Under the pieces are notes generated by a model. It saw only the letters and a program-made list of their open reading frames with translations, did no database searches and was not told the DNA's origin. DNA of 64,000 bases, taken from NCBI RefSeq assembly GCF_014191305.1, contig NZ_JACHWJ010000004.1:1-64000 (forward strand). Direction: 5' to 3'. Shown here piece by piece: positions 1 to 64,000 of the stretch (position 1 is its first letter; every line of letters starts with the position of its first letter). Both the position numbers and the translations under genes were made by a program. Origin of the DNA: Pseudoclavibacter helvolus. GTDB lineage: Bacteria > Actinomycetota > Actinomycetes > Actinomycetales > Microbacteriaceae.

Positions 1-1
1 T

Positions 2-1345
2 GTGCCTGGGACCTCGAGGTCCGGTTCGACGGCGGCCCGTCGGCCCGCTGCGGCGGACTCGGAGCCAGCCGCGGGCGGTGGCCTCTCGCGACGCGGGCTG
101 CTCGGGCTGCTCGGCGCGGGCGCGGCGGGCATTGCTGCTGGTGGTGCAGGCGGGTACGGCATCGCCGCCGCAACCGGTGCGGGTGCCACGTCCCATGCGG
201 GCAGCGGCACCCAGTACCCCTTCAACGGCGAGCACCAGGCCGGCATCGTCACGCCGGCGCAGGATCGCCTCCACTTCGCGACCTTCGACGTGCGCGAGGG
301 CACCACCCGCGAGGAGCTCGTCGAGCTGCTGCAGGACTGGAGCTACGCGTCGTCCCGCCTCGTGCAGGGCCTCGACGTCTCCGCCTCCGGCGCCGTCGGC
401 GGATCACCCCTAGCCCCACCTGACGACACGGGCGAGGCCATGGGCCTGCCGCCGTCGGCGCTCACCATCACGTTTGGCTTCGGGCCGACGCTCTTCGTCG
501 ACGGTGACGGCGTCGACCGCTTTCGGCTCGCGAGCAAACAGCCGGCGAAGCTCACGCAGCTCCCTCGGTTCTCTGGTGACGCGCTCGAGAGCGAGCTCTC
601 CGGCGGCGACCTCTGCATTCAGGCATGTGCCGACGACCCGCAGGTCGCGGTGCACGCCATTCGCAACCTCACGCGCATCGGCTTCGGCCGCGTGATCCTC
701 CGTTGGTCGCAGTTGGGCTTCGGCCGCACCTCGTCGACGTCGACGAGCCAGGCCACACCGCGCAACCTCTTCGGCTTCAAGGACGGCACTGCCAACGTCA
801 AGGCCGAGGAGACGAGCGCGACCGCCGAGCACGTGTGGGTCGCGCTCGGCGACGGGGCCGACTGGCTGGCCGGGGGTTCCTTCCTGGTGGCGCGGCGCAT
901 CCGCATGATGATCGAGTCGTGGGACCGGGTGAGGCTCGAGGAGCAGGAGCAGATCATCGGCCGCGACAAGCGGGCCGGGGCTCCACTCAGTGGGGGCGAG
1001 GAGTTCACTGAGCCCGACTTCGTCGTCGAGAGCAACACCACGTTCGGGCAACCAGCAATCGACGCGAACTCGCACGTCGCCCTCTCTCACCCCACGAAGA
1101 ACGCTGGAGCTCGGCTGCTGCGCCGCGGCTACAACTTCGTCGACGGCAACGACGAGCTCGGTCGACTCAACGCCGGACTCTTCTTCCTGTCGTACCAGCG
1201 GGACCCGGAGCAGTTCATCCGCGTGCAGCAGTCGCTCAGCACCGACCTGCTCAACGAGTACATCAAGCACACGGGCAGCGGAATCTGGGCGATCCCTCCC
1301 GGCGCCCGCGAAGGCGGCTTCGTGGGGGAGACTCTGTTCGCCTGA
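2..1345 (+). CDS. efeB: DyP-type heme peroxidase, Tat-exported (EfeB-like)
   Basis: Deferrochelatase/dye-decolorizing peroxidase, exported folded by the Tat system; EfeB family members oxidise or strip heme as part of the EfeUOB iron system. The N-terminus carries a Tat signal: a twin arginine near residues 30-31 (SRRGLLGLLG) followed by an Ala/Gly-rich hydrophobic stretch. The family motif GFKDG is at residues 258-262, with the catalytic Asp at 261, and the proximal heme His is likely His363 in SHPTKN. The 447 codons fit the usual 400-450. The GTG start lies at base 2 of the window, so the true start could be just upstream and cannot be decided here. Any efeU or efeO partner would lie outside the window. 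Confidence 0.93.
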   Translation: MPGTSRSGSTAARRPAAADSEPAAGGGLSRRGLLGLLGAGAAGIAAGGAGGYGIAAATGAGATSHAGSGTQYPFNGEHQAGIVTPAQDRLHFATFDVREGTTREELVELLQDWSYASSRLVQGLDVSASGAVGGSPLAPPDDTGEAMGLPPSALTITFGFGPTLFVDGDGVDRFRLASKQPAKLTQLPRFSGDALESELSGGDLCIQACADDPQVAVHAIRNLTRIGFGRVILRWSQLGFGRTSSTSTSQATPRNLFGFKDGTANVKAEETSATAEHVWVALGDGADWLAGGSFLVARRIRMMIESWDRVRLEEQEQIIGRDKRAGAPLSGGEEFTEPDFVVESNTTFGQPAIDANSHVALSHPTKNAGARLLRRGYNFVDGNDELGRLNAGLFFLSYQRDPEQFIRVQQSLSTDLLNEYIKHTGSGIWAIPPGAREGGFVGETLFA

Positions 1346-1366
1346 ACAGCGCATAGCCGCCGCCCA

Positions 1367-1389
1367 GGCTTCTCATAGGCTCTTCATAG
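1367..1389 (+). promoter_or_regulatory. direct repeat before response regulator (possible autoregulatory box)
   Basis: Two near-identical 12-mers, GGCTTCTCATAG (1367-1378) and GGCTCTTCATAG (1378-1389), are repeated with an 11-bp period, about one helical turn. This spacing is typical of OmpR/PhoP-type regulator binding sites. The repeats end 21 bp before the preferred start of the response regulator, so autoregulation is a reasonable inference. No footprint evidence is available. Confidence 0.5.
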
Positions 1390-1410
1390 ATGAACGAGGA
1401 GACTAGAGGC

Positions 1411-2160
1411 ATGCCTGCAACCGATCAGTCGAGCTCACGGCTCGGCCCGATGCTCAAGGCGGCCGACGGGTCCGCCATCCGAGTGCTTGTCGTCGACGAC
1501 GAGCCCTCGCTCACCGACCTCCTCAGAATGGCTTTGCGCTACGAGGGGTGGGAGGTTCGCACGGCAGCGGACGGTGCATCCGCTGTGAAGGTCGCGCGCG
1601 AGTTCAAGCCGCACGCCGCCGTGCTCGACATCATGCTGCCCGACACCGACGGGCTTACTCTGCTGCACCGCATCCGCGCCGACGACGAGACGCTTCCCGT
1701 GCTGTTCCTCACCGCGAAGGATGCACTCGCCGACCGCCTCGCCGGGCTCACGGCGGGTGGGGACGACTACGTCACGAAGCCCTTCAGCCTCGAAGAGGTC
1801 ATCGCGCGCGTGCGCGGCCTCGTTCGGCGCTCCATGCTGACGCAGGGTGGGGCGAACGACCCGGTCCTGCGCGTCGGCGACCTCAGCCTCGACGAGGAGA
1901 GCTACGAAGTTCGCCGGGGTGAGGACCTCATCGAGCTCACCGCCACCGAGTTCGAGCTGCTGCGCTTTCTCATGCGCAACCCGCGACGCGTGCTGTCGAA
2001 AGCGCAGATCCTCGACCACGTGTGGAGCTATGACTTCGGCGGACGCGAGACCGTCGTTGAGCTCTACATCTCCTACCTGCGCAAGAAGGTGGATGCTGGC
2101 CGCGAGCCCATGATCAGCACCGTGCGCGGTGTGGGGTACATGCTCAAGGCCGCGGAATGA
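1411..2160 (+). CDS. OmpR/PhoP-family response regulator
   Basis: DNA-binding response regulator, 249 aa. The N-terminal receiver domain begins VLVVDDEPSLTDLL and carries the acceptor Asp at about residue 73 (VLDIMLPDTDG), with the conserved Lys in YVTKPFS. The C-terminal winged helix ends in VRGVGYMLK. I chose the ATG at 1411 because GAGGAG lies 9 bp upstream; an in-frame ATG at 1390 has no ribosome site and overlaps the direct repeat. Its stop overlaps the start of the histidine kinase (ATGA), so the two are co-translated as a two-component system. The signal is unknown. Confidence 0.95.
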   Translation: MPATDQSSSRLGPMLKAADGSAIRVLVVDDEPSLTDLLRMALRYEGWEVRTAADGASAVKVAREFKPHAAVLDIMLPDTDGLTLLHRIRADDETLPVLFLTAKDALADRLAGLTAGGDDYVTKPFSLEEVIARVRGLVRRSMLTQGGANDPVLRVGDLSLDEESYEVRRGEDLIELTATEFELLRFLMRNPRRVLSKAQILDHVWSYDFGGRETVVELYISYLRKKVDAGREPMISTVRGVGYMLKAAE

Positions 2161-3731
2161 GCTCTGCAGGGGGAGCGCCTGAGGCGACCCCCTCAGCGCC
2201 CGTTACAACCTCGGCGTCCTCGCGCGCCTCGACCTCTTCGCGCGCGCCGCTGACGCTCCGGCGTCGCCTCGTGCTGGGGCTCGTCGCGACCCTCGTCATC
2301 GTGACCGCCACCATCGGCGCCGTGAGCGTGACGCTGCTGCACAACGTGCTCGTCGACCGGCTCGATCAGCAGCTGTCGTCGGCGAGCGACCGCGGGCGGG
2401 AGGGGGCTGGAGGGCCTGGCGGCTCCGGCGGGCCGCTCTCGATCACCCCCAACGCGACGTTCGTGCTGAAGCTGCCAGGGCAGGCGGAAGGGACCGTCGG
2501 TGCCGTCATCGACAGCGGCACAGTCATCTCGGCCGGCGCACTGAACAGCCTCGGCGAAGTCGTCTTGATCTCGGAGAGCATCGCGGAGTCGCTCGCGACC
2601 GTGCCGCAGGACGGCCAGGCGCACACGGTGACCGTCGACGGCATCGGGGAGGTTCGCGCGCAGGCAAGTGAAGGGCCAGCCGGCTACGGCGTCGTCATCG
2701 CGTTGCCGTTGGGCGACGTCAACGCGACCACGACCACGTTGAGTCTCATGATCGCGCTCATCGGGCTGCTCGGCATCGCGCTTGCCGCGCTCTTCACGTC
2801 CAGGTGGATTCGCGCATCCATGGCCCCGCTCGAACGAGTTGAGCACCTCGCGACGAGCATCTCGAAGCTGCCGCTCACGTCGGGCGACGCGGCCCTCGAC
2901 GTGCGAGTCGAGCCCAGGGACGCCGACCCCCGGACCGAGGTCGGTCGAATGGGGCAGGCCTTCAACACGATGCTCGGGCACATCTCGCGCGCGTTCACCG
3001 CGCGGGAGGCGAGCGAGGCGAAGATGCGCCAGTTCGTCGCGGATGCGAGCCACGAGCTGCGCACGCCGCTCGCTTCCATCCGCGGTTATTCGGAGCTGAC
3101 CCGCCGCAGCCGCGCCGACCTGCCAGAGGACACGGCACGGGCGCTGGAGCGCATCGACTCGGAATCGGTGCGCATGACGGCGCTTGTCGAGGAGCTGCTG
3201 CTGCTCGCTCGACTCGATGAAGGCGTCGAGACGGAGCACGTCCCTGTCGACCTATCGCTCATCGCGCTCGAGTCGATCGGCGACGCGCACGCCGCCTGGC
3301 CGGATCACAAGTGGAACCTCGACATCCCAGGGGTCGCCATCGAGGTGGCAGGCAACGAGGCGCAGCTGCGTCGAGTCGTGTCGAACCTGCTGGCCAACGC
3401 CAACGCACACACCCCGGCCGGTACCAACGTCTCGCTGACGCTCGGCGTCGACGGCGGGCAGGCGGCGCTGAGCGTTGTTGACGACGGCCCAGGCATCGAC
3501 CCCGGCGTGCTCGAGCACCTCTTCGAGCGCTTCGTGCGTGGCGACGTCTCGCGTACGCGCGGCGAGACGGAGGCCAGTGCCATCCCGGTCACGCGGGGCA
3601 CGGGCCTCGGCCTCTCGATCGTCAAGAGCGTCGTGGATGCGCACGGCGGCACGATCGCCGTCGACAGCAAGCCAGGCGAAACACGCTTCACAGTGCGGCT
3701 ACCTCTGGCTGGTCCGCCCCTGAAGGCGTAG
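2157..3731 (+). CDS. sensor histidine kinase (HAMP, HisKA, HATPase)
   Basis: Membrane sensor kinase, 524 aa, partner of the preceding regulator. A Ser/Ala-rich N-terminus leads into transmembrane segment 1 (about 36-58), an extracytoplasmic region of about 120 residues, transmembrane segment 2 (about 180-203), a HAMP linker, the HisKA box ASHELRTPLASI with the phospho-His at about 299, and the ATPase motifs NLLANANAHTP, DDGPGIDPG and GTGLGLSIVKSVV. It starts at the ATGA overlap with the regulator. The extracellular part contains a Gly/Pro-rich run and no recognisable ligand domain, so the stimulus cannot be named. Confidence 0.95.
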   Translation: MSSAGGAPEATPSAPVTTSASSRASTSSRAPLTLRRRLVLGLVATLVIVTATIGAVSVTLLHNVLVDRLDQQLSSASDRGREGAGGPGGSGGPLSITPNATFVLKLPGQAEGTVGAVIDSGTVISAGALNSLGEVVLISESIAESLATVPQDGQAHTVTVDGIGEVRAQASEGPAGYGVVIALPLGDVNATTTTLSLMIALIGLLGIALAALFTSRWIRASMAPLERVEHLATSISKLPLTSGDAALDVRVEPRDADPRTEVGRMGQAFNTMLGHISRAFTAREASEAKMRQFVADASHELRTPLASIRGYSELTRRSRADLPEDTARALERIDSESVRMTALVEELLLLARLDEGVETEHVPVDLSLIALESIGDAHAAWPDHKWNLDIPGVAIEVAGNEAQLRRVVSNLLANANAHTPAGTNVSLTLGVDGGQAALSVVDDGPGIDPGVLEHLFERFVRGDVSRTRGETEASAIPVTRGTGLGLSIVKSVVDAHGGTIAVDSKPGETRFTVRLPLAGPPLKA

Positions 3732-3752
3732 CTCAAGCCACCGCCGTTATCG

Positions 3753-3814
3753 ATCGCTGCCAGTCAAGTTGCCCTTTCCGCGGCGCGCTGAAGGGCGAAT
3801 CGACTGGCAGCGAT
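3753..3814. repeat. intergenic palindrome, family ATCGCTGCCAGTCA
   Basis: Inverted repeat with perfect 13-bp arms ATCGCTGCCAGTC (3753-3765) and GACTGGCAGCGAT (3802-3814) around a GC-rich centre. It lies between the convergent ends of the histidine kinase and folA genes. The same arm word recurs three times at 22.5 kb, so this is a dispersed repeat rather than only a local terminator. There is no T-run on either side. Confidence 0.8.
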
Positions 3815-3887
3815 CTGCTTCCGTGCGCGGGTCGGCGCGGCGCCTCACCTCGCGGCGTCGACCGTGTGGCGGCTCGAGTCGAGGCGG

Positions 3888-4544
3888 TCAGGCGGAGCGG
3901 GTGAGGCTCAGGAAGCGGTAGCGGATGCCCGTGCGGGACTCGAGCCAGCCTTCTGACGGCTCGCGAGCATCCACCCGCCACTCGTCGCCAGACCAGTCGG
4001 GGGCGTAGGCGTCGCCAGCGACCTCGAGGTCGATCTCGGTCACTTCGAGGCGGTCGGCGCTAGCGATGGCCTCGCGGTAGAGCTCGCCGCCGCCCATGAT
4101 CCAGGCTTCGGTGGGAGCGCCCACGGTGCTGCCGTCAAGGGCAGAGCCAGCTCCGTCGGAGTCGGAGCCGGAGCCGGAGCCGGAGCCGCTGAAGCTCCCG
4201 GCCAGGGCGATCGCATCCTCGAGCGACCCTGCACGCTCGGCGCCCGCGGCAACCCACTCGTCCTGCCGGGTCACGACGATGTTGCGCCGCCCGGGCAGCG
4301 GCCGGAATCGTTCGGGAAGCGAGTCCCAGGTCTTGCGCCCCATGATGACGGGGTGCTTCACCGTAACGGCTTTGAAGTGCGCCAGGTCCTCAGGCACATG
4401 CCACGGGATGCCGCCCTCGGCGCCGATCACACGGCCATTCGCCTGCGCCCAGACCAGCCCGACCGTCAGGCCGTCGCCGGCGACGCCCTCTGTCTCCGCA
4501 CGGACAACATCCGCCGCCCAGGTCGCGCCTGCCGCGTCGCTCAT
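3888..4544 (-). CDS. folA: dihydrofolate reductase with low-complexity insert
   Basis: Reduces dihydrofolate to tetrahydrofolate with NADPH. The core starts near residue 26 ([16 protein letters not shown]) and shows [36 protein letters not shown] and [11 protein letters not shown]. At 218 aa it is longer than the usual 160-170. The excess is a 25-residue N-terminal extension and an insert at about residues 117-145 containing a Ser-Gly dipeptide run, coded by a short GAGCCG-type repeat. The start ATG overlaps the thyA stop (ATGA), so it is coupled to thyA, whose reaction produces the dihydrofolate it uses. Confidence 0.93.
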
Positions 4545-5350
4545 ACGGCGATCGCCGCGCGGATCGTGGGGTGGTGCTGGTAGTTCGCGACCTCGAAGTC
4601 CTCGAACTCGTAGTCGAAGATCGTGTCAGGCGTGCGGTGGATGCGCAGCTGCGGGTACGGGTACGGGTCACGCGTGAGCTGCTCCCGCACCTGCTCCTCG
4701 TGGTTGTCGTAAATGTGGACGTCGCCGCCCGTCCACACGAACTCGCCGGGCTCGAGGCCCGTCTGCTGCGCAACCATGAGCGTCAGCATGGCGTAGGAGG
4801 CGATGTTGAACGGAACGCCGAGGAAGAGGTCGGCGCTGCGCTGGTAGAGCTGGCATGAGAGCTTGCCGTCGGCGACGTAGAACTGGAACAGCGCGTGGCA
4901 CGGGGGCAGTGCCATGGTCGAGATCTCGGCGGGGTTCCAGGCGGTGACGATGTGTCGGCGCGAGTCGGGGTTGGCGCGGATCTGCGCGACGACCTGCTCG
5001 ATCTGGTCGATGTGCCCGCCCTCGGGGGTGGGCCAGGAGCGCCACTGCACGCCGTAGACGGGGCCGAGGTCGCCGTTCTCGTCGGCCCACTCGTCCCAGA
5101 TCTTCACTCCGCGCTCTTGCAGCCAACCGACGTTCGAGTCGCCGCGCAGGAACCACAGCAGCTCGTAGGCGATCGACTTGAAGTGCACGCGCTTCGTCGT
5201 GATGAGCGGGAAGCTCTCCGACAGGTCGAACCGCAGCTGGCGGCCGAACACGCTGCGCGTCCCCGTGCCGGTGCGGTCGGACTTGTGCGCGCCGTTCTCG
5301 AGGACGTCGCGCAGCAGGTCTTCGTACGGGGTCAGGATCTCCGAAGTCAC
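4541..5350 (-). CDS. thyA: thymidylate synthase
   Basis: Makes dTMP from dUMP using methylene-tetrahydrofolate. At 269 aa it is the normal length. The active-site Cys is at 151 in [12 protein letters not shown]; other family motifs include the N-terminal [36 protein letters not shown] and the [10 protein letters not shown] region. It is first in a two-gene thyA-folA operon on the minus strand and overlaps folA by 4 bp. It is divergent from the epimerase-like gene at 5519, and the 168-bp gap between them presumably holds both promoters. Confidence 0.97.
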
Positions 5351-5518
5351 GTCCCGAGGATACGCCCCGGCGGGTCTCTGGTGACCCGTTGTGCACAGGT
5401 CAAGTCGCCAGGTGACATTCTCGGCTCATCCACCGTGAGCCGGCGCCGATGGGCACCCTCGACCTCGGATGGGCGACCGGTTCGGGAGACTCGAGGGAGG
5501 GGCACCTACGCTCGTGGG

Positions 5519-6373
5519 ATGAGCGTTCCCGCCACGAACCAGTCCGCGCCCGCCCGCCTCCTCATCGCTGGCTTCGGCAAACTCGGGGCGCGTCTGGCCG
5601 AGCGTTATTCGGCCAGGGGCACGCAGGTGTTCGGTGTGCGCCGCGGCGAAGTCGACGGCGGGCCAGGCGTGAAACTCCTTCGCGCCAACCTCGCCGACCC
5701 CGAACTGCCGCCCCTCGCCCTGCCCGGCGTCGACGCGCTGGTGGTCACCCTCCCGCCGCCCGTCATCGACGGGGAAATCGCCCCCGCCGGGTATTTGCGC
5801 TCGCTCGAGAACCTCGCGGCTGGTCTGCCGAGCATTCCTGGGCGGGTCGTGTTTGTATCGTCCACTCGCGTATTCGAAGGGCGCGGCGACGGCACCGAGA
5901 TCAGCGAAGCGGACGCGCCCGCACCGACCTCCGTGAGGGCCCGTTCGCTCGTGAATGGCGAACGGAGCGCGGTTGACTTGTTTGGCGCATCCATCATTCG
6001 GCCCTCGGGGATTTACGGGCCGGGCCGGGACAGCCTCATCCGGCGGGTCCTAGCGGGGGACCCGATCCAGTACGCGCGCCGCACGAACCGGGTGCACGAG
6101 AGCGACCTCGTGCGCGCGATCGAGGCGATGCTCGACCGCGCCGACGCCCCCACGCTCCTGCACGCGACCGACGCCGGACCCGCGCCCCTCGGCGACGTGG
6201 CCACCTTCGTGGCCGAGCAGCTTGGGGCCCCCGCGCCCCCGCGCATCCACCCCGAAGAGCCGAGCGGCACTCTCCTGAGCGGCAAGCGGATGCACGCCCT
6301 CCTCTGCTCGCTTGACTACCCGAGCTACCGGGACGGGTACGCGGAAATCATCCGCGCGCGTGGGCGGCACTAA
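5519..6373 (+). CDS. NAD(P)-dependent epimerase/dehydratase-like protein
   Basis: Extended-SDR-like Rossmann protein, 284 aa. The dinucleotide site is LLIAGFGKLGARLAERY near the N-terminus. Later strand motifs are VDALVVTLPPP and VVFVSSTRVFEG, and the segment RPSGIYGPGRDSLIRR is typical of sugar-epimerase relatives such as the YeeZ group. The classical YxxxK pair is not obvious, so its catalytic activity is uncertain. I chose ATG 5519 because the fold begins about 13 residues later; the purine-rich GAGGGAGG is about 18 bp upstream, too far for a normal ribosome site, so a leaderless start is possible. The frame stays open upstream to 4895 only as an antisense shadow of thyA. Confidence 0.82.
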   Translation: MSVPATNQSAPARLLIAGFGKLGARLAERYSARGTQVFGVRRGEVDGGPGVKLLRANLADPELPPLALPGVDALVVTLPPPVIDGEIAPAGYLRSLENLAAGLPSIPGRVVFVSSTRVFEGRGDGTEISEADAPAPTSVRARSLVNGERSAVDLFGASIIRPSGIYGPGRDSLIRRVLAGDPIQYARRTNRVHESDLVRAIEAMLDRADAPTLLHATDAGPAPLGDVATFVAEQLGAPAPPRIHPEEPSGTLLSGKRMHALLCSLDYPSYRDGYAEIIRARGRH

Positions 6374-6395
6374 GCGCGGCTAGCCGGTCCGCGCC

Positions 6396-9272
6396 TCAGG
6401 CGCTTGGTGCCCGCGTCGCCTCCTCAAGCAGCTCCACGACGTGCCGGTAGCTTTCACCGGTGGCTCGGCTCATGCCCATCTCGCAGGTGCGGTTGCAGGA
6501 GGCGTGCGCATCGGCGCCGAGGCTTGCCACTTCGGCTGCCTCCGCCACTGTGGCCGAGGCGGTCAGCTCCGGGTGGAGCATGCCGCGGTCGCCGGCGAAC
6601 CCGCAGCAGCCCCACGAGTCGGGCACGGTGACGGTGCTGGCGACGGCGGCGCCAACCGCATTCAGCGCAGGGTTGAGACCCATCTGCGTTGAGGAGCAGG
6701 TTGGATGCAGCACCAACGACTCGACGACCGGCTCGACGGTACCGAGCTTCGGCAGCACAACCCTCGCGACAAACGAGACGAGATCTTCAACCGAGGCACT
6801 GAGCCCGGCCCCCTCGACGATGTGCGCGAAACCCTCGGTGCAGCTGGACGCGTCGCTGATGATCGGCAGGGCGCCGTCGTTGCTCGCGACGCGGATCGCC
6901 TCGGCAACCCGCGTCGACATCGTCTTGTGGCCGCCCGTGTACCCCTTCGACGACCAGGGGGTTCCGCAGCAGAGCGACTCGATGCCCTGCGGGACCAAAA
7001 CGCGCACCCCGGCGCGCTCGAGGAGACGCTCGAACGCGCTCGCGACGCCGATTCCGGTGCCCTCCGCCCCGAACATGCTGTTGACGCAGGCCGGTAGGTA
7101 CACGGCGACGGGGTCGCCGTTGCCGGCCCCGATCGTCCCGGCGAGTGGTCGCCTGGCGCTCCCGCCTGCGGGCAGGTCGTCGGCGTACTGCGGCAGCATG
7201 TCGGCGCCCACGAGGGCGCGACCCACGTTCGTGGTGCCGGTCACGAGTGGCGCTGGCAGTGCATCCGCGACGGTCAGCGCCATCGAACCGGCACGCGTTA
7301 CCGGCCCCCAGGCCTTCGCCGCGAGCTGCCAGCCAGCCGCCAGAACCGGGTTCTGGCGCTCGCGGCGCAGGCGCTTCACGAGCTGACCGGTGTCGATGAG
7401 CACCGGGCAGGCCGTCACGCACATGCTGTCGACGGCGCAGGTGTCGATGCCGGAGTAGTCGTAGTCGCGCTCGAGCTCGGCGAGCAGCTCGCGGCTGCCG
7501 TCAGCCTCAGCGCGCGCCATGGCGCGACGCGTGACGATGCGCTGCCTCGGCGTGAGCGTCAGGTTCTTGCTTGGGCACACCGGCTCGCAGTACCCACACT
7601 CGACGCAGCGGTCGGCCTCAACCTCGATGGTCTCGGCGTGCTTGAGGTCTTTGAGGTGGGCGTTCGGGTCGTCGTTGATGATGACCCCCGGGTTCAGCAT
7701 GCCAGTCGGGTCGCACAGCCGCTTCAGCTGCACCATGACGTCGTAAATCTCGTCACCGTACTGGCGGCGAACATAGGGTGCCATGACGCGCCCGGTGCCG
7801 TGCTCGGCCTTGAGGTTGCCGTGCGCGCCAAGCACAAGCTCGACCATGTCTTCCGTGAAGTCGACGTAGCGCCCAAGCGCCTCGTCGCCTTCGAAGCGGT
7901 CAGTGAGCATGAAGTGGATGTTGCCGTCCTTCGCGTGCCCGAAGATGACGCTGTCGCGGTAGTTGTATTTCGCGAAGAGGTCCTGCAGGGCGTCGCAGGT
8001 TGGTGCCAGCGACGGCACCGGCACAACGATGTCCTCGAGCAGCGCCGTCGTGCCCGTCGGGCGGGCCCCGGCGACCGAGGCGTAGAGCCCCTTGCGGAGC
8101 TTCCACGCGGTGGCCCGCTCCACCGGGTTTGTTGAGAGGCGCACCGGGGAGCGGAGGTCGAAACCGCCGAGCGCACCCTGGCCGCCTGCGGCAAGCTCGT
8201 CCAGCTCAGCGCGGCTGTCGGCGTGGTACTCGATCAGCAGGGCGGCCTCGCCCGCCACCTCGAAGCCACGGATCTCGGCCGGTGCGTCGTCGAAACTCTG
8301 CCCGACGCGGATGCTCGTGGCATCCATCAGCTCGAGGGTTGCGGCCCTCGTCGCCACGAGTTCCGGGAGCGCCCTGGTCGCCTCGTCGAGAGACGAGAAG
8401 ATCGCGAGCCCCGTCGTGATCTCGCGGCGGATGGGTACGCAGCGGTACGTTGCCTCGGCCACAAACGCGAGTGTGCCCTCGCTGCCGATGATGAGGTGCG
8501 CAAGCAGTTGCACGGGCGACTCGAAGTCAAGGAAGGCGTTGACCGCGTACCCCATCGTGTTTTTCATCGCGAACTGCCTCGCGATGATCGACACGGAGGT
8601 CGGGTTGTCGAGCACACGCCGCCGCAACCGCAGGAGCCCGTCAACGAGCGCGGGTTCCTGGGCCCGGAGTTGTGCATCCGCGTCCGCCGCCGCCGTGTTG
8701 ATGGTGGTGCCGCTCGGAAGAACGATGATCATCGATTCAAGCGTCTGGTAGGTGTTCTCGGTGATGCCGCAAGCCATGCCGCTCGAGTTGTTTGCCACGA
8801 CGCCCCCGATTGTGCACGCCGCCTCGCTGGCCGGGTCTGGCCCAAGTCGGTAGCCGTGCCGCAGGAGCCGACCGTTCACCTGACGGACGGTTGCCCCCGG
8901 TTGCACCCGCACGCGGGCGCCGCCGTCGAGGACTTCGATGCGCTTAAACCGCTGGCGCACGTCAACCAAGAGGTCGTCACCCGATGCCTGCCCGGAGAGG
9001 CTTGTCCCACCCGATCGGAACGTGACGCGCGTCTGGGTGGCGCTCGCCGCGCGCAGAATCGCAGCAACCTCAGCGGTGTCGGCCGCGATGACGACCGCCT
9101 GCGGGGTGAGGAGGAAGTGCGAGGCGTCGCTCGCGTTTGCAACCCGGTCGATCGCGCGCCGCTTGATGCGCTCGCCGTCGCCCACGGCGGCAGCAACCAG
9201 CGAGTGGATGCTCCCATCGCCGGCCTGGACGGGCGTCGACTCGCTTGGGGTCAGGGTCTGGGTCACGGCCAT
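6396..9272 (-). CDS. D-lactate dehydrogenase, FAD-oxidase/iron-sulfur fusion
   Basis: Membrane-associated oxidation of D-lactate or a similar 2-hydroxyacid, passing electrons through iron-sulfur clusters. The 958-aa protein is a fusion: FAD-binding PCMH domain (about 50-285, with TFRSGGTSLSGQ and GGVVANNSSGM), FAD-oxidase C-terminal domain, two ferredoxin-type motifs (CVECGYCEPVCP near 555 and CAVDSMCVTACP near 610) and CCG-type cysteine domains (LPACVNSMFG near 722, GCCGFAG near 882). ATG 9272 overlaps the last 10 bp of the lactate permease gene and begins MAVTQTLTP. The frame is open further upstream only inside the permease. Operon position next to a lactate permease supports lactate as substrate; glycolate-type acids are an alternative. 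Confidence 0.92.
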   Translation of the reverse strand: MAVTQTLTPSESTPVQAGDGSIHSLVAAAVGDGERIKRRAIDRVANASDASHFLLTPQAVVIAADTAEVAAILRAASATQTRVTFRSGGTSLSGQASGDDLLVDVRQRFKRIEVLDGGARVRVQPGATVRQVNGRLLRHGYRLGPDPASEAACTIGGVVANNSSGMACGITENTYQTLESMIIVLPSGTTINTAAADADAQLRAQEPALVDGLLRLRRRVLDNPTSVSIIARQFAMKNTMGYAVNAFLDFESPVQLLAHLIIGSEGTLAFVAEATYRCVPIRREITTGLAIFSSLDEATRALPELVATRAATLELMDATSIRVGQSFDDAPAEIRGFEVAGEAALLIEYHADSRAELDELAAGGQGALGGFDLRSPVRLSTNPVERATAWKLRKGLYASVAGARPTGTTALLEDIVVPVPSLAPTCDALQDLFAKYNYRDSVIFGHAKDGNIHFMLTDRFEGDEALGRYVDFTEDMVELVLGAHGNLKAEHGTGRVMAPYVRRQYGDEIYDVMVQLKRLCDPTGMLNPGVIINDDPNAHLKDLKHAETIEVEADRCVECGYCEPVCPSKNLTLTPRQRIVTRRAMARAEADGSRELLAELERDYDYSGIDTCAVDSMCVTACPVLIDTGQLVKRLRRERQNPVLAAGWQLAAKAWGPVTRAGSMALTVADALPAPLVTGTTNVGRALVGADMLPQYADDLPAGGSARRPLAGTIGAGNGDPVAVYLPACVNSMFGAEGTGIGVASAFERLLERAGVRVLVPQGIESLCCGTPWSSKGYTGGHKTMSTRVAEAIRVASNDGALPIISDASSCTEGFAHIVEGAGLSASVEDLVSFVARVVLPKLGTVEPVVESLVLHPTCSSTQMGLNPALNAVGAAVASTVTVPDSWGCCGFAGDRGMLHPELTASATVAEAAEVASLGADAHASCNRTCEMGMSRATGESYRHVVELLEEATRAPSA

Positions 9273-11074
9273 GCCGGCACCATCCAGCTCAGGATCGGGG
9301 TGGACTGCAGGTAGATGAAGCCGGTGAAGAGGACCAGCATCCCGAGGCTCCACCCGATGAGCTTCCGGAAGATGTCGCCCTCCTTGCCCGCCATGCCGAC
9401 CGCGGCTGCCGCAACGGCGAGGTTCTGCGGCGACAGCATCTTGCCGAGCACACCCGCCGACGAGTTCGCCGACGCCATGAGCACGGGGTCGAGCCCGGCC
9501 TGCGTCGCCGCCGTGACCTGCAGCAGGCCAAAGAGGGAGTTGGAGGAGGTGTCGGAGCCGGTGATGGCCACACCAACCCAGCCGATGAGCGGCGAGAGCA
9601 GCGCAAAGAATCCGCCGGCAGAGGCGAGCGCAAAGCCGAGGCTCTGCGTCTGCCCGGAGAGGTTCATGACAAAGGAGAGGGCAAGCACGGCGACGACGGT
9701 GATGATCGTGAAGCGCAGCTGGTGGATGGTCTCCGTGAAGGCGCCGAGGGCCCGCCGCGGCGAGATCTTGTAGAGCGCCGTGACGATGATGCCCGAAAGG
9801 AGCAGGAGCGTGCCCGTGGCGCCGATGTGGCCAAGCTTGAAGGTCATCGCGCCGACGGGGTCGCCGGCCGGGCTGACCACGTCGAGGCCGGGCCACTGGA
9901 ACACAAACGTGCCGTTGACGCTCAGCCACTCCTTGATGACGGGGATCTGGCTGACCGAGAAGACCGCGATGATGACGACGTACGGCAGGACCGCGTACCA
10001 GGTCAGCTTGCGCTCGCTGTACTTGCTCTTGTCGATCGTCTGCTCGCTCTCCGAGGCGAGCACCGTGCGCGTGACCGTGGTTGTCGTGGAGCCGCCACCC
10101 CGGTTTGGCGTTGCGCCGGCGTTGGTTCCGCCGCCGTTGTTGCTCGTGCCGGAGGCTGTGCGGCCTGTCGTGTGGCCAGCGGATGCGGCCGGCTCGGTGC
10201 CGTCAGCGGCTCCGGCAAGCGACTGCTCGCCTTCCCCGTCCTCGGGGAACGAGAGCGGCACCTTCGGCTGCCAGACGCGCAGCATGAGGAGCACCGCGGC
10301 CACCGTCACGACTGCGGCGACGATGTCGGTGATCTCGACGGCGATGTAGTTCGCGGTCACGAACTGGGCGAGGCCAAACACGACACCAGCGACAAGCGCG
10401 ACGGGCCAGGTCTGCCGGACCCCGCGCATCCCGTCAACCAGGAAAACAAGGATGAGCGGCACGATGACGGCCACAAACGGCGTCTGGCGGCCGGCCATCT
10501 GCGAGAGCACGTCGATATCGATGCCGGTGACCGCGCTGAGCGTGATGATGGGGGCAGCCATCGCGCCGAACGCCACCGGGGCGGTGTTCGCGAGGAGGGA
10601 GACAACCGCGGCCTTGAGGGGCTTCATGCCCGCTGCCATCAGCATGGCCGCGGAGATCGCGACCGGGGCGCCGAAGCCCGCCAGCGATTCGAGGAGCGCG
10701 CCGAAGCAGAACGCGATGAGGATCGCGAGTACTCGCTGGTCGTCGCTCACGGCACGCACCCGCTCGCCGAGAACCTCAAACCAGCCGGTGACAACGCTGA
10801 GGCGGTACACCCAGAGCGCGGTGACCAGGATCCAGAGGATCGGGACGACGCCGTAGAGCGCGCCCTCCGCGGTGGCGCTAAGTGCCTGCAGCGGCGGCAT
10901 TTGCCAGACCGAGATGGCCAGGATGATCGAGAGGGCCAGGCTGACCAGTGCGGCCTTCCACGCCTTCACCCGGAACACTCCGAGCAGCACAAACAGGGTG
11001 ACGAGTGGCACGACGGCAACCAACGCCGAGAGGCCAAGCGACCCGAAGACCGGGTCGAGAATCTGTTGGAACAC
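9263..11074 (-). CDS. lldP: L-lactate permease (LctP/LldP family)
   Basis: Proton-coupled lactate or glycolate uptake in the cytoplasmic membrane. The 603 aa form about a dozen or more hydrophobic segments, starting with LSALVAVVPLVTLFVLLGVF, and include family stretches such as ALLESLAGFGAPVAIS and VGVAITGSDTSSNSLFG. A hydrophilic loop at about residues 270-345 is rich in Gly, Thr, Asn and Ser and is longer than I expect for the family. It is first gene of the permease-dehydrogenase operon; its 3' end overlaps the dehydrogenase start. FadR-type operator repeats lie 68-95 bp upstream. Confidence 0.94.
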   Translation of the reverse strand: MFQQILDPVFGSLGLSALVAVVPLVTLFVLLGVFRVKAWKAALVSLALSIILAISVWQMPPLQALSATAEGALYGVVPILWILVTALWVYRLSVVTGWFEVLGERVRAVSDDQRVLAILIAFCFGALLESLAGFGAPVAISAAMLMAAGMKPLKAAVVSLLANTAPVAFGAMAAPIITLSAVTGIDIDVLSQMAGRQTPFVAVIVPLILVFLVDGMRGVRQTWPVALVAGVVFGLAQFVTANYIAVEITDIVAAVVTVAAVLLMLRVWQPKVPLSFPEDGEGEQSLAGAADGTEPAASAGHTTGRTASGTSNNGGGTNAGATPNRGGGSTTTTVTRTVLASESEQTIDKSKYSERKLTWYAVLPYVVIIAVFSVSQIPVIKEWLSVNGTFVFQWPGLDVVSPAGDPVGAMTFKLGHIGATGTLLLLSGIIVTALYKISPRRALGAFTETIHQLRFTIITVVAVLALSFVMNLSGQTQSLGFALASAGGFFALLSPLIGWVGVAITGSDTSSNSLFGLLQVTAATQAGLDPVLMASANSSAGVLGKMLSPQNLAVAAAAVGMAGKEGDIFRKLIGWSLGMLVLFTGFIYLQSTPILSWMVPAWP

Positions 11075-11141
11075 GCGTGTCTCCTCATTGAGCGGTGTGT
11101 GTTGTTGGCGCGGAACCGATGACCGATTCGCGACAAGTCAT

Positions 11142-11169
11142 ATTGTTAGACAAGTTTGCATGTTAGTCA
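11142..11169. promoter_or_regulatory. FadR/LldR-type operator repeats between lactate operon and GntR gene
   Basis: Two related sites 17 bp apart: TTGTTAGACAA (11142-11152), which matches the FadR-subfamily consensus TnGTnnnACnA with TTGT/ACAA arms, and ATGTTAGTCAA (11159-11169), a weaker copy. They sit in the divergent gap between the lactate permease (minus) and the GntR gene (plus). A GntR protein of the FCD class encoded alongside is the obvious candidate to bind them and to control both directions. Confidence 0.65.
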
Positions 11170-11277
11170 AGTGTGCGTTCAGGGTTCGCTGGCGTACGCT
11201 TCGGTCCGAGGCTCGCGAGTGCCGGCCTCATGAAACCCGTCTCGTGGAATCCGCCTCGTGAAACGCAAGGAGCAGTC

Positions 11278-11979
11278 GTGCCGTCACTCCTGGGAGTCGT
11301 CTCGGTCATCGAGGCCGTCACCGCCGATCTGCGGCAGCGCATCCTCACGGGCGAGCTGCAGCCGGGTGCGCCCCTCGCCGAGGTTGAAGTCTCAATCGAG
11401 TACGACGTTGCACGTCCCACCGCCAAGGCGGCCATTGAAAACCTCGTGCGCGACCGGCTCCTCGAGCGGCGCGCGCACAAGACCGCCCGCGTGCTGCGCA
11501 TGAACCCAGAAGACGCTCGCGATATCTACCGAACTCGAGCCATCGTCGAGGCTGAGGTGCTGCGTGAGCTTGCAGAAAAACGCCTCGTGCCGAGCCACGC
11601 ACGCGAAGCGAACGAAGCCATCAAGGCGCTCGCGGGCGCATCGCCCCGCGACATTGTCGAGCCAGACATGCGCTTCCATCGCTCGTTGGTCGACGCGCTT
11701 GCTAGTGAACGCACCAGTCGTATGTACGACTCGCTCGCCTCCGAAGTGGTCTTCTGCATGTCGCAGGTGCAGGGCGCTGAACTCCTGCCCGCGGGACTGA
11801 TCGCCGCCGAACACGAGCACCTCCTCGAACTCATCGAGGCGGGTGAGGGAGATCGTGCAGCCGAGGTCCTCCGCGTGCATATCGGGCGTGCGCGCGAGCG
11901 CCTCGCCGAGCGCCTCGGCGGCGAAGCCGGCCCGGAGGCCGCCGCGCCGCCCGCTACCGAGGTTGTGTTCACGCAGTAG
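11278..11979 (+). CDS. GntR-family (FCD) transcriptional regulator
   Basis: DNA-binding repressor or activator, 233 aa. An N-terminal winged helix (LRQRILTGELQPGAPL, then a recognition-helix region DVARPTAKAAIENL) is followed by an all-helical FCD ligand domain with the family pattern DMRFHRSLVDA and a late EHEHLLELIEAG. GTG 11278 is preferred because AAGGAG lies 5 bp upstream and it places the fold at the N-terminus; the frame is open back to 11173. It is divergent from the lactate permease and has suitable operator repeats in the shared gap, so I infer control by lactate, but the effector is not shown. Confidence 0.9.
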   Translation: MPSLLGVVSVIEAVTADLRQRILTGELQPGAPLAEVEVSIEYDVARPTAKAAIENLVRDRLLERRAHKTARVLRMNPEDARDIYRTRAIVEAEVLRELAEKRLVPSHAREANEAIKALAGASPRDIVEPDMRFHRSLVDALASERTSRMYDSLASEVVFCMSQVQGAELLPAGLIAAEHEHLLELIEAGEGDRAAEVLRVHIGRARERLAERLGGEAGPEAAAPPATEVVFTQ

Positions 11980-12075
11980 CGCTCGCGGGTCGCGGCGCGA
12001 CGCGACGCGGTAATACTGGTCGGGGCGCCATCTGGCGCAACGCTCCGCCGCAGTCGACTCACCCGAAGGAGCCAG

Positions 12076-13791
12076 GTGTCCGATCTCATCCTCATCGCAG
12101 GCACGATCGTGACGATGGATGCGCAGCATCCGCGCGCATCCGCCGTCGCCGTCTCGGACGGCAAGATCGTCGCCGTTGGGACCCTCGCCGAATGCGCCGA
12201 AGTGCTGCCGGGCGCCCGGGTCGTCGACAGCGGCGTGCCCGTGCTCATGCCCGGCTTCGTCGACCCGCACAGCCACCCGTTCCTGAGCGGCCTCGCGACG
12301 CAGCTCCCCGCCCTGTCGATCGCGCCGTGGAAGGCGCCGACCTGGGGCGAGGTGCTGAGCATCTTCTCGCAGGCGATGGCCGAGCACGACGCGGATGCTC
12401 CCCTCCTCTTCAACGGCTTCGACGCGCTCCTGCACGGCAAGCCAGCCCCGACCGCCGCAGACCTCGACGCGATCTTCGGCGACCGCGTCGCGGTCGTCGT
12501 CGACAACTCTGGGCACGCCTGCTCCTTCACGTCGGCGCTCGTCCGGAGTCGCGGCTGGGACGCGAACCCTCCCGCAGACCCGGTCGGCGGCTCCTTCGCT
12601 CGAGACGCCGAGGGCGCCCTGACCGGCATCTCGTTCGAGATCCCCGCGAATACAGCGGTGCTCGGACCCGTCTTGCAGCAGCTCGGCGGGAACCCGCTCG
12701 GCAGTGCCGCCGAGTACTACGCGCTCATGGCGCGCGCCGGCATCACCTCGACCTCCGATATGACCTTCTCGGGCGATCTCGCCCCCGCCTACGAAGCGCT
12801 CGCTGCCATGCCGTCTTCGCCACTGCGCGTGAGCCTGTGGGAGGTCTCGACGGCACCTGCCCCCGGGGCCAAGGCCACGTTCGCCGCGGGGGAGGAGCGC
12901 CTCGTCAAGCAGGGGGTGAAGCTCTGGACGGACGGCTCCCCGTGGATCGGCAACATCGCGATCTCGTTCCCGTGTATTGCGAGCGACGCGACGAAGCGGG
13001 CCGGCATCCACCCCGCGACGGCGGGCGGCGCATCCGCCATGAACTACTCGCGAGAGCAGGTGAATGCGACCCTTGACGCGTGCGCGCCGCTCGGCTGGCA
13101 GATGTCCTTCCACGCCAACGGCGACCTCGCCATCGACTTCGCGCTCGATGCCTACGAGCGAGCACTCGCCGAGCATGGCCTGCTCGGCACTGACCATCGC
13201 TGGCGAATCGAGCACGCGGGGGCTGGCCGCCGAGACCAGTTCGAGCGGGCCGCGCACCTCGGCGTACACGTGTCGCTCGCGCCGTTCCAGTACTACTACT
13301 GGGGCGACCTCCTCGACGGCGAGATGTTCGCTCCCGAGCACGGGTCCCGCTGGCAGGCGTTCGCAGACGCGGTCGATGCGGGAGTGGTCGTCTCGCTGCA
13401 CAACGACGGATCCGTGTCGCCGCCTACGCCCATCCTGAACGTGCAGACGGCCACGACCCGCCGCACGAGCAGCGGGCGCATCCATTCCCCGAACCAGGCG
13501 ATCTCCGTGGATGCGGCGCTCAAGGCGCACACGATCGACGCGGCACGTACCCTTCACCGCGAGCATCTCGTCGGCTCGATCGCGGTGGGCAAGCTCGCCG
13601 ACTTCGTCGAGCTGAGCGCGGACCCGTACGCCGTGACGCCCCGCTACCTGGATGAACGGGTCAAGGTGCTCGGAACCTGGGTCGACGGCTCGCGGATCGA
13701 GCTGCCGGAGTTCCTCGCCGCGGCCCACGCCAGCGACCCTGCCCCGCACGCGCACCACGCGGCGCGCGGTCACACCGGGCACGGCTGCTGA
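12076..13791 (+). CDS. amidohydrolase family 3 protein (YtcJ-like)
   Basis: Metal-dependent amidohydrolase of the YtcJ/composite-domain group, 571 aa; substrate unknown. The small beta domain is split between the termini (ADLILIAGTIVTMD-like start, then DGKIVAVG). The metal site begins VDPHSHPFLSG; later His residues occur in MSFHANGDLAIDFALDAYE and WRIEHAGAGRRDQ, and the typical end motif is VGSIAVGKLADFVEL. The GTG start is preceded by GAAGGAG. The C-terminus adds a His-rich tail (APHAHHAARGHTGHG) that could bind metal. It follows the GntR gene on the same strand by 96 bp and may or may not be co-transcribed. Confidence 0.88.
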   Translation: MSDLILIAGTIVTMDAQHPRASAVAVSDGKIVAVGTLAECAEVLPGARVVDSGVPVLMPGFVDPHSHPFLSGLATQLPALSIAPWKAPTWGEVLSIFSQAMAEHDADAPLLFNGFDALLHGKPAPTAADLDAIFGDRVAVVVDNSGHACSFTSALVRSRGWDANPPADPVGGSFARDAEGALTGISFEIPANTAVLGPVLQQLGGNPLGSAAEYYALMARAGITSTSDMTFSGDLAPAYEALAAMPSSPLRVSLWEVSTAPAPGAKATFAAGEERLVKQGVKLWTDGSPWIGNIAISFPCIASDATKRAGIHPATAGGASAMNYSREQVNATLDACAPLGWQMSFHANGDLAIDFALDAYERALAEHGLLGTDHRWRIEHAGAGRRDQFERAAHLGVHVSLAPFQYYYWGDLLDGEMFAPEHGSRWQAFADAVDAGVVVSLHNDGSVSPPTPILNVQTATTRRTSSGRIHSPNQAISVDAALKAHTIDAARTLHREHLVGSIAVGKLADFVELSADPYAVTPRYLDERVKVLGTWVDGSRIELPEFLAAAHASDPAPHAHHAARGHTGHGC

Positions 13792-13846
13792 CTCGCGCGG
13801 GCCCGCCTGACGAGAGCGGTGGCTCAGAAGGTGCCGCCCGCTTCGT

Positions 13847-13948
13847 CAATTTAGGGGCGATTTGACGACGGCGCCTCGATGGCGGGGCCGGCGCCCCCGG
13901 AGTGAGGAGGCGGCCCGTGGGGGCGGCGCCCGCTTTGCCCCTAAATTG
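13847..13948. repeat. intergenic palindrome, family CAATTTAGGGGC
   Basis: Perfect 12-bp arms CAATTTAGGGGC (13847-13858) and GCCCCTAAATTG (13937-13948) flank a GC-rich core that is itself partly self-complementary (GGCGCC on both sides). It sits between the convergent ends of the amidohydrolase and GntR genes. The arm resembles those at 34.4 and 45.6 kb, which also start CAATT and run into a GGG core. Confidence 0.75.
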
Positions 13949-13950
13949 GC

Positions 13951-14074
13951 GCGGACAGCGGACAGCGGACAGTGGACGGCGGGGCGAGGGGAGTTGCATG
14001 AACGTTGAGACGGCGGGCGGCCGAGGTGGGTGTGCCCGGAAGCATCCGTCTAGCCCCTAGCCCCTAGCCCCTAG
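13951..14074. repeat. two short 7-bp tandem repeats in the convergent gap
   Basis: GCGGACA is repeated three times from 13951 to 13971 with a degenerate fourth copy. TAGCCCC is repeated three times from 14051 to 14071 and runs into the stop codon of the GntR gene on the minus strand (14071-14073). The rest of the gap from 13792 to 14070 holds only the palindrome described above; I see no gene. Confidence 0.75.
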
Positions 14075-14802
14075 TCGCGGATGCGGCGACGTTCCCAGGC
14101 GAGCGCGATGTGGTCGCGCATCTCGCGGGCGGCTGCGTCGCTGTCGCCCGCCTCGATGGCGTCGTACACGCGCTGGTGCTCTTCGAGGGTGAGCCGCACG
14201 GCGTCGGCGCCAGGAGCTCCGTAGTAGCGGCTGCTCTCGCCGGCGCGCTTCGAGAGGCTGCGGGCGATGCCGGAGGCGAGGCGGTCGCCGGCGACATCCA
14301 TGACGGCGAAGTGGAAGGCGACGTCAGCGGCTGCGAACGCGTCGCGCTCTTCCGCTGTGGCGTGCATGGTGTCGAGGTGGTCGTGGATGACGCGCAGCTC
14401 GTCGTCGCTCCTCGCGCTCGCAGCGGCCGCGGCGATGCTCGACTCGAGCTGCCCGCGCACGACGGCGAGCTCGTCGAGGATGCCGAGCGTCTCGTCGTTC
14501 TCGATCATGGTGCCGAGGACAACCTTGTCGAGGATGTTCCATTCCGACTGCGGGGCGATCTGCGTCCCGCGCCCTTGCACGACGGAGACCATCCCCTTTT
14601 CCTCGAGCCGCTTCATGGATTCGCGGATGACGGTGCGGCTCACGCCGAAGTTCTCGCAGAGCTCGGTCTCGGTGGGGAGGAGGTCGCCTGGTGCGACCTC
14701 TCCGGTGACGATGGCGGAGACGAGGTCGTGCACAACTTGCACGCCGAGCCTCGCGGCGGGCGTGCGGTGGGCGCCGAGCCGGGGCGTCGTGGTGCTGGAC
14801 AT
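14071..14802 (-). CDS. GntR/FadR-family transcriptional regulator
   Basis: Regulator of 243 aa with an N-terminal winged helix (VHDLVSAIVTGEVAPGDLLP, then FGVSRTVIRESMKRLEEKG and VVQGRGTQI) and an FCD helical ligand domain (DVAFHFAVMDVAG, then LTLEEHQRVYDAIEAGD). ATG 14802 begins MSSTTTPRLG; the frame is open upstream to 15171 only as a shadow of the neighbouring enzyme gene. It is divergent from the enolase-superfamily gene at 14924, so it probably controls that locus, with a sugar acid or its breakdown product as likely effector (inferred from context). Confidence 0.9.
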   Translation of the reverse strand: MSSTTTPRLGAHRTPAARLGVQVVHDLVSAIVTGEVAPGDLLPTETELCENFGVSRTVIRESMKRLEEKGMVSVVQGRGTQIAPQSEWNILDKVVLGTMIENDETLGILDELAVVRGQLESSIAAAAASARSDDELRVIHDHLDTMHATAEERDAFAAADVAFHFAVMDVAGDRLASGIARSLSKRAGESSRYYGAPGADAVRLTLEEHQRVYDAIEAGDSDAAAREMRDHIALAWERRRIRD

Positions 14803-14862
14803 GCGGCGATTGTAGTCACGAACCCGCGCCTGGAGAGGCGCACACGGGCAAAGTGACGAAAA

Positions 14863-14887
14863 ACATATGACGAATAAATCATGTGAT
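14863..14887. promoter_or_regulatory. AT-rich divergent promoter/operator region
   Basis: The gap between the GntR gene and the enolase-superfamily gene contains an AT-rich patch unusual for this DNA. It holds the hexamer palindrome CATATG (14864-14869), an imperfect inverted pair ACATATGA (14863-14870) and TCATGT (14879-14884), and the small repeat ATCATGTGAT (14878-14887). It is a plausible regulator site and -10 region, but no single consensus is convincing. Confidence 0.35.
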
Positions 14888-14923
14888 GTATGCTGAATGT
14901 CCCATCTGAAGATCAAGGACGAT

Positions 14924-16069
14924 ATGAAGATCACCGGCTTCCGTTTGCTCACGACCAGGCACGACTGGGGGCGGTCCATCGGCGACGTCAACGGCCACAT
15001 CCGCGCCGCGGTCACCGACGTCCCCATCGTGATCCTCGAGACGGACGAGGGGGTCGAGGGTATTGGTATCGGCTCGCACGCCGACGTCGCGAGGCTCTTC
15101 CCGGCGCTCGAGGGTGAGGGGCCGCGCGGGGTCTCCGCGCTCTTTGACCGGATGCTCGCCCAGGTCTTCAAGTCGGGTCACGCGGGCGCGACCTACGGTG
15201 GCGTCGCAACGCTCGACGCTGCACTCTGGGACCTCAAGGCGAAGCTCGCCGGCGGACAGCTCTGGCGTCTGCTCGGCGGTCGCGACAGGTTCGTGCCCGG
15301 GTACGCATCCGGCCTCGATATCGCGCTCGACGACGGCGAGCTCGTCGCCTTCTACGAGGACTTCGCCGAGCGCGGCTACGTGGCAGGCAAGCTCAAGGGC
15401 GGCGTCGACCCGGTCGCCGACCTGCGCAGGCTGCGTCTCCTGCACGGAGTGCTCGGACGCAACACCCCGAGCCCAGGCCTCATGCTCGACGCGAACGAGT
15501 CGTGGCAGGTGAAGCAGGCCGTGCGCTACGTGGCGGCGATCGAGAGTGAGATCGACCTGCTCTGGGTCGAGGAGCCGTTGCGGCGGTGGGATGCCCTTGG
15601 CCACGCCCGCCTGTCGGCGGCGGTGCGCGCTGCGGTCGCGACGGGGGAGAACCTGACGGGTGTTGACCAGTTCCGTCCGCTCTTCGACGCTGGCGCTCCG
15701 GACATCGTGCAGGCCGGCGCGATCTGGGGCGTCACGCATGTGCTGCGACTCGCCTATGCCGCGAACGCGCGAAACCTGCCCGTGAGCCCTGTTGGCTACA
15801 ATACGAACCCCGCCGTCGCGGCGGCCATGACGGCCGTGCCCAACCACCTCACGACCGAGGTGCAGGCGCTGCACTGGGCGCACGGTATGAGCGTCGACCA
15901 GGAGTTCGCCGATGGCGGCATCGTGCTCGGTGACGCGGTCGGGGCAGGTATCTCGATCGACGAGGCTGCGATCGTGGATGCTGGGCGTGGCTGGGCGGAA
16001 CCAGCCGGCCCGCACATGCGCCCGTCTCGCGCGGGCCTCAGGGTTGTGCTCGACGGCATCGAGCGCTGA
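14924..16069 (+). CDS. enolase-superfamily (mandelate racemase-like) protein
   Basis: Likely sugar-acid dehydratase or racemase, 381 aa. The capping domain starts MKITGFRLL. The barrel shows a KxK pair (Lys156, Lys158 in AGKLKGG) and metal ligands Asp189 (MLDANESW), Glu216 (WVEEPL) and Glu242 (ATGENL). Next to the third ligand the usual Asp-x-x-x-x-GGIT stretch is replaced by VQAGAIWGVT, and I see no clear partner Asp-His dyad, so it may use one-base chemistry or act on an unusual substrate. ATG 14924 has AAGGA 4 bp upstream; an in-frame ATG at 14897 has no ribosome site. It heads a run that continues into a gene remnant and a LacI regulator. Confidence 0.85.
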   Translation: MKITGFRLLTTRHDWGRSIGDVNGHIRAAVTDVPIVILETDEGVEGIGIGSHADVARLFPALEGEGPRGVSALFDRMLAQVFKSGHAGATYGGVATLDAALWDLKAKLAGGQLWRLLGGRDRFVPGYASGLDIALDDGELVAFYEDFAERGYVAGKLKGGVDPVADLRRLRLLHGVLGRNTPSPGLMLDANESWQVKQAVRYVAAIESEIDLLWVEEPLRRWDALGHARLSAAVRAAVATGENLTGVDQFRPLFDAGAPDIVQAGAIWGVTHVLRLAYAANARNLPVSPVGYNTNPAVAAAMTAVPNHLTTEVQALHWAHGMSVDQEFADGGIVLGDAVGAGISIDEAAIVDAGRGWAEPAGPHMRPSRAGLRVVLDGIER

Positions 16070-16236
16070 GCGGATGCGCGCTCCGCGACTCCCGAAGAAC
16101 CCGCCGCGCGGGACTTGCGGCGCAGTCGCCACATCGATACATTAGATGCAATGGCAGCGCTACCAGTAGCGCTCACATGGCTCGGACTTCCCCGGTCCAG
16201 AAGCACACGCTCACGCAACGGCGCGAAGGAGTCGCA

Positions 16237-16728
16237 GTGTCCACGAGTTCCCTTGAAGCACAGGCTCAGGAGGCCGAGGTCGGCAGCGGCGCGCTCCTCC
16301 CGGACGGCCCCGTGCGTGCCCGCTCCGCGAAGATCGGCGCCATCGGCGCTGGCGCCATCATGGCAGACCAGCATCTCGCCGCCTACAACGAGGCCGGATT
16401 CCCCGTCGTCGCCATCGCCTCCCGCACGAAGGGGAACGCCGAGCGCGTCGCCGAGCGGTGGAACATCCCGACCGTGCACGACACCCCGGAGCTCCTCATC
16501 GAGGACCCGGACGGCGCGGTGCTCATGCTCGGCACGATGTTCGCTCCCATCGTCGACCGCGACCAGCCGGACCACGGCTTCACGCACCACGCCGGTGACG
16601 TCGTTCGCATCTCTTCGCCAGCCCTCGGTAGTCTGGTGGGCCAGGTACAGAGCAGTGAGGGGTGTGCGCCGTGGACATTCGGGGTCGCAGCGCTCATGCG
16701 CAATCTGGCGGCCAGAAGGCTCCTGTGA
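16237..16728 (+). pseudogene. chimeric remnant: Gfo/Idh oxidoreductase N-terminus fused to FAH-family C-terminus
   Basis: A 163-codon frame with a GTG start behind GAAGGAG. Residues about 30-88 are the beginning of a Gfo/Idh/MocA NAD-dependent oxidoreductase (GAIGAGAIMADQHLAAYN, then VVAIASRT and AERWNIPTVHD). From about residue 92 the sequence changes to what I recognise as the last 70 residues of a fumarylacetoacetate-hydrolase family protein (DGAVLMLGTMFAP, GFTHHAGDVVRISSPALG, APWTFGVAALMRNLA). Both halves are far too short to be active. The simplest reading is a deletion joining two neighbouring genes of a sugar-acid catabolic operon, in frame by chance. Its stop overlaps the LacI gene start (GTGA), so it still provides translational coupling. 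Confidence 0.72.
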
Positions 16729-17753
16729 CCAGGCGGTCGACGCAGAAGGTGACGCTCACCGACGTCGCCGCGTCTGCGGGAGTGTCGCCGCAGACCGTCT
16801 CCCGCGTGCTCCGGACGCCGGAGCTCGTGTCGGCTGACACTCTCGAGCGCGTGCAGTCGGCGATCGGTGCGCTCGGCTATGTGCCGAACCTGGCGGCGTC
16901 GAACCTGGCGTCGAACCGCTCGATGACGGTCGCGGCGATTGTCCCGTCCATCTCTGCATCGGTGTTCGCCGATGCGTTGCACGGCCTCGAGGCGACGCTC
17001 TCGCCCTCCGGCTACCAGCTCTTCATCGGTACGACCGGGTACAGCCCGGAGCACGAGGAGGAGCTTGTGCGGGCTTTCCTCGGGCGGCGACCGGATGGCA
17101 TGTTCATCGTCGGCGCCCAGCACACGGATGCGGCGGCAACGCTGCTGCGCGCGTCCGGCATCCCGGTGGTCGAAGCGTGGGACTCGAGCGAGAACCCCGT
17201 CGACAACCTCATCGGCTTCTCCAACGAGGATGCGATCCGGGCGCTGGTCGAATATGTGCAGGGCAAGGGATACGCGCACCCGACGTTCGCTGGCTCGTTC
17301 CAGTCGGGCGACTTCCGTGCGGCCGCGAGGCGCGCGAGCTTCGAGGCGTCCGTCGCCGAGCTGTATCCGGGTGAGACGGTGCGCGTCGTCGACTCCGGGG
17401 TCGCCGCCGTCGACCTCGAGACGGGACGCGACCTGCTCGACGCGGCGCTGCGCGAGCATCCCGAAACCGACGCGCTCATGTTTGCGAGCGACGTGTTCGC
17501 CGCCGGCGCCGTGCTGGAGTGCGCCCGCCGCGGCGTTTCCGTTCCCGGCGAGCTTGCAGTGACGGGCTTCGGCGACTTCGAGCTGTCGTCGCACCTCACG
17601 CCGACGCTCACGACCGTCGCGGTGCCCAACCGCGAGATCGGCACGAAGGCGGGCGAGTTGCTGCTGGCGCGCATGAGCCGTGGCGGTGCGGATGCGCCCC
17701 AGGGCGAGACGGTCGACCTCGGCTTCGAGGTCGTAGCCCGCGAGAGCGCGTAG
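16725..17753 (+). CDS. LacI-family transcriptional regulator (GntR/IdnR-like)
   Basis: Sugar-responsive repressor, 342 aa. The helix-turn-helix and hinge are at the N-terminus (VTLTDVAASAGVSPQTVSRV, then ALGYVPNLAASNLAS), followed by the periplasmic-binding-protein-like domain (VAAIVPSISASVFADALHG and GFGDFELSSHLTPTLTTV). Overall it resembles the gluconate/idonate repressors of this family. GTG 16725 overlaps the stop of the preceding chimeric frame; an upstream in-frame start at 16662 would add residues that do not fit the family. Context suggests control of sugar-acid catabolism. Confidence 0.88.
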   Translation: MTRRSTQKVTLTDVAASAGVSPQTVSRVLRTPELVSADTLERVQSAIGALGYVPNLAASNLASNRSMTVAAIVPSISASVFADALHGLEATLSPSGYQLFIGTTGYSPEHEEELVRAFLGRRPDGMFIVGAQHTDAAATLLRASGIPVVEAWDSSENPVDNLIGFSNEDAIRALVEYVQGKGYAHPTFAGSFQSGDFRAAARRASFEASVAELYPGETVRVVDSGVAAVDLETGRDLLDAALREHPETDALMFASDVFAAGAVLECARRGVSVPGELAVTGFGDFELSSHLTPTLTTVAVPNREIGTKAGELLLARMSRGGADAPQGETVDLGFEVVARESA

Positions 17754-17973
17754 CCGCGAGCGAGCCGCCGCCGCGTCCGGGCCGTCGCCTACGCGCCGCT
17801 GCCTATGCGCCGCCGCTGCCTACGCGCCGAGCGGGGCCAGTGTTGTGGCGTTGTGCACCCGGGGGACGCGCGGACAGCGTTTTCCCACAACCCTGTCGGC
17901 GCTGACGTCCGGCGCTGACCTTCCGCGAGGCCCTCGGGCGGCGAGGCCCTCGGGCGGCGAGCCCCGCCGGCAG

Positions 17974-18029
17974 AGAGTTGTGGCGGATCGCGCTTGGCGC
18001 GCGCGCTAACTGCATTCCGCCACAACTCT
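17974..18029. repeat. intergenic palindrome, family AGAGTTGTGGCG
   Basis: Perfect 14-bp arms AGAGTTGTGGCGGA (17974-17987) and TCCGCCACAACTCT (18016-18029) with a 28-nt loop that contains further GC complementarity. It lies between the convergent ends of the LacI and acyl-CoA ligase genes. A weaker related pair, GTTGTGG (17842-17848) and CCACAAC (17885-17891), precedes it, and a second full copy of the family is at 21.5 kb. The rest of the 305-bp gap holds only GC-rich repeats. Confidence 0.8.
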
Positions 18030-18058
18030 GCGCCTTGAGGTGAGCGCCCCGCCTCGCC

Positions 18059-19633
18059 TCAGCGGCCGCGGAGATCCTTGCGCAGGATCTTGCCAGACGT
18101 CGACTTCGGGATCACGTCGATGAACGCGACGGCCCGCACCTTCTTGTGCGGCGCGACGTGCTCGGCGACAAACGCTTCGACGCCGGACTCGTCGAGCGAC
18201 GAACCCTCGCGGCGCACGACAAACGCCTTCGGGATCTCCTGACCATCCGCATCCAGCGCCCCGACGACGGCCGAGTCGGTGATGTCGGGATGCGTGAGCA
18301 GCAGGGCTTCGAGCTCGGCGGGAGCGACCTGGTAGCCCTTGTACTTGATGAGCTCCTTGAGGCGGTCGACGATGGTGAACTCGCCGAGCGGCCCGACCGT
18401 GGCGATGTCGCCCGTGTGCAGGAAGCCGTCGTCGTCGATGGCCTCGTGGGTCGCGTCGTCGCGTCCGAGGTAGCCGAGCATAATCTGGGGGCCGCGCACC
18501 CAGATCTCGCCTGGCTCACTCTGCGCGCCTTCGACAGCGTCGATCTCCTCGCCCGTCTCGGTCGAGACGAGCTTCACTTCGGTGTTGGCGATCGGCACGC
18601 CGACCGAGCCGAGCGGCATGCCGTTCTCTTCGAGCGGGAGCACGTGCGTGACGGGGCTCGCCTCGCTCATCCCGTAGCCCTGACGCGTGCGGGTTCCGAG
18701 CCGGTCGGCGACCGCCTTCATGAGGGTAGAGTCGATGGGCGCTGCGCCGGAGAAGACCGTCCGCACGCTCGTCAGGTCGAAGGTGTCGATAAGCGGATGC
18801 TTCGCGAGCGCGACGGCGATGGGCGGCGCGATGAACAGGTACGTGCATCCATGGGTCTCGATGATGCGGAGGAACTCCCCGAGGTCGAACTTCGGCATGG
18901 TCACGAGGCGGGCGCGCTTCTTGATGGCGATGTTCAGCAGCACGGTCATGCCGTAGATGTGGAAGAAGGGGAGGAGGGCCAGCACGACGTCGTCGTCCTC
19001 GACGTCGAGCACCGGGTAGGTCTGGACGACGTTCGCGACGAGGTTGGTGTGGCTGAGCTTCACGCCCTTGGGTTTGCCGGTTGTGCCGGAGGAGTAGGGG
19101 AGGACGGCGACGTGGGTGGCCGGGTCGAAGCTTACGTCTGGCGCGGGGAGGCCCGCACCGAGGAGCTCGCGGAGGTTGTGGTACCCGTCGGCGCCGTCGA
19201 GGACGATGATGGCGTCCTGCTCGAGGCCCGCCGCTATCGCGCCTTCGTGGGCCTGCGCGAGCAGCGGGCTCACCGTGAAGAGCAGCTTCGCGCCGGAGTC
19301 TCGGAGCTGCGTCTCGATCTCCTCCGCGGTGTAGAGCCCGTTGATGGTCGTGGCGGTTGCGCCGGAGCGGAGGATGCCGTGGAACACCGACGCGAACGCG
19401 GGAACGTTCGGACAGTGCAGCGCGACCACGTCGCCGATTCCAAGTCCGCCGCCTGCCAGTGCCCCTGCGATGAGCTCGATCTGCTGCTTGAGCGCGCCGA
19501 AGGTCGTCTCGGCGCCGCTTGTGCCGTCGACGATGGCGGTCCGGGCGGCATCCGCTTCGCTCAGCTCGGCGAAGAGGAAGTCGAAGACCGAGACGTTTGG
19601 GATCTGCTCGTCCGGGTAGGGGCTCTTGAACAC
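18059..19633 (-). CDS. AMP-dependent acyl/aryl-CoA ligase (4-coumarate-CoA ligase-like)
   Basis: Activates a carboxylic acid to its CoA thioester via an acyl-adenylate, 524 aa. The ATP loop SSGTTGKPKG is at 181-190, with YGMSEASPV, GEIWVRGPQIMLGYL, LHTGDIA and DRLKELIKYKGYQV further on, and the C-terminal catalytic Lys is in PKSTSGKILRKDL (about 515). GTG 19633 is preferred because AAGGAG is 6 bp upstream on the minus strand; the frame is open to 19744. The domain pattern is nearest to 4-coumarate-CoA ligases, but the substrate could be a fatty or other aromatic acid. A small GCGGATGC/GCATCCGC hairpin lies upstream at 19701-19723. Confidence 0.9.
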   Translation of the reverse strand: MFKSPYPDEQIPNVSVFDFLFAELSEADAARTAIVDGTSGAETTFGALKQQIELIAGALAGGGLGIGDVVALHCPNVPAFASVFHGILRSGATATTINGLYTAEEIETQLRDSGAKLLFTVSPLLAQAHEGAIAAGLEQDAIIVLDGADGYHNLRELLGAGLPAPDVSFDPATHVAVLPYSSGTTGKPKGVKLSHTNLVANVVQTYPVLDVEDDDVVLALLPFFHIYGMTVLLNIAIKKRARLVTMPKFDLGEFLRIIETHGCTYLFIAPPIAVALAKHPLIDTFDLTSVRTVFSGAAPIDSTLMKAVADRLGTRTRQGYGMSEASPVTHVLPLEENGMPLGSVGVPIANTEVKLVSTETGEEIDAVEGAQSEPGEIWVRGPQIMLGYLGRDDATHEAIDDDGFLHTGDIATVGPLGEFTIVDRLKELIKYKGYQVAPAELEALLLTHPDITDSAVVGALDADGQEIPKAFVVRREGSSLDESGVEAFVAEHVAPHKKVRAVAFIDVIPKSTSGKILRKDLRGR

Positions 19634-19810
19634 GGCGATCTCCTTTGATCGAAATGCAGGCGGCCTGGCGGTCGGGTTGTGCCCGGCCTGGCCGCGTCTG
19701 GCGGATGCACGTGTCGCATCCGCTGCCCATACTGCGCACCCCACATGGGAGTGACCTCAGCGCGGCCGCGACAGCCCCCGAACGGCGGCGCGCGTTACTC
19801 CCTGGGCGCG

Positions 19811-20233
19811 CTACTCCCGGGGCGCGACGGGCGCGACGGCGGCGACCGCCTCGATCTCGACGAGCTGGTCGTCGTAGCCGAGGACGGTGACGCCGAGGAG
19901 CGTGCTCGGCACGTCGTGGTCGCCGAAGGCGTCGCGGATGACCTCCCACGCGGTGACAAGGTCGGCCTGGGAAGTGGATGCGACGAGCACGCGAGTGCTC
20001 GCGACGTCCTCGAGGCGAGCCCCGGCCTCGGCGAGGGCGACGCGCAGGTTCTCGACGCACTTCGCCGCCTGCCCCGCGTAGTCGCCGACCGCGGCGGTTG
20101 TGCCGTCGTCGTTGAGCGGGCACGCGCCCGCGGGGAAGACGAGGCGCGCACCCGGCACGACGGTGGAGGCGTAGGCGTATTCAGCGGTGTCGCTGAGTGT
20201 GCTCGCGCGGATGAGGGAGACAAATCCGGACAT
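19811..20233 (-). CDS. RidA/YjgF/YER057c/UK114 family protein
   Basis: Small protein of 140 aa, the usual RidA length, with the family core IRASTLSDTAEYAYAS near the start and GDYAGQAAKCVENLRVALAEAG in the middle. True RidA proteins hydrolyse reactive enamine/imine intermediates of amino-acid metabolism using an Arg near residue 105; here the equivalent stretch reads DVASTRVLVAS and the later ALVEIEAVAAV, so the subfamily and activity are uncertain. An AGGAGG site precedes the ATG. It is upstream of the CoA ligase on the same strand, separated by 177 bp. Confidence 0.87.
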   Translation of the reverse strand: MSGFVSLIRASTLSDTAEYAYASTVVPGARLVFPAGACPLNDDGTTAAVGDYAGQAAKCVENLRVALAEAGARLEDVASTRVLVASTSQADLVTAWEVIRDAFGDHDVPSTLLGVTVLGYDDQLVEIEAVAAVAPVAPRE

Positions 20234-20272
20234 GGGACCTCCTAGTTGAAGTTCGGGGAGCGGATGCGGGAG

Positions 20273-21349
20273 CTACGCCGGCGAGGCCGGCGTGACGGAT
20301 GCCTGGCGCCCCGCGAACCTTGGCAGCACGAAGAGCGCATCCACGACCCGGAAGCGGCGCAACCAGCAGGCGAGGAAGGCGACCGCGAGGGCACCGAAGA
20401 AGCAAGCAGGCAGGGAGATGTTGGGGTTCGTGACGCCGAGGTTGATGAGGATGTTCGTGATCCACACCTGCGTCGGGAAGTGCACGAGGTAGAACACGAC
20501 CGAGTTTCTGCCGATGTACTGCAGCCATCTCGCGCGGTCGTGGCTCTGCGCCTCATGCGCGCCGGTGACTCGGCGCACGGCCATTACCGTTCCCGCGATG
20601 CCGGCGATGACGACGGGCAGCAGCTCGAGGCGGTGCGCGTCGAAGCCGGCCGTCATGGCGTTCGTGTAGCCGCGATTCCCGGCGATGATGAACGCCCCGA
20701 AGCCAGTCGCGACGGCCAGGCACACCCACATGAGCGTTCGCGTCTCGAAGCGCGACAGGCGAGAGCCGAGCCGCACGCACAGGTGGCCGGCGAAGAAGAA
20801 GCCGCCGTAGTAGCAGAGGTTCGAGAAGTCGCCGTCGGGGATCGGCCAGCTCGCGAGCCACAGCGCGGCCGGCACAACCGCGAACCATGTGCCCGGGATG
20901 CGCGCGAGCAGGGGAGCGGCCGCGTAGTAGGCGGCGAGGAAGAAGATGAACCACAGCCAGTTGTTCGGGATCCAGAAGAACGGGTCGCGCAGGTCGGTGT
21001 ACCCCTCGGTGAGCATCCCGATGACCATCCATACGAGGTACGGCCAGATGAGAGTGCGCACCTTGTTCCAGTAGTAGGTGCCTGGCGGCTTCGCGAGTGA
21101 GCGCGTCAGCAGCACGCCGGAGAGCAGGAACAGGAGGCTCATGCGGTAAGGCGCGAAGAACGAGTTGACGTCGTTGACGACGTGCCCGGAGGTGATGCCC
21201 GCGAACATCCAGGGGATCGCGGTCGCGTGCAGCAGCACGACGAGCAGGATCGCGCCGCCGCGAATGAGGTCCATCCAACGGGCCCGGGATGCGCCGCTCG
21301 GGGTGCGGCTGCCTTCGGGGGGCTTGGACTGCGAGGAGGGTGGAGTCAT
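20273..21349 (-). CDS. acyltransferase 3 family membrane protein
   Basis: Integral membrane O-acyltransferase of the OafA/OatA class, 358 aa with about ten hydrophobic segments, expected to transfer acyl groups to surface sugars. The family start is RWMDLIRGGAILLVVLLHA, with the conserved His in VVLLHATAIP, and a late QYIGRNSVVFYLVHFP. ATG 21349 (MTPPSSQSK) is chosen; the upstream open frame runs into the palindrome at 21.5 kb and does not resemble the family. Two paralogs with the same NSVVFYLVHYP-type motif lie at 52.5-54.7 kb. Confidence 0.88.
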   Translation of the reverse strand: MTPPSSQSKPPEGSRTPSGASRARWMDLIRGGAILLVVLLHATAIPWMFAGITSGHVVNDVNSFFAPYRMSLLFLLSGVLLTRSLAKPPGTYYWNKVRTLIWPYLVWMVIGMLTEGYTDLRDPFFWIPNNWLWFIFFLAAYYAAAPLLARIPGTWFAVVPAALWLASWPIPDGDFSNLCYYGGFFFAGHLCVRLGSRLSRFETRTLMWVCLAVATGFGAFIIAGNRGYTNAMTAGFDAHRLELLPVVIAGIAGTVMAVRRVTGAHEAQSHDRARWLQYIGRNSVVFYLVHFPTQVWITNILINLGVTNPNISLPACFFGALAVAFLACWLRRFRVVDALFVLPRFAGRQASVTPASPA

Positions 21350-21528
21350 TGCGGATGCGCGTCTGGTTGGGATCTGCCCAGGCGCGACGGCGGCGCCTCG
21401 GCAGTGTCCGACCCTACGCGACTCCCGGCGCTCGGCGTCCCGCCTCGCCATGTTCCGCGAAGGTGAGGCGCCCGCCCGCCCCCGCCCGCCCCGCATCCGC
21501 CCGCCCCGCCCCCGCATCCACCGCGCAC

Positions 21529-21584
21529 AGAGTTGTGGCGTGTTGCGCTTCCCGTTCGGGACAACAGCAACACGCCACAACTCT
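21529..21584. repeat. intergenic palindrome, family AGAGTTGTGGCG (second copy)
   Basis: Perfect 18-bp arms AGAGTTGTGGCGTGTTGC (21529-21546) and GCAACACGCCACAACTCT (21567-21584) with a 20-nt loop. The first 12 bases of the arm are identical to the copy at 17974. It sits 59 bp before the point where the oleate hydratase remnant begins. The rest of the 21350-21642 gap is C-rich, low-complexity DNA without a gene. Confidence 0.85.
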
Positions 21585-21642
21585 GCGGGCCTGCGGGCCT
21601 GCGGGCCTCCGGGCGCCAGCCGGGCGACGGCGCCGGACTTAG

Positions 21643-22506
21643 CCCGCGCCCATCGTCACCGACCGCGGCGGCGCCTGGTCGCTGTGGAAGAACCTCGCAG
21701 CCCAGGACCCGGCGTTCGGACGCCCGGAGAAGTTCTGCGAGAACATCCCGGAGGCCAACTGGACGATCTCGGCCACCGTCACCCTCACCGACGACAAGAT
21801 CGTCCCGTACATCCAGAAGATCACGGGCCGCGACCCCCGCGACGGGAAGATCGTCACGGGCGGACCCTGCAACTTCAAGGACTCGTCGTGGCTCTACGGC
21901 TACACCATGAGCCGCCAGCCGCACTTCGAGGCGCAGGACCCTCAGAAGGAGCTTGTTGTCTGGCTCTACGGCCTGTTCTCCGACAAGGAAGGCGACTACA
22001 TCAAGAAGACGATCCGCGAGTGCTCCGGGTGGGAGCTCACCGCCGAGTGGCTCTACCACATGGGCGTTCCGGTCGACCAGATCGACGACCTCGCCAAGAA
22101 CTCCGCGAGCACCCTGCCATGCAACATGCCGTACATCACGTCGTACTTCATGCCGCGCGCTGCCGGCGACCGCCCGCTCGTCGTGCCGGAGGGGTCGAAG
22201 AACCTCGCGTTCCTCGGCAACTTCGCCGAGACCGAGCGCGACACCGTCTTCACGACCGAGTACTCAGTGCGCACCGCCATGGAGGCCGTCTACACGCTCC
22301 TCGAGATCGACCGCGGAGTGCCAGAGGTGTTCGCGTCGTCGTTTGACGTGCGGACCCTCCTCAGCGCCGTCTACTACCTCAATGACCGCAAGAAGTTGCA
22401 CGAGGTGAAGCTGCCGTTCGCGGCGCGCGTGCTCGAGAAGGCCGCACTCGCGAAGGTCAAGGGCACGTACGTGGAGGAGCTCCTGCAGGACGCGAAGCTT
22501 ATCTAG
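21643..22506 (+). pseudogene. 5'-truncated oleate hydratase remnant
   Basis: The frame 21643-22506 encodes about 287 residues matching the C-terminal half of oleate hydratases (flavin enzymes that add water to oleate; formerly myosin-cross-reactive antigens). Recognisable pieces are GGAWSLWKNLAAQDP, PEKFCENIPEANWTISATV, KDSSWLYGYTMSRQPHF, NMPYITSYFMPRAAGDRP and FTTEYSVRTAMEAVYTLLE. Full proteins are near 590-640 aa, and here the FAD-binding N-terminal half is absent: an in-frame TAG at 21640-21642 precedes the homologous region and no suitable start exists. An internal ATG at 21907 would give only 199 aa. I judge it a non-functional remnant. Confidence 0.88.
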
Positions 22507-22520
22507 GCGCCCGTCTCTCG

Positions 22521-22629
22521 CCATCGCTGCCAGTCAAGTTGCCCTCTGAGAGGTGGGCAGAAGGGGTAAATGACTGGCAGCGATTGGCGGGTGGGGCTCT
22601 CGAAGCGGTCACTTGACTGGCAGCGATGG
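22521..22629. repeat. intergenic palindrome array, family ATCGCTGCCAGTCA
   Basis: Three copies of one arm word: CCATCGCTGCCAGTCAAGT at 22521-22539, the reverse complement core TGACTGGCAGCGAT at 22571-22584, and ACTTGACTGGCAGCGATGG at 22611-22629, which is the perfect 19-bp complement of the first. Alternative hairpins (first with second, or first with third) are possible. The same word forms the palindrome at 3753. It lies after the oleate hydratase remnant and before the next gene. Confidence 0.85.
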
Positions 22630-22670
22630 TTGCTTCGCTGGGTAGGGTGAGCGCAACGAGGGGATGCGAC

Positions 22671-23426
22671 GTGGGATCACTTGCGCAAGTTTCAGAGGCC
22701 GTCGGCACGAGCACACGTGCACGACTCGAGGAGACGCTCGCGCGGCGTGCCGAGCTGCTCGGCGGCGGGGATGCGCGTGACGGGGCGAACGGGCTGGCTG
22801 GCACCGCCGCATCCGCCGCATCCGCTACAGATGCACCCGAGGCGGCGACCGACCGGGATGACGCCAGGCACGACTGGGTCGCGCAGCCCATGCATGCGGA
22901 CGCGGCCATCCGGGCGCAGACCGGCCAGGGCTGGGATGACTGGATCGACGCGATCGATGCCGGTGTTGGCCGCGGCGCCACGCATCCGCAGATCGTCGAG
23001 TGGGTCATGGCCAACTCGGCGCAGAACGGCTGGTGGAGCCAGGGCATCGCCGTCAGCTTCGAGCGCATGACGGGCAGGCGCCTCGCAGGACAGATGCCGG
23101 ACGGGACGTTCACGGCCAACCGCACGCGGACGCTCGCCGTCGACCGGGAGGTGCTGCGCGAGCTCATCGCGTCCGACGGGACGCGGGATGAGCTGCTCGG
23201 CTTCGAGACGGAGTTCCGCTCGAAGCTCGCGTCGAAGACCTACAAGGTGCTCATCGCGCGCGGCGACGAGCCAATCGGCGGCCTGCTCTTCACCTTCGAC
23301 GTAGCCAGTAGCGGCCGCACCAAGCTCGCCATCATGCACGAGAAGCTGCAGGTGCTTGACGAGATTGAGCTGTGGAAGGCGTACTGGGGTGACTGGCTCG
23401 ACGCGCTCGAGGCGGCGCTGGCGTAG
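22671..23426 (+). CDS. DUF4287-like hypothetical protein
   Basis: Soluble protein of 251 aa without signal or membrane segments. After an Ala-rich first third, the segment RAQTGQGWDDWIDAIDA and HPQIVEWVMANSAQNGWWSQGIAVSFERMTG resembles the DUF4287 small domain, and the C-terminal half (EFRSKLASKTYKVLIARGDE, then MHEKLQVLDEIELWKAYWGDWLDALE) resembles the START/SRPBCC-like domain often joined to it. Function unknown. GTG 22671 is preferred (GAGGGG 7 bp upstream); the alternative ATG 22626 lies inside the palindrome repeat. Confidence 0.75.
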   Translation: MGSLAQVSEAVGTSTRARLEETLARRAELLGGGDARDGANGLAGTAASAASATDAPEAATDRDDARHDWVAQPMHADAAIRAQTGQGWDDWIDAIDAGVGRGATHPQIVEWVMANSAQNGWWSQGIAVSFERMTGRRLAGQMPDGTFTANRTRTLAVDREVLRELIASDGTRDELLGFETEFRSKLASKTYKVLIARGDEPIGGLLFTFDVASSGRTKLAIMHEKLQVLDEIELWKAYWGDWLDALEAALA

Positions 23427-23434
23427 CCGTCGCT

Positions 23435-24313
23435 TCACGCCCCGAACGGGAACGGCGGCTTGTGAGCTCGGTACGACTCGATTCGGTCGGGATGCTCGCG
23501 GGCGACGAGAATGCGGCTCTCGTCTCCGGGGTTCGTGGGGTCGTAGATGACTGTGACGGTGTCCCCGGCCACGGGTAGCGAGTCCTCGTGGAACAGCCCC
23601 CACGGTGTGGTCCAACGGGTCTGCCCGTGGGGGTCGGTGAACTGGATCGTCCAGCGGCTGATGACGCGACTGCTCTCGCGGGGACGCTCGACGCCCTGCG
23701 TCACGAATCCGGTTGTTCGCGTGCCGGTCGCGAGGGCCGACGCGAACCTGGCCTCGGCACGGCGGCTGCGGTTGGCGCGGGCGAAGCGCCGCCAGACGGA
23801 CACCGCGAGGCCCAGCGTGAGCAGCGAGGGGAGCACCCAGGGCAGCACCGTGATGGCCCAGGGGGTTTCCTCGACGACCGGAGTCCCGTCGCCGTTCGAC
23901 AAGAGCGGGCCCACGTTGATTGTGGTGAGCAGGAGCAGGGCAGCAAGCGAACCCCACGCGCCCACGGCGGCACCGGCGAACCAGATCGGCTGCCCGTCGG
24001 CAAGCGCACGGGTGAAGTCTGGGGCTCCCGTGTAGGCGCGGCGGGCGAACGCCTGCGCGATGAGGAACCCGACTGACATGAAGATCCCGACCGGGATGAG
24101 GAGCGGCAGGAGGGCGACGAGCGGGAAGGTGCTGGTCTCCTCGATCCTTGCGATGAAGAACAGCGAGCTCAGCCCCACGGCCCCGAGGAAACCCCCTGCA
24201 GCCAGGCCGAAGTCCGTCAGCAACAGCGCGGCAAGGCCGCGGCCGCTGCCGACGCGTGCGGCTCGGGCGGCATCACGCTGCACGACAAGGTCAAGAGGGT
24301 TGTTGGTGCTCAT
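23435..24313 (-). CDS. DUF3592-like membrane protein, paralog 3 of 3
   Basis: 292 aa. The N-terminal two thirds contain four hydrophobic segments (for example GLAALLLTDFGLAAGGFLGA and LVALLPLLIPVGIFMSVGFL), followed by a hydrophilic C-terminal domain with TTGFVTQGVERP, TIQFTDPHGQTRW and VTVIYDPTNPGDESRILVAR. The last motif is shared with the next two genes and resembles DUF3592 domains. ATG 24313 (MSTNNPL) lies 19 bp after the previous gene on the minus strand. Function unknown; it is the last of three tandem paralogs. Confidence 0.82.
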   Translation of the reverse strand: MSTNNPLDLVVQRDAARAARVGSGRGLAALLLTDFGLAAGGFLGAVGLSSLFFIARIEETSTFPLVALLPLLIPVGIFMSVGFLIAQAFARRAYTGAPDFTRALADGQPIWFAGAAVGAWGSLAALLLLTTINVGPLLSNGDGTPVVEETPWAITVLPWVLPSLLTLGLAVSVWRRFARANRSRRAEARFASALATGTRTTGFVTQGVERPRESSRVISRWTIQFTDPHGQTRWTTPWGLFHEDSLPVAGDTVTVIYDPTNPGDESRILVAREHPDRIESYRAHKPPFPFGA

Positions 24314-24332
24314 CTTGGTCAGCTTTCCGCGA

Positions 24333-25184
24333 TCACAGGTGCCCAGTGAAGGCGCTTGGCGCATCCGGGTTGCCGCGGGCCACGAAGATGCGCGACTCGT
24401 CGCCGGGATGCGCGGGGTCGTGAAGTACGGTCACGCGCTCGCCCGTCAGCGGAGGGTTCTTGCCGCGGAACATGCCGCGGCGACGCACCCAGCGGGTGGT
24501 GCCCTGCGCATCCACGAACCGGAAGGTCCACGGCCCGGACACGAAGACGGATTCGTCGTTCATGCGGATGCCCTGCGTGACGACGCCTCCTGTCGTGACG
24601 CCACGCTGGCGGAGACGGGCGACGAACTGCTCGACCTGGTCGAGTCGCCGGAGTCTGAGGAGACGCAGCGCAGCCGCGGCCGTGGACGCTACGGACCGCA
24701 CGATGGGGACGGCGCGCGGAACCCAGTAGAGCATCCACTCCCACGTCGACCATTGGACTGCGGAACCGTCGTAGTCGAGCTTCGCGCCGATGGTCTCAGG
24801 CGCGGTCCAGAAGGGTGCGAAGGCCCACGCGCCGAGCGCGGCCCCGATCAACCAGAGTGTCGTCGGGCCGAGGCCGGTCAGGCGATGCGGGTCGCCGCTC
24901 GTCGCGTGGTTCGTGATGACGTGGCCAGCGATGGCAGCGATGCTCGCGAGCACCCCTGTCGTCATGAGCAGGTAGATCCAGACGCCGGGGGACCCGCCGA
25001 ACCCGCCACTGAGCGCCGCGTACCTGAGCTGATCCGACATGCCGCCAAGCGCGCCGACGATTGTCGCCGCCGCCGCGCCGACGATTGCGACCCCGGTCAG
25101 CAGGATCAGGATGCGCATGCCGGGGCTGCCGACTCGAGCGGCCGCCCTCGCCTCCCGCATCCGGGCCGGGTCGACGGTGCTCAT
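24333..25184 (-). CDS. DUF3592-like membrane protein, paralog 2 of 3
   Basis: 283 aa with the same plan: start MSTVDPARMREARAAARVGS, about four membrane segments, then a soluble tail with GVVTQGIRMNDES, FRFVDAQGTTRWVRR and VTVLHDPAHPGDESRIFVAR. It overlaps the upstream paralog by 4 bp (TCAT on the plus strand) and is 19 bp from the downstream one, so the three form one operon. The charged motif DPxNPGDxSRI in all three suggests a conserved functional surface; no enzymatic residues are evident. Confidence 0.83.
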   Translation of the reverse strand: MSTVDPARMREARAAARVGSPGMRILILLTGVAIVGAAAATIVGALGGMSDQLRYAALSGGFGGSPGVWIYLLMTTGVLASIAAIAGHVITNHATSGDPHRLTGLGPTTLWLIGAALGAWAFAPFWTAPETIGAKLDYDGSAVQWSTWEWMLYWVPRAVPIVRSVASTAAAALRLLRLRRLDQVEQFVARLRQRGVTTGGVVTQGIRMNDESVFVSGPWTFRFVDAQGTTRWVRRRGMFRGKNPPLTGERVTVLHDPAHPGDESRIFVARGNPDAPSAFTGHL

Positions 25185-26026
25185 GCGTAGTCCTCCGCCC
25201 GACCCGGCGACGACCGCGACACGAAAATCCGCGACGTGTCACCCGGGTTCGCGGCGTCGAACAGTACCCACACGCGCTGGCCCGGCTTCGGGGCGGTATG
25301 CCAGTCCACGGTGCTGGTGCGCTTCACCCAGCGCTGCACGCCCTGCGCGTCGGTGAACGTGAAGCGCCACGACGCGATCGTGCGCGTCCCCGGGGAGATC
25401 GCGACGCCCTCGGTGACCGTGCCGGCTACTGGGCGGCCCGCCGCGAGCATCCGCCGCACCGAATCGCCTCGCCGCGAGGATCGAAGCCGGAGCAACGTGC
25501 ACGTCACAAACGCGGCAACGGTGAGCAGCGCTGCGAGTGCCGGTAACCACACCGGGAGCCAGTAGGACACCCAGGCGCTGGACGACCAGGATGTGACGGT
25601 CTCGAAGTGCTCGTTGCGCGTGTACCCGACGTGCTGCGGCTGCGACCACAGGCCGGTGAAGGCGAGCAGCCCGATTGTGGTGCCCGCAAGAGTGATCGTG
25701 AACGGGTCGACCGGCGGGAGCGGCTGCGCGGTGCCGATGAGTCTCGCGTAGACGAAGAAGTAGAGCGGCAGCGCGCCGAAGAGCAGCAGAAACGCCGCGG
25801 GGAGCGCGTACCAGGCTTCGTTGATCCACGGCTCGGCGTCCCAGTCGCGGATCCCCAAGGCCATCTGGCGACCCGAGTTCCGCTCGGCGATGACGCCGAA
25901 ACCGAGGCCGGCGCCCAGGCCGAAGAGCAGGATGCCGACGCCCCACAGCTGCGCGAGCGCGCGGGGGCTGCCAACGAGGTGCTCCGCTCGCGCTTGCCGT
26001 GCTTGGACCGGGTCGATGGTGCTCAT
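25181..26026 (-). CDS. DUF3592-like membrane protein, paralog 1 of 3
   Basis: First gene of the three-paralog operon, 281 aa. Start MSTIDPVQARQARAEHLVGS closely matches paralog 2. Hydrophobic segments (LAQLWGVGILLFGLGAGLGF and AFLLLFGALPLYFFVYARL among others) precede the soluble tail with AGTVTEGVAISPG, FTFTDAQGVQRWVKR and VWVLFDAANPGDTSRIFVSR. ATG 26026 is chosen because it aligns with the start of paralog 2; the upstream open frame to 26191 passes through the palindrome region. Function unknown. Confidence 0.83.
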   Translation of the reverse strand: MSTIDPVQARQARAEHLVGSPRALAQLWGVGILLFGLGAGLGFGVIAERNSGRQMALGIRDWDAEPWINEAWYALPAAFLLLFGALPLYFFVYARLIGTAQPLPPVDPFTITLAGTTIGLLAFTGLWSQPQHVGYTRNEHFETVTSWSSSAWVSYWLPVWLPALAALLTVAAFVTCTLLRLRSSRRGDSVRRMLAAGRPVAGTVTEGVAISPGTRTIASWRFTFTDAQGVQRWVKRTSTVDWHTAPKPGQRVWVLFDAANPGDTSRIFVSRSSPGRAEDYA

Positions 26027-26076
26027 GGCTGGATAGTGGCAGGCGGATGCGCGCGGCGACAGTCCCGGATGCTTCG

Positions 26077-26127
26077 ACTTCGCCGCGCAGGTGCCCGGCA
26101 GGGGGAGATGTCGAAGTCGTCGCATCC
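26077..26127. repeat. intergenic hairpin, family GGATGC..CGACTTC
   Basis: Arms GGATGCTTCGACTTC (26077-26091) and GAAGTCGTCGCATCC (26113-26127) pair over 13 positions with a two-base internal mismatch and a GC-rich loop. It lies in the gap between the end of the uracil-type permease gene and the start of the DUF3592 operon, both on the minus strand, directly before a second hairpin. Confidence 0.7.
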
Positions 26128-26146
26128 CCGGTCTGAACTCGAAAGC

Positions 26147-26189
26147 GGACTTGTGGTCGTCAAACTTCGAGTTTGACGACCACAAGTCC
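26147..26189. repeat. perfect 20-bp-arm palindrome with 3-nt loop
   Basis: Arms 26147-26166 (starting GGACTTGTGGTCGTC) and 26170-26189 (ending GACGACCACAAGTCC) are exactly complementary over 20 bp around a TCG loop, and pairing continues after one mismatch through AAAG/CTTT. This is the most perfect palindrome in the window. It could act as a terminator for the permease on the minus strand, but there is no T-run and its sequence belongs to the pattern of intergenic palindromes here. Confidence 0.9.
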
Positions 26190-26308
26190 ACTTTGGAGAC
26201 TGCGGCGTAGGTGGGGAGCGGGGTTGAGGTCGTTACGGGGCGGGATGCGCGACTGGGCCCGGATGTGTCGCCTGGCCCGGGATGCGCGGCTTGGGATGCG
26301 CGCGGCGG

Positions 26309-27643
26309 CTAGCGCGTGCCGCGCTCCGCATCCGCTGCCCCGTCGGCCCCGGCGACCAGGTCTTCGCCCGCGTCGTCGGCGTCGGATCCGCGGAGGCGGG
26401 CGATGCCGTTCATGAGGTGGTAGACGACAAGCGTCGCGACGGTGCCGAGCACGATGCCGCCGAACGTGACCTGGCCGCTGTTGATCGTGAAGTCGCCGAT
26501 CGCGACGATGAGGCCGACACCCGCCGTGAACTGGTTGGTCGGCGATGAGAAGTCGACCTTGTTCTCGAGCCAGATGCGCACGCCGATGATGCCGATGAGG
26601 CCGTAGAGCGCGGTCGTGATGCCGCCGAGCACGCCGCCGGGCACGCTCGCGATGAGCACGCCGACCTTCGGCGACAGGGCGAGGAGGATCGCGGCGATCG
26701 CGGCGACCCAGTAGGCGGCCGTCGAGTAGACGCGGGTCGCCGACATGACGCCGATGTTCTCGCCGTACGTGGTGGTGGGGGAGCCGCCGCCGAAGCCGGA
26801 GAGCACCGTCGCGAGGCCGTCGGCGAGGAGCGCCCGACCGGCCATGGGGTCGAGGTTGCGGTTCGTGAGCTGGCCGACGCCCTTGACGTGGCCGACGTTC
26901 TCGGCGATGAGCGCGAGCACGACCGGCACGAACATGAGGTAGACGAGCAGATGCTCGGCGGCGAAGACGGGAGCAGTGAAGGTCGGAAGGCCAATCCAGG
27001 CGGCGTCGTCGAGGCCCGCGAGGTCGACCTGGCCCGTGAAGGCGGCGACGATGTAGCCGACGACCACGCCGATGAGGATCGACAGGCGGCCGATCATGCC
27101 CTTGAACGCCACCGCGACGACGATGACGGTCAGCAGCGTGATCGACGCGACGAGCGGAGACGCCTCGAAGTTGTTCTTCGCGGCAGGGGCGAGGTTGAAG
27201 CCGATGAGCGCCACGATCGTGCCCGCGACGACTGGTGGCATGAGGAGGTTGATCCAGCGCGTGCCCGCGAAGTTCACGATGAGGCCGACGACCGCGAGGA
27301 GCGCGCCGACGACGATGATGCCGGCGAGCGCAACGCCCTGGCCGTCGGAGGCGACGGCCGCGAGGATCGGTGCGATGAACGCAAACGACGAGCCGAGGTA
27401 GCTGGGCACGCGGTTCCGGGTGATGAGCAGGAACAGCATCGTGCCGATGCCGGAGAAGAGCAGCGTCGTCGACGGCGGGAAGCCCGTCAGCAGCGGCACG
27501 AGGAACGTCGCGCCGAACATGGCGACGACGTGCTGCGCGCCGAGGCCGATCGTGCGCGGCCAGGTCAGCCGCTCCTCGGGCAGCACGATGTCGCTTGCGG
27601 GGACGTTCTTTCCGTCTCCGTGCAGTTTCCAGGGCAGTGCCAC
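26309..27643 (-). CDS. NCS2-family uracil/xanthine permease
   Basis: Nucleobase transporter in the cytoplasmic membrane, 444 aa with about 12-14 hydrophobic segments. Family marks are the N-terminal LGAQHVVAMFGATFLVPLLTG, the VALIGFNLAP region, ALIAENVGHVKGVG with the conserved Glu, GFGGGSPTTTYGENIGVM, and QFTAGVGLIVAIGDF near the end. It resembles UraA/PyrP uracil permeases more than xanthine permeases, but substrate cannot be fixed. It starts at ATG 27643, divergent from a second NCS2 permease; the gap between them carries a 12-bp repeat array. Confidence 0.93.
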   Translation of the reverse strand: MALPWKLHGDGKNVPASDIVLPEERLTWPRTIGLGAQHVVAMFGATFLVPLLTGFPPSTTLLFSGIGTMLFLLITRNRVPSYLGSSFAFIAPILAAVASDGQGVALAGIIVVGALLAVVGLIVNFAGTRWINLLMPPVVAGTIVALIGFNLAPAAKNNFEASPLVASITLLTVIVVAVAFKGMIGRLSILIGVVVGYIVAAFTGQVDLAGLDDAAWIGLPTFTAPVFAAEHLLVYLMFVPVVLALIAENVGHVKGVGQLTNRNLDPMAGRALLADGLATVLSGFGGGSPTTTYGENIGVMSATRVYSTAAYWVAAIAAILLALSPKVGVLIASVPGGVLGGITTALYGLIGIIGVRIWLENKVDFSSPTNQFTAGVGLIVAIGDFTINSGQVTFGGIVLGTVATLVVYHLMNGIARLRGSDADDAGEDLVAGADGAADAERGTR

Positions 27644-27782
27644 GGCGGTCTCGCTTCCAGGTCGTTCGGCGGGGATCGGCCTGCGCTGGGGAGCGGCGCG
27701 TGACCTCTACGAGATTAGGGGATCGCATGACCGCGCTCGCGCGCCAACCGTGGTGGCGTCTGCGCTGCAGCCGCCGCGCGAA

Positions 27783-27886
27783 AACTTCGGTGACGACTCC
27801 GGTGACAACTTCGGTGACAACTTCGGTGACAACTCGGCCAGATCTGTCGCCGAATCGGGCGATACGCGTCATCCGTCACCGAAATT
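27783..27886. repeat. 12-bp tandem repeat facing an inverted copy (family TTCGGTGAC)
   Basis: Four copies of the unit AACTTCGGTGAC (27783-27830; the second copy is GACTCCGGTGAC) face the inverted copy GTCACCGAAATT (27875-27886). Any unit can pair with the inverted copy, so alternative hairpins are possible. It lies in the divergent gap between two NCS2 permease genes. The right side CCGTCACCGAAATTC is repeated exactly at 34.5 kb. Confidence 0.8.
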
Positions 27887-27981
27887 CTCGCGCGGGCAGA
27901 GAGACGCTGCCGCGCCACGGGCATCCCGCGCGCTGACTACGCTTGAGCCTGTACCGCGAGCAGCACGATCAGGGGAGCCGC

Positions 27982-29529
27982 ATGAGCGACAGCCACGAGT
28001 CCGCAGTGGATCACGAGCAGGCGGAAGCGGGCGACCTCGGTCACGCTGCAGCTCCTGCACGGGCGACCCAGGTGGCGCCGACGAAGCGCGGCAGCGGGTC
28101 GACGTTCAAGGAGCGCCTCGACACGTTCTTCGAGATCACGCACCGCGGCTCGAACGTGCCGCGCGAGATCCGCGGAGGCCTCGTCACGTTCATGACGATG
28201 GCGTACATCGTCATCCTGAACCCCCTGATCTTGGGCGGTTTCTCGCAGGACCAGGCGACGCTCGACGTCGAGGGTGGCTGGCTGCAGGCGTCGCAGGTGG
28301 CCGCGGTCACGGGCCTCACGGCAGGCGTCATGACGATCCTGTTCGGCGTCATCGCGAATCTTCCGTTCGGGCTCGCTGCGGGCCTCGGCATCAACTCGTT
28401 CCTCGCAGTGAACGTCGTGCAGCAGGTGACGTGGGCTGAGGCGATGGGGCTCGTTGTCATCAACGGCCTTGTCATCGTGGTGCTGTCCGCGACCCGCCTG
28501 CGCGAGATGATCTTCCACGCCGTGCCGCCGCAGCTGAAGACGGCGATCACGGTCGGCATCGGCCTGTTCCTGGCGTTCATCGGCCTCGTGGATGCTGGCT
28601 TCGTCACGTCGTCGGGAAACGCGTCCCCGCCGGTCCAGCTTGGTGTCGGCGGCTCGGTGACGACCGTTCCGACGCTCATCTTCGTGGTTGGCCTCATCGT
28701 GATGGGCGTGCTCATGGCGCGCCGCGTGAAGGGCGCGCTGCTCATCGGCATCGTCGGCAGCACGATCATCGCGGTGGTCGTCGAGGCGATCATGAAGCTC
28801 GGGCCGGCGTTCGAGAACGAGGGCGGATGGTCGCTCAACGTCCCGATGCTGCCGACGCAGATCGTGTCGGTTCCCGACCTGGGCCTCATCGGGGCGTTCA
28901 ACTTCGGTGCGTTCGAACGCATCGGCATCCTGGCCGGCGTGATGCTCGTCTTCACGCTTGTGTTCACGAACTTCTTCGACGCGGTCGGCTCGCTCACCGG
29001 CCTGACGCGGGAGGCTGGCCTGCAGGACAAGGAGGGCAACTTCCCCCGTCTCAAGTCCTCGCTGGTTGTCGAGGGCATCGGCGCCGTCGCCGGAGGCGCG
29101 ACGTCGAGCTCGTCGAACACGATCTTCGTCGACTCCGCGGCCGGCGTTGGCGAGGGCGCCCGCACTGGCCTCGCGAGCGTCGTGACGGGCGTCATGTTCC
29201 TGCTCGCGATGTTCTTCACGCCGCTGACGCAGATCGTCCCGCTCGAGGTGGCGGCCGCGGCGCTTGTTGTTGTCGGTGTGCTCATGGTGTCGCAGGTGCG
29301 CGAGCTGAAGTGGGACGACTTCTCGGTCGCCCTCCCGGTCTTCCTGACAATCGTCATCATGCCGCTCACCTACTCGATCGCGAATGGCATCGGCGCGGGC
29401 TTCATCTCGTGGGTGGTTGTCCAGACCCTCACGGGCAATGCGCGCAAGGTCTCGCCGCTCCTGTGGATCGTCGCGGTCGGCTTCCTGATCTACTTCGCCC
29501 GCGGCCCCATCGAGGGCATGTTCGCGTAG
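27982..29529 (+). CDS. NCS2-family (AzgA-like) purine permease
   Basis: Adenine/guanine/hypoxanthine transporter of the AzgA-like branch, 515 aa with about 12 or more membrane segments. Diagnostic stretches are EIRGGLVTFMTMAYIVILNP, NLPFGLAAGLGINSFLA, LFTNFFDAVGSLTGLTREA and SSSNTIFVDSAAGVGEGART. ATG 27982 has AGGGGAG 4 bp upstream; an earlier in-frame start at 27943 adds residues unlike the family. A hydrophilic N-terminal extension of about 45 residues precedes the transporter. It is divergent from the uracil-type permease; a hairpin terminator follows. Confidence 0.93.
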   Translation: MSDSHESAVDHEQAEAGDLGHAAAPARATQVAPTKRGSGSTFKERLDTFFEITHRGSNVPREIRGGLVTFMTMAYIVILNPLILGGFSQDQATLDVEGGWLQASQVAAVTGLTAGVMTILFGVIANLPFGLAAGLGINSFLAVNVVQQVTWAEAMGLVVINGLVIVVLSATRLREMIFHAVPPQLKTAITVGIGLFLAFIGLVDAGFVTSSGNASPPVQLGVGGSVTTVPTLIFVVGLIVMGVLMARRVKGALLIGIVGSTIIAVVVEAIMKLGPAFENEGGWSLNVPMLPTQIVSVPDLGLIGAFNFGAFERIGILAGVMLVFTLVFTNFFDAVGSLTGLTREAGLQDKEGNFPRLKSSLVVEGIGAVAGGATSSSSNTIFVDSAAGVGEGARTGLASVVTGVMFLLAMFFTPLTQIVPLEVAAAALVVVGVLMVSQVRELKWDDFSVALPVFLTIVIMPLTYSIANGIGAGFISWVVVQTLTGNARKVSPLLWIVAVGFLIYFARGPIEGMFA

Positions 29530-29536
29530 TCGCTCT

Positions 29537-29569
29537 GGCGGACGTCCGCTCGCCTGTGTGACGTCCGCC
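29537..29569 (+). terminator. hairpin after purine permease gene
   Basis: GGCGGACGT (29537-29545) pairs with ACGTCCGCC (29561-29569) over 9 bp, eight bases after the stop codon. No T-run follows, so it may be only part of the termination signal. Confidence 0.6.
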
Positions 29570-29657
29570 ACCGGAACATGAGGCCCGGTTGCAGTGCGTG
29601 CATCCGCGTGACTTCAACCGTTCGAGTCGAGGGGGTTTCTCGGCGAGAGTGCGGTGC

Positions 29658-30887
29658 ATGACGCATCCCTATGCTCCTCGCCGTGTGCCGCTGGCCGTGC
29701 TCGATCTCGTGCCGATCGTCGAGGGCGGTACCGCCGCTGAGGCGCTTGCGGATGCGCTCGAGCTCGCGCGATCGGCCGAGCGGGCCGGCTATTCGCGCTT
29801 CTGGCTCGCCGAGCATCATCTGAACCCGGGCGTGGCTGGAGCCTCGCCGCTCGCGCTGCTTGGCGTGCTGGCCGGGGCGACGGAGAGCATCCGCATCGGC
29901 ACGGCCGCGACGTTGCTCGGCAACTACAACCCGATCCAGGTGGCGGAGGCGTTCGGGACGGTCGCGCAGCTCTTCGGCGCGCGCTTCGACCTGGGGCTGG
30001 GCCGCTCGTCGTTCAAGCACCTGATCGCTGCGGCCGTCGCTGCTGAGGCCGGCGCCGACTCGGGGGCCGCCCCGGAGCCCGGACCCGAGCAGGCACCGGT
30101 CGAGAACCGTGTTGTCGACGGGCTTGTCATCCCGCCGAGTCGCCGCCTCTTCCTCCGTCCGGAGCGCTTCCTTGTCCAGGCGCGGCTCCTTGGCCGTTCG
30201 GCCGATGTCGAGGACACGTTCGCCGACGATGTCGCCGACCTGCTCGCCTTCTTCGCCGACGACTACGAGGCGGTGGATGCGGTGGCTCCCGTGCACGTGC
30301 AGCCGGCGGCGGGTGCGCCCGTCGAGGTGTGGGTGCACGGTTCGTCTGCGGGCCCGAGCGCACGCCTGGCGGGGGCCCGCGGTCTGCGGTTCGGCGCGAA
30401 CTACCACGTCGCCCCGCACGCGGTGCTCGACTCGATCGCCGAGTACCGGGCGCACTTCCACCCGAGTCCCGAACTGACCAAGCCCTACGTGACGGTGTCC
30501 GCCGACGTGCTTGTCGCGGAGACGGAGGAGGAAGCGCGTCGACTCGCCGGCGGCTACGCCGAGTGGGTGCTCTCGATCCGCGAGGGGCGTGGCGCCATCC
30601 CGTATCCGACCCCCGAGCACGCGCGCGAGATCTCGTCGCTCAGCGACGAGGAGCTGCGCACCGTCATCGACCGCCTCGACACGAGATTCGTGGGAACGCC
30701 GGAGCAGGTCGTCGCGCAGCTCGAGACCCTCCAGCGGGTGACTGGCGCCGACGAGCTGCTGCTCACGAGCATCACCCACGACAGTGCCGCGAGGCGCCGT
30801 TCGCAGGAACTGCTGGCCGACGCCTGGTTCGCCGACGGGGTGAACGCGCCGACGGATTCAGTGGGGCTCGGCGCGTTGGTCGGATAG
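29658..30887 (+). CDS. LLM-class flavin-dependent oxidoreductase (MsnO8-like)
   Basis: Luciferase-like monooxygenase, 409 aa, expected to use reduced flavin. The barrel starts VPLAVLDLVPIVEGG; family motifs are RFWLAEHHLNPGVAGASPL, IRIGTAATLLGNYNPIQVAE and RFDLGLGRSSF, which place it in the MsnO8 subgroup. ATG 29658 (MTHPYAPRR) is chosen over upstream in-frame starts. An insert of about 50 residues near 140-190 is rich in Ala, Glu and Pro. Substrate unknown. Confidence 0.88.
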   Translation: MTHPYAPRRVPLAVLDLVPIVEGGTAAEALADALELARSAERAGYSRFWLAEHHLNPGVAGASPLALLGVLAGATESIRIGTAATLLGNYNPIQVAEAFGTVAQLFGARFDLGLGRSSFKHLIAAAVAAEAGADSGAAPEPGPEQAPVENRVVDGLVIPPSRRLFLRPERFLVQARLLGRSADVEDTFADDVADLLAFFADDYEAVDAVAPVHVQPAAGAPVEVWVHGSSAGPSARLAGARGLRFGANYHVAPHAVLDSIAEYRAHFHPSPELTKPYVTVSADVLVAETEEEARRLAGGYAEWVLSIREGRGAIPYPTPEHAREISSLSDEELRTVIDRLDTRFVGTPEQVVAQLETLQRVTGADELLLTSITHDSAARRRSQELLADAWFADGVNAPTDSVGLGALVG

Positions 30888-31008
30888 GCACCGCGGCAGC
30901 ACCGAGCAACCGAGCCTCGGCCCCGCCTGGCGCACGGAACGCCGCATCTGGTGCCAGCGGTGGGAAGCTGGCGGTCACGATTCCCCCACCTGAACGCCGG
31001 AGTTCCTC

Positions 31009-32448
31009 ATGGTTCCAACCGCAGAATCGCACCCGTCAACCCTGCAGCAGCCGCGACCCGTGCATCCGCTGGTCGAGACGCCGAACGGCGTACTTCGCGG
31101 CGTCGCAGACGGAGCTACCGAGCGCTGGCTCGGCATCCGCTACGCCGAGCCGCCCACGGGCGAGCGGCGCTGGCGGGCCCCGGTTCCCGTCGGCGCCTGG
31201 AGCGGGGTCGTGGATGCGCGCATCCCGGGACCGATCGCGCCGCAGGCTCGCGTCAAGGCGATGGATGTCGGCGAGACCGCCATCACCGACGAGGACTGCC
31301 TGTTTGTCAAGGTGTGGCGGCCGACCACGGCACGGGCGCCCGCCGCCGAGCCGCGCGCCGTCATGGTGTGGGTGCACGGCGGCGCCTACGTGCTCGGCGG
31401 CCCGACGCAGCCGGTGTTCGACGGAGCAGCGCTGGCCGACCGCGGCGACGTCATCGTCGTGACGCTCTCCTATCGCCTCGGCGGCCTCGGGTTCCTGGAG
31501 CTCTCGACGCTCGACGGCGCGGAGGGGCAGTTCGACTCGAACCTCGGGCTGCGCGATGTGCTGTGCGCTCTGGAATGGGTGCGGTCGAACATCGGCTCGT
31601 TTGGCGGTGACCCGGCAAGGGTCACGGTGTTCGGGGAGTCGGCGGGCGCCGGCATCGTGTCGACGCTGCTCGCCACCCCCTCCGCCCGCGGGCTGTTCTC
31701 GGCAGCGATCGTCGAGAGCTCACCCGCGACGAGCGTGTACGGGCTCGGGCGGGCGAAGGTCGTCTCGGAGCGATTCGTCCAAAAGCTCGGCATTACGGCA
31801 CACGACTGGGCTGCCCTCCGCGCCCTGTCCGTCTCGAGCATCGTCGAGACGGCCGGCGAGCTGTTCGCTGAGATCCCGACCGAGTTCCCGGGCACGCTCG
31901 CCTTCGCGCCGGTCGTCGACGGCGAGCTGGTGCCTGAGCATCCCGTGACGGTGCTGAGCGAGGGCCGCGGACTGCCCGTTCCGCTCATCATCGGCACCAA
32001 CAGGGACGAGGCGACGTTCTTCAAACTCGCCAAGTCGCCGCTCCTGCCCGTCGGGGAGCAGGCGCTTACGACGATGATCACCGAGATCGCCCGCGAGAAC
32101 CCGTCGGTCGAGATGCCAGACCGCGAGCACATCCTCGACGCGTACGAGGGCGTTCGGCAGCGGATGGTCGGGCTCGGCATCGCGCGCGACGTCGGCTTCC
32201 GCATGCCGACGGTGTGGATCGCGGAGGGGCACGCGCGGATCGCTCCGACCTACCTCTACCGGTTCGACTTCGCGACACCCCTGCTGAAGGTGCTGCGCCT
32301 CGGCGCCACGCACGGCACCGAAGTCGCGTACGTGTGGGGCAACCTCGACACCGACCCTCGCGGGCTCGCCTACAAGCTCGGCGGACGCAGACAGGCCGGT
32401 GAGGTTTCCGATCGGATGCTCGCCCTCTGGACGTCGTTCGCTCGCTAA
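31009..32448 (+). CDS. type-B carboxylesterase with premature stop
   Basis: Alpha/beta-hydrolase of the carboxylesterase B family. The oxyanion loop VWVHGGAYVLGG, nucleophile Ser211 in VFGESAGAG, acid Glu334 in GTNRDEATFF and His435 in GATHGTEVAYVWGN are all present. The frame stops at TAA 32446-32448 after LWTSFAR. The same frame continues for 52 codons to TGA 32605-32607 (GQPTDGGLPG, then ARSTLVIDHADRVADDL), and this resembles the normal end of the family. A nonsense change has therefore probably removed the last helix. The catalytic triad remains, so activity is uncertain. Confidence 0.85.
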   Translation: MVPTAESHPSTLQQPRPVHPLVETPNGVLRGVADGATERWLGIRYAEPPTGERRWRAPVPVGAWSGVVDARIPGPIAPQARVKAMDVGETAITDEDCLFVKVWRPTTARAPAAEPRAVMVWVHGGAYVLGGPTQPVFDGAALADRGDVIVVTLSYRLGGLGFLELSTLDGAEGQFDSNLGLRDVLCALEWVRSNIGSFGGDPARVTVFGESAGAGIVSTLLATPSARGLFSAAIVESSPATSVYGLGRAKVVSERFVQKLGITAHDWAALRALSVSSIVETAGELFAEIPTEFPGTLAFAPVVDGELVPEHPVTVLSEGRGLPVPLIIGTNRDEATFFKLAKSPLLPVGEQALTTMITEIARENPSVEMPDREHILDAYEGVRQRMVGLGIARDVGFRMPTVWIAEGHARIAPTYLYRFDFATPLLKVLRLGATHGTEVAYVWGNLDTDPRGLAYKLGGRRQAGEVSDRMLALWTSFAR

Positions 32449-32600
32449 GGACAGCCGACCGACGGAGGCCTGCCAGGGGCGGTGCCGTCGCCGGCGTTCG
32501 GGGAGGCCCGTTCGACGTTGGTCATCGACCATGCCGATCGGGTGGCCGACGACCTCGACGCGGACCTGCGCGCGGCGTGGGGCAACCGGGCCTTCTCGCT

Positions 32601-32665
32601 GAGCTGAGCTGAGTTGGGTTGGGTTGGGTTGGGCTGGGCTGGGCTGAGCTAAGCCGAGCCGAGCT
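32601..32665. repeat. pentanucleotide tandem repeat (GRGYY), 13 units
   Basis: Thirteen consecutive 5-bp units: GAGCT x2, GAGTT, GGGTT x3, GGGCT x3, GAGCT, AAGCC, GAGCC, GAGCT. It starts at the end of the lost carboxylesterase tail and lies between that gene and the convergent TM2-domain gene. A unit of five is not a codon multiple, so length changes would shift any frame crossing it; no active gene does so. Confidence 0.9.
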
Positions 32666-32721
32666 AATGCCTAGACCCTGCCCGGGCTCAGGAGCGCCGG
32701 AAACCCGAGAGTGCCCGTGGC

Positions 32722-33255
32722 TCAGTACCGACCTGGATATTGCCCGCCGCCAGCCGGCCCGTATCCCTGGTTCGCGGCGTAGGCGCTGGCCGACGCGAGG
32801 CGAGCATTCGCCTCTCGCACGAACTGCGGGATGAGGAAGAGCTCGACGATGACCCAGATCGCGACTCCGAAGACCAACAGCAGGCCGATGCCGAGCCATG
32901 ACGTCGCGAAGCCGACCAGGTAGAGCACAAGCTGCGTAATGGCGATGCCAGTGCGTCCGAGGTAGAAGTTGTGGATGCCCAGCCCGCCAAGGAAGATCGC
33001 GAGCACGTACGTAATGCCGACTTCCTTGCCGCCACTGACGACAACCGTCTGCTGGTACAGCACGGGCGCGTTGGCGGCTGGCGCCTGCGACGGGGCGTAG
33101 TGGCCCCATTGGGCGCCATCCCAGTAGCGCTGCCTGCCCGTCGGGTCTGGGTACCAGCCGGCGGCCGGCGACGATGGCGCGTTGCTCGCGTGCGAAGAGC
33201 CGTAGGGGCCGTCCTCCGGTTGCGAGGCGTATGGATCCGTTGGTACGAGGCTCAT
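32722..33255 (-). CDS. DUF2510 and TM2 domain membrane protein
   Basis: 177 aa. A short DUF2510 domain (AGWYPDPTGRQRYWDGAQW, about residues 32-50) is followed by a TM2 domain with two hydrophobic helices (GITYVLAIFLGGLGIHNFYL, then WLGIGLLLVFGVAIWVIVEL). The C-terminus is Gly/Tyr-rich. Function unknown; such proteins are common in Actinomycetota. It lies downstream of the DUF368 remnant on the same strand. Confidence 0.88.
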   Translation of the reverse strand: MSLVPTDPYASQPEDGPYGSSHASNAPSSPAAGWYPDPTGRQRYWDGAQWGHYAPSQAPAANAPVLYQQTVVVSGGKEVGITYVLAIFLGGLGIHNFYLGRTGIAITQLVLYLVGFATSWLGIGLLLVFGVAIWVIVELFLIPQFVREANARLASASAYAANQGYGPAGGGQYPGRY

Positions 33256-33342
33256 CGGGCACTTCCCTGCTGTCGAGTGGATGCGGGACTCATGCTAGCG
33301 AGCACTACCGACATTCGACGGGCCTGTGGAGTATCCCCGGGA

Positions 33343-34317
33343 TTAGAGGTGTGGATGGGCGTCCGGCGCCTTGCGGAGGGCGCGGCGGACGAGAAGCCCT
33401 TCGGAGATGAGGAGCGCGGCGACGATCGCCGCGCCGAGCAAGAACCAGAGCACGGGGCCGACGACGTCCCCCGAGGCCCAGAGCAGTTCGCGGTCGTCGG
33501 TCTGCCACGGCCCCACAGGGCGCGCAGCGATCCGGCCATGAGGCCCGTCATGAGCGCGAGGGTCACGCGGCGGTGCTTCGAGAGGAGCCAAAGCAGGACC
33601 TGTACGAAGAGGGCGAGGCCCGTGCCTGCGCCGACCGCGAAGAGCGCGATGTAGCCCAAGTCGAGGGAGTTGAGCGCGCGCAGCGTCGGCTCGTACATGC
33701 CCGTCGTGACGAGCACAAACGAGCCCGAGACCCCGGGGAGCACCAGCGCGCAGACGGCAACGGCGGCCGATACGAAGATCGCGACGGGGGATGGGTCGGC
33801 GTCGTTTGCAGAGGGCAGCCCAGTCAGGACGAAGCTCAGGACCGCAGCAGGCACCGCGATCGCGTAGTCGCGAAGCTGCCAGCGTGCCCCGAGCATCCGC
33901 GCAGGAACGATGAGCGAGACGGCGATGAGCCCAGCGAAGAGGGCCCTCGAGGGGATGGGGTGCGCCTCGATCAGGGGAGCGACGAGGCGGGCCGCGATGA
34001 CCAGCGCGACGAGCATCCCAATGCCGATGGGAAGCACGAGGCCCCACTTGACCTGCGAGAAGTGTTCGCGCGCCCGGTTCAGGCCCCTGCCGCGCACCGT
34101 GTCGACGGCCGCGCGCACGACGCCGAGCACGAGGTGCCCGGCGGAGTCGATGAGCGTCTCGTAGACGCCGATCAGCAGTGCGATGGTGCCGCCGCTGACG
34201 CCCGGGATGATCTCGGTCACGCCGATGAGCGCGCCTCGGAAGAGATTGACGAGGACGTTGAGCGCTGACGAACCGGCCCTTCTCGGGCGCCGGGGTCGTG
34301 GACGGCGCCGGATGCAC
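33343..34317 (-). pseudogene. DUF368 membrane protein gene with two frameshifts
   Basis: The DUF368 family (multi-pass membrane proteins; some members are linked to undecaprenyl-phosphate recycling) is clearly recognisable but split across frames. The middle frame gives VTEIIPGVSGGTIALLIGVY through LMTGLMAGSLRALW. The upstream residues LNVLVNLFRGALIG lie in that frame but have no start codon, while a plausible N-terminus (PAPEKGRFVS, from GTG 34317) is in another frame, so a shift lies near 34255-34265. After LRALW (about 33525) the expected tail PWQTDDRELLWASGDVVGP continues in the first frame to the stop at 33343. The second shift lies in a G-run. It could be decay or sequencing error. Confidence 0.75.
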
Positions 34318-34420
34318 GTGCGCCCGGGGGAGGCGGCACAAAGCCACCATTCCGCCAGGCGCGACCCGCGAGTGCGCCCGGCCGCGCTGCGCTCCCGGTC
34401 TGCGGCAGGAGGCGCGTTGA

Positions 34421-34489
34421 CAATTCGGGTGACGATTTCAGCTCTGCGGTATAAACTTCGTCTTCCGCCGCGCTTCCGTCACCGAAATT
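34421..34489. repeat. intergenic palindrome, family TTCGGTGAC
   Basis: Left arm CAATTCGGGTGACG (34421-34434) and right arm CGTCACCGAAATT (34477-34489) pair with two mismatches in 13; outer GCGCG bases extend the pairing. The right arm word CCGTCACCGAAATTC is identical to the one at 27873-27887. The remaining 34318-34618 gap contains no gene. Confidence 0.7.
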
Positions 34490-34618
34490 CGCGCGGCCAC
34501 GTCTCGGCACGAGATCGGTGGGCTGAATTAGAGGTCCGGGGCAAGTGTTCTCACAGCGGATTCACGCAATCCACCCGCACTCAGCCCGGCCGGGTTTGGC
34601 GCGCGTACCGTATCCGCC

Positions 34619-36337
34619 ATGTCCCTCGAACCCAGTACTGCGGCGGCCGAATCGCGCGGAGACCGCCTCCGCGGCGCGGCTCCTGCAGGCCTCGCAGGAA
34701 TCGGTGCCGCGGCGCTCGGCGTCGGCCTCGGCGAGCTCGCCGCGGCCTTCCTGCAGACCACCGCGAGCCCGATCGTCGCGGTCGGGGCGCTGCTCATCGA
34801 CCTCGCGCCGCCATGGGCGAAGGACACGGCGATCGCTCTCTTCGGGACTGCAGACAAGATCGCCTTGATCGCCCTCGTCGCAGTTGTGCTCATCGTCGTC
34901 GCCGCGGTTGCCGGCGTGCTCGAGCGACGCCGCCCGCCGTGGGGGCGCGTGCTCATTGGCCTCATCGCGGCGATTGGCGCGGTTGCCGTAGCCACCCGCA
35001 CCCCCTTCTCTCCGCTCGACACCGTGCCGCCGCTCCTCGCGATGGTCGTCGCCGTGCTGACGCTCCAGTTCCTCGCCAAGACCCTCTTCGAGGCCGAGCT
35101 GCGGGCCAGGCAGCGAGCGAGCGAGTCCGAGCTCGCTGCAGCCCGGAGTTCGGCGATCGGTGCGACGAGCCGGGCCGCAGCGGCCGGATCGGCGCAAGCC
35201 ACTGAAGCCACTGAGACCCCCGAAATCTCCGAAACTACGGCTGTCCGTGAAGCCACCCCGCCCGTCGGCGTCGACCGCCGCCGCTTCCTCGTCTACGCGG
35301 GAGCATCCGTTGTCATCGGTGCCATCGCCGCAGCCTCAGGGGCCGCGCTCTCGGCTGGGACCCGCGCCGTCACCGCGGTCCGCGAAGCCATCGCTCTGCC
35401 GAAGGCCGCGGTCAAGGCCGCCGCCGTTCCAGCCGGCGCGCAGTTCGAGATCCCCGGCCTCCCACCGGTCGTCACCCCGAACGACGAGTTCTACCGAATC
35501 GATACCGCGCTCAGCGTGCCGCTCGTGAACCCAGAGGGGTGGTCACTGCGCATCCACGGGCTTGTCGACAACGAGGTGACCCTCACGTGGGACGAGCTCC
35601 TCGCCCTCCCGCTCGAGGAGAGCATCACGACCCTCATGTGCGTCTCCAACGAGGTCGGCGGTGGCCTCATCGGCAACGCGCTCTGGCTCGGCTACCCGCT
35701 GCGCGAATTGCTCATGCGCGCGGGCCCGCAGGCGGACGCCGACATGGTGCTGTCGAAGTCGGCGGACGGCTGGACCGCCAGCACGCCGATCGGTGCGCTC
35801 ACCGACGACCGCAACGCCATCCTCGCCGTCGGCATGAACGGCGAGCCGCTGCCCGCCGAGCACGGCTTCCCCGTGCGGATGGTCGTGCCGGGGTTGTACG
35901 GGTACGTGTCGGCAACGAAGTGGGTCGTTGACCTCGAGGTGACGCGCTTCGACCGCGTGAACGCCTACTGGACCGACCGCGGCTGGAGCGCGGAGGGGCC
36001 GATCAAGATCGGCTCACGCATCGACGTGCCGAGCAGCGGAAGCATCGGCGCGGGGCCGACGACGATCGCCGGTTTCGCCTGGCAGCAGCACGCTGGCATC
36101 GAGACCGTCGAGGTGCAGATCGACGACGGCGAGTGGCAGCAGACCGAGCTCGCCGCGCCCATCTCCGACGACACATGGCTGCAGTGGAAGCTCGACTGGG
36201 ACGCCCCCACCGGCGAACACTCCGTCCGCGTCCGGGCGACCTCGAGCGACGGCGAGGTGCAGACCGAGGCGCGCGCCAACGTCGTGCCAGACGGCGCGAC
36301 CGGCCACCACGAGATCAAGGTCAACGTCACGGCGTAG
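34619..36337 (+). CDS. molybdopterin-dependent oxidoreductase, membrane-anchored (sulfite oxidase/YedY fold)
   Basis: 572 aa. The N-terminal part has four hydrophobic segments (AALGVGLGELAAAFLQTTAS and IALIALVAVVLIVVAAVAGV among them), then a segment RRRFLVYAGASVVIGAIAAA followed by an exported domain. The molybdopterin fold runs from about residue 290 to 450 (PEGWSLRIHGLVDNEVTLTW; Mo-ligand Cys in TTLMCVSNEVGGGL; HGFPVRMVVPGLYGYVSATKW), and the C-terminal Ig-like dimerisation domain ends the protein (TTIAGFAWQQHAGIETVEVQ). Electron partner and substrate are unknown. ATG 34619 begins MSLEPSTAAAE. Confidence 0.92.
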   Translation: MSLEPSTAAAESRGDRLRGAAPAGLAGIGAAALGVGLGELAAAFLQTTASPIVAVGALLIDLAPPWAKDTAIALFGTADKIALIALVAVVLIVVAAVAGVLERRRPPWGRVLIGLIAAIGAVAVATRTPFSPLDTVPPLLAMVVAVLTLQFLAKTLFEAELRARQRASESELAAARSSAIGATSRAAAAGSAQATEATETPEISETTAVREATPPVGVDRRRFLVYAGASVVIGAIAAASGAALSAGTRAVTAVREAIALPKAAVKAAAVPAGAQFEIPGLPPVVTPNDEFYRIDTALSVPLVNPEGWSLRIHGLVDNEVTLTWDELLALPLEESITTLMCVSNEVGGGLIGNALWLGYPLRELLMRAGPQADADMVLSKSADGWTASTPIGALTDDRNAILAVGMNGEPLPAEHGFPVRMVVPGLYGYVSATKWVVDLEVTRFDRVNAYWTDRGWSAEGPIKIGSRIDVPSSGSIGAGPTTIAGFAWQQHAGIETVEVQIDDGEWQQTELAAPISDDTWLQWKLDWDAPTGEHSVRVRATSSDGEVQTEARANVVPDGATGHHEIKVNVTA

Positions 36338-36503
36338 CGCGGCTGTCGGCGGGGCCTGCCCACATCCGCTCGCACCACACCTTCCCCCTCCGCAGAGGTG
36401 CGGGAAGCGCATCCTCGTTCCGGGATGAGCCTGCAATTCCCAAAGGTCTGCGCCGTGTCTCAGACGTATGCACCGCGCAAGACGCCCCGATAGCCTGGTC
36501 GGG

Positions 36504-37142
36504 ATGCCTCCAACCTCCCCCGAAGAGCGTCCCCGTCCGTCGACCCTGCGCGATCTGCCGCGCGCCGCGTGGATCTCGGCACGCGCATCCACGCCGAACA
36601 GGCCGCTGGCGGTGCTCTCGGTGCCGATCTACGCGTTCTCGATCGTGCCCATGACGCTTCGCGGTGGGCTCTACCTCGACGAGTCGCGCACGGGAACGGT
36701 GCTGTTCGCGCGGCGCCGGCCCATCCGTGACGGCCTCGTGATCGGGCTCTGGACGGCCGCGGCGTTTGTGCTCTGGGTCGCGAGCATTCTGATCGTCGAC
36801 GCGGTGGTCATGCTGTTGCTCGGGATGCTCGGGATGCTCGTCTACGCGGCTCTGCTCGTTGGCGCCGTCATCGCACTGGTGCAGCCGGGTGGGACGACGC
36901 TTTCGGCGTGAGGGCCGGAGACGCCGAAGGGGGACAGATGGATGGTCGCGGCCCTTGCGCAGCTCCCTGGCACCCGAATGACCGCGGTGATGCTCGCGAG
37001 GCGCTTGATCGAGCAGACGCCGCCCGGTTCGATCATCGTCGCGGCGGCGGCAACGGATGCGCTCCTCGCGCGGTACGTGCGGGCCGGCTTCACGGCGGGT
37101 CGGGCGCGCCGCGTCTACCGCGTCGTGCCGGTCGAGGCCTGA
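36504..37142 (+). pseudogene. membrane protein/GNAT-like gene split by a TGA codon
   Basis: The first part, 36504-36911, encodes 135 aa with two hydrophobic stretches (AAFVLWVASILIVDAVVMLL, then MLGMLVYAALLVGAVIALV). It ends at TGA 36909-36911. The same frame continues directly with GPETPKGDRWMVAALAQLPG, TRMTAVMLARRLIEQTPPGS and ALLARYVRAGFTAGRARRVY to the stop at 37142; the last part resembles the end of a GNAT acetyltransferase. One change (for example CGA to TGA) would explain the break. Alternatively the second half is a separate small gene starting at ATG 36942. Function unknown. Confidence 0.6.
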
Positions 37143-37214
37143 GCGGAGAACCGCAGAAGTGCGGGAGATGCGGGCGCGGCCGCAGAGGCGGGGCGGAAGG
37201 CCCGCAGACGTAAA

Positions 37215-37249
37215 GAAACCCCTGTGCGTAGAAGCCGCACAAGGGTTTC
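37215..37249 (-). terminator. terminator of the tRNA operon
   Basis: On the minus strand GAAACCCTTGTGCG pairs with CGCACAGGGGTTTC (plus 37215-37228 with 37236-37249, one G-T-type mismatch) with a 7-nt loop, followed by TTTACG. It starts 3 bp after the 3' end of tRNA-Phe, so it closes the Glu-Asp-Phe transcript. Confidence 0.85.
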
Positions 37250-37251
37250 AG

Positions 37252-37324
37252 TGGCTCCGACGGGCGTCGATCCCGTGACCTCACGATTTTCAGTCGTGCG
37301 CTCTACCAACTGAGCTACAGAGCC
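37252..37324 (-). tRNA. tRNA-Phe (GAA)
   Basis: 73-nt cloverleaf on the minus strand. Acceptor GGCTCTG pairs with CGGAGCC, discriminator A, D-arm AGCTCAGTTGGTAGAGC, anticodon loop CTGAAAA with GAA, T-arm with GGATCGACGCC-type loop. CCA is not encoded. Third gene of the Glu-Asp-Phe cluster. Confidence 0.97.
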
Positions 37325-37403
37325 GGAGGCTGATGCCTCATGGCGACTCACTGATGTTTGTCGCCCTTGCAAATTGCCCTCTTCGAGAAGAGGGCAAGAT
37401 GCT

Positions 37404-37480
37404 TGGCGACCCTGACGGGACTTGAACCCGCGACCTCCGCCGTGACAGGGCGGCGCGCTAACCAACTGCGCTACAGGGCC
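37404..37480 (-). tRNA. tRNA-Asp (GTC), CCA encoded
   Basis: 77 nt including an encoded CCA (37404-37406). Acceptor GGCCCTG pairs with CAGGGTC, discriminator G, D-arm AGCGCAGTTGGTTAGCGC, anticodon loop CTGTCAC with GTC, T-loop GGTTCAAGTCC. Second gene of the cluster. Confidence 0.97.
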
Positions 37481-37572
37481 TTACTTTGGTGTCTCAGCCT
37501 GGGCTGATTCATCCGTATTCGATTGCGACAGTTCAATGTACAGCATCCCAGCACCTGGTGTTGTCACGACCG

Positions 37573-37645
37573 TGACCCCAACGGGATTCGAACCCGTGTT
37601 AACGCCGTGAAAGGGCGCCGTCCTAGGCCGCTAAACGATGGGGCC
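37573..37645 (-). tRNA. tRNA-Glu (TTC)
   Basis: 73 nt. Acceptor GGCCCCA pairs with TGGGGTC, discriminator A, D-arm GTTTAGCGGCCTAGGAC, anticodon loop CCTTTCA with TTC, T-loop GGTTCGAATCC. First gene of the cluster in transcription order; CCA not encoded. Confidence 0.97.
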
Positions 37646-38005
37646 GAGTGCTTGTAGCTGACTTGACTACCGAGAGAAGAGCATAGGGGCGATTTCCGAT
37701 CACGGCAAATCGGGCGCCGCCTCCGCGCGCGTTCGGCGTGTCGCGCTTCGACGGGTCGGGACCGAGCGCAGGCTTCCTCGTATCCGGATGCACCCCGCGA
37801 GGCGCGTAATTCCGGCCCACACGACGACCCGGTACAGCTTTCATCACCCGGGTCTCTGTGACGCGCTAGGCAGATGTTGACAAACTTGTTACTGTTTCTC
37901 GTGTTGTTGGTGTGAAACAAGTGACTGCAGTGGTAGATGCAGTCTCGTGTTGCCGCAGAGGCGTCCGCCTCGTTCCGCACCCGAGATTCACCACGAGGAG
38001 AGCGA
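37646..38005. other. divergent promoter gap between tRNA cluster and M23 gene
   Basis: 360 bp without a gene. A TTGACA hexamer at 37877-37882 may be a -35 box for the hydrolase gene but has no good -10 partner at normal spacing. ACTTGTT (37884-37890) and AACAAGT (37917-37923) form a weak inverted repeat. The 5' leader of the hydrolase is about 100 nt; I found no riboswitch pattern that I could defend. Confidence 0.4.
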
Positions 38006-39784
38006 ATGCCCGCCACCAGGAGCCGAAAGCCCCTGCGACTCCGCGACCGCTGGCGTACCCCGCTCGTCGGTGCAGCATCCGCCGCCGTTCTGGCCGCGCT
38101 TGCGCTCTCCGCTGGTCCCGCGTTCGCCGCGGATGACGACTACGCCACCTGGGAGGATGTCGTCGCCGCCGAAGGCAACGTCGACCGCCAGGAATCGCTG
38201 ATCGCCGAGATCGAGCAGCAGATCGCCGACCTCGACGCGAAGGTCACCACCGCCGCAGCCCAGGCCAAGGCCGCCGGTGAAGAGCACGGCAAGGCGCAGA
38301 CCGCGTCGAGCGAGAAGTTCGCCGAGGTCACGATCCTGCAGGAGCAGGCGGATGCGGCCGAAGAGAAGGCCTCGACGTCTCGTGAGAAGGCCGGCCAGCT
38401 GGCCGCCGCCATGAGCACGCGCGGAGCTGGCGACCCCAAGCTCGCCCTCTTCCTCAACCCGGGCGACGCCGACACGCTGCTCTACCAGCTCGGCACCATC
38501 AGCAAGCTTTCCGAGCAGACCGACGGCATCTACAACCAGGCCGTCACCGAGAAGAACACCGCAGATGTCCTCGGAACCCAGGCGACCGCCGCGCACGACG
38601 AGCTCGCGAAGCTCGAAGCCGACACGAAGACGAAGTTCGACGCGGCGCAGGCCGAGCAGGTTGTCCTCCAGAACGAGAAGTACCTCGCTGACGACAAGAA
38701 GGCCGACCTCCAGGCCATGCTCGCGCCGCTCAAGGAGAAGCGCGACGTCACCGCCAGCGACTACGCAGCCGGCGAGAAGCTCCGCCAGGAGCAGGTCGCG
38801 CAGACGAACCGCGAACGTGCAGAAGCCGCGGCCGCCTACCAGGAAGAGGCGTACCAGCAGGCCGTCGCCGACGCTGAGGCAGCAGGCGTCCAGGCGCCGG
38901 CCAAGCCCGACATCTCCACCGACGTGCCAGAGGCATCCGCCCCGCTCGCGCCAGCCGACCCGACCGATCCTTCTGTCGCCCCGGAATCGCTGCGCCCGCC
39001 GGCACAGGCCGCACCTCCTGGCCAGCCTTCTGCCCCGCCGACGGCCACGGCGGACCCGACCGCGCCGGTCGCGCCGCAGCAGCCGACCGCTCCCGCCGAG
39101 TCGCCCGCCCCGAACCCCGACCCCGTCACGCCGGCACCGACCACGGCCCCGGAGCCGACGACCGCCCCGGAGCCGACGCAGGCGCCCGAGCCGGAGCCGA
39201 CGACCGCGCCGACCACGGCGCCCGAGCCCGACCCCACGAAGCCCGACATCGAGATCCTCCCCGAGGAGCCGCAGAAGCCTGACGTCGAGCTCGAACCGGA
39301 GCCCGAACCCGAGCCCGAAGTCGTCGCACCGACCACTCCGGAGACCCCGAGCGGAGTGCTGGCCGGCTACTACGGGCCGATCAGCAGCGGCGTTGTCACC
39401 GACGAGTACGGCATGCGCCTGCACCCGATCTTCGGCACCTACCGCATGCACAACGGCCTTGACCTCGGCGTCAACGGTGGTACCTGCGGCGCTCCGCTCT
39501 ACGCGGTGCACAGCGGCACCATCACCTACGCCGGCTACAACGGCGGCTTCGGAAACCACGTTGTGCTTGACTTCGGCAACGGCACCGAGGTCTCCTACTC
39601 GCACATCATGGACGGCGGCATCAACGTCTACGTCGGCCAGACCGTCAACGCAGGCGATGTGCTCGCCTACGCCGGGACGACAGGTTCCTCCACCGGCTGC
39701 CACCTCCACTTCGAGCTGAAGTACTGGGGCACGCTGATGGACCCGAAGCCGTGGCTCGCCTCGGCAGGCATCTACTACTACTGA
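38006..39784 (+). CDS. secreted M23 peptidoglycan hydrolase with coiled coil and Pro-rich linker
   Basis: Exported cell-wall endopeptidase, 592 aa. Signal peptide at about 1-43 (LVGAASAAVLAALALSAGPA then FAAD). Residues about 50-300 form a long coiled coil (for example ESLIAEIEQQIADLDAKVTT). Then comes a linker of about 150 residues rich in Pro, Ala, Thr and Glu (PTTAPEPTTAPEPTQAPEPE). The C-terminal M23 domain has HNGLDLGVNGG, GFGNHVVLDFGNG and HLHFELKYWG, which supply the zinc His and Asp residues. ATG 38006 follows GAGGAG; the earlier in-frame start at 37937 would displace the signal peptide. Coiled-coil M23 proteins of this form usually assist septum splitting. Confidence 0.93.
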   Translation: MPATRSRKPLRLRDRWRTPLVGAASAAVLAALALSAGPAFAADDDYATWEDVVAAEGNVDRQESLIAEIEQQIADLDAKVTTAAAQAKAAGEEHGKAQTASSEKFAEVTILQEQADAAEEKASTSREKAGQLAAAMSTRGAGDPKLALFLNPGDADTLLYQLGTISKLSEQTDGIYNQAVTEKNTADVLGTQATAAHDELAKLEADTKTKFDAAQAEQVVLQNEKYLADDKKADLQAMLAPLKEKRDVTASDYAAGEKLRQEQVAQTNRERAEAAAAYQEEAYQQAVADAEAAGVQAPAKPDISTDVPEASAPLAPADPTDPSVAPESLRPPAQAAPPGQPSAPPTATADPTAPVAPQQPTAPAESPAPNPDPVTPAPTTAPEPTTAPEPTQAPEPEPTTAPTTAPEPDPTKPDIEILPEEPQKPDVELEPEPEPEPEVVAPTTPETPSGVLAGYYGPISSGVVTDEYGMRLHPIFGTYRMHNGLDLGVNGGTCGAPLYAVHSGTITYAGYNGGFGNHVVLDFGNGTEVSYSHIMDGGINVYVGQTVNAGDVLAYAGTTGSSTGCHLHFELKYWGTLMDPKPWLASAGIYYY

Positions 39785-39823
39785 TTCTGATTCGCACGCA
39801 CGTCAGCTGACGTCAGCGTGAGC

Positions 39824-39860
39824 GAAGGGCGGCTCCTCGCTTCGGCGGGAGCGGCCCTTC
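39824..39860 (+). terminator. terminator-like hairpin after M23 gene
   Basis: GAAGGGCGGCTCC (39824-39836) pairs with GGAGCGGCCCTTC (39848-39860) with one mismatch and an 11-nt loop. The perfect 12-bp palindrome CGTCAGCTGACG lies just upstream at 39801-39812. No T-run follows. Confidence 0.7.
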
Positions 39861-39920
39861 TGCGTGCTGACGCCGCGCGTGTCAGTTGACCTTCAGGCTG
39901 CATCTTCGGCGGCTAGCTGT

Positions 39921-39992
39921 CCAAGTTCCGTGATGATTCGCGTGCCTGGGCACGTGTCAGTGGCCTACGTCCGCTCTCGTCACGGAAGTTGG
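39921..39992. repeat. intergenic palindrome, family AAGTTCCGTGA
   Basis: CCAAGTTCCGTGA (39921-39933) and TCACGGAAGTTGG (39980-39992) pair with one mismatch in 13, around a core that has its own small hairpin (CGTGC/GCACG). The layout matches the other long palindromes in this window, and the inner words resemble the TTCGGTGAC family. Confidence 0.7.
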
Positions 39993-40002
39993 TCAAGACC
40001 AC

Positions 40003-40114
40003 CCGACCGCTCCGCCCCGACCGCTCCGCCCCGACCGCTCCGCCCCGACCGCTCCGCCCCGACCGCTCCGCCCCGACCGCTCCGCCCCGAACGCTCCGCC
40101 CCGAAGGCTCGGCC
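40003..40114. repeat. 14-bp tandem repeat, 8 units
   Basis: The unit CCGACCGCTCCGCC occurs six times perfectly (40003-40086), then once with one change (40087-40100) and once degenerate (40101-40114). It begins 10 bp after the palindrome at 39921-39992 and lies between the M23 gene and the pyrophosphatase gene. The unit is not a codon multiple, and no gene covers it. The array is pyrimidine-rich on one strand. Confidence 0.95.
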
Positions 40115-40145
40115 ACCGCGTGTTGGCAGGCACCGCGCGCACGAA

Positions 40146-40191
40146 GAAGCCCCGCATCCACCGCTGAACTCGTCAGGGGATGCGGGGCTTC
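40146..40191. terminator. bidirectional terminator hairpin before ppa end
   Basis: Perfect 14-bp arms GAAGCCCCGCATCC (40146-40159) and GGATGCGGGGCTTC (40178-40191). It lies 36 bp beyond the pyrophosphatase stop on the minus strand, where it is followed by TTCG, and after the repeat array on the plus strand. A rho-independent terminator for ppa is the simplest reading. Confidence 0.8.
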
Positions 40192-40226
40192 GTCAGCCTG
40201 TCGCCGGTCGAGCCGGCGGACGCTGC

Positions 40227-40715
40227 CTATTCGGCGGGCTTGTACTGCGCGATGGAGCGCTCGATGATGGCCTCGGCGGCGGCTGCGTCGCCCCAGGCCT
40301 CGACCTTGACCCACTTGCCGGGCTCGAGGTCCTTGTAGTGCTCGAAGAAGTGCTTGAGCTGGTCCTTGGTCGAGTCGTCGACGTCGCCGAGGTCCTGGAT
40401 CTTCGCCCAGCGGGGGTCCTTCGCGGGGACGCAGAGGATCTTGTCGTCTCCGCCTGCCTCGTCTGCCATGTTGAGCACGCCGACGGGGCGCACCTTCAGG
40501 CCGACGCCAGGGAAGAGCGGGTACTCGAGGAGCACGAGCGCGTCGAGGGGGTCGCCGTCGTCGGCGAGGGTGTGCTCGAAGAAGCCGTAGTCCACGGGGT
40601 ACACGAACGGCGTGAAGAGCACGCGGTCGAGGAAGACGCGGCCGGTCTCGTGGTCGACCTCGTACTTGTTGTGGCTTCCGCGCGGGATTTCGATGACGAC
40701 GTCGTAGCTGCCCAT
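40227..40715 (-). CDS. ppa: inorganic pyrophosphatase, family I
   Basis: Hydrolyses pyrophosphate to phosphate, driving biosynthetic reactions forward. 162 aa, standard length. Motifs: [17 protein letters not shown] at the N-terminus, FVYPVDYGF, the metal signature [11 protein letters not shown], and [16 protein letters not shown] 40715 follows an AGGAG-type site on the minus strand (AAGGAGCGCC). Confidence 0.97.
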
Positions 40716-40951
40716 GGCGCTCCTTCGTTGCGCCTGGTGGCGCTCAATCTGTGTGGCTTGTCGGCGGGGCCCAGTTTGGCGCTGCTCGCCGCACGAAACC
40801 GTTGGTTTCGTTCGGGTTCAGGGTAGTGGATGCGCCCCGGCTGGGGGTGCGGATGCCTGGTTTCCGTCACCGGAGTCCTGGGTGCGTGGCGTGGATCGTC
40901 GTGTGACTCCGCGCTGTGGCCGTGGGGTGATCCCGTGGCATGCTGGTCTGC

Positions 40952-41212
40952 ATGCCTGATCTCAAGGAAGCGCTGCATGTCGACCCGTTCATCCCGCTCC
41001 GCGAGGGGACTGGTCAGGCGCTGCCGCACGCGCTGTCACTGGGTACGGCGCTGGTTGCCGGTGTGCAGTTCACGCTGCTCGGTGCGGCCCTGGTGAGCCT
41101 CCTGCGTCGCAAGCCGAACGAGGTTCGGGGTTCGCGACTCGCGTGGGGTGTGTTCTCGCTGGTGAACTTCATCGGCCCGATCTCGTACTTCCTTTTCGGC
41201 CGCAAGCGTTGA
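40952..41212 (+). CDS. small two-helix membrane protein
   Basis: 86 aa with two hydrophobic helices (LSLGTALVAGVQFTLLGAAL, then WGVFSLVNFIGPISYFLFG) and a basic C-terminus (FGRKR). The second helix, ending GPISYFLFGRKR, resembles the membrane part of phospholipase-D N-terminal (PLDc_N) small proteins. ATG 40952 is preferred; an in-frame ATG at 40940 has no better ribosome site. It precedes tilS by 95 bp. Function unknown. Confidence 0.7.
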   Translation: MPDLKEALHVDPFIPLREGTGQALPHALSLGTALVAGVQFTLLGAALVSLLRRKPNEVRGSRLAWGVFSLVNFIGPISYFLFGRKR

Positions 41213-41295
41213 GGTTGCTGCCAGGGGCGGCCTCGCGACGGCCGGTCCTTGAGGGATGTTCTGGCTCCGAGCGTGACGGTTCGCGCGGGCGCGTT

Positions 41296-41310
41296 TAGGC
41301 TGTACCTGTG
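41296..41310 (+). promoter_or_regulatory. -10 box and leaderless start of tilS
   Basis: TAGGCT at 41296-41301 is a good actinobacterial -10 hexamer and ends 6 bp before the GTG start of tilS at 41308, with no ribosome site between. This spacing fits a leaderless transcript beginning at the start codon. Confidence 0.55.
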
Positions 41311-42336
41311 TCAGATCGCCCTCGCCTCACTCCAGCAGTCGCCGACCTTCGTCGAGCCGTCCGTGGTTCGCTCCTCGGGCGTGTGCAAAAGGGTGACCGA
41401 ATTCTGGTTGCGCTGAGCGGAGGGCCTGACTCGCTGGCGCTCGCTGCAGCCGCGGTTTTCGAGGCGAAGCGCCTCGAGGTCGAGGCTGGCGCGATCATCA
41501 TCGACCACGATCTGCAGGAGGGCTCCGCGAAGATCGCGGAGCACGCTGCTGAGCAGGCGGCTGAGCTTGGCCTCGCCCCGGTGAGCGTCGTGCGCGTCAA
41601 CGTCGAAGATCTTGGTGCCGGCCCCGAGGCGTCCGCCCGGGTGGCCCGCTACGAGGCGATCGAGGCCGTGCGCATCGAGACCGGAGCATCCTGGGTGCTC
41701 CTCGGGCACACGCTCGATGACCAGGCGGAGACGGTGCTCCTTGGCCTCGCTCGCGGTTCCGGCGCAAAGAGCCTGCACGGAATGGCGCCCGTCACGGGAA
41801 CGCTGCTGCGTCCGCTGCTTGGCCTGCACCGCCAGGTGACGGTTCAGGCGTGCGAAGACCAGGGCCTCACGCCGTGGATCGACCCGCACAACAGCGACCC
41901 CGCCTACACGCGTGTTCGCGTGCGCGACACCGTTCTGCCGCTTCTCGAGAAGGAGCTCGGCCCCGGCATCTCGGAGGCGCTCGCCCGCACGGCGACGACC
42001 CTGCGTGAAGACTCTGAGACGTTGGATGCGCTTGCCCTCGAGTGGGCACACGAGATCGTCAACACAGATGCGGATGGTCGCATCTCACTCGACGTGGGCG
42101 GCATCGTCGCGCAGCCGCCTGCGCTGCGTCAGCGCATCTGCCGAATCGTCGCCGAGCAGGGCTTCGGCGTCTCGCTGACGCGCCGCCACACGATGGCGGT
42201 CACGGCCCTCGCAACGGAGTGGCGCGGTCAGGGACCAGTCGACCTGCCCGGTATTCGCGTCGAGCGTGAGAAGGGCCGCATCCTCTTCGGTGCGACGGCC
42301 TCCGCGCACGACGACCACCTCGACGAAACCGCCTAG
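41308..42336 (+). CDS. tilS: tRNA(Ile)-lysidine synthetase
   Basis: Modifies the wobble C of the AUA-reading tRNA-Ile to lysidine using ATP; essential in most bacteria. 342 aa. The PP-loop ATP motif is VALSGGPDSLALAAAA near residue 35, followed by IIDHDLQEGS and GHTLDDQAETVLLGLARGS, and WIDPHNSDPAYTRVRVR in the tRNA-binding part. GTG 41308 lies at a likely leaderless promoter. It is followed by hpt and ftsH on the same strand, the usual actinobacterial order. Confidence 0.95.
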   Translation: MSDRPRLTPAVADLRRAVRGSLLGRVQKGDRILVALSGGPDSLALAAAAVFEAKRLEVEAGAIIIDHDLQEGSAKIAEHAAEQAAELGLAPVSVVRVNVEDLGAGPEASARVARYEAIEAVRIETGASWVLLGHTLDDQAETVLLGLARGSGAKSLHGMAPVTGTLLRPLLGLHRQVTVQACEDQGLTPWIDPHNSDPAYTRVRVRDTVLPLLEKELGPGISEALARTATTLREDSETLDALALEWAHEIVNTDADGRISLDVGGIVAQPPALRQRICRIVAEQGFGVSLTRRHTMAVTALATEWRGQGPVDLPGIRVEREKGRILFGATASAHDDHLDETA

Positions 42337-42396
42337 CTTCACCCGTTCCGCACACCACGTTCGTTTTTCGAGCGTTGATCCACCCAGGGAGCCAGG

Positions 42397-42954
42397 ATGC
42401 GCGCCACTGATATTCCGAACGACGTCCGCGAGGTCCTCATCACGGAGGAGGAGATCCAGGCGAAGCTCGCCGAGATCGCCCGCCAGATCGAGGTCGACTA
42501 TGCCGAATGCGAGCCGCTGCTGATCGGCGTGCTCAAGGGCGCGGTCATGGTCGTGTCCGACCTGTCGCGCGAGCTGACGATCCCGCTGAAGATGGACTGG
42601 ATGGCCGTGAGCTCCTACGGTTCCGGTACCGAGTCGAGTGGTGTTGTCCGCATCCTGAAGGACCTGGACACCGACCTCACGGGCCGCCACGTGCTCATCG
42701 TCGAGGACATCATCGACTCGGGCCTGACCCTGTCGTGGCTCAAGAAGAACCTCGAGTCTCGTGGCCCAGCGTCCGTTGAGATCTGCACGCTGCTGCGCAA
42801 GCCGGAGCGCCTCAAGTCGGACGTGCCCGTGCGTTACGTCGGCTTCGACGTGCCCAACGAGTTCGTGGTCGGCTATGGCCTGGACTACGACGAGCAGTAC
42901 CGCCACCTGCGCGACATCATCGTGCTGCAGCCGCACGTGTACGGCGGCGAGTAG
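42397..42954 (+). CDS. hpt: hypoxanthine phosphoribosyltransferase
   Basis: Purine salvage enzyme, 185 aa. The PRPP-binding motif is HVLIVEDIIDSGLTL, with LLIGVLKGAVMVVSDLSREL before it and VGFDVPNEFVVGYGLDYDEQY near the end. The ATG has AGGGAG about 9 bp upstream. It is 60 bp after tilS, with a terminator hairpin downstream before ftsH. Confidence 0.97.
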   Translation: MRATDIPNDVREVLITEEEIQAKLAEIARQIEVDYAECEPLLIGVLKGAVMVVSDLSRELTIPLKMDWMAVSSYGSGTESSGVVRILKDLDTDLTGRHVLIVEDIIDSGLTLSWLKKNLESRGPASVEICTLLRKPERLKSDVPVRYVGFDVPNEFVVGYGLDYDEQYRHLRDIIVLQPHVYGGE

Positions 42955-42974
42955 GCGCACACGAACGACGAGTT

Positions 42975-43008
42975 CGAGGCGAGGGCACCGCTTGGTGTCC
43001 TCGCCTCG
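42975..43008 (+). terminator. terminator after hpt
   Basis: CGAGGCGAGGGCACC (42975-42989) pairs with GGTGTCCTCGCCTCG (42994-43008) over 15 positions (one G-U pair) with a 4-nt GCTT loop, followed by TTCCGTTCC. Confidence 0.85.
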
Positions 43009-43170
43009 TTCCGTTCCGAGGGACTTAAGCGCGGATGCTCCGAGCGCCTTCAGCGAACACTGGACACCCGTGTCGGTGGTGCCGAGTACCATGACTTTCG
43101 ATTGCGCGCCCTGGTGCGCTGGCGAAGAACCGGCTGAAAGGCACCGAGCACGCCACTCGAGTCTCGACTT

Positions 43171-45147
43171 ATGAAGCAAGTTACCAAGATCCTCAAGAGC
43201 CCGATCTTCATCGTGGTGCTCGCCGTGCTGGTCATCGGCCTCGGTTTCAGCCTGATCAACGGCAGCGGCACCCGCGAGGTGACGACGCAGCAGGGCCTCG
43301 AGCTCCTCCAGGACAAGAAGGCCGACAAGGTCGTCATCGTCAACGGTGACAACCGCGTTGATATGGAGCTGACGGCTGCCGACCCCGAGTACGGCCAGAA
43401 CGTCCAGTTCTACTTCGTGGATGCACGTGCCGCGGACGTCGTCTCGGCCGTTGACACGGCTGCTCCCGCCGGTGGCTACGACGACGACGTGCCCCAGCCG
43501 AGCTGGCTGCTCTCGGCCGTCAGCATCCTCTTCCCGCTGCTGCTCATCGGCTTCTTCATCTGGATCCTCTTCGCCGGCGGTCTCGGCGGCGGCGGTGGCC
43601 GTGGCGTCATGCAGTTCGGCAAGTCGAAGGCGAAGCTCGTCTCGAAGGAGAGCCCGCAGGTCACGTTCGACGACGTCGCGGGCGCCAACGAGGCGCTCGA
43701 GGAGCTGCAGGAGATCAAGGAGTTCCTCAAGGAGCCGGCGAAGTTCCAGGCAGTCGGCGCTCGTATCCCGAAGGGTGTGCTGCTGTACGGCCCTCCGGGA
43801 ACGGGAAAGACGCTGCTCGCTCGCGCTGTCGCGGGTGAGGCCGGCGTGCCCTTCTACTCCATCTCCGGCTCCGACTTCGTCGAGATGTTCGTGGGTGTCG
43901 GCGCGAGCCGCGTGCGCGACCTGTTCGAGCAGGCGAAGCAGAACTCGCCAGCCATCATCTTCGTCGACGAGATCGACGCCGTCGGGCGTCACCGCGGTGT
44001 AGGCATCGGCGGCGGCAACGACGAGCGCGAGCAAACCCTCAACCAGCTGCTCGTCGAGATGGACGGCTTCGACGGCTCGACGAACGTCATCCTCATCGCC
44101 GCGACGAACCGTCCGGACGTGCTCGACCCAGCCCTGCTCCGCCCGGGCCGCTTCGACCGCCAGATCGGCGTCGACGCACCGGACCTCGACGGTCGTGCCC
44201 GCATCCTCGGCGTGCACGCCAAAGGCAAGCCGCTGTCGCAGGACGTCGACCTTCGGGTCATCGCGCGCAAGACTCCCGGCTTCACGGGTGCCGACCTCGC
44301 GAACGTGCTCAACGAGGCCGCGCTGCTCACGGCCCGCTCGAACGCGCAGATCATCGACAACGAGGCCCTCGACGAGGCGGTCGATCGTGTCATCGCCGGC
44401 CCTCAGCGTCGCAGCCGCGTCATGAACGACCAGGAGCGCCTCATCACGGCGTACCACGAGGGTGGCCACGCTCTCGCCGCCGCCGCGATGCGCCACACCG
44501 ACCCGGTGACGAAGATCACGATCCTGCCGCGCGGTCGCGCCCTCGGCTACACGATGGTGCTCCCGCTCGAGGACAAGTACTCGGTCACCCGCAACGAGCT
44601 CCTCGACCAGCTGTCCTACGCCATGGGCGGCCGAGTCGCAGAGGAGATCGTCTTCCACGACCCGACGACGGGCGCTTCGAACGACATCGAGAAGGCCACG
44701 AAGACGGCTCGCAAGATGGTCACCGAGTACGGCATGACCGCATCCGTCGGCTCCGTGAAGCTCGGAGAATCCTCCGCCGAGACCGTCTACGGCCAGCAGG
44801 CTGGGGCCGGCCGCAACTACTCGGAGTCGGTCGCGGAGACCGTCGACCGCGAGGTGCGACTCCTCATCGAGCAGGCACACGACGAGGCGTGGAAGGTCAT
44901 CAACGACAACCGTGACATCCTCGATCAGCTGGCGGCTGAGCTCCTCGAGAAGGAGACGCTTGATCACGTCCGCCTCGACGAGATCTTCAAGCCAGTGCGC
45001 AAGCTCCCTGAGCGCCCCCAGTGGCTGTCGAGCCCCGACCGCCCCGTGAGCGCGCTGCCGCCAGTGGCGCTGAAGCCGCACATCCCGGTCGACCAGATGG
45101 ACCCGATCGAGCACGCGCAGGACGGCGGCGCCGAGCTCGGCTTTTAG
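43171..45147 (+). CDS. ftsH: ATP-dependent zinc metalloprotease FtsH
   Basis: Membrane-anchored AAA protease that degrades membrane and regulatory proteins, 658 aa. Transmembrane helix 1 at about 11-29, a short extracytoplasmic loop, transmembrane helix 2 at about 111-131. Walker A GPPGTGKT at 207-214, Walker B IIFVDEID at about 262-269, the second region of homology [20 protein letters not shown], and zinc site HEGGH at 429-433. The C-terminal tail is shorter than in some relatives. It is separated from hpt by a terminator and from the folate genes by a strong terminator and a small convergent gene. Confidence 0.98.
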
Positions 45148-45174
45148 CCGCTCGACCCACCTCGTACCAACGTA

Positions 45175-45212
45175 AAGAATGCAGGCTCCCAGCGATGGGA
45201 GCCTGCATTCTT
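45175..45212 (+). terminator. rho-independent terminator after ftsH
   Basis: Perfect 17-bp stem: AAGAATGCAGGCTCCCA (45175-45191), GCGA loop, TGGGAGCCTGCATTCTT (45196-45212), followed by CGTCTGTCTT. It is the clearest terminator in the window and can also serve the convergent small gene. Confidence 0.95.
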
Positions 45213-45243
45213 CGTCTGTCTTGCCGCCACGGAGCAGAATCTC

Positions 45244-45450
45244 CTAGCCAGGTCCGCCTCGCGACTTCTTCAGCGCTGCGACGGTAACGGCGATGCTGAC
45301 GGTCGCGAGGGGCACGATCAGCATGGCGAGCTGTAGCGAGTTCCAGCCCAACGCGAGGAAGAGCGCCGTCGCACCGACGGTGGCCAGCCACAGCGCTACG
45401 GCGAGCGGAGTGGATGCGAAACTCCGGAACCCGGGTCGTTCAGTCGTCAT
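45244..45450 (-). CDS. small two-helix membrane protein
   Basis: 68 aa with two hydrophobic helices (PLAVALWLATVGATALFLAL, then LAMLIVPLATVSIAVTVAAL) and a basic tail (KKSRGGPG). There is no strong ribosome site before ATG 45450, so this call rests on length, composition and its position in the otherwise empty gap after ftsH. Function unknown. Confidence 0.5.
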   Translation of the reverse strand: MTTERPGFRSFASTPLAVALWLATVGATALFLALGWNSLQLAMLIVPLATVSIAVTVAALKKSRGGPG

Positions 45451-45648
45451 GAGAACTGCTTCGCTCGTCGAATCCTTGGGGGGCCATCACACGGGGGCGA
45501 CGTGGCCGTCGTTCGAGCTTCTCGAGCCTCGTCGTTGCCTGTCAACCTGAGGAGGGTCTGACCAGGGAACGCGGACGAACCGCGCCGCCCGCGCCCAGCT
45601 CCGCGCTGCGCGCGCCCAGCTCCGCCCCGCTTCCCGCCCGACCCAGTT

Positions 45649-45740
45649 CAATTTTCGGGCGAACTGCCGTGACGCAGGATTGTGAGGCCCGGAATTCCGG
45701 GGGCGCTGGAACGCGAAGGTTCCATTTCGCCCGATAATTG
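45649..45740. repeat. intergenic palindrome, family CAATTTTCGGGCGAA
   Basis: CAATTTTCGGGCGAA (45649-45663) pairs with TTCGCCCGATAATTG (45726-45740) with one mismatch in 15; the centre holds a further CCGGAATTCCGG palindrome. It lies about 180 bp before the folE-folP start. The remaining 45451-45917 gap is GC-rich (GCGC and CGAG runs) without a gene. Confidence 0.8.
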
Positions 45741-45917
45741 GCGAGGTTTACCGGAGAGCGAGTGCGCGAGCGGGCGCGAGCGCGAGCGGCCGCGAGGGGC
45801 CCGGATCTGCACACGGCCGCGACGCGCGCGAGTGGTTCGGGGATGCGCGGCGCCTTCGTTTCGCGGGAGGATGGAACCGTACCCGCGTCGCGGGCGGTTC
45901 GGAGTGAGGACTTGCAA

Positions 45918-47750
45918 ATGAACGATGTCGATTCCGGGTCTGCGGATCGGGTCGATCTGGGGCGCGCGCAGGCGGCGGTTCGGGAGTTCCTGGCGGCGAT
46001 CGGTGAGGACCCAGATCGTCCTGGACTTGCACGCACCCCGGAACGGGTGGCCGAGGCGGCCCTCGAGCTGTTTGGGGGGACAGGAGTCGACCCGGTCGCG
46101 CCGCTTGCTCGCGCGAGGTTCCCCGTGGCCGACACGGCGGCTCCGTCCGGGGCTGCAGTTGGCGGCGCCGAGGCTGCGACGGTCTCGCAGCCGGTTGTGC
46201 TGCGCGACCTCGCGTTCCGTTCGATGTGCGAACACCACCTGTTGCCGTTCTCGGGCCGCGTGCACCTCGCGTATGTGCCTTCCGGCTCGATTGTCGGCTT
46301 CGGTCGACTCCACACGCTCCTCGAGACCCTGTCCGCACGCCCGACCCTGCAGGAGCGCCTCGGCGACGAGCTGGTCGACGCCATGATGACCGCGCTCGAC
46401 GCCCGGGGGGCACTCGCCGTCATCGAGGCGAGCCATGCCTGCGCCGGGCTCCGCGGCTCGCGGCAGCAGGCTGGTGTTGTCGTGACCGTGTCCGCGCGGG
46501 GCGAGCTCTCGGAGCCCATCGCTCGCGCCGAGATCATCGCGCTCATCGGCGCCCAGCCGATCGTCGCAGTGGATGCGGCAGCCGCCGCGATCCCCAACGC
46601 GACCGGGCAGCCAAGCACCGCCCCGGCCCCGGCCCAGGCCGCCGCGCTAGCTCCTGTCGTCGGCCACGTGCTGCGCGGCGCGCGCTTCGACCCCCGCGTG
46701 GGAACTCAGGCGAGCTCCGCGGCGGCTGACGACGCGGCTGATACTGCTGAGGCGCCTCAGGCCGCGCCAACAACCCAGGCACCAGCCGAGGTCACCGAGG
46801 GCGCCGCCCAGCTCGACGCAGCGACGGACGAGCAGTGGGCGGAGGACTCCGGCCCGGTGAACACGCGCCCGTTCGAGCTGCCGCAGCGGTTCACGAACCT
46901 GCTGCAGCCCGCGATCCCGAAGCGGCCGCGCATCCTGGGCATTCTCAACATCACCCCGGACTCGTTCAGCGACGGCGGCAAGTTCGAGGATCTCTTCAGC
47001 CAGAACCGCAGGACCAAGCGCGCTCTGCGTCGCGCGAGGGAATTGGTCGCCCAGGGCGCGGACATCATCGACGTCGGCGGGGAGTCGACGCGTCCGGGTG
47101 CTGTTCGGGTGCCGCAGGAGGAGGAGGCCGCTCGCGTCCTGCCGGTCATCAAGGAACTGGCGGCGCTTGGCGTGCTCGTCAGCATCGACACGATGTACGC
47201 GAAGACGGCCGAGGCGGCGCTGGCCCTCGGCGCCGAGTACGTCAACGACGTCTCTGGCGGCCAAGCGGACCCTGCGATGCTCGGACTTGTCGCCGACAGC
47301 GGAAATCCGTTCATTCTGAGCCACTGGCGCGGGCATTCGATCCGGATGAACGAGCTCGCCGACTACCGCGACCCTGCGGCCGAGATCCTTGCCGAGCTTG
47401 CCGGGGCCCGCGACCGAGCGGTCGATGCGGGACTGGACCCGTCGCAGATCGTGCTCGACCCGGGTCTCGGGTTCGCGAAGAGACGCGACGACAACTGGGC
47501 GGTGCTGCGCGAGCTGGAGCAGTTCGTGGCGCTCGGGCATCCGCTGCTGGTGGGCGCGTCCCGGAAGCGGTTCACGGGCGAGGTGCTGCAGCCGGACGCC
47601 GACGTGACCGAACGTGACCTGCCGACGTCCGTCATCACGGCGCTGGCTGCGAAGGCCGGGATCTGGGGCGTGCGAGTGCACAACGTTGAGGCGAACCGCG
47701 TTGCGTTGGACGTCGTCGACGCATGGCGCGAAGGAGCACAGGATGACTGA
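45918..47750 (+). CDS. folE-folP: fused GTP cyclohydrolase I and dihydropteroate synthase
   Basis: One 610-codon frame carrying two folate enzymes. Residues 12-212 are GTP cyclohydrolase I (GTP to dihydroneopterin triphosphate) with zinc ligands Cys104 and His107 (SMCEHHLLPFSG) and Cys175 (ASHACAGLRG), plus an Ala-rich insert at about 72-92. Residues 337-610 are dihydropteroate synthase (joins p-aminobenzoate to the pterin) with ILGILNITPDSFSDGGKF, IIDVGGESTRPGA, VLDPGLGFAK and VGASRKRF. They are joined by a linker of about 125 residues rich in Ala, Thr and Pro. ATG 45918 follows GAGGA. In relatives these are normally two adjacent genes. Overlaps the next gene by 8 bp. Confidence 0.93.
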   Translation: MNDVDSGSADRVDLGRAQAAVREFLAAIGEDPDRPGLARTPERVAEAALELFGGTGVDPVAPLARARFPVADTAAPSGAAVGGAEAATVSQPVVLRDLAFRSMCEHHLLPFSGRVHLAYVPSGSIVGFGRLHTLLETLSARPTLQERLGDELVDAMMTALDARGALAVIEASHACAGLRGSRQQAGVVVTVSARGELSEPIARAEIIALIGAQPIVAVDAAAAAIPNATGQPSTAPAPAQAAALAPVVGHVLRGARFDPRVGTQASSAAADDAADTAEAPQAAPTTQAPAEVTEGAAQLDAATDEQWAEDSGPVNTRPFELPQRFTNLLQPAIPKRPRILGILNITPDSFSDGGKFEDLFSQNRRTKRALRRARELVAQGADIIDVGGESTRPGAVRVPQEEEAARVLPVIKELAALGVLVSIDTMYAKTAEAALALGAEYVNDVSGGQADPAMLGLVADSGNPFILSHWRGHSIRMNELADYRDPAAEILAELAGARDRAVDAGLDPSQIVLDPGLGFAKRRDDNWAVLRELEQFVALGHPLLVGASRKRFTGEVLQPDADVTERDLPTSVITALAAKAGIWGVRVHNVEANRVALDVVDAWREGAQDD

Positions 47751-49194
47751 TCACACGAGCGGCCACGAACCAGACCTCGACGGGCGGAGGGCGGCGGATG
47801 CACGGGCGGCCGCGCACCTGGCTGCGGGTGGCGAGGCCGCGCGTGGGCACGCGCACGAGCACGCGTTTGTGCGCGAGCCGGTCGCGGGCGCGCCAAGTGT
47901 CGCTCCCGGCCCGGTAGCGGCTGAGCGGACTGCCTCGGCCTCTCTGCACGCCCCCCGTCGCGTGGGAGTCCCGGAGCCAGAGCTCGACCGCATCATCATC
48001 ACGCGCATGCACGCGCGCGGACACCACGGGGTGTTCGAACACGAGCGCCGGGACGGCCAGGACTTCTACGTCGACGCCGAGGCGTGGGTCGACGCGGCCA
48101 CCGCATCGTCAAGCGACCACATCGGTGACACCCTGCACTACGGCGAATGGATGCATGCGCTGCACGCCATCGTCACGGGTGACCCGGTCGACCTCATCGA
48201 GACGCTGGCCGAACGGCTCGCGGCGGCGACGTTCGGCTTCGACGACGCCGTTGCCGTGCGCATCACTGTGCACAAGCCCCAGGCGCCCGTGGCTCTGGAT
48301 TTCCAGGACGTCGCGGTGAGCATCCTGCGGCACAGGCCAGCCGCTCCGGGGGAGTACCTCGAGTCGGAGGCCGCGCACGCGGTCGCGGCGCCAGGGCCGG
48401 CGGGGCCCTCGGAGCCCGCTTCTGGCTCTCCCACCGTTTCGCCGGCGCGCGCTGAGTCTGGGAGCGCGGAGGACGACTTCCATGCTCGGGAGGCGGCAGC
48501 GGCCGCGCACGCGGCGTCCGACGCTTCGATCGTGCTCGACTCTGGAGGGGCACCCAACGTCCCGTTGCCTCGGGTGGGTGCTGCGAGCGACCTGTTCTCG
48601 CCGATCGCGCAGCGGGAGCAGGATGAGCGCTCGCCCTCGGACGCCTCCGTCGTGAGCCGCTCCGGCGGTTCACCCAACGCGTCCTCGGCCGAGCCGGCGC
48701 CGCGCGTCCGCCAGGCGGTCATCGCGCTTGGCGCCAACCTTGGAGACCGCGACGCGACGCTCTCGTCGGCGCTGCGCAGCATCACGGAGCTGCCCGGCAC
48801 GAAGCTTGTGGCCGCATCGAGCCTGTACGAGACGCCTGCCCTCACCCTCGAGGGGGTGAGCGAGGAGGCGCCGGCCTACCGCAATGCGGTGGTGCTCGTC
48901 GACACTGAGCTCCCGGCCGCTGACCTCATGCGCGCGCTGCACGACATCGAGGACACCCATGGCCGTACCCGCGAGACGCGCTGGGGGAGTCGAACGCTCG
49001 ACCTCGACCTGATCCAGGTCGAGGGTGAGCTCAGCAGCGGAGAGCTCCAGCTGCCGCACCCGCGCGCGCACGAGCGTGCGTTTGTGCTTGCCCCGTGGCT
49101 TGAGATCGACCCCCGGGCGCAGCTCGCTCCGTTGGGGAGCGTCGCCGAGCTGCGGGCGGCGGCGTCCGACCGCGTCGAGCGGGTCGTGCGGTGA
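47743..49194 (+). CDS. folB-folK: fused dihydroneopterin aldolase and HPPK
   Basis: 483 aa. FolB domain at about 82-197 (RIIITRMHARGHHGVFEHER, then GQDFYVDAEAWVD) makes 6-hydroxymethyl-dihydropterin. FolK domain at about 323-470 (VIALGANLGDRDATLSSALR, RNAVVLVD, THGRTRETRWGSRTLDLDLI, LPHPRAHERAFVLAPW) pyrophosphorylates it. An 80-residue N-terminal extension and a linker at about 200-322 are Ala/Ser/Pro-rich, and the linker contains a repeated motif (SDASIVLDSGGAPN and SDASVVSRSGGSPN, 40 residues apart). Its ATG lies inside the folE-folP stop region, so translation is coupled. FolB-FolK fusions are known in Actinomycetota. Confidence 0.94.
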   Translation: MTDHTSGHEPDLDGRRAADARAAAHLAAGGEAARGHAHEHAFVREPVAGAPSVAPGPVAAERTASASLHAPRRVGVPEPELDRIIITRMHARGHHGVFEHERRDGQDFYVDAEAWVDAATASSSDHIGDTLHYGEWMHALHAIVTGDPVDLIETLAERLAAATFGFDDAVAVRITVHKPQAPVALDFQDVAVSILRHRPAAPGEYLESEAAHAVAAPGPAGPSEPASGSPTVSPARAESGSAEDDFHAREAAAAAHAASDASIVLDSGGAPNVPLPRVGAASDLFSPIAQREQDERSPSDASVVSRSGGSPNASSAEPAPRVRQAVIALGANLGDRDATLSSALRSITELPGTKLVAASSLYETPALTLEGVSEEAPAYRNAVVLVDTELPAADLMRALHDIEDTHGRTRETRWGSRTLDLDLIQVEGELSSGELQLPHPRAHERAFVLAPWLEIDPRAQLAPLGSVAELRAAASDRVERVVR

Positions 49195-49787
49195 ACCTCG
49201 CAAGCAAGACACGACCCGGCCTCCTGGTGGGGCTGGTCGTCATCGGTGGAGTCCTTGCCTGGTGCGTGGAGACGTGGCTCGTGACCTCCGGCCGAGCCGT
49301 GATGGCTCCGCCGCTCACGATGCCGCTGACGCTGGTGGTGCTCGCCGGGCTGCTGCTGTGGCTCGCGTGGCCGATCCGTGCATACACCCGCCGACTGTGG
49401 CGCGAGCGCCGCGAGGCCGAGTCGCGTCGACGCGCGCCGGGGCTCGAGCGCGACACGAAGTCTGGCCACGAGCTCAGCGACCGAGGCTCGCGAGAGTCCG
49501 GACGCGACTCGAGAGGCAAGCGCGTCGACCCCCAGTACGCGTTCCGCGTGCTGGCGTTCGCGCGCGCCGCGAGCCTCGCGTCGTCCCTTATGGCGGGAGT
49601 CGCGCTGGGTGTCCTGGCCTTCGCCGTGACTCGCACGGTGCCGCCGGAGGAGCCGATCTGGCACGCCGTGTTCTCGCTCGTCGGCTCGCTGGTGCTGCTG
49701 GCGGTCGGGCTCGTCGCCGAGTCTTGGTGCCGCATCCCACCAGGAAACGAAGAGACCTCGACCTCGCAGGACCCCGTCGCCGCGTAA
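49191..49787 (+). CDS. DUF3180 membrane protein
   Basis: 198 aa, a DUF3180 protein that commonly follows folK in Actinomycetota. Two hydrophobic pairs: LLVGLVVIGGVLAWCVETWL and PLTLVVLAGLLLWLAWPIRA before, and LASSLMAGVALGVLAFAV and VFSLVGSLVLLAVGLVAE after, a highly charged insert (residues about 70-105, Arg/Ser/Glu-rich). GTG 49191 overlaps the folB-folK stop (GTGA). Function unknown. Confidence 0.88.
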   Translation: MNLASKTRPGLLVGLVVIGGVLAWCVETWLVTSGRAVMAPPLTMPLTLVVLAGLLLWLAWPIRAYTRRLWRERREAESRRRAPGLERDTKSGHELSDRGSRESGRDSRGKRVDPQYAFRVLAFARAASLASSLMAGVALGVLAFAVTRTVPPEEPIWHAVFSLVGSLVLLAVGLVAESWCRIPPGNEETSTSQDPVAA

Positions 49788-49790
49788 CTC

Positions 49791-51002
49791 TTACGCTCGC
49801 CGCCCTGCCCGCTCCGCGAAGCGGTCGAGCGACTGCAAGATCTCAGGGGATCGCCAGAAGGGGCCCGACTGGCGGTACTCGCGCTTGGAGACCAGGATGC
49901 CGTGCTCGGTGAGCGCCCGGAGCGGTGGGTAAGCATTCGGGGTTGCGACGCCGAGCTCCGCTGCGGTCGTTACGGCGTTGACCACGGGCCGTCGACTGAT
50001 GATGTCGAGCAGCGGCCATGCGTTGCTATCTGACCTCGCTTTGAGCTTGCGGCGCCAACCAGCCGTGATTTCGTCGATCTCATCGACAAGGATCCGTGCG
50101 TTCCAGACCGCGTGCTGGGCGGCATCAGTGAAGGCTCTGACGATCTCGGTCGGTTCGCCGGTCCTGAACGCGGTGAGCGCGCTGTGGTATCCCTCGATAT
50201 TGCTGAGGAGTCCGGCAGAGACTGGCACGGCGACGTTGCGGGTTGTGCCTCGTGCTCGCAGAAGTGACTGCGCGAGGGCACGCCCGGTACGACCATTGCC
50301 ATCGGTAAACGGATGAATCGTCTCGAATTGCGCGTGCGAGAGAGCGACATGTGCGAGCGCGGGAACATCGCGGCGATGCATATACGTGACCAAGTCGTCG
50401 ATGAGGTCAGGTACGCGGTCGTGGTGCGGAGCGACGTAGGTTGCGCCGCGCGGGCTGTCTGAGCGTGTTCCGATCCAGACCGGCTGCTGTCGCCACAGTC
50501 CGGGTGTGTGGCGATCCTGGCCATGCATGAGGACTTCGTGGACGCGCCTGATCCCGTCTGGTGTGAGGTTGTCGGCGAGATCGATAGCGGCGCCCATGGC
50601 CGAGGTGTTCGCGGCGATCTCGATTGCGTTCCGGTTGGACGTAGCGCCGAGCTCTGCGGTGAAGATGGACCGCGCGCTTGCTGTCAGGTGCTCGATCTGC
50701 GAAGAGCTTGCCGATTCGGATCGGAGAAGTACGGGCGCGAACGCTGCAACTCGGTCACCGAGGTGGGCATCGAATCGAACGAGTTCGGCACTTGCGGCCT
50801 CCGAAGCAGCCAGCACGTCGGCCGACAGGGCTGCGCCAGCTTCGGCGATAAACGGAGGGACTGCGGCTCTGTACGTCGTGAGAGTCCGCCAGCCTTCGCC
50901 GGCGGCGCCAGGGCCGTAGCTGGCCTCGACTGGTCCGTCCCAGGGGAGGTCCTCGTAAGTGAGTTCTGGCCAGGAGCGTTCTCCGTTACCCGCAGCTCGC
51001 AT
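49791..51002 (-). CDS. Fic-family protein with C-terminal winged helix
   Basis: Predicted AMP- or other nucleotide-transferase on protein hydroxyls, 403 aa. Fic motif HPFTDGNGRTGR at residues 230-241 is complete, with the flap segment GATYVAPHH before it. An inhibitory-helix-like SSSQIEHL lies N-terminal at about 99-106, as in self-inhibited Fic proteins. Residues about 320-395 form a winged-helix-like region (VVNAVTTAAELGVATPNAYP, then ALTEHGILVSKREY) of the type seen in Fic proteins that also bind DNA. A perfect palindrome lies 35 bp upstream. No antitoxin gene is adjacent. Convergent with the DUF3180 gene, 3 bp apart. Confidence 0.92.
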   Translation of the reverse strand: MRAAGNGERSWPELTYEDLPWDGPVEASYGPGAAGEGWRTLTTYRAAVPPFIAEAGAALSADVLAASEAASAELVRFDAHLGDRVAAFAPVLLRSESASSSQIEHLTASARSIFTAELGATSNRNAIEIAANTSAMGAAIDLADNLTPDGIRRVHEVLMHGQDRHTPGLWRQQPVWIGTRSDSPRGATYVAPHHDRVPDLIDDLVTYMHRRDVPALAHVALSHAQFETIHPFTDGNGRTGRALAQSLLRARGTTRNVAVPVSAGLLSNIEGYHSALTAFRTGEPTEIVRAFTDAAQHAVWNARILVDEIDEITAGWRRKLKARSDSNAWPLLDIISRRPVVNAVTTAAELGVATPNAYPPLRALTEHGILVSKREYRQSGPFWRSPEILQSLDRFAERAGRRA

Positions 51003-51036
51003 TGGGTCTCCTAACGCAGAATCGACGACCGACGAC

Positions 51037-51062
51037 TTATGACTTAGGAGTCTAAGTCATAA
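51037..51062. promoter_or_regulatory. perfect palindrome upstream of fic (likely operator)
   Basis: TTATGACTTAG (51037-51047) and CTAAGTCATAA (51052-51062) are exact 11-bp complements with a 4-bp centre. It sits 35 bp before the fic start in an AT-rich patch, where a promoter would be. The symmetry and spacing suggest a dimeric regulator; the Fic protein's own winged helix is a candidate. It is about 200 bp from the galE start on the other side. Confidence 0.75.
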
Positions 51063-51261
51063 AACTGAGCACACTACTTATGCGTTGGGTCCAGCTCACA
51101 CCCAAGAAGAACCCGCGCATGAAGGCCCGTCAGGGGTAATCTCCCCTCGGCCGCGCGCGCGACACCTAGAACTGCCAGAATGTTGGATGGCGCTTAAAAG
51201 TTGCGCCTCCTGAAGCCCGGCGCAGACGCGCGGCGCTGACGCACCTCTGAGGAGATTCACC

Positions 51262-52251
51262 ATGACTGTGCTCATCACCGGTGGCGCCGGCTACATCGGC
51301 GCTCACGTGCTCGCGGCCCTTGAGGCGCGCGGCGACAAGGCTGTCGTGGTCGACGACCTCACGACTGGCACGCCCGAGAAGGTCGGTGCGACGCCGCACT
51401 TCAACTTCGACATCTCGACGACGGGTGCTGCGGATGCGCTTGCCGACATCATGCAGGCCCTCGAGGTGACGAGCGTCATCCACTTCGCCGCGAAGAAGCA
51501 GGTGGGCGAGTCGGTGGCGAAGCCCGCGTGGTACTACCAGCAGAACATGGGCGGGCTCGCGAACGTGCTCGAGGCGATGCAGCGCGCCAACGTGAAGAGC
51601 CTCGTGTTCTCTTCGTCGGCGGCCGTGTACGGCCTTGGTACGGGGTCGGACGAGCCGATCCGCGAGGACGACGTCAAGAACCCCATCAACCCGTACGGCC
51701 AGACGAAGCTGGCTGGGGAGTGGCTTGTGCAGGCAGCGGCGAAGGTTGCTGGTATCTCTGCGGTCTCCCTGCGCTACTTCAACGTGGCGGGCGCCGGCAG
51801 CGACGAGCTGGCCGACCGCTTCGCACTCAACCTCGTGCCGATGATCTTCGAGAAGCTGGCCGAGGGGAAATCGCCGCTTGTCTTCGGCGACGACTACCCG
51901 ACGCCGGATGGCACGTGCGTGCGCGACTACGTGCACGTCGTGGATCTGGCGGATGCGCACCTCGCGGTCCTGGATGCGATCGCGGCGGGCACGCCGGTGT
52001 CATCGGAGTACAACGTTGGTCGCGGTGAGGGCTACTCGGTCTTCGAGGTGGTGGATGCGGTGCGTCGCGCGAGCGGGCAGCAGTTTGAGGTTGAGGTGGC
52101 ACCACGTCGCCCGGGCGACCCCGCGCTTCTGGTCGCGGACGCATCCCGGATCAAGGATGAGCTCGGCTGGACGGCGAAGTTCTCGCTCGACGACATGGTG
52201 ACGTCTGCCTGGTCGGGCTTCGAGCGCAATGGAGCCCCCGTCAAGGCGTAG
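51262..52251 (+). CDS. galE: UDP-glucose 4-epimerase (GalE)
   Basis: Interconverts UDP-glucose and UDP-galactose; 329 aa. NAD motif MTVLITGGAGYIGAH at the start, Ser/Ala region VFSSSAAVYG, catalytic pair Tyr145 and Lys149 in NPYGQTKLAGEW, and LRYFNVAGAGSDE typical of GalE proteins. GAGGAG lies 9 bp before ATG 51262. It could supply sugar nucleotides for the exopolysaccharide genes downstream. A terminator hairpin follows at 52264. Confidence 0.92.
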   Translation: MTVLITGGAGYIGAHVLAALEARGDKAVVVDDLTTGTPEKVGATPHFNFDISTTGAADALADIMQALEVTSVIHFAAKKQVGESVAKPAWYYQQNMGGLANVLEAMQRANVKSLVFSSSAAVYGLGTGSDEPIREDDVKNPINPYGQTKLAGEWLVQAAAKVAGISAVSLRYFNVAGAGSDELADRFALNLVPMIFEKLAEGKSPLVFGDDYPTPDGTCVRDYVHVVDLADAHLAVLDAIAAGTPVSSEYNVGRGEGYSVFEVVDAVRRASGQQFEVEVAPRRPGDPALLVADASRIKDELGWTAKFSLDDMVTSAWSGFERNGAPVKA

Positions 52252-52263
52252 CGGCTTTTCTCT

Positions 52264-52300
52264 GGGCGCCGGGCACCTCGATTTCAGGGGCCCGGCGCCC
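52264..52300 (+). terminator. terminator after galE
   Basis: GGGCGCCGGGC (52264-52274) pairs perfectly with GCCCGGCGCCC (52290-52300), followed by TTGCTC. The rest of the 52301-52516 gap contains no gene. Confidence 0.85.
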
Positions 52301-52516
52301 TTGCTCGCAGCCTGACCGCGATCGGCGCCTGATTAAGAGTCTTTTTGCGCGTTTGAGCACACGATTTGCGACAGACAAGGCTTGCGTATGTCGCGGGCCG
52401 TATGGTCAGTCTCGGTTCTTGTGCGCGCCATCGGCGCGGTGGCCGTCCGCTAGCGGCCATAGATCGAGTGCCTGGGCCGGGCGGTCGGGGGAACTTCCGC
52501 CTGGCCCCTCTTTCAA

Positions 52517-53683
52517 TCAGCTCCGCTTCGCGCGTCGTAGCTTCGGGAATACGAACAGTGCGTCTCCCGCCGGCCAGCGGCGAAGCCAGCAGAAGAGGTA
52601 GCTGAGGCCCATGGCGACGGCGGTGTTGATGATGAGCAGCCAGGTGGGGTCGAGGATTCCCCAGTCGCCCATCCACGAGGTGATCATGATCTGCGCCGGG
52701 TAGTGGACGACGTAGAAGACCACGGAGTTGCGGCCGATGTACTGCAGCCAGCGCGCCGAGTCGCCGTCCCCGCCCCGTCGCACGCCGGCGAGGCGGCGAG
52801 TGCTCATCATGACGGCGGCGACTCCGGCGAGGACCACCGGGATCCACACGAGCTCGTAGCGGTCGATGATGCGGGTCGCGGCGGTGACGGAGCCGTCCCC
52901 GGGGGCGGTTGCCGTTGCGTTCGATACCCAACGCAGTGCTCCGTCCAGGCCGAAGTAGGTGCCGTGCGTCTGCCCGATCAGCAGCGCGCCGAAGCCGGCG
53001 GCCAGGGCCGTGCATCCGATGAGCAGCGGCCAGCTCTCGATGCGGGCCAGCGCGCCACGGTAGCGGGCGACGAGGTGTCCGGCGAAGAAGAAGCCGCCGT
53101 AGTAGGCCAGCTCGCCCCACATCTCGACTGGCCCGATGCCGCGGGCCGAGAAGAGGGCGCTGAGGCCCCAGAGGGTGAGCGGTACGACGGCGAACCAGGG
53201 CCCGCGGATGCGTGTGAGCAGCGGCGCGGCGACGTAGTAGACCGCGAGGTAGAGGATGAACCAGAGCCAGCTGAGGGGGAACCAGTTGCTGAGGTTGGTC
53301 CATCCGTCTTGCATGGTGACGAGCCAGTAGACGGTGCCCCACAGGAGGTAGGGCCAGGCGAGGGCTCGGAGTTTGCTGGTGTAGTAGGTGGGGCCGGTTT
53401 TCGCGAGGGAGCGGCCGAGCAGCATGCCGGAGAGCAGCAGCAGAGTGCTCATCCGGTAGGGGGCGAAGAAGGTGTTGATGTCGTTGATGATGCCTGTCGG
53501 GGCAACGTTGATGACGAAGAGGGGGATCGCGCTCGCGTGGAACGTGACGACGAGCAGGATCGCGGCGCCTCGGACGAGATCCATCCAGTGTTCGCGTCGT
53601 TTGGCCGGCGTTGGAGCGGATTGGGGCGTCACATCCAGGTGCTGGTGTGGAGCCGGGCGCTCGGTGGGTGCTGGTGTGGTCAT
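52517..53683 (-). CDS. acyltransferase 3 family membrane protein
   Basis: 388 aa, about ten membrane helices, OafA/OatA class. The family start is EHWMDLVRGAAILLVVTFHA with the conserved His; a late motif is YIGRNSVVFYVVHYPAQIM. ATG 53683 (MTTPAPTERP) is chosen; upstream in-frame codons to 53770 overlap the end of the upstream paralog gene. It follows that gene by 10 bp on the minus strand, so they form a two-gene operon. Likely modifies an extracellular polysaccharide, given the neighbourhood. Confidence 0.88.
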   Translation of the reverse strand: MTTPAPTERPAPHQHLDVTPQSAPTPAKRREHWMDLVRGAAILLVVTFHASAIPLFVINVAPTGIINDINTFFAPYRMSTLLLLSGMLLGRSLAKTGPTYYTSKLRALAWPYLLWGTVYWLVTMQDGWTNLSNWFPLSWLWFILYLAVYYVAAPLLTRIRGPWFAVVPLTLWGLSALFSARGIGPVEMWGELAYYGGFFFAGHLVARYRGALARIESWPLLIGCTALAAGFGALLIGQTHGTYFGLDGALRWVSNATATAPGDGSVTAATRIIDRYELVWIPVVLAGVAAVMMSTRRLAGVRRGGDGDSARWLQYIGRNSVVFYVVHYPAQIMITSWMGDWGILDPTWLLIINTAVAMGLSYLFCWLRRWPAGDALFVFPKLRRAKRS

Positions 53684-53693
53684 CGGGCTTTGC

Positions 53694-54749
53694 TTATCTG
53701 GGGAAGGCGAAGAGTGCGTCCGCGACGCGGCTTCGGCGTCGGAGTGCAACAGCGCCGAACGATACGGCAAGTGCGGCGAAGATGCACGCGCTCATCATGA
53801 CGGGCTGTGTGGTGACGCCGCACGCGTCGAGCAGCTTCACGACCACAATTTGCAGCGGGTAGTGGATGAGGTAGAACACGATCGAGTTACGGCCGATGTA
53901 CTGCAGGAAGCGGGACACGGCGGGTTCTCGACGTTCGTCCCGCGAGCCTCGGATGCGCCTCGCGAGGAGCATGGTTCCTGCGATTCCGGCGAGGACGATC
54001 GGAACCCAGAGAAGCTCGAAGCGCTCGATGGTGCCGGTGTCGTTGGTGCCTGGCTCGTCGCCGCTGCCGAGGGCCAAGCCGTGCTCCTGCAGCACCAGGA
54101 GCGCCGCGAACACGGAGCTGCCGATGAGCAGCACCACCATGGTCGGTGCGGTGGCGAAGCGGCGCAGCGCGTGCCGGTGCTGCGAGATGAGGTAGCCGGT
54201 GAAGAAAAAGCCGCCGTAGTAGCTGAGGTCGAAGAGCGTGCCGACGGGTGCGGCCGTACTCAGCATCCAGAGCGCGACCGGAACGAGCGCGAACCACGGT
54301 CCCCGGATGCGCGTGAGCAGGGGAGCGGCGACGTAGTAGGAGAACAGGCAGAGGATGAACCACAGCCAGCTACGGGTGGCCCAGCCGTCTGGGCGCATCC
54401 ACTCTGTCGGGTTCTCGGTGGCGATCCAGAAGATGACAAGCCAGACCACGTATGGCCAGGCGAGGGTGCGGAGCTTGCTGGTGTAGTAGCGGCCGAGTGG
54501 CTTGGCGAGCGCGAGGGGGAGGAGGAGGCCGGAGAACAGCATGAGCGATGACATGCGGAACGGCGCGAAGTAGAGGGTGATGTCGTCGACGATGGTGCCC
54601 GGCTGGATGTCCGCGATGTGCATCGGAACGTCGATCGCGTGGTTGGCGATGACGAGGAGGATCGCGGCGCCGCGGATGAGGTCGATCCGACGCTCGCGCT
54701 GGCGTGGCAGGGTCGCCGGCGGGCGTGCTGCCGCGTCTTGTGTTGCCAT
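53694..54749 (-). CDS. acyltransferase 3 family membrane protein
   Basis: 351 aa, paralog of the next gene and of the one at 20.3 kb. Conserved start ERRIDLIRGAAILLVIANHA (His in IANHAIDVP), middle RSWLWFILCLFSYYVAAPLL, GGFFFTGYLI, and a late QYIGRNSIVFYLIHYPLQI. ATG 54749 is the start, divergent from the SGNH hydrolase gene. First of the acyltransferase pair. Confidence 0.88.
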   Translation of the reverse strand: MATQDAAARPPATLPRQRERRIDLIRGAAILLVIANHAIDVPMHIADIQPGTIVDDITLYFAPFRMSSLMLFSGLLLPLALAKPLGRYYTSKLRTLAWPYVVWLVIFWIATENPTEWMRPDGWATRSWLWFILCLFSYYVAAPLLTRIRGPWFALVPVALWMLSTAAPVGTLFDLSYYGGFFFTGYLISQHRHALRRFATAPTMVVLLIGSSVFAALLVLQEHGLALGSGDEPGTNDTGTIERFELLWVPIVLAGIAGTMLLARRIRGSRDERREPAVSRFLQYIGRNSIVFYLIHYPLQIVVVKLLDACGVTTQPVMMSACIFAALAVSFGAVALRRRSRVADALFAFPR

Positions 54750-54927
54750 TGGTTTCCCGTCTCGCCGTGTCTCGACGCTACACTTGCCCTCTTTTTGGGC
54801 TCAGACATGGCGAATCTGCGGGAATCTGAAATGACGTCCAGGGCTAAATCCCGCGGATCTGCGCGTGTCGGAATGGCCTTCGGTTCTCCGGGGAGTACAA
54901 GGTGCCGTGCTGGGCCGGTACGATCAC

Positions 54928-55710
54928 ATGGAAATGAAAACACGCAACCAGAGTGCGCGTCGTTGGCCCCAGCTGACACTGCTCGTGGTCGTGGCTCTCG
55001 CTGCGGCTGCGTTGGTGGCTCTGGCGTTCATGCCTCGACAGGCCCCCACCGGTGCCGGCGCTGACCCCGTTCTCACGATCTCCAGTTCAGAAGACGCCGC
55101 TTCGGCGACGAATTCCGCGAGTGCCCCTGCCGGTTCCGCACCGTCGGCGACCCCCGCGGGCGCCGGTCTGACGGTCGCCTTCATCGGCGATTCTTACACG
55201 TCCGGTGTCGGAGCGAGCGACCCGTCGCTGCGCTGGTCGACCCTGCTGGCGAACGCGAACGGCTGGGAAGAGCTGAATCTTGGCGTGAGTGGTTCGAGCT
55301 ACGGCCAGGGGCTCGACGAGTGGAACTCGTACGCGCTCCAGGTTGAGGAAGCCATCGCGGCGCAGCCAGACGTGGTGATCGTCTCCGGCGGTCTGAACAT
55401 GTCGGAGCTCGATCAGGAGCTTGGCGTCGAGTCGGTCTTCACCGATCTTCGTGCCGGGCTGCCGGATGCACGCATCCTGGCGGTCTCACCGTTCTGGGTG
55501 AGCACGGCGTACCCCGCGCAGCTGACCCTCACGGCGAACCTCATCAAGTCGGATGTGGCTGCGGTCGGCGGTGAGTACCTGGACATCGGGCACCTCTTCG
55601 AGGACGAGTTCCAGTACTTCGAGCTCGACGGTCTGCACCCGGACGATGCCGGCCACCAGCTGATCGCCAACGCTGTGGACGCGGGCTTGCCCGTGGAAAT
55701 CGGCGGCTGA
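54928..55710 (+). CDS. secreted/anchored SGNH-hydrolase (GDSL-like esterase)
   Basis: 260 aa. An N-terminal hydrophobic segment (LTLLVVVALAAAALVALAFM, about 17-36) acts as signal anchor, followed by a Ser/Ala/Thr-rich stem. The hydrolase motifs are FIGDSYTSGVG (nucleophile Ser89), the Gly of the GVSGSSYGQG block, the Asn of VVSGGLNMSE and the late Asp234/His237 in DGLHPDDAGH. Such esterases often act on acylated surface polysaccharides, which fits the acyltransferase pair divergent from it. ATG 54928 or 54934 are both possible; a -10 like TACGAT at 54919-54924 suggests a near-leaderless start. Confidence 0.88.
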   Translation: MEMKTRNQSARRWPQLTLLVVVALAAAALVALAFMPRQAPTGAGADPVLTISSSEDAASATNSASAPAGSAPSATPAGAGLTVAFIGDSYTSGVGASDPSLRWSTLLANANGWEELNLGVSGSSYGQGLDEWNSYALQVEEAIAAQPDVVIVSGGLNMSELDQELGVESVFTDLRAGLPDARILAVSPFWVSTAYPAQLTLTANLIKSDVAAVGGEYLDIGHLFEDEFQYFELDGLHPDDAGHQLIANAVDAGLPVEIGG

Positions 55711-55922
55711 TACGCGTTCTGCGCCACGGTGTGCCCGATCTGCGACTGATTCGGCACATTTCATGAATTTACAGCCCAATAACATGACACCAGTAGTATG
55801 AGGCCGGGCTTGCCCCAGCTTGCCTGAGATACCCCCTGCGCTCCGAACCGCGAGCCACCCGTTTCGTGCCTGCCGCGAAAGCGGCAGCGGCACGAGCGCG
55901 AGAGACACACGGACGGACCTAT

Positions 55923-57386
55923 ATGGAACTGCGCGACTACTTGCGAATCCTGCACAAGAACTGGATCATCATCCTGATCTGCACGCTGGCGGGTGTGGCG
56001 GGCGGTGCTGGGGCGTCGATGCTCATGACCCCCAAGTACGAGGCCACCGCTGAGCTTTACGTTTCGGTGCGTTCCTCAGACAGTTCCGTCGCCGGTGAGC
56101 TGGTCCAAGGCACCAACTTTGCTCGGCAAGCGGTTCAGTCGTACACGACGGTTGTGAACAAGGAAATCGTCACAAGCCGCGTCATTGAGGAACTCGGGCT
56201 TGACCGCAGTCCGAGCGAGCTCGCCAAGCAGATCACAGCGACGAACCAGCTCGACACGGTGGTCATCGAAGTGACGGTCACGGATGAAGATCCAGCACTG
56301 GCTGCATCACTCGCGAATTCAGTGGCGAGCAATTTCATCGATGTGATTGTCAACGAACTCGAAAAGCCTGAGGGAAACTCACCGAGCCTGGTGAAGATCG
56401 AGCCGGTTCAGTCAGCGCAAGTTCCGCAGTCTCCCGTCGCGCCTCGCGTGTCCCTAAACATTGTGTTCGGCGCTCTGCTGGGGCTTGCCGTCGGACTTGG
56501 CATTGCCGTTCTGCGCCAGTTCACGGACAGTAAGGTCCGGAGCACACACGACATCGCGCAGATCACCGACCGCCCCGTTATCGGAACGATCGCGTTCGAC
56601 CCAGACGCTGGCAAGCGCCCTCTCATCGTTCATGAGGAGCCCAAGAACCCCAAGGCGGAGTCGTACCGCGCGCTGCGTACGAACCTCCGCTTCATGGACA
56701 TTGAGAACACTCGTCACAGCTTCGTGGTGACGAGCTCGCTTCCGTCTGAAGGTAAGAGCACAACGTCAGCCAACATCGCAATCGCACTCGCTGAGCAGGG
56801 TGCCAAGGTTGTGCTCGTTGACGGTGACCTTCGCAAGCCGAAGGTTGCAACCACGATGGGCATCGACGGGTCCGTTGGTCTGACCGATCTTCTGAGCGGC
56901 CGCGCGGAGCCGAAGGACGTGCTCCAGCGCTGGGGTCGCGGTCGCCTGTACATTCTTCCCGCCGGTCGCATTCCGCCGAACCCGAGCGAGTTGCTCGGTT
57001 CGCACACGATGCAGCAGGTCCACGACCAGCTGCTCGCAGAGCATGATTACGTCATCATCGACGCGCCTCCGCTGCTGCTCGTCACCGACGGTGCAGTGCT
57101 GAGCGAGCTGGCACACGGGACGCTTCTCGTGGTTGCAAGCGGCCAGACTCCGCGCTCGGCTCTTGCTGGTGCGGTCGCGCAGCTTGAGGGCATCGGCTCG
57201 GAAGTGTCCGGCATCGTTGTGACGAAGGTACCGACCAAGGGACCCGACTCCTACGCGTACGGCGCGTACGGCGCGTACGGCGCGTACTACGGCACCGACG
57301 AAGCTGGAAACACGGTCACCGAGTACCGCAAGATCGGTACCGGGCAGATGCCCATTGTTGGTCGGAGCAAGCCACGGGGCAAGTGA
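55923..57386 (+). CDS. polysaccharide co-polymerase/tyrosine kinase (Wzz plus BY-kinase)
   Basis: Controls chain length and export of a surface polysaccharide, 487 aa. Wzz domain with helix 1 at about 14-32 and helix 2 at about 178-198, then the cytoplasmic BY-kinase: Walker A PSEGKSTTSANIA (Lys278), Walker A' VLVDGDLRKPK (297-307), Walker B DYVIIDAPPLL (376-386). The C-terminal tyrosine cluster has Tyr444, 446, 449, 452, 455 and 456, within three DNA repeats of GGCGCGTAC (57261-57287). ATG 55923 fits the family start MELRDYLRIL. First gene of the exopolysaccharide run; TAGTAT at 55794-55799 may be its -10 box. Confidence 0.93.
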   Translation: MELRDYLRILHKNWIIILICTLAGVAGGAGASMLMTPKYEATAELYVSVRSSDSSVAGELVQGTNFARQAVQSYTTVVNKEIVTSRVIEELGLDRSPSELAKQITATNQLDTVVIEVTVTDEDPALAASLANSVASNFIDVIVNELEKPEGNSPSLVKIEPVQSAQVPQSPVAPRVSLNIVFGALLGLAVGLGIAVLRQFTDSKVRSTHDIAQITDRPVIGTIAFDPDAGKRPLIVHEEPKNPKAESYRALRTNLRFMDIENTRHSFVVTSSLPSEGKSTTSANIAIALAEQGAKVVLVDGDLRKPKVATTMGIDGSVGLTDLLSGRAEPKDVLQRWGRGRLYILPAGRIPPNPSELLGSHTMQQVHDQLLAEHDYVIIDAPPLLLVTDGAVLSELAHGTLLVVASGQTPRSALAGAVAQLEGIGSEVSGIVVTKVPTKGPDSYAYGAYGAYGAYYGTDEAGNTVTEYRKIGTGQMPIVGRSKPRGK

Positions 57387-57477
57387 CAGCTAGTCACCCG
57401 GCGTTCATAGTCCAAGCACCTCAGCAAATTCAGAAGTCGGAAACTGCACCTGACTCTTGGGAAAGAATGCCTACACG

Positions 57478-58632
57478 ATGAGCACCCCAACAGCCGGAGC
57501 CTCACGCAGGCGAAAGGCCATGGTTTGGCGTCGAACCGTATTGGCGGGTTCGGAGACCTTTGTCCGAAACCAGACGGATGGACTGCCTACATGGTCCGGA
57601 AGCCTCGTGGGCATCGAACGAGTCAACTCGCCCGTGGTTCGTCCTGAAGACACTGTTCTCGAGTTCCCCTCCAGCCTCGCTCGGAGAGTGTTCCTCGCGA
57701 CCGGCTTTTCGCCGAAGATCCGAGACTTCGTTCGTGCCCAAGGGTTTGAGGTTGTTCATGCTCATTTTTCGACCAACGGATGGCTCATCCAGCGCGTAGC
57801 CAAGCAAAACAAGCTGCCGCTAGTCGTGACTGTGCACGGGCACGACATCACGAAGCTCCTCGTCTCGGGTTCCCCCCTCCGCAGGGCCTGGAACAGGCAC
57901 AAGGTTCGAAGCGTGTTCGGGCAGGCGGCCCGCATCATTGCTGTTTCTGACTTCGTTCGACAGAAAGCTCTCGACGCAGGTGCAGACGCGGAAAAAGTCG
58001 TGACGCTCTACACGGGGACACCGATTCCCGAACTGGAAGAAGTTGAGAAGCGCTGGGACGTCGTTTTTGTCGGACGCATGGTCGAGAAGAAGGGGGTCCA
58101 GGACCTCCTCAGTGCACTTGCCAGCCCCGGTCTGAGGAACGCGCGCGTAGCTCTGATCGGTGACGGTCCGCTCCGTGAGCAGCTTGAAGCTCAAGCCGCT
58201 GAGCTGGGCTTGAAGGTGGCTTTTCTTGGCATGATCCCGCCCCAGCAGGTGCATCGTGAACTGGCCGCCTCGAAGTTGCTTGCGGCACCTTCCGTGACTG
58301 CGAGTACCGGGGACACAGAGGGACTACCGACTGTGATCGTCGAGGCGATGGCTCTGGGCGTGCCCGTGGTGGCAACACGTCATAGCGGCATTCCCGAGGC
58401 CGTCCGCGAAGGTTTCAGCGGCGAGCTTGTTGATGAGCACGACGTCGCCGGGCTTGCGCAGGCACTCGAAGAACTCATCAACGATGAGGCCTTACGGGCC
58501 ACTTACTCGGCGAATGCCAGGGAAGATGCAGTGATGAGGTTCAACATGCTCAGGCAGTGCTCGCTGCTTGAAGAGTTGTACGCAAAAGTCAGCGAAAGCG
58601 CCTCGGCGAACAGGAAGCAGGAGACCGCGTGA
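57478..58632 (+). CDS. glycosyltransferase family 4
   Basis: GT-B glycosyltransferase, 384 aa. Recognisable parts are VTVHGHDITKLL, RIIAVSDFVRQKALDAG, WDVVFVGRMVEKKGVQDLL, and the donor-site region EGLPTVIVEAMALGVPVVAT. The acceptor sugar is unknown. ATG 57478 is chosen; a TTG at 57457 is in frame. It overlaps the next gene by 4 bp (GTGA), so the two are co-translated. The DNA here is clearly less GC-rich than before 55 kb. Confidence 0.92.
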   Translation: MSTPTAGASRRRKAMVWRRTVLAGSETFVRNQTDGLPTWSGSLVGIERVNSPVVRPEDTVLEFPSSLARRVFLATGFSPKIRDFVRAQGFEVVHAHFSTNGWLIQRVAKQNKLPLVVTVHGHDITKLLVSGSPLRRAWNRHKVRSVFGQAARIIAVSDFVRQKALDAGADAEKVVTLYTGTPIPELEEVEKRWDVVFVGRMVEKKGVQDLLSALASPGLRNARVALIGDGPLREQLEAQAAELGLKVAFLGMIPPQQVHRELAASKLLAAPSVTASTGDTEGLPTVIVEAMALGVPVVATRHSGIPEAVREGFSGELVDEHDVAGLAQALEELINDEALRATYSANAREDAVMRFNMLRQCSLLEELYAKVSESASANRKQETA

Positions 58633-59882
58633 AGACTCGGGTCGCGATCACCAACACAGTACTGTCCAACACCGGAGATGCGGCCATCGCTCTCTCGATC
58701 ATGGACCAGCTGCGCTCGGAGAACCCACAGGCGGAATTCGAGTTTGTGGTCTTCGACTCTGCCGCTGCGCACACTTCGAAGCTCTACCCCGAGCTTGAGA
58801 TCGTTCAGTTGCTGTCGCTTCTGCCTCCGTTCCGTCCTGGCAAAGTCTGGCGACGCGTGAATGGGGTTCGGGTCGCCGTAGTTCGTGGACTTGCTTCTCA
58901 AAGCGCAGTTCGGCGAGCGGCCAGCAGGCTTTCAAGTGCTCTCTTCGGAGGTGCCTTCCGCCGGGCCATCCGCGCGCTGGAGGGCGTTGACCTGGTAATC
59001 AGTAGCGGAGGGACCTACCTGGTCGACCACTATAATTTCTCGGCTCGAGTGGCTGAGTTGAAGCTCGCCAAGAGCCTGAGCAAGCCGATAGTTCTCTGGA
59101 CCCAATCGCTTGGCCCGTTCGATGACGCGCGGGCGCGAAGAAACGCGACGGAGATAGCTGAAATCGCTGACGCGGTATATTTCCGAGACGAGCGATCCAA
59201 ACTGAGCAGGGAATCACTCGGCGTCTCTGCGGGGACGCAGGAGCGCGTTGTTGCAGCCGACTCGGTCTTCGGCATTGACACGGGCCGCGAGCGGAGTGTC
59301 GACGACCAAGGTGCATTGATCTCCGTTCGAAAGTGGAAAACGACGATCACTGGTGTTCCGTCTGACCTCAAGAACTACCGAGCATCCGTGGTAGCTGCGA
59401 GTCGACTGCTCGAAGAGCGTGGGTTGCCAGTCAGGGCGCTCTCGACCTGCCAAGGTGTTCCCTCCTATGGGCAAGACGATTCGCTGGTTGCTCGCGACTT
59501 CTTCCATGATTCTTCTCGTGTGAAGGTCGACGGCGATTTCCATGACCCCTACGAGATCCTCGATGAACTGGCCGGAGCCAAGATTGTAATCGCTACTCGG
59601 ATGCACTTCGCGATCCTCGCGCTCATCAGCCGGGTGCCTGTCGTTGCGATCGCGTACGAGTTCAAGACGGTCGAGCTCTTCAAATCTCTTGGCCTGGGCG
59701 ACTACTGCATAGAAATCGAGAACGTCACCCCTGAGTGGCTCGCCGAGCGGGTCAACCGGCTGCTTGATGCACCTGAGGGGCCGCAGCTTGCAGCGTCCGT
59801 CCTGCAGGACACCAAGCTCTCAGCGGCGACGCCAGCCACCAGTGCGGTGGTTCGTGCCGCACTCAAGAACCGCGTTGGTTAG
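58629..59882 (+). CDS. polysaccharide pyruvyl transferase family protein
   Basis: Adds pyruvate ketals to sugars of exopolysaccharides (family with CsaB/WcaK), 417 aa. N-terminal VAITNTVLSNTGDAAIALSI and LVISSGGTYLVDHY, then IVLWTQSLGPFDD and ISVRKWK, and the C-terminal KIVIATRMHFAILALISRVP with YEFKTVELFKSLGL. GTG 58629 overlaps the previous stop. Pyruvylation of the polymer is a reasonable inference. Confidence 0.9.
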   Translation: MKTRVAITNTVLSNTGDAAIALSIMDQLRSENPQAEFEFVVFDSAAAHTSKLYPELEIVQLLSLLPPFRPGKVWRRVNGVRVAVVRGLASQSAVRRAASRLSSALFGGAFRRAIRALEGVDLVISSGGTYLVDHYNFSARVAELKLAKSLSKPIVLWTQSLGPFDDARARRNATEIAEIADAVYFRDERSKLSRESLGVSAGTQERVVAADSVFGIDTGRERSVDDQGALISVRKWKTTITGVPSDLKNYRASVVAASRLLEERGLPVRALSTCQGVPSYGQDDSLVARDFFHDSSRVKVDGDFHDPYEILDELAGAKIVIATRMHFAILALISRVPVVAIAYEFKTVELFKSLGLGDYCIEIENVTPEWLAERVNRLLDAPEGPQLAASVLQDTKLSAATPATSAVVRAALKNRVG

Positions 59883-59924
59883 CCCGCACGCCCGGGCCTC
59901 ACTGAGCTCGAGGGAGGGGGCACG

Positions 59925-61361
59925 TTGAGCGGTGCGGTCGCGGTCAAGTGGAACGCGTACGGGCTTATCGGTCGGCAGGTCATCTTGCTGGTCGCGTCAG
60001 TCCTACTTGCGCGCATTATTGGCCCGACATCCTATGGAATCGTTGCCCAAGCTGCCGTCTACATCACGTTCACGAGCCTGCTCTTAGATCAGGGTCTGTC
60101 GTCTGCCCTGATTAGCAAGCGGGACCTCCAGCCACGCACCATCGGTGCCGTGGCGATGCTGAACATCGTCATGGGTCTCGTGCTTTGCGGGCTCACGCTG
60201 CTGCTCTCAGCGCAACTCGCTGGTGCGCTACGGACGCCGGAGCTCGCTCCGGTCCTCGTTGCGCTTGCGTGCTTCCTGCCAATCAAGGCCGGCGCCATCG
60301 TGCCGAGGCTACTTCTCATGCGTGACATGAAGTTCAAGCCTCTAGCCGTCGCAGAAATCGTCTCAGCATTCGTTGGATCGATGGCTGCAATCGGGTTTGC
60401 ACTTGGTGGCTTCAGCTTCTGGGCTGTGGTCTTGCAGTACATCGTTACTGACATCCTTCTGACGATCATGCTAACGATCTCGGCTCGACCGCCTTTGCCG
60501 AACTTCAGGTTCAATCATCTTGGCGCCGTTGCAGGTTTCGGGCTCCGCGTTTTTGGTGGGAACTTCCTCTCCTTCCTGGCACGGAACGTGGACACGATCA
60601 TGGTGTCTCGAGAATTTGGAGCCACCTCTGCCGGGTATTACGGGTTCGCCTACAAGATCCTCATGACGCCACTTCAGATGGTGGGACAAGCAGTCACGCG
60701 CGTGCTCTTCCCTGCCATTGCGAAGTCCAGGCACGACATCAAGCGAGTGCGCGGGTTGGTCAGCGACAGCACATCAATGATCGCCTTGGTGTCGTTCCCA
60801 GGTATGGCGCTCGTTGCAATCAGCGCCCCGTCGTGGATTCTGGGCGTGATGGGTGCGGAATGGCTTCCGGCAGTCGCCATCGTCCAGGTCTTAGCTGTGA
60901 CGGGCGCTCGACAAGCAGTCACCACCTTGAACGCGCCGATCCTCCTCGGCATGGATCGTTCTGACTTGCACTTGGTTTTCAACATCATCGCGTCTGTGGT
61001 TCAGGTCGCCGGCATTCTTGCGGGGCTTGCCTGGGGTCCTCTTGGAGTTGCCGTCGGCTACACAGCAGCTGGATTCCTCCTCATGCCGCTCGTCTACTCC
61101 GTCCAGCGCAGAGCGGCTGGCATCACGGCGTGGGCTCAGATCAAAGCGGTCCTCCCCGCACTGCACGGAACAGCGTGGGCGAGCGCGGTGGCCATTCTCA
61201 TCGGCATCCTGCTAGAAGGACAGTTCTGGCTCATCGTGCTTTCCGCGCAGGCAGTCGCAGGGGCCTTTGTCTTCGCCGTCGTCATGTGGTTCGTTCACAA
61301 GTCGACGTTGCAGCGCGCGATCACTCTCGCATCGTCGATGCGAGGCAAGCGATCCAAGTAG
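59925..61361 (+). CDS. oligosaccharide flippase (Wzx/MOP family)
   Basis: Lipid-linked repeat-unit flippase, 478 aa with about 12-14 membrane helices. The N-terminus NAYGLIGRQVILLVASVLLA and RIIGPTSYGIVAQAAV are typical of polysaccharide-synthesis proteins of this family, and FLARNVDTIMVSREFGATSA is a second family stretch. The TTG start is supported by AGGGAGG 7 bp upstream. Position between glycosyltransferases and near a Wzy-like polymerase supports a Wzx role. Confidence 0.92.
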   Translation: MSGAVAVKWNAYGLIGRQVILLVASVLLARIIGPTSYGIVAQAAVYITFTSLLLDQGLSSALISKRDLQPRTIGAVAMLNIVMGLVLCGLTLLLSAQLAGALRTPELAPVLVALACFLPIKAGAIVPRLLLMRDMKFKPLAVAEIVSAFVGSMAAIGFALGGFSFWAVVLQYIVTDILLTIMLTISARPPLPNFRFNHLGAVAGFGLRVFGGNFLSFLARNVDTIMVSREFGATSAGYYGFAYKILMTPLQMVGQAVTRVLFPAIAKSRHDIKRVRGLVSDSTSMIALVSFPGMALVAISAPSWILGVMGAEWLPAVAIVQVLAVTGARQAVTTLNAPILLGMDRSDLHLVFNIIASVVQVAGILAGLAWGPLGVAVGYTAAGFLLMPLVYSVQRRAAGITAWAQIKAVLPALHGTAWASAVAILIGILLEGQFWLIVLSAQAVAGAFVFAVVMWFVHKSTLQRAITLASSMRGKRSK

Positions 61362-61436
61362 AGTCACAAGACTTTCCGCAACGGTGGTGCCGCCCGAACG
61401 CGACACGGAACATCGAGTGATGAAGGAACCAAGATC

Positions 61437-62537
61437 GTGAACCAGAGCGCAAAGTCCACAAACGGGGAGACGACCACCGCTCCAGACATCCTCGTAGTAG
61501 TGCCATGGCTGCAGGGTGGGGGCGCCCAGGGAGCCCTAGCTGGGATCCTTCGGCAGATCCCGAAGGAGCGCATCCGTCTCGTTGTGCTATTCGATGAGAA
61601 CAGGGACTTTTCGACGCTGACTGAACTCGCCGGCGACGTGGTTTTCCTGAACCGCAAACGGAATCCACTTGGGATCCTCAGCGCGAGGTCTGCGCTGAAG
61701 CCTTATTTCAAGCAGGCACGGCGGCTCTATTCGCTCATGCGCGCGAGTCACCTCGTCATTGGTGCTGGTCCCAAGAAGGACCTCAAACGTCTGCGCGTGG
61801 CGGCGACCTTCCATCAGCTGCCCTCCCACGATTCAGGTTCATTGCAGGGGCGCATCGAGAACATTCTTGTCAGGCGGGCAACGCTGTCCGCTGATCTCGT
61901 AACGACGCCGAGCGAGCGAGCAGTGGAAGAGCTCGTGAGTTTCAGACTAGCAAAACCCTCGAAGGTGAAATTCGAGTCGAACGCCATCTCTGTCAGCAAC
62001 GCGGATGCCGTCCCTCCCAGGGAGGGCGAGCTGCGCCCTCTGCGCCTCCTCCTGGCAGGCCGTCTGACAGAGCAGAAGGGGATCGACCGGCTGCAAGGGT
62101 TGCTCGAGGGCATTCCCGATCCTGTTGACCTCCGCATCGTGGGAGAGGGCGATATGCAGGGCATCGTCGACTCTTTGTGCGCAGATGCTCCCGCTCCCCA
62201 TACCGTTGAGCATTTTGGCTACAGTCGGGAGATGGTCAAGCACCTCGACTGGTGTGACGCTGTGCTGATGCCGAGCCGCTGGGAGCTGAATCCTCTGTTG
62301 GTCTGGGAGAGCTGGGCGCGTTCTCGCCCCGTGGTGGCGTCCAACATCCCGGTCTTTAAGGACCTGGCAGGGCGTGGCCCGGTTCTGCTGTTCGAAGGCG
62401 CAATCGATCTCGCCTTCGCCACCCAGAAGCTCCTGGCGGACAGCCAGCTACGCAGGACGCTGGGCGCCGAGGCGAACGACGCGTACTTGGGGTTCCAGAA
62501 CGAAAAGCGCTACGTGGCGGAGTTCCTGACCTCGTAG
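61437..62537 (+). CDS. glycosyltransferase family 4
   Basis: GT-B glycosyltransferase, 366 aa. Start ILVVVPWLQGGGAQGALAGI, then LVIGAGPKKDL, LRLLLAGRLTEQKGIDRLQG, DLRIVGEGDMQGIVD and the donor region MPSRWELNPLLVWESWARSR. GTG 61437 has AAGGAA about 8 bp upstream. It is the last plus-strand gene of the cluster; the Wzy-like gene converges from the other side. Confidence 0.9.
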   Translation: MNQSAKSTNGETTTAPDILVVVPWLQGGGAQGALAGILRQIPKERIRLVVLFDENRDFSTLTELAGDVVFLNRKRNPLGILSARSALKPYFKQARRLYSLMRASHLVIGAGPKKDLKRLRVAATFHQLPSHDSGSLQGRIENILVRRATLSADLVTTPSERAVEELVSFRLAKPSKVKFESNAISVSNADAVPPREGELRPLRLLLAGRLTEQKGIDRLQGLLEGIPDPVDLRIVGEGDMQGIVDSLCADAPAPHTVEHFGYSREMVKHLDWCDAVLMPSRWELNPLLVWESWARSRPVVASNIPVFKDLAGRGPVLLFEGAIDLAFATQKLLADSQLRRTLGAEANDAYLGFQNEKRYVAEFLTS

Positions 62538-62560
62538 CGCCGAGCTTGAGGCTTGTCGCG

Positions 62561-62594
62561 CGCCGAGTTGGGCCTCACGCCGAGTTGGCCCTCA
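62561..62594. repeat. 17-bp direct repeat between convergent genes
   Basis: CGCCGAGTTGGGCCTCA (62561-62577) is followed directly by CGCCGAGTTGGCCCTCA (62578-62594), differing at one base, with a partial related copy before. It fills most of the short gap between the glycosyltransferase and the Wzy-like gene. Confidence 0.75.
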
Positions 62595-62631
62595 CAGGGC
62601 TCGGTAGGCGATTGTGCGCTTCTCTCGGAGG

Positions 62632-63984
62632 TTAGAGACGTGCCTGGACTGGCAGTTGCCGTGCGTACTTGCCCTGGAGCGACGTGGGCCTGGCCTCAAC
62701 TGGCTCTGACACCTCTTGCTCATCCTCGTCCACCTCTGCTGGCTTGGACTCGCGAGGCTGTGCCGAGGCCAGTACGAAGACCATGAAGACAAGCAGGCTG
62801 AACCAAGTGGTGATGTCGTATGCGAAGGCGCCCACGGCGATGGCCGTCGCCGACATCGACACGTAGATGTCGCGGTTGAAGATGCCACGAGCCAGCATGA
62901 CCACAAATGCGATGAGTAGCACGAGGCCGTACGACGCGAGAATACGCAAGTAGTCATTGTCGAAGACACTGATTCGTCCATAGCCCGTCACCACTCCCGA
63001 TGACAGAGCTTCCGCGACGTATCCGGGCCCATCACCGAAAAAGAGGGAAGAGACGTCTCGGTCGAGCAGGTTCACGGCGCTCGCAAAGACGCCAGTCCGG
63101 TGCTGGTACGAGGCAGTCTGTTCCAGCTGCCCGCCCAGCCCGGTCCATTCAAGGACAGCAATGCGCAGGGATTCGAAGAGCCCAACAGCGATACCGCCAA
63201 GAAGAATGTAGAACGCCGAATGCGAGAGCTTGAAGGACCGGAGGGCCCAGACGCCTCCTGCGGCAAGCAGCATCACGAGGGCGGTTCGGGTTCCCGAGAG
63301 GAAGATTGTTGCCACTCCGATAGCGGCAAGCGCAGACCAAACGAACCAGTACTTGCGGTAGGTGCCTGCCAGGTAGAAGCAGGCGACGATGCAGAGAGCG
63401 ATGACCAGGCCAAGCGTGATCGAGAAACCAGTTGTTCCCATTGCACGTCCACCCAAGTCCGTCAGCAGGTTGTTGAGCCCGACCTGACGGAATGTGACAC
63501 CGTCGCGCCGAGGCCACGGGTTCGAGACTTTGAAGAACACGTCAGCAACGGAAACCACGAACTGAGAAACGATCACACTGGCGGCAATCACCGCAAGGAC
63601 ACGGTTCCTCTGCTGCCCCAAACGGGAAGCTGCGGCAGCGAGCAAGCAGATCGTCGTACCCAGGAGCAAGTAGATGATCATGGCGGGCACCGAAGCCGCA
63701 TGAACGATCGAGAGAACTGCGAATACCGCGCCGAAGGCATACACCGCAAACGGGGACTTCGCGTACACGGGGCGCGGGAACCGGATGATCCCGATCAAGA
63801 GTGCAAGCGAGGTGCACGCCAGCACGATTGCTCTCGAGATTTCGGTGAATTCGGAGTGGACGCCGATGGCGAGCAACACCGTCGCCACGACGCCTGCTTC
63901 GAGGGCTCGTTCCTTCTTGATGAGCAGCGGTGTAAGGACAGCCGCTGCGCAGAAGAGTCCGAGCAAGATGTACTGGAAAGTCAT
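62632..63984 (-). CDS. O-antigen polymerase/ligase-like membrane protein (Wzy type)
   Basis: 450 aa with about 11 membrane helices, matching the O-antigen ligase-like family. A long extracytoplasmic loop between helices contains GLNNLLTDLGGRAMGTTGFS and the conserved Arg in ATIFLSGTRTALVMLLAAGG; later the H/D-rich loop SYQHRTGVFASAVNLLDRDV. The C-terminus is hydrophilic and Glu-rich. It probably polymerises the repeat unit flipped by the Wzx protein. ATG 63984 is 16 bp from the window end, so its promoter is outside. Confidence 0.87.
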   Translation of the reverse strand: MTFQYILLGLFCAAAVLTPLLIKKERALEAGVVATVLLAIGVHSEFTEISRAIVLACTSLALLIGIIRFPRPVYAKSPFAVYAFGAVFAVLSIVHAASVPAMIIYLLLGTTICLLAAAASRLGQQRNRVLAVIAASVIVSQFVVSVADVFFKVSNPWPRRDGVTFRQVGLNNLLTDLGGRAMGTTGFSITLGLVIALCIVACFYLAGTYRKYWFVWSALAAIGVATIFLSGTRTALVMLLAAGGVWALRSFKLSHSAFYILLGGIAVGLFESLRIAVLEWTGLGGQLEQTASYQHRTGVFASAVNLLDRDVSSLFFGDGPGYVAEALSSGVVTGYGRISVFDNDYLRILASYGLVLLIAFVVMLARGIFNRDIYVSMSATAIAVGAFAYDITTWFSLLVFMVFVLASAQPRESKPAEVDEDEQEVSEPVEARPTSLQGKYARQLPVQARL

Positions 63985-64000
63985 GGATGCGACCTACGCG

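Follow-up and report, generated by a model that had tools for sequence, protein, structure and literature searches.

Long imperfect palindromes lie between the genes of a 64,000-nucleotide stretch of the Pseudoclavibacter helvolus genome (positions 1 to 64,000 of contig NZ_JACHWJ010000004.1; hereafter the window). We propose that they are probably copies of several unrelated, non-autonomous, dispersed palindromic repeat families, which some enzyme would have spread and which have been kept at gene ends. The units are dispersed and, among the genomes searched, restricted to one clade; they have a fixed length, sharp borders and no target duplication, lie near gene 3' ends and covary from arm to arm. 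The same plan recurs with unrelated sequence in other Micrococcales.

Palindromic families in the window

A sequence-only reading of this DNA had listed eleven hairpins and grouped them by arm word. Ten of the eleven are present; the second long hairpin placed at 26.1 kb was not found, the nearest among the 25 longest of 55 being 26688-26755, which is 73% complementary and sits within a permease gene (26309-27643). The grouping holds for the copies at 3.75 and 22.5 kb (family A) and at 18.0 and 21.5 kb (family B). Family A comprises a 62-nt unit at 3753-3814 (hairpin 3752-3815; fold z -6.8), in the convergent gap between genes for a histidine kinase and DHFR, and a 62-nt plus-strand unit at 22523-22584 (hairpin 22521-22629), which has a third arm on the same strand (22617-22627) 43 nt after the second and also adjoins the same right-hand gene in genomes G001 and G004. 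Family B has 58-nt units at 17973-18030 (hairpin 17969-18034), between convergent genes, and at 21528-21585 (hairpin 21523-21590; z -9.4), and a further diverged, weakly folding 58-nt copy at 17838-17895 that had not been listed. The pairing of 27.8 with 34.4 kb is likewise borne out, both spanning 68 nt between AA..TTCGG-type and CCGAAATT ends: the family F palindrome at 27784-27886 (hairpin 27774-27895) has a 5' half-arm repeated in 12-nt steps and an F counterpart in the same gap of G006, and the 68-nt F-type palindrome at 34422-34489 (hairpin 34421-34490) folds weakly, with no counterpart seen in the corresponding gap of G001, G004, G006 or G007. The proposed CAATT-GGG group is weak: of its six pairs, two span 102 nt and two 92 nt, and in both cases one pair lies in the window and the other in G006. 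Its F2-type members lie at 13847-13948 (102 nt), where family B is found in the same gap of G001 and beside the same left-hand gene in G004, and at 45649-45740 (92 nt), which is also in G006 and not seen in G001, G004 or G007. A family G palindrome (57 nt) at 26140-26196 (hairpin 26138-26198) has copies in the same gap of G001, G006 and G007 and none in G004; a family D palindrome (78 nt) at 39918-39995 represents a diverged subfamily with both arms changed, and D occupies the same gap of G001, G004, G006 and G007. Families A, B, D and G stand out clearly within the window, F and F2 less so; family C occurs elsewhere in the genome. Two previously unlisted hairpins, 40143-40194 and 45175-45212, look like ordinary terminators.

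By one scorer, 11 hairpins in the window score at least 13 and nine of these are intergenic, while 20 local shuffles gave 0-5; across the clade there are 80 over 453 kb of stretches picked around family A matches, against 1 in one shuffled control. When 11 units were folded as RNA, seven gave z-scores of -4.1 to -9.6 with none of 200 shuffles as good. Weaker folds were given by 17838-17895 (z -0.70; 43/200 shuffles as good), 13847-13948 (z -1.94; 9/200), 27820-27885 (z -2.84; 3/200) and 34421-34490 (z -2.97; 0/200). We rejected density alone as a hallmark of the clade, as the window has 7.8 strong hairpins per 100 kb and 80 relatives' loci have 8.7. The feature that stands out is the repetition of palindromes rather than their density: of the relatives' 75 loci, 11 hold a repeated long palindrome (10 once the run-of-N artefact L062 is removed), versus 1 of 75 shuffled loci, which may be the same L062 artefact. 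Rfam searches recovered three tRNAs only from the window and, with 16 further loci searched to an E-value of 1, one tRNA above cut-off, the other 16 matches all falling below theirs.

Dispersal within one clade and parallels in other Micrococcales

The interpretation of these hairpins as dispersed repeats is upheld by divergence-tolerant searches, which find the families genome-wide. The exact-word search of the whole genome that had been suggested as a check is misleading: the one word tried, the exact family A 14-mer ATCGCTGCCAGTCA, occurs four times, all within the window, so that the check read literally would have counted against dispersal, whereas covariance models recover from this same genome at least 33 both-strand matches at about 17 places for A and at least 46 at about 23 places for B, both lower bounds because 150 candidates per genome were scored. 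Both models match the same five of 10 genomes of the genus and none of the other five, with E-values across the clade down to 1e-17. A BLAST search with the 22.5-kb A unit found 5 of 60 genomes, all of the same genus, and left the 50 from other genera without a match. At E 0.001, the 18.0-kb B unit used as a DNA query found 4 of 10 genomes; it missed G004, which the model then found. Families A and B are confined, among the genomes searched, to one clade of five sister genomes. The retention of several copies at orthologous gaps is as compatible with selection as with a selfish repeat, and different families occupy the same gap in different species at 13.8, 18.0 and 27.8 kb. No clean empty site was found between sister genomes, whose intergenic flanks have diverged too far for an insertion point to be defined.

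Three other Micrococcales genomes contain unrelated palindromes of the same plan in about 20 to 40 or more copies. The G002 family has a 47-nt core in all 24 copies, at least 80 both-strand matches (40 of 73 candidates scored) and stretches of 55-61 nt identical between copies; signs of recent movement are best sought there. No parent transposon is apparent between two pairs of G002 copies, where the two enclosed genes look unrelated by eye. Leifsonia shinshuensis has 55-nt units with at least 81 both-strand matches (40 of 70 candidates scored), and Sediminihabitans luteus has 40 both-strand matches to a unit of about 67 nt. Among the open-access matches listed, no title or abstract start reports such families in Microbacteriaceae or other actinobacteria.

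Position at gene ends and the terminator question

Families A and B are multi-copy, intergenic and near gene 3' ends. Family A occupies 32 convergent, 28 codirectional and 3 divergent distinct gaps and family B 30, 15 and 0, against a background of 61, 202 and 93, a convergent enrichment with Fisher p-values of 7e-8 (A) and 2e-11 (B). In a syntenic region of five genomes, a catalogued family is present in 13/25 convergent, 18/104 codirectional and 4/32 divergent gaps (p 0.0003); this set is fairer than several stretches chosen around matches, although its window had itself been flagged for hairpins and loose patterns were used for C (2 mismatches) and D (3 mismatches). Five of 88 B places were called genic, and the units show no strand preference. 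Two hits of the loose C and D patterns in the window, at 16457 and 44054, fall within genes and reflect chance.

The excess of copies in convergent gaps and their scarcity in divergent ones would also be expected if the units were primarily terminators of transcription in both directions, alike in sequence because recombination copies useful terminators from gap to gap and retained because termination is selected for, a possibility that we regard as real if unlikely. Consistent with it, 7 of 10 distinct convergent copies in L. shinshuensis lie within 20 nt of stop codons on both sides, G002 copies carry A5 directly before the core in 17 of 24 cases and T5 directly after it in 18 of 24, and the gaps at 13.8, 18.0 and 27.8 kb hold different families by species. 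The available text of PMC8355165 further makes the case for termination by hairpin clusters in the absence of a U-tract. On the other side, no T-tract is found next to families A or B, and termination depends on no fixed length and no common arm words. Codirectional copies show no excess of G.T over A.C mispairs on the sense strand (43:38 in A, 33:25 in B; pooled p 0.31), and therefore the mispair test gives no support for a hairpin role at the RNA level. Nor is there a sign that the families and ordinary terminators exclude each other in convergent gaps (3/13 vs 4/12, p 0.67). The earlier assertion that these hairpins are not terminators is nevertheless unproven: such a role is compatible with the evidence, and the A5/T5 tracts make it appear likely for the G002 sister family. 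Some gene-end copies probably act as bidirectional terminators. The I-shaped intrinsic terminators of actinobacteria are hairpins without a U-tract at gene ends, and in this the present families resemble them; the available part of their description (PMC12288462 and PMC8269248) does not present them as dispersed fixed-length families.

Fixed length, unit design and covariation of the arms

In each family, outer arms of about 8-12 bp on either side are conserved, the inner part varies and the total length is fixed. Family A measures 61 nt in 37 and 62 nt in 34 of 73 sampled places (71/73), and family B 58 nt in 87 of 88 places, a count of better-scoring matches that leaves out the weaker ones (47/197), which include 57-nt and 59-nt places and two shorter. 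One of these two shorter matches is family G, whose unit is 57 nt. Family C is 64 nt in 15 of 15 clustered places, outer extensions set aside, and family D is 78 nt long at 14 places, roughly 26 of its middle columns being poorly conserved. Searching for A arms alone at any spacing, with at most one mismatch per arm, gave 74 pairs at distinct places, 27 spaced by 50 nt, 27 by 51 nt and 20 by 91-94 nt (first arm to third arm), and no other spacing; 28 of the 73 A places carry the third arm, most often at 42 nt (22 places), otherwise at 41 nt (4) or 43 nt (2). B-type arm pairs at any spacing occupy 99 distinct places, 83 at 44 nt, 5 at 31 nt (these being family G) and 11 at others. B units also form arrays of five or six. 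Extended pairing into the flanks, suspected from single copies, proved to be near background (0.346 vs 0.337 in A, 0.371 vs 0.334 in B).

The inner arm parts vary among copies yet tend to match within one copy. Cells with both sides changed number 59 in A (shuffled 35.0 +/- 5.5), 57 in B (42.1 +/- 4.7) and 29 in D (19.6 +/- 2.8), with 0/500 shuffles as high in each case, and the arms agree at variable columns in 249/408 cases in A (146.5 shuffled) and 265/510 in B (176.6 shuffled). Two measures less sensitive to relatedness show no excess in B (79/500 and 48/500 shuffles as high) or D (336/500 and 362/500), and one of the two shows none in A (85/500).

This design bears on a further, rather improbable reading, in which the units are arrays of sites for one or more dimeric DNA-binding proteins in chromosome organization or boundary formation, the fixed length and the 42-nt third arm reflecting helical phasing. 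The constancy of total length despite a poorly conserved middle, the presence of a third arm 41-43 nt away, close to four helical turns, the two conserved boxes per half-site in families A and B and the lack of strand preference all suit such sites. However, a double-stranded site does not require variable positions to covary between arms, and more than one protein would be required for the several unrelated families in a genome.

Comparison with known repeats and the search for a mobilizer

The available text of PMC3733652 and PMC8266576 describes GTAG/CGTC REPs as many-copy intergenic palindromes, mostly between convergent or codirectional genes, lineage-restricted and in arrays, with a length of 20-40 bp, stems of 5-13 bp and a GTAG or CGTC tag. 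The label "REP-like" given to the window hairpins is apt for behavior (intergenic, palindromic, near gene 3' ends, in arrays), and the likeness extends to REPs/BIMEs as multi-copy, lineage-restricted families. It fails for structure, as the units here are symmetric and 47-78 nt long, and GTAG is absent from all 144 A and 176 B ends; CGTC occurs at 11/144 and 7/176 ends (raw counts, in a zone from 10 nt outside to 4 nt inside). The suggested search for a TnpA_REP-like gene came back empty: the Y1 transposase domain PF01797 is found in 0/10 genomes of the genus and 0/10 other Microbacteriaceae, with the positive control detected in 5/14 genomes. With no Y1 transposase found in these 20 genomes and no GTAG tag, the families are not REPs proper, and true REPs mobilized by a TnpA-REP (RAYT) transposase are a very improbable explanation in spite of the palindromic multi-copy units and the B arrays. 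According to the available text, the CGTC REP group also has no dedicated transposase (PMC3733652), and Actinobacteridae have only the IS200 subclass of TnpA-Y1 (PMC6006769).

Target-site duplications of 2-9 nt are near expectation for A and B. One B copy is an exception: its two ends share a 6-nt direct repeat, where 0.1 such cases would be expected. MITEs such as RUP, Correia and ERIC are likewise non-autonomous and intergenic with terminal inverted repeats; the families here differ in having no target-site duplication signal, no parent transposon seen and a unit that is palindromic throughout. The BOX elements of Streptococcus pneumoniae are modular intergenic repeats that carry no gene and whose inner modules vary in number. 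Family A with its extra 42-nt arms resembles these variable modules, but BOX differs in sequence, length and host, and here several fixed-length families share one plan. With integron attC sites in mind, integron integrase searches (TIGR02249) gave weak matches in 10/10 genomes, none over cut-off; the 14 controls gave similarly weak matches, again none over cut-off, and so provided no positive control. The search for a mobilizing gene, which covered Y1 and integron integrase, thus identified none. Families of repeated stem-loops, which our families resemble, are known from a systematic survey of 40 bacterial genomes (PMC2267715), whose available main text names Mycobacterium and Corynebacterium and never Leifsonia or Streptomyces.

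That the window hairpins are independent, unrelated terminators alike by chance is next to inconceivable: the exact family A 14-mer is indeed found in the window only, and single 11-mer A arms, of little value as evidence by themselves, barely exceed a reversed-motif control (525 vs 405 in 836 kb, 2 mismatches), but this reading is refuted by the clade-wide covariance-model matches, absent from five other genomes of the genus, and by the fixed arm spacings.

Proposed mechanism and implications

We infer both a mobilizing enzyme and a function for the repeat families. A trans-acting enzyme would recognize the folded or symmetric unit and copy it to new places; copies landing in coding or promoter DNA would mostly be lost, and those between stop codons would persist and may partly be recruited as bidirectional 3'-end boundaries (terminators or insulators). 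More tentatively, we raise the possibility of a class of mobile, fixed-length, wholly palindromic repeats widespread among Micrococcales, lineage-specific in sequence and with turnover from genus to genus, which a non-Y1, length-measuring enzyme would move and which would serve as interchangeable bidirectional gene-end boundaries.

TnpA-REP transposases explain REP-type repeats and are reported, in the available text of PMC6006769, to be missing from Actinobacteridae. Comparable repeats flourish here without a detectable Y1 gene, in strict sizes and as families that are unrelated from one lineage to another. It thus becomes testable what copies a symmetric unit of 47-78 nt without target duplication, and whether actinobacteria gain bidirectional gene-end signals from mobile DNA.

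Hairpins of the window

The window (G+C content 67.3% over 64 kb) comes from a 3.84 Mb genome in 12 contigs, and its genes, which were called approximately with a home-made codon-usage caller, are of an ordinary chromosomal kind: dihydrofolate reductase, a uracil-type permease, FtsH, a GTP cyclohydrolase/pterin-binding protein, inorganic pyrophosphatase and three tRNAs. Among named sequences, those that match the permease best belong to Microbacteriaceae. A single reading frame at 45738-47750 carries a GTP cyclohydrolase I domain together with a pterin-binding domain, a fusion of the folE-folP type. The sequence-only reading had listed at least eleven intergenic hairpins; ten of these eleven are present, no second hairpin could be located at 26.1 kb, and one further hairpin had been overlooked. 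Nine of the 11 window hairpins with a score of at least 13 are intergenic, and 20 local shuffles yielded 0-5 hairpins in total. Two strong hairpins near the ends of the pyrophosphatase and ftsH genes (40143-40194 and 45175-45212), which have related copies in the sister genomes, look like ordinary bidirectional terminators.

Palindromic families of fixed length confined to one clade

The palindromes constitute dispersed, clade-specific families of fixed length. We counted lengths over 100 searched sources (1.01 Mb), merging covariance-model matches to distinct places. Family A occupies 73 such places (37 of 61 nt, 34 of 62 nt, one of 64 nt and one cut at a contig end), while the best 150 of 197 family B matches give 88, of which 87 measure 58 nt and one 53 nt; the 47 weaker B matches are mainly 58-nt places or second strands, together with 57-nt and 59-nt units and two that are shorter, of which one is a family G unit. 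As a model may favour one length, counts based on the arms only weigh more. The arms of A (at most one mismatch, spacing 16-99 nt, distinct places) form 74 pairs, 27 at 50 nt, 27 at 51 nt and 20 at 91-94 nt, the last of which run from the first arm to a third. This third arm is found at 28 of the 73 A places (including the cut copy), 41-43 nt on within a searched range of 37-47 nt, and a wider scan recovers the same step in most clusters, with exceptions of 95 nt (locus L094) and 114 nt (L104, L105). B-type arms (spacing 11-109 nt, distinct places) give 99 pairs, 83 at 44 nt, five at 31 nt that belong to family G, and 11 scattered.

When the remaining hairpins were clustered de novo, families C, D (78 nt) and G (57 nt) emerged. 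All 15 places of C measure 64 nt by a hand count that sets outer extensions aside; in the arms-only scan seven pairs lie at 64 nt, 22 at 45 nt (its doubled inner box) and eight are scattered. The length of D is constant at 78 nt despite poor conservation of its middle 26 columns, and its arms-only scan gave 14 places at 78 nt, two others, and five at 72 nt that seem to represent a single conserved coding sequence. For G, eight of 38 pairs fall at its 47-nt core, with a loose pattern that also catches family B and chance matches.

The exact arm word shared by the 3.75- and 22.5-kb hairpins occurs genome-wide only in the window, but BLAST and covariance models find the families elsewhere. Among 60 relatives, the 22.5-kb unit has BLAST matches in five genomes, all of the same genus (the source genome G000, 5; its sisters G001, 10; G004, 14; G006, 4; G007, 3), and in none of 50 genomes from other genera. 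Covariance models built from 33 copies of A and 25 of B were run on 10 genus genomes, which are the whole search scope of the B model. In G000, G001, G004, G006 and G007, respectively, A has 33, 50, 45, 53 and 34 matches and B 46, 55, 28, 98 and 73, both strands counted; because a palindrome matches on both strands, places are about half these numbers, and they are lower bounds with 150 candidates scored per genome. The other five genus genomes have zero matches to either model. The permease is 96-98% identical to that of the window in the four positive sisters, and 61-70% identical or missing in the other five.

Arm covariation, borders and gene context

Three measures lie above both the shuffled and the slid controls in A, B and D: cells changed on both sides, cells paired and the covariation score. 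The number of pairs with changes in both arms is above these controls in A alone, and pair-type counts are not clearly above them in A, B or D. When six highly variable columns per family are compared, agreement between the arms reaches 249/408 cases in A against a shuffled mean of 146.5, and 265/510 in B against 176.6, although related copies are not independent and neither these nor the covariation figures are thus probabilities. Mispairs in the copies show no strand bias, a result that favours DNA, or use of either strand, over an RNA from a single strand.

Pairing falls to background at the unit ends, and no target-duplication signal was seen at the copies. Sampled gaps holding A are convergent in 32 cases, codirectional in 28 and divergent in three, and those holding B in 30, 15 and none, against a background of 61/202/93 (three A and seven B copies at stretch ends and five B copies called genic being left out). 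Likewise, across the 12 sources that cover the syntenic region in the five genomes (L126 omitted for G004), a catalogued family is present in 13/25 convergent, 18/104 codirectional and 4/32 divergent gaps of at least 30 nt. B also forms arrays, examples being a run of five units in G006 and one of six in L235 of G007; L137 10186-10842 and further arrays in these two genomes hold four to six units spaced roughly 90-200 bp. Some A and B copies lie at contig ends (G006 C3, C11, C27), as expected of assembly-breaking repeats. In G001 (C1 near 354540, L122), a B arm continues into a tract of ~28 G, and ~100 nt further on lies a C-rich tract that matches it; the homopolymer may be genuine or a product of misassembly.

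Turnover in the same gaps

Aligned gaps of the sister genomes give a picture of gain, loss and replacement, with some copies kept for long. The G unit at 26.1 kb differs by few changes across G000, G001, G006 and G007, though its flanks align poorly, and is missing from this gap in G004. At 39.9 kb all five genomes carry D, the window copy being of a different subfamily with both arms changed. At 13.8 kb the F2 type of G000 corresponds to B in G001 and, beside the same left-hand gene, in G004; near 18.0 kb G000, G001 and G006 have B and G004 has G. The F unit at 27.8 kb is common to G000 and G006, with another hairpin in G004 to which the G001 sequence is related, and the 34.4-kb unit is found in G000 alone among the genomes compared. 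At 22.5 kb the right flank is common to G000 and G001/G004 and the left flank of G000 differs, which raises the possibility of a rearrangement at the repeat. A 199-residue frame at 21907-22506 aligns to oleate hydratase (MCRA, PF06100) solely over the C-terminal portion of the profile (370-495 of 495), indicating a truncated gene. Separately, a 55-nt AT-rich palindrome, GATATCAGATATC..GATATCTGATATC, unusual in this G+C-rich DNA, is present in G001 (C5:155770), G004 (C17:129645), G006 (C23:211811) and G007 (C23:91310), and is possibly one conserved operator.

Relationship to REPs, and comparable units in other Micrococcales

The description of the repeats as REP-like holds for habitat and dispersal but not for membership of the REP family. 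The TnpA-REP (Y1) transposase (PF01797) was found in none of 10 genus genomes and none of 10 other Microbacteriaceae, with Leifsonia shinshuensis among the latter, in a search whose control detected it in 5 of 14 known genomes, and no GTAG tag was found at the ends of A or B. According to PMC6006769, IS200 is the only subclass of TnpA-Y1 carried by Actinobacteridae; PMC3733652 describes REPs as 20-40 bp long, mainly located in codirectional or convergent gene gaps, with CGTC REPs lacking a dedicated transposase. No integron integrase scored above cut-off, in a search run without a positive control. We infer that the families are mobilized by a putative enzyme.

Repeated long palindromes were seen in 10 of 75 loci of relatives after removal of an artefact; those at L007, L039, L040, L064 and L065 (a Microbacteriaceae genome, Sediminihabitans and Cellulosimicrobium) are unrelated. 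In Sediminihabitans luteus (Cellulomonadaceae) a unit of ~67 nt has 40 both-strand matches, with two more in Cellulosimicrobium cellulans (L064) and none in two other genomes. G002, a distant genome that the tool assigns to the same genus, has a unit of its own with a nearly identical 47-nt core in 24/24 examined copies, preceded by A5 in 17 and followed by T5 in 18 (counted by eye), with at least 80 both-strand matches (40 of 73 candidates scored) and zero in three other genomes searched. The unit of L. shinshuensis (Microbacteriaceae) is 55 nt in 33 of 38 arm pairs, these 33 including two places each seen twice in overlapping loci and one likely chance match within a gene; it has at least 81 both-strand matches (40 of 70 candidates scored) and zero in two other genomes searched. 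Of the 10 distinct convergent copies of this unit, seven have a stop codon within 20 nt on both sides. A bidirectional function at gene ends is plausible for such palindromes. Support for this putative role is strongest in the G002 and Leifsonia units, and in A, B and D the role is hypothetical.
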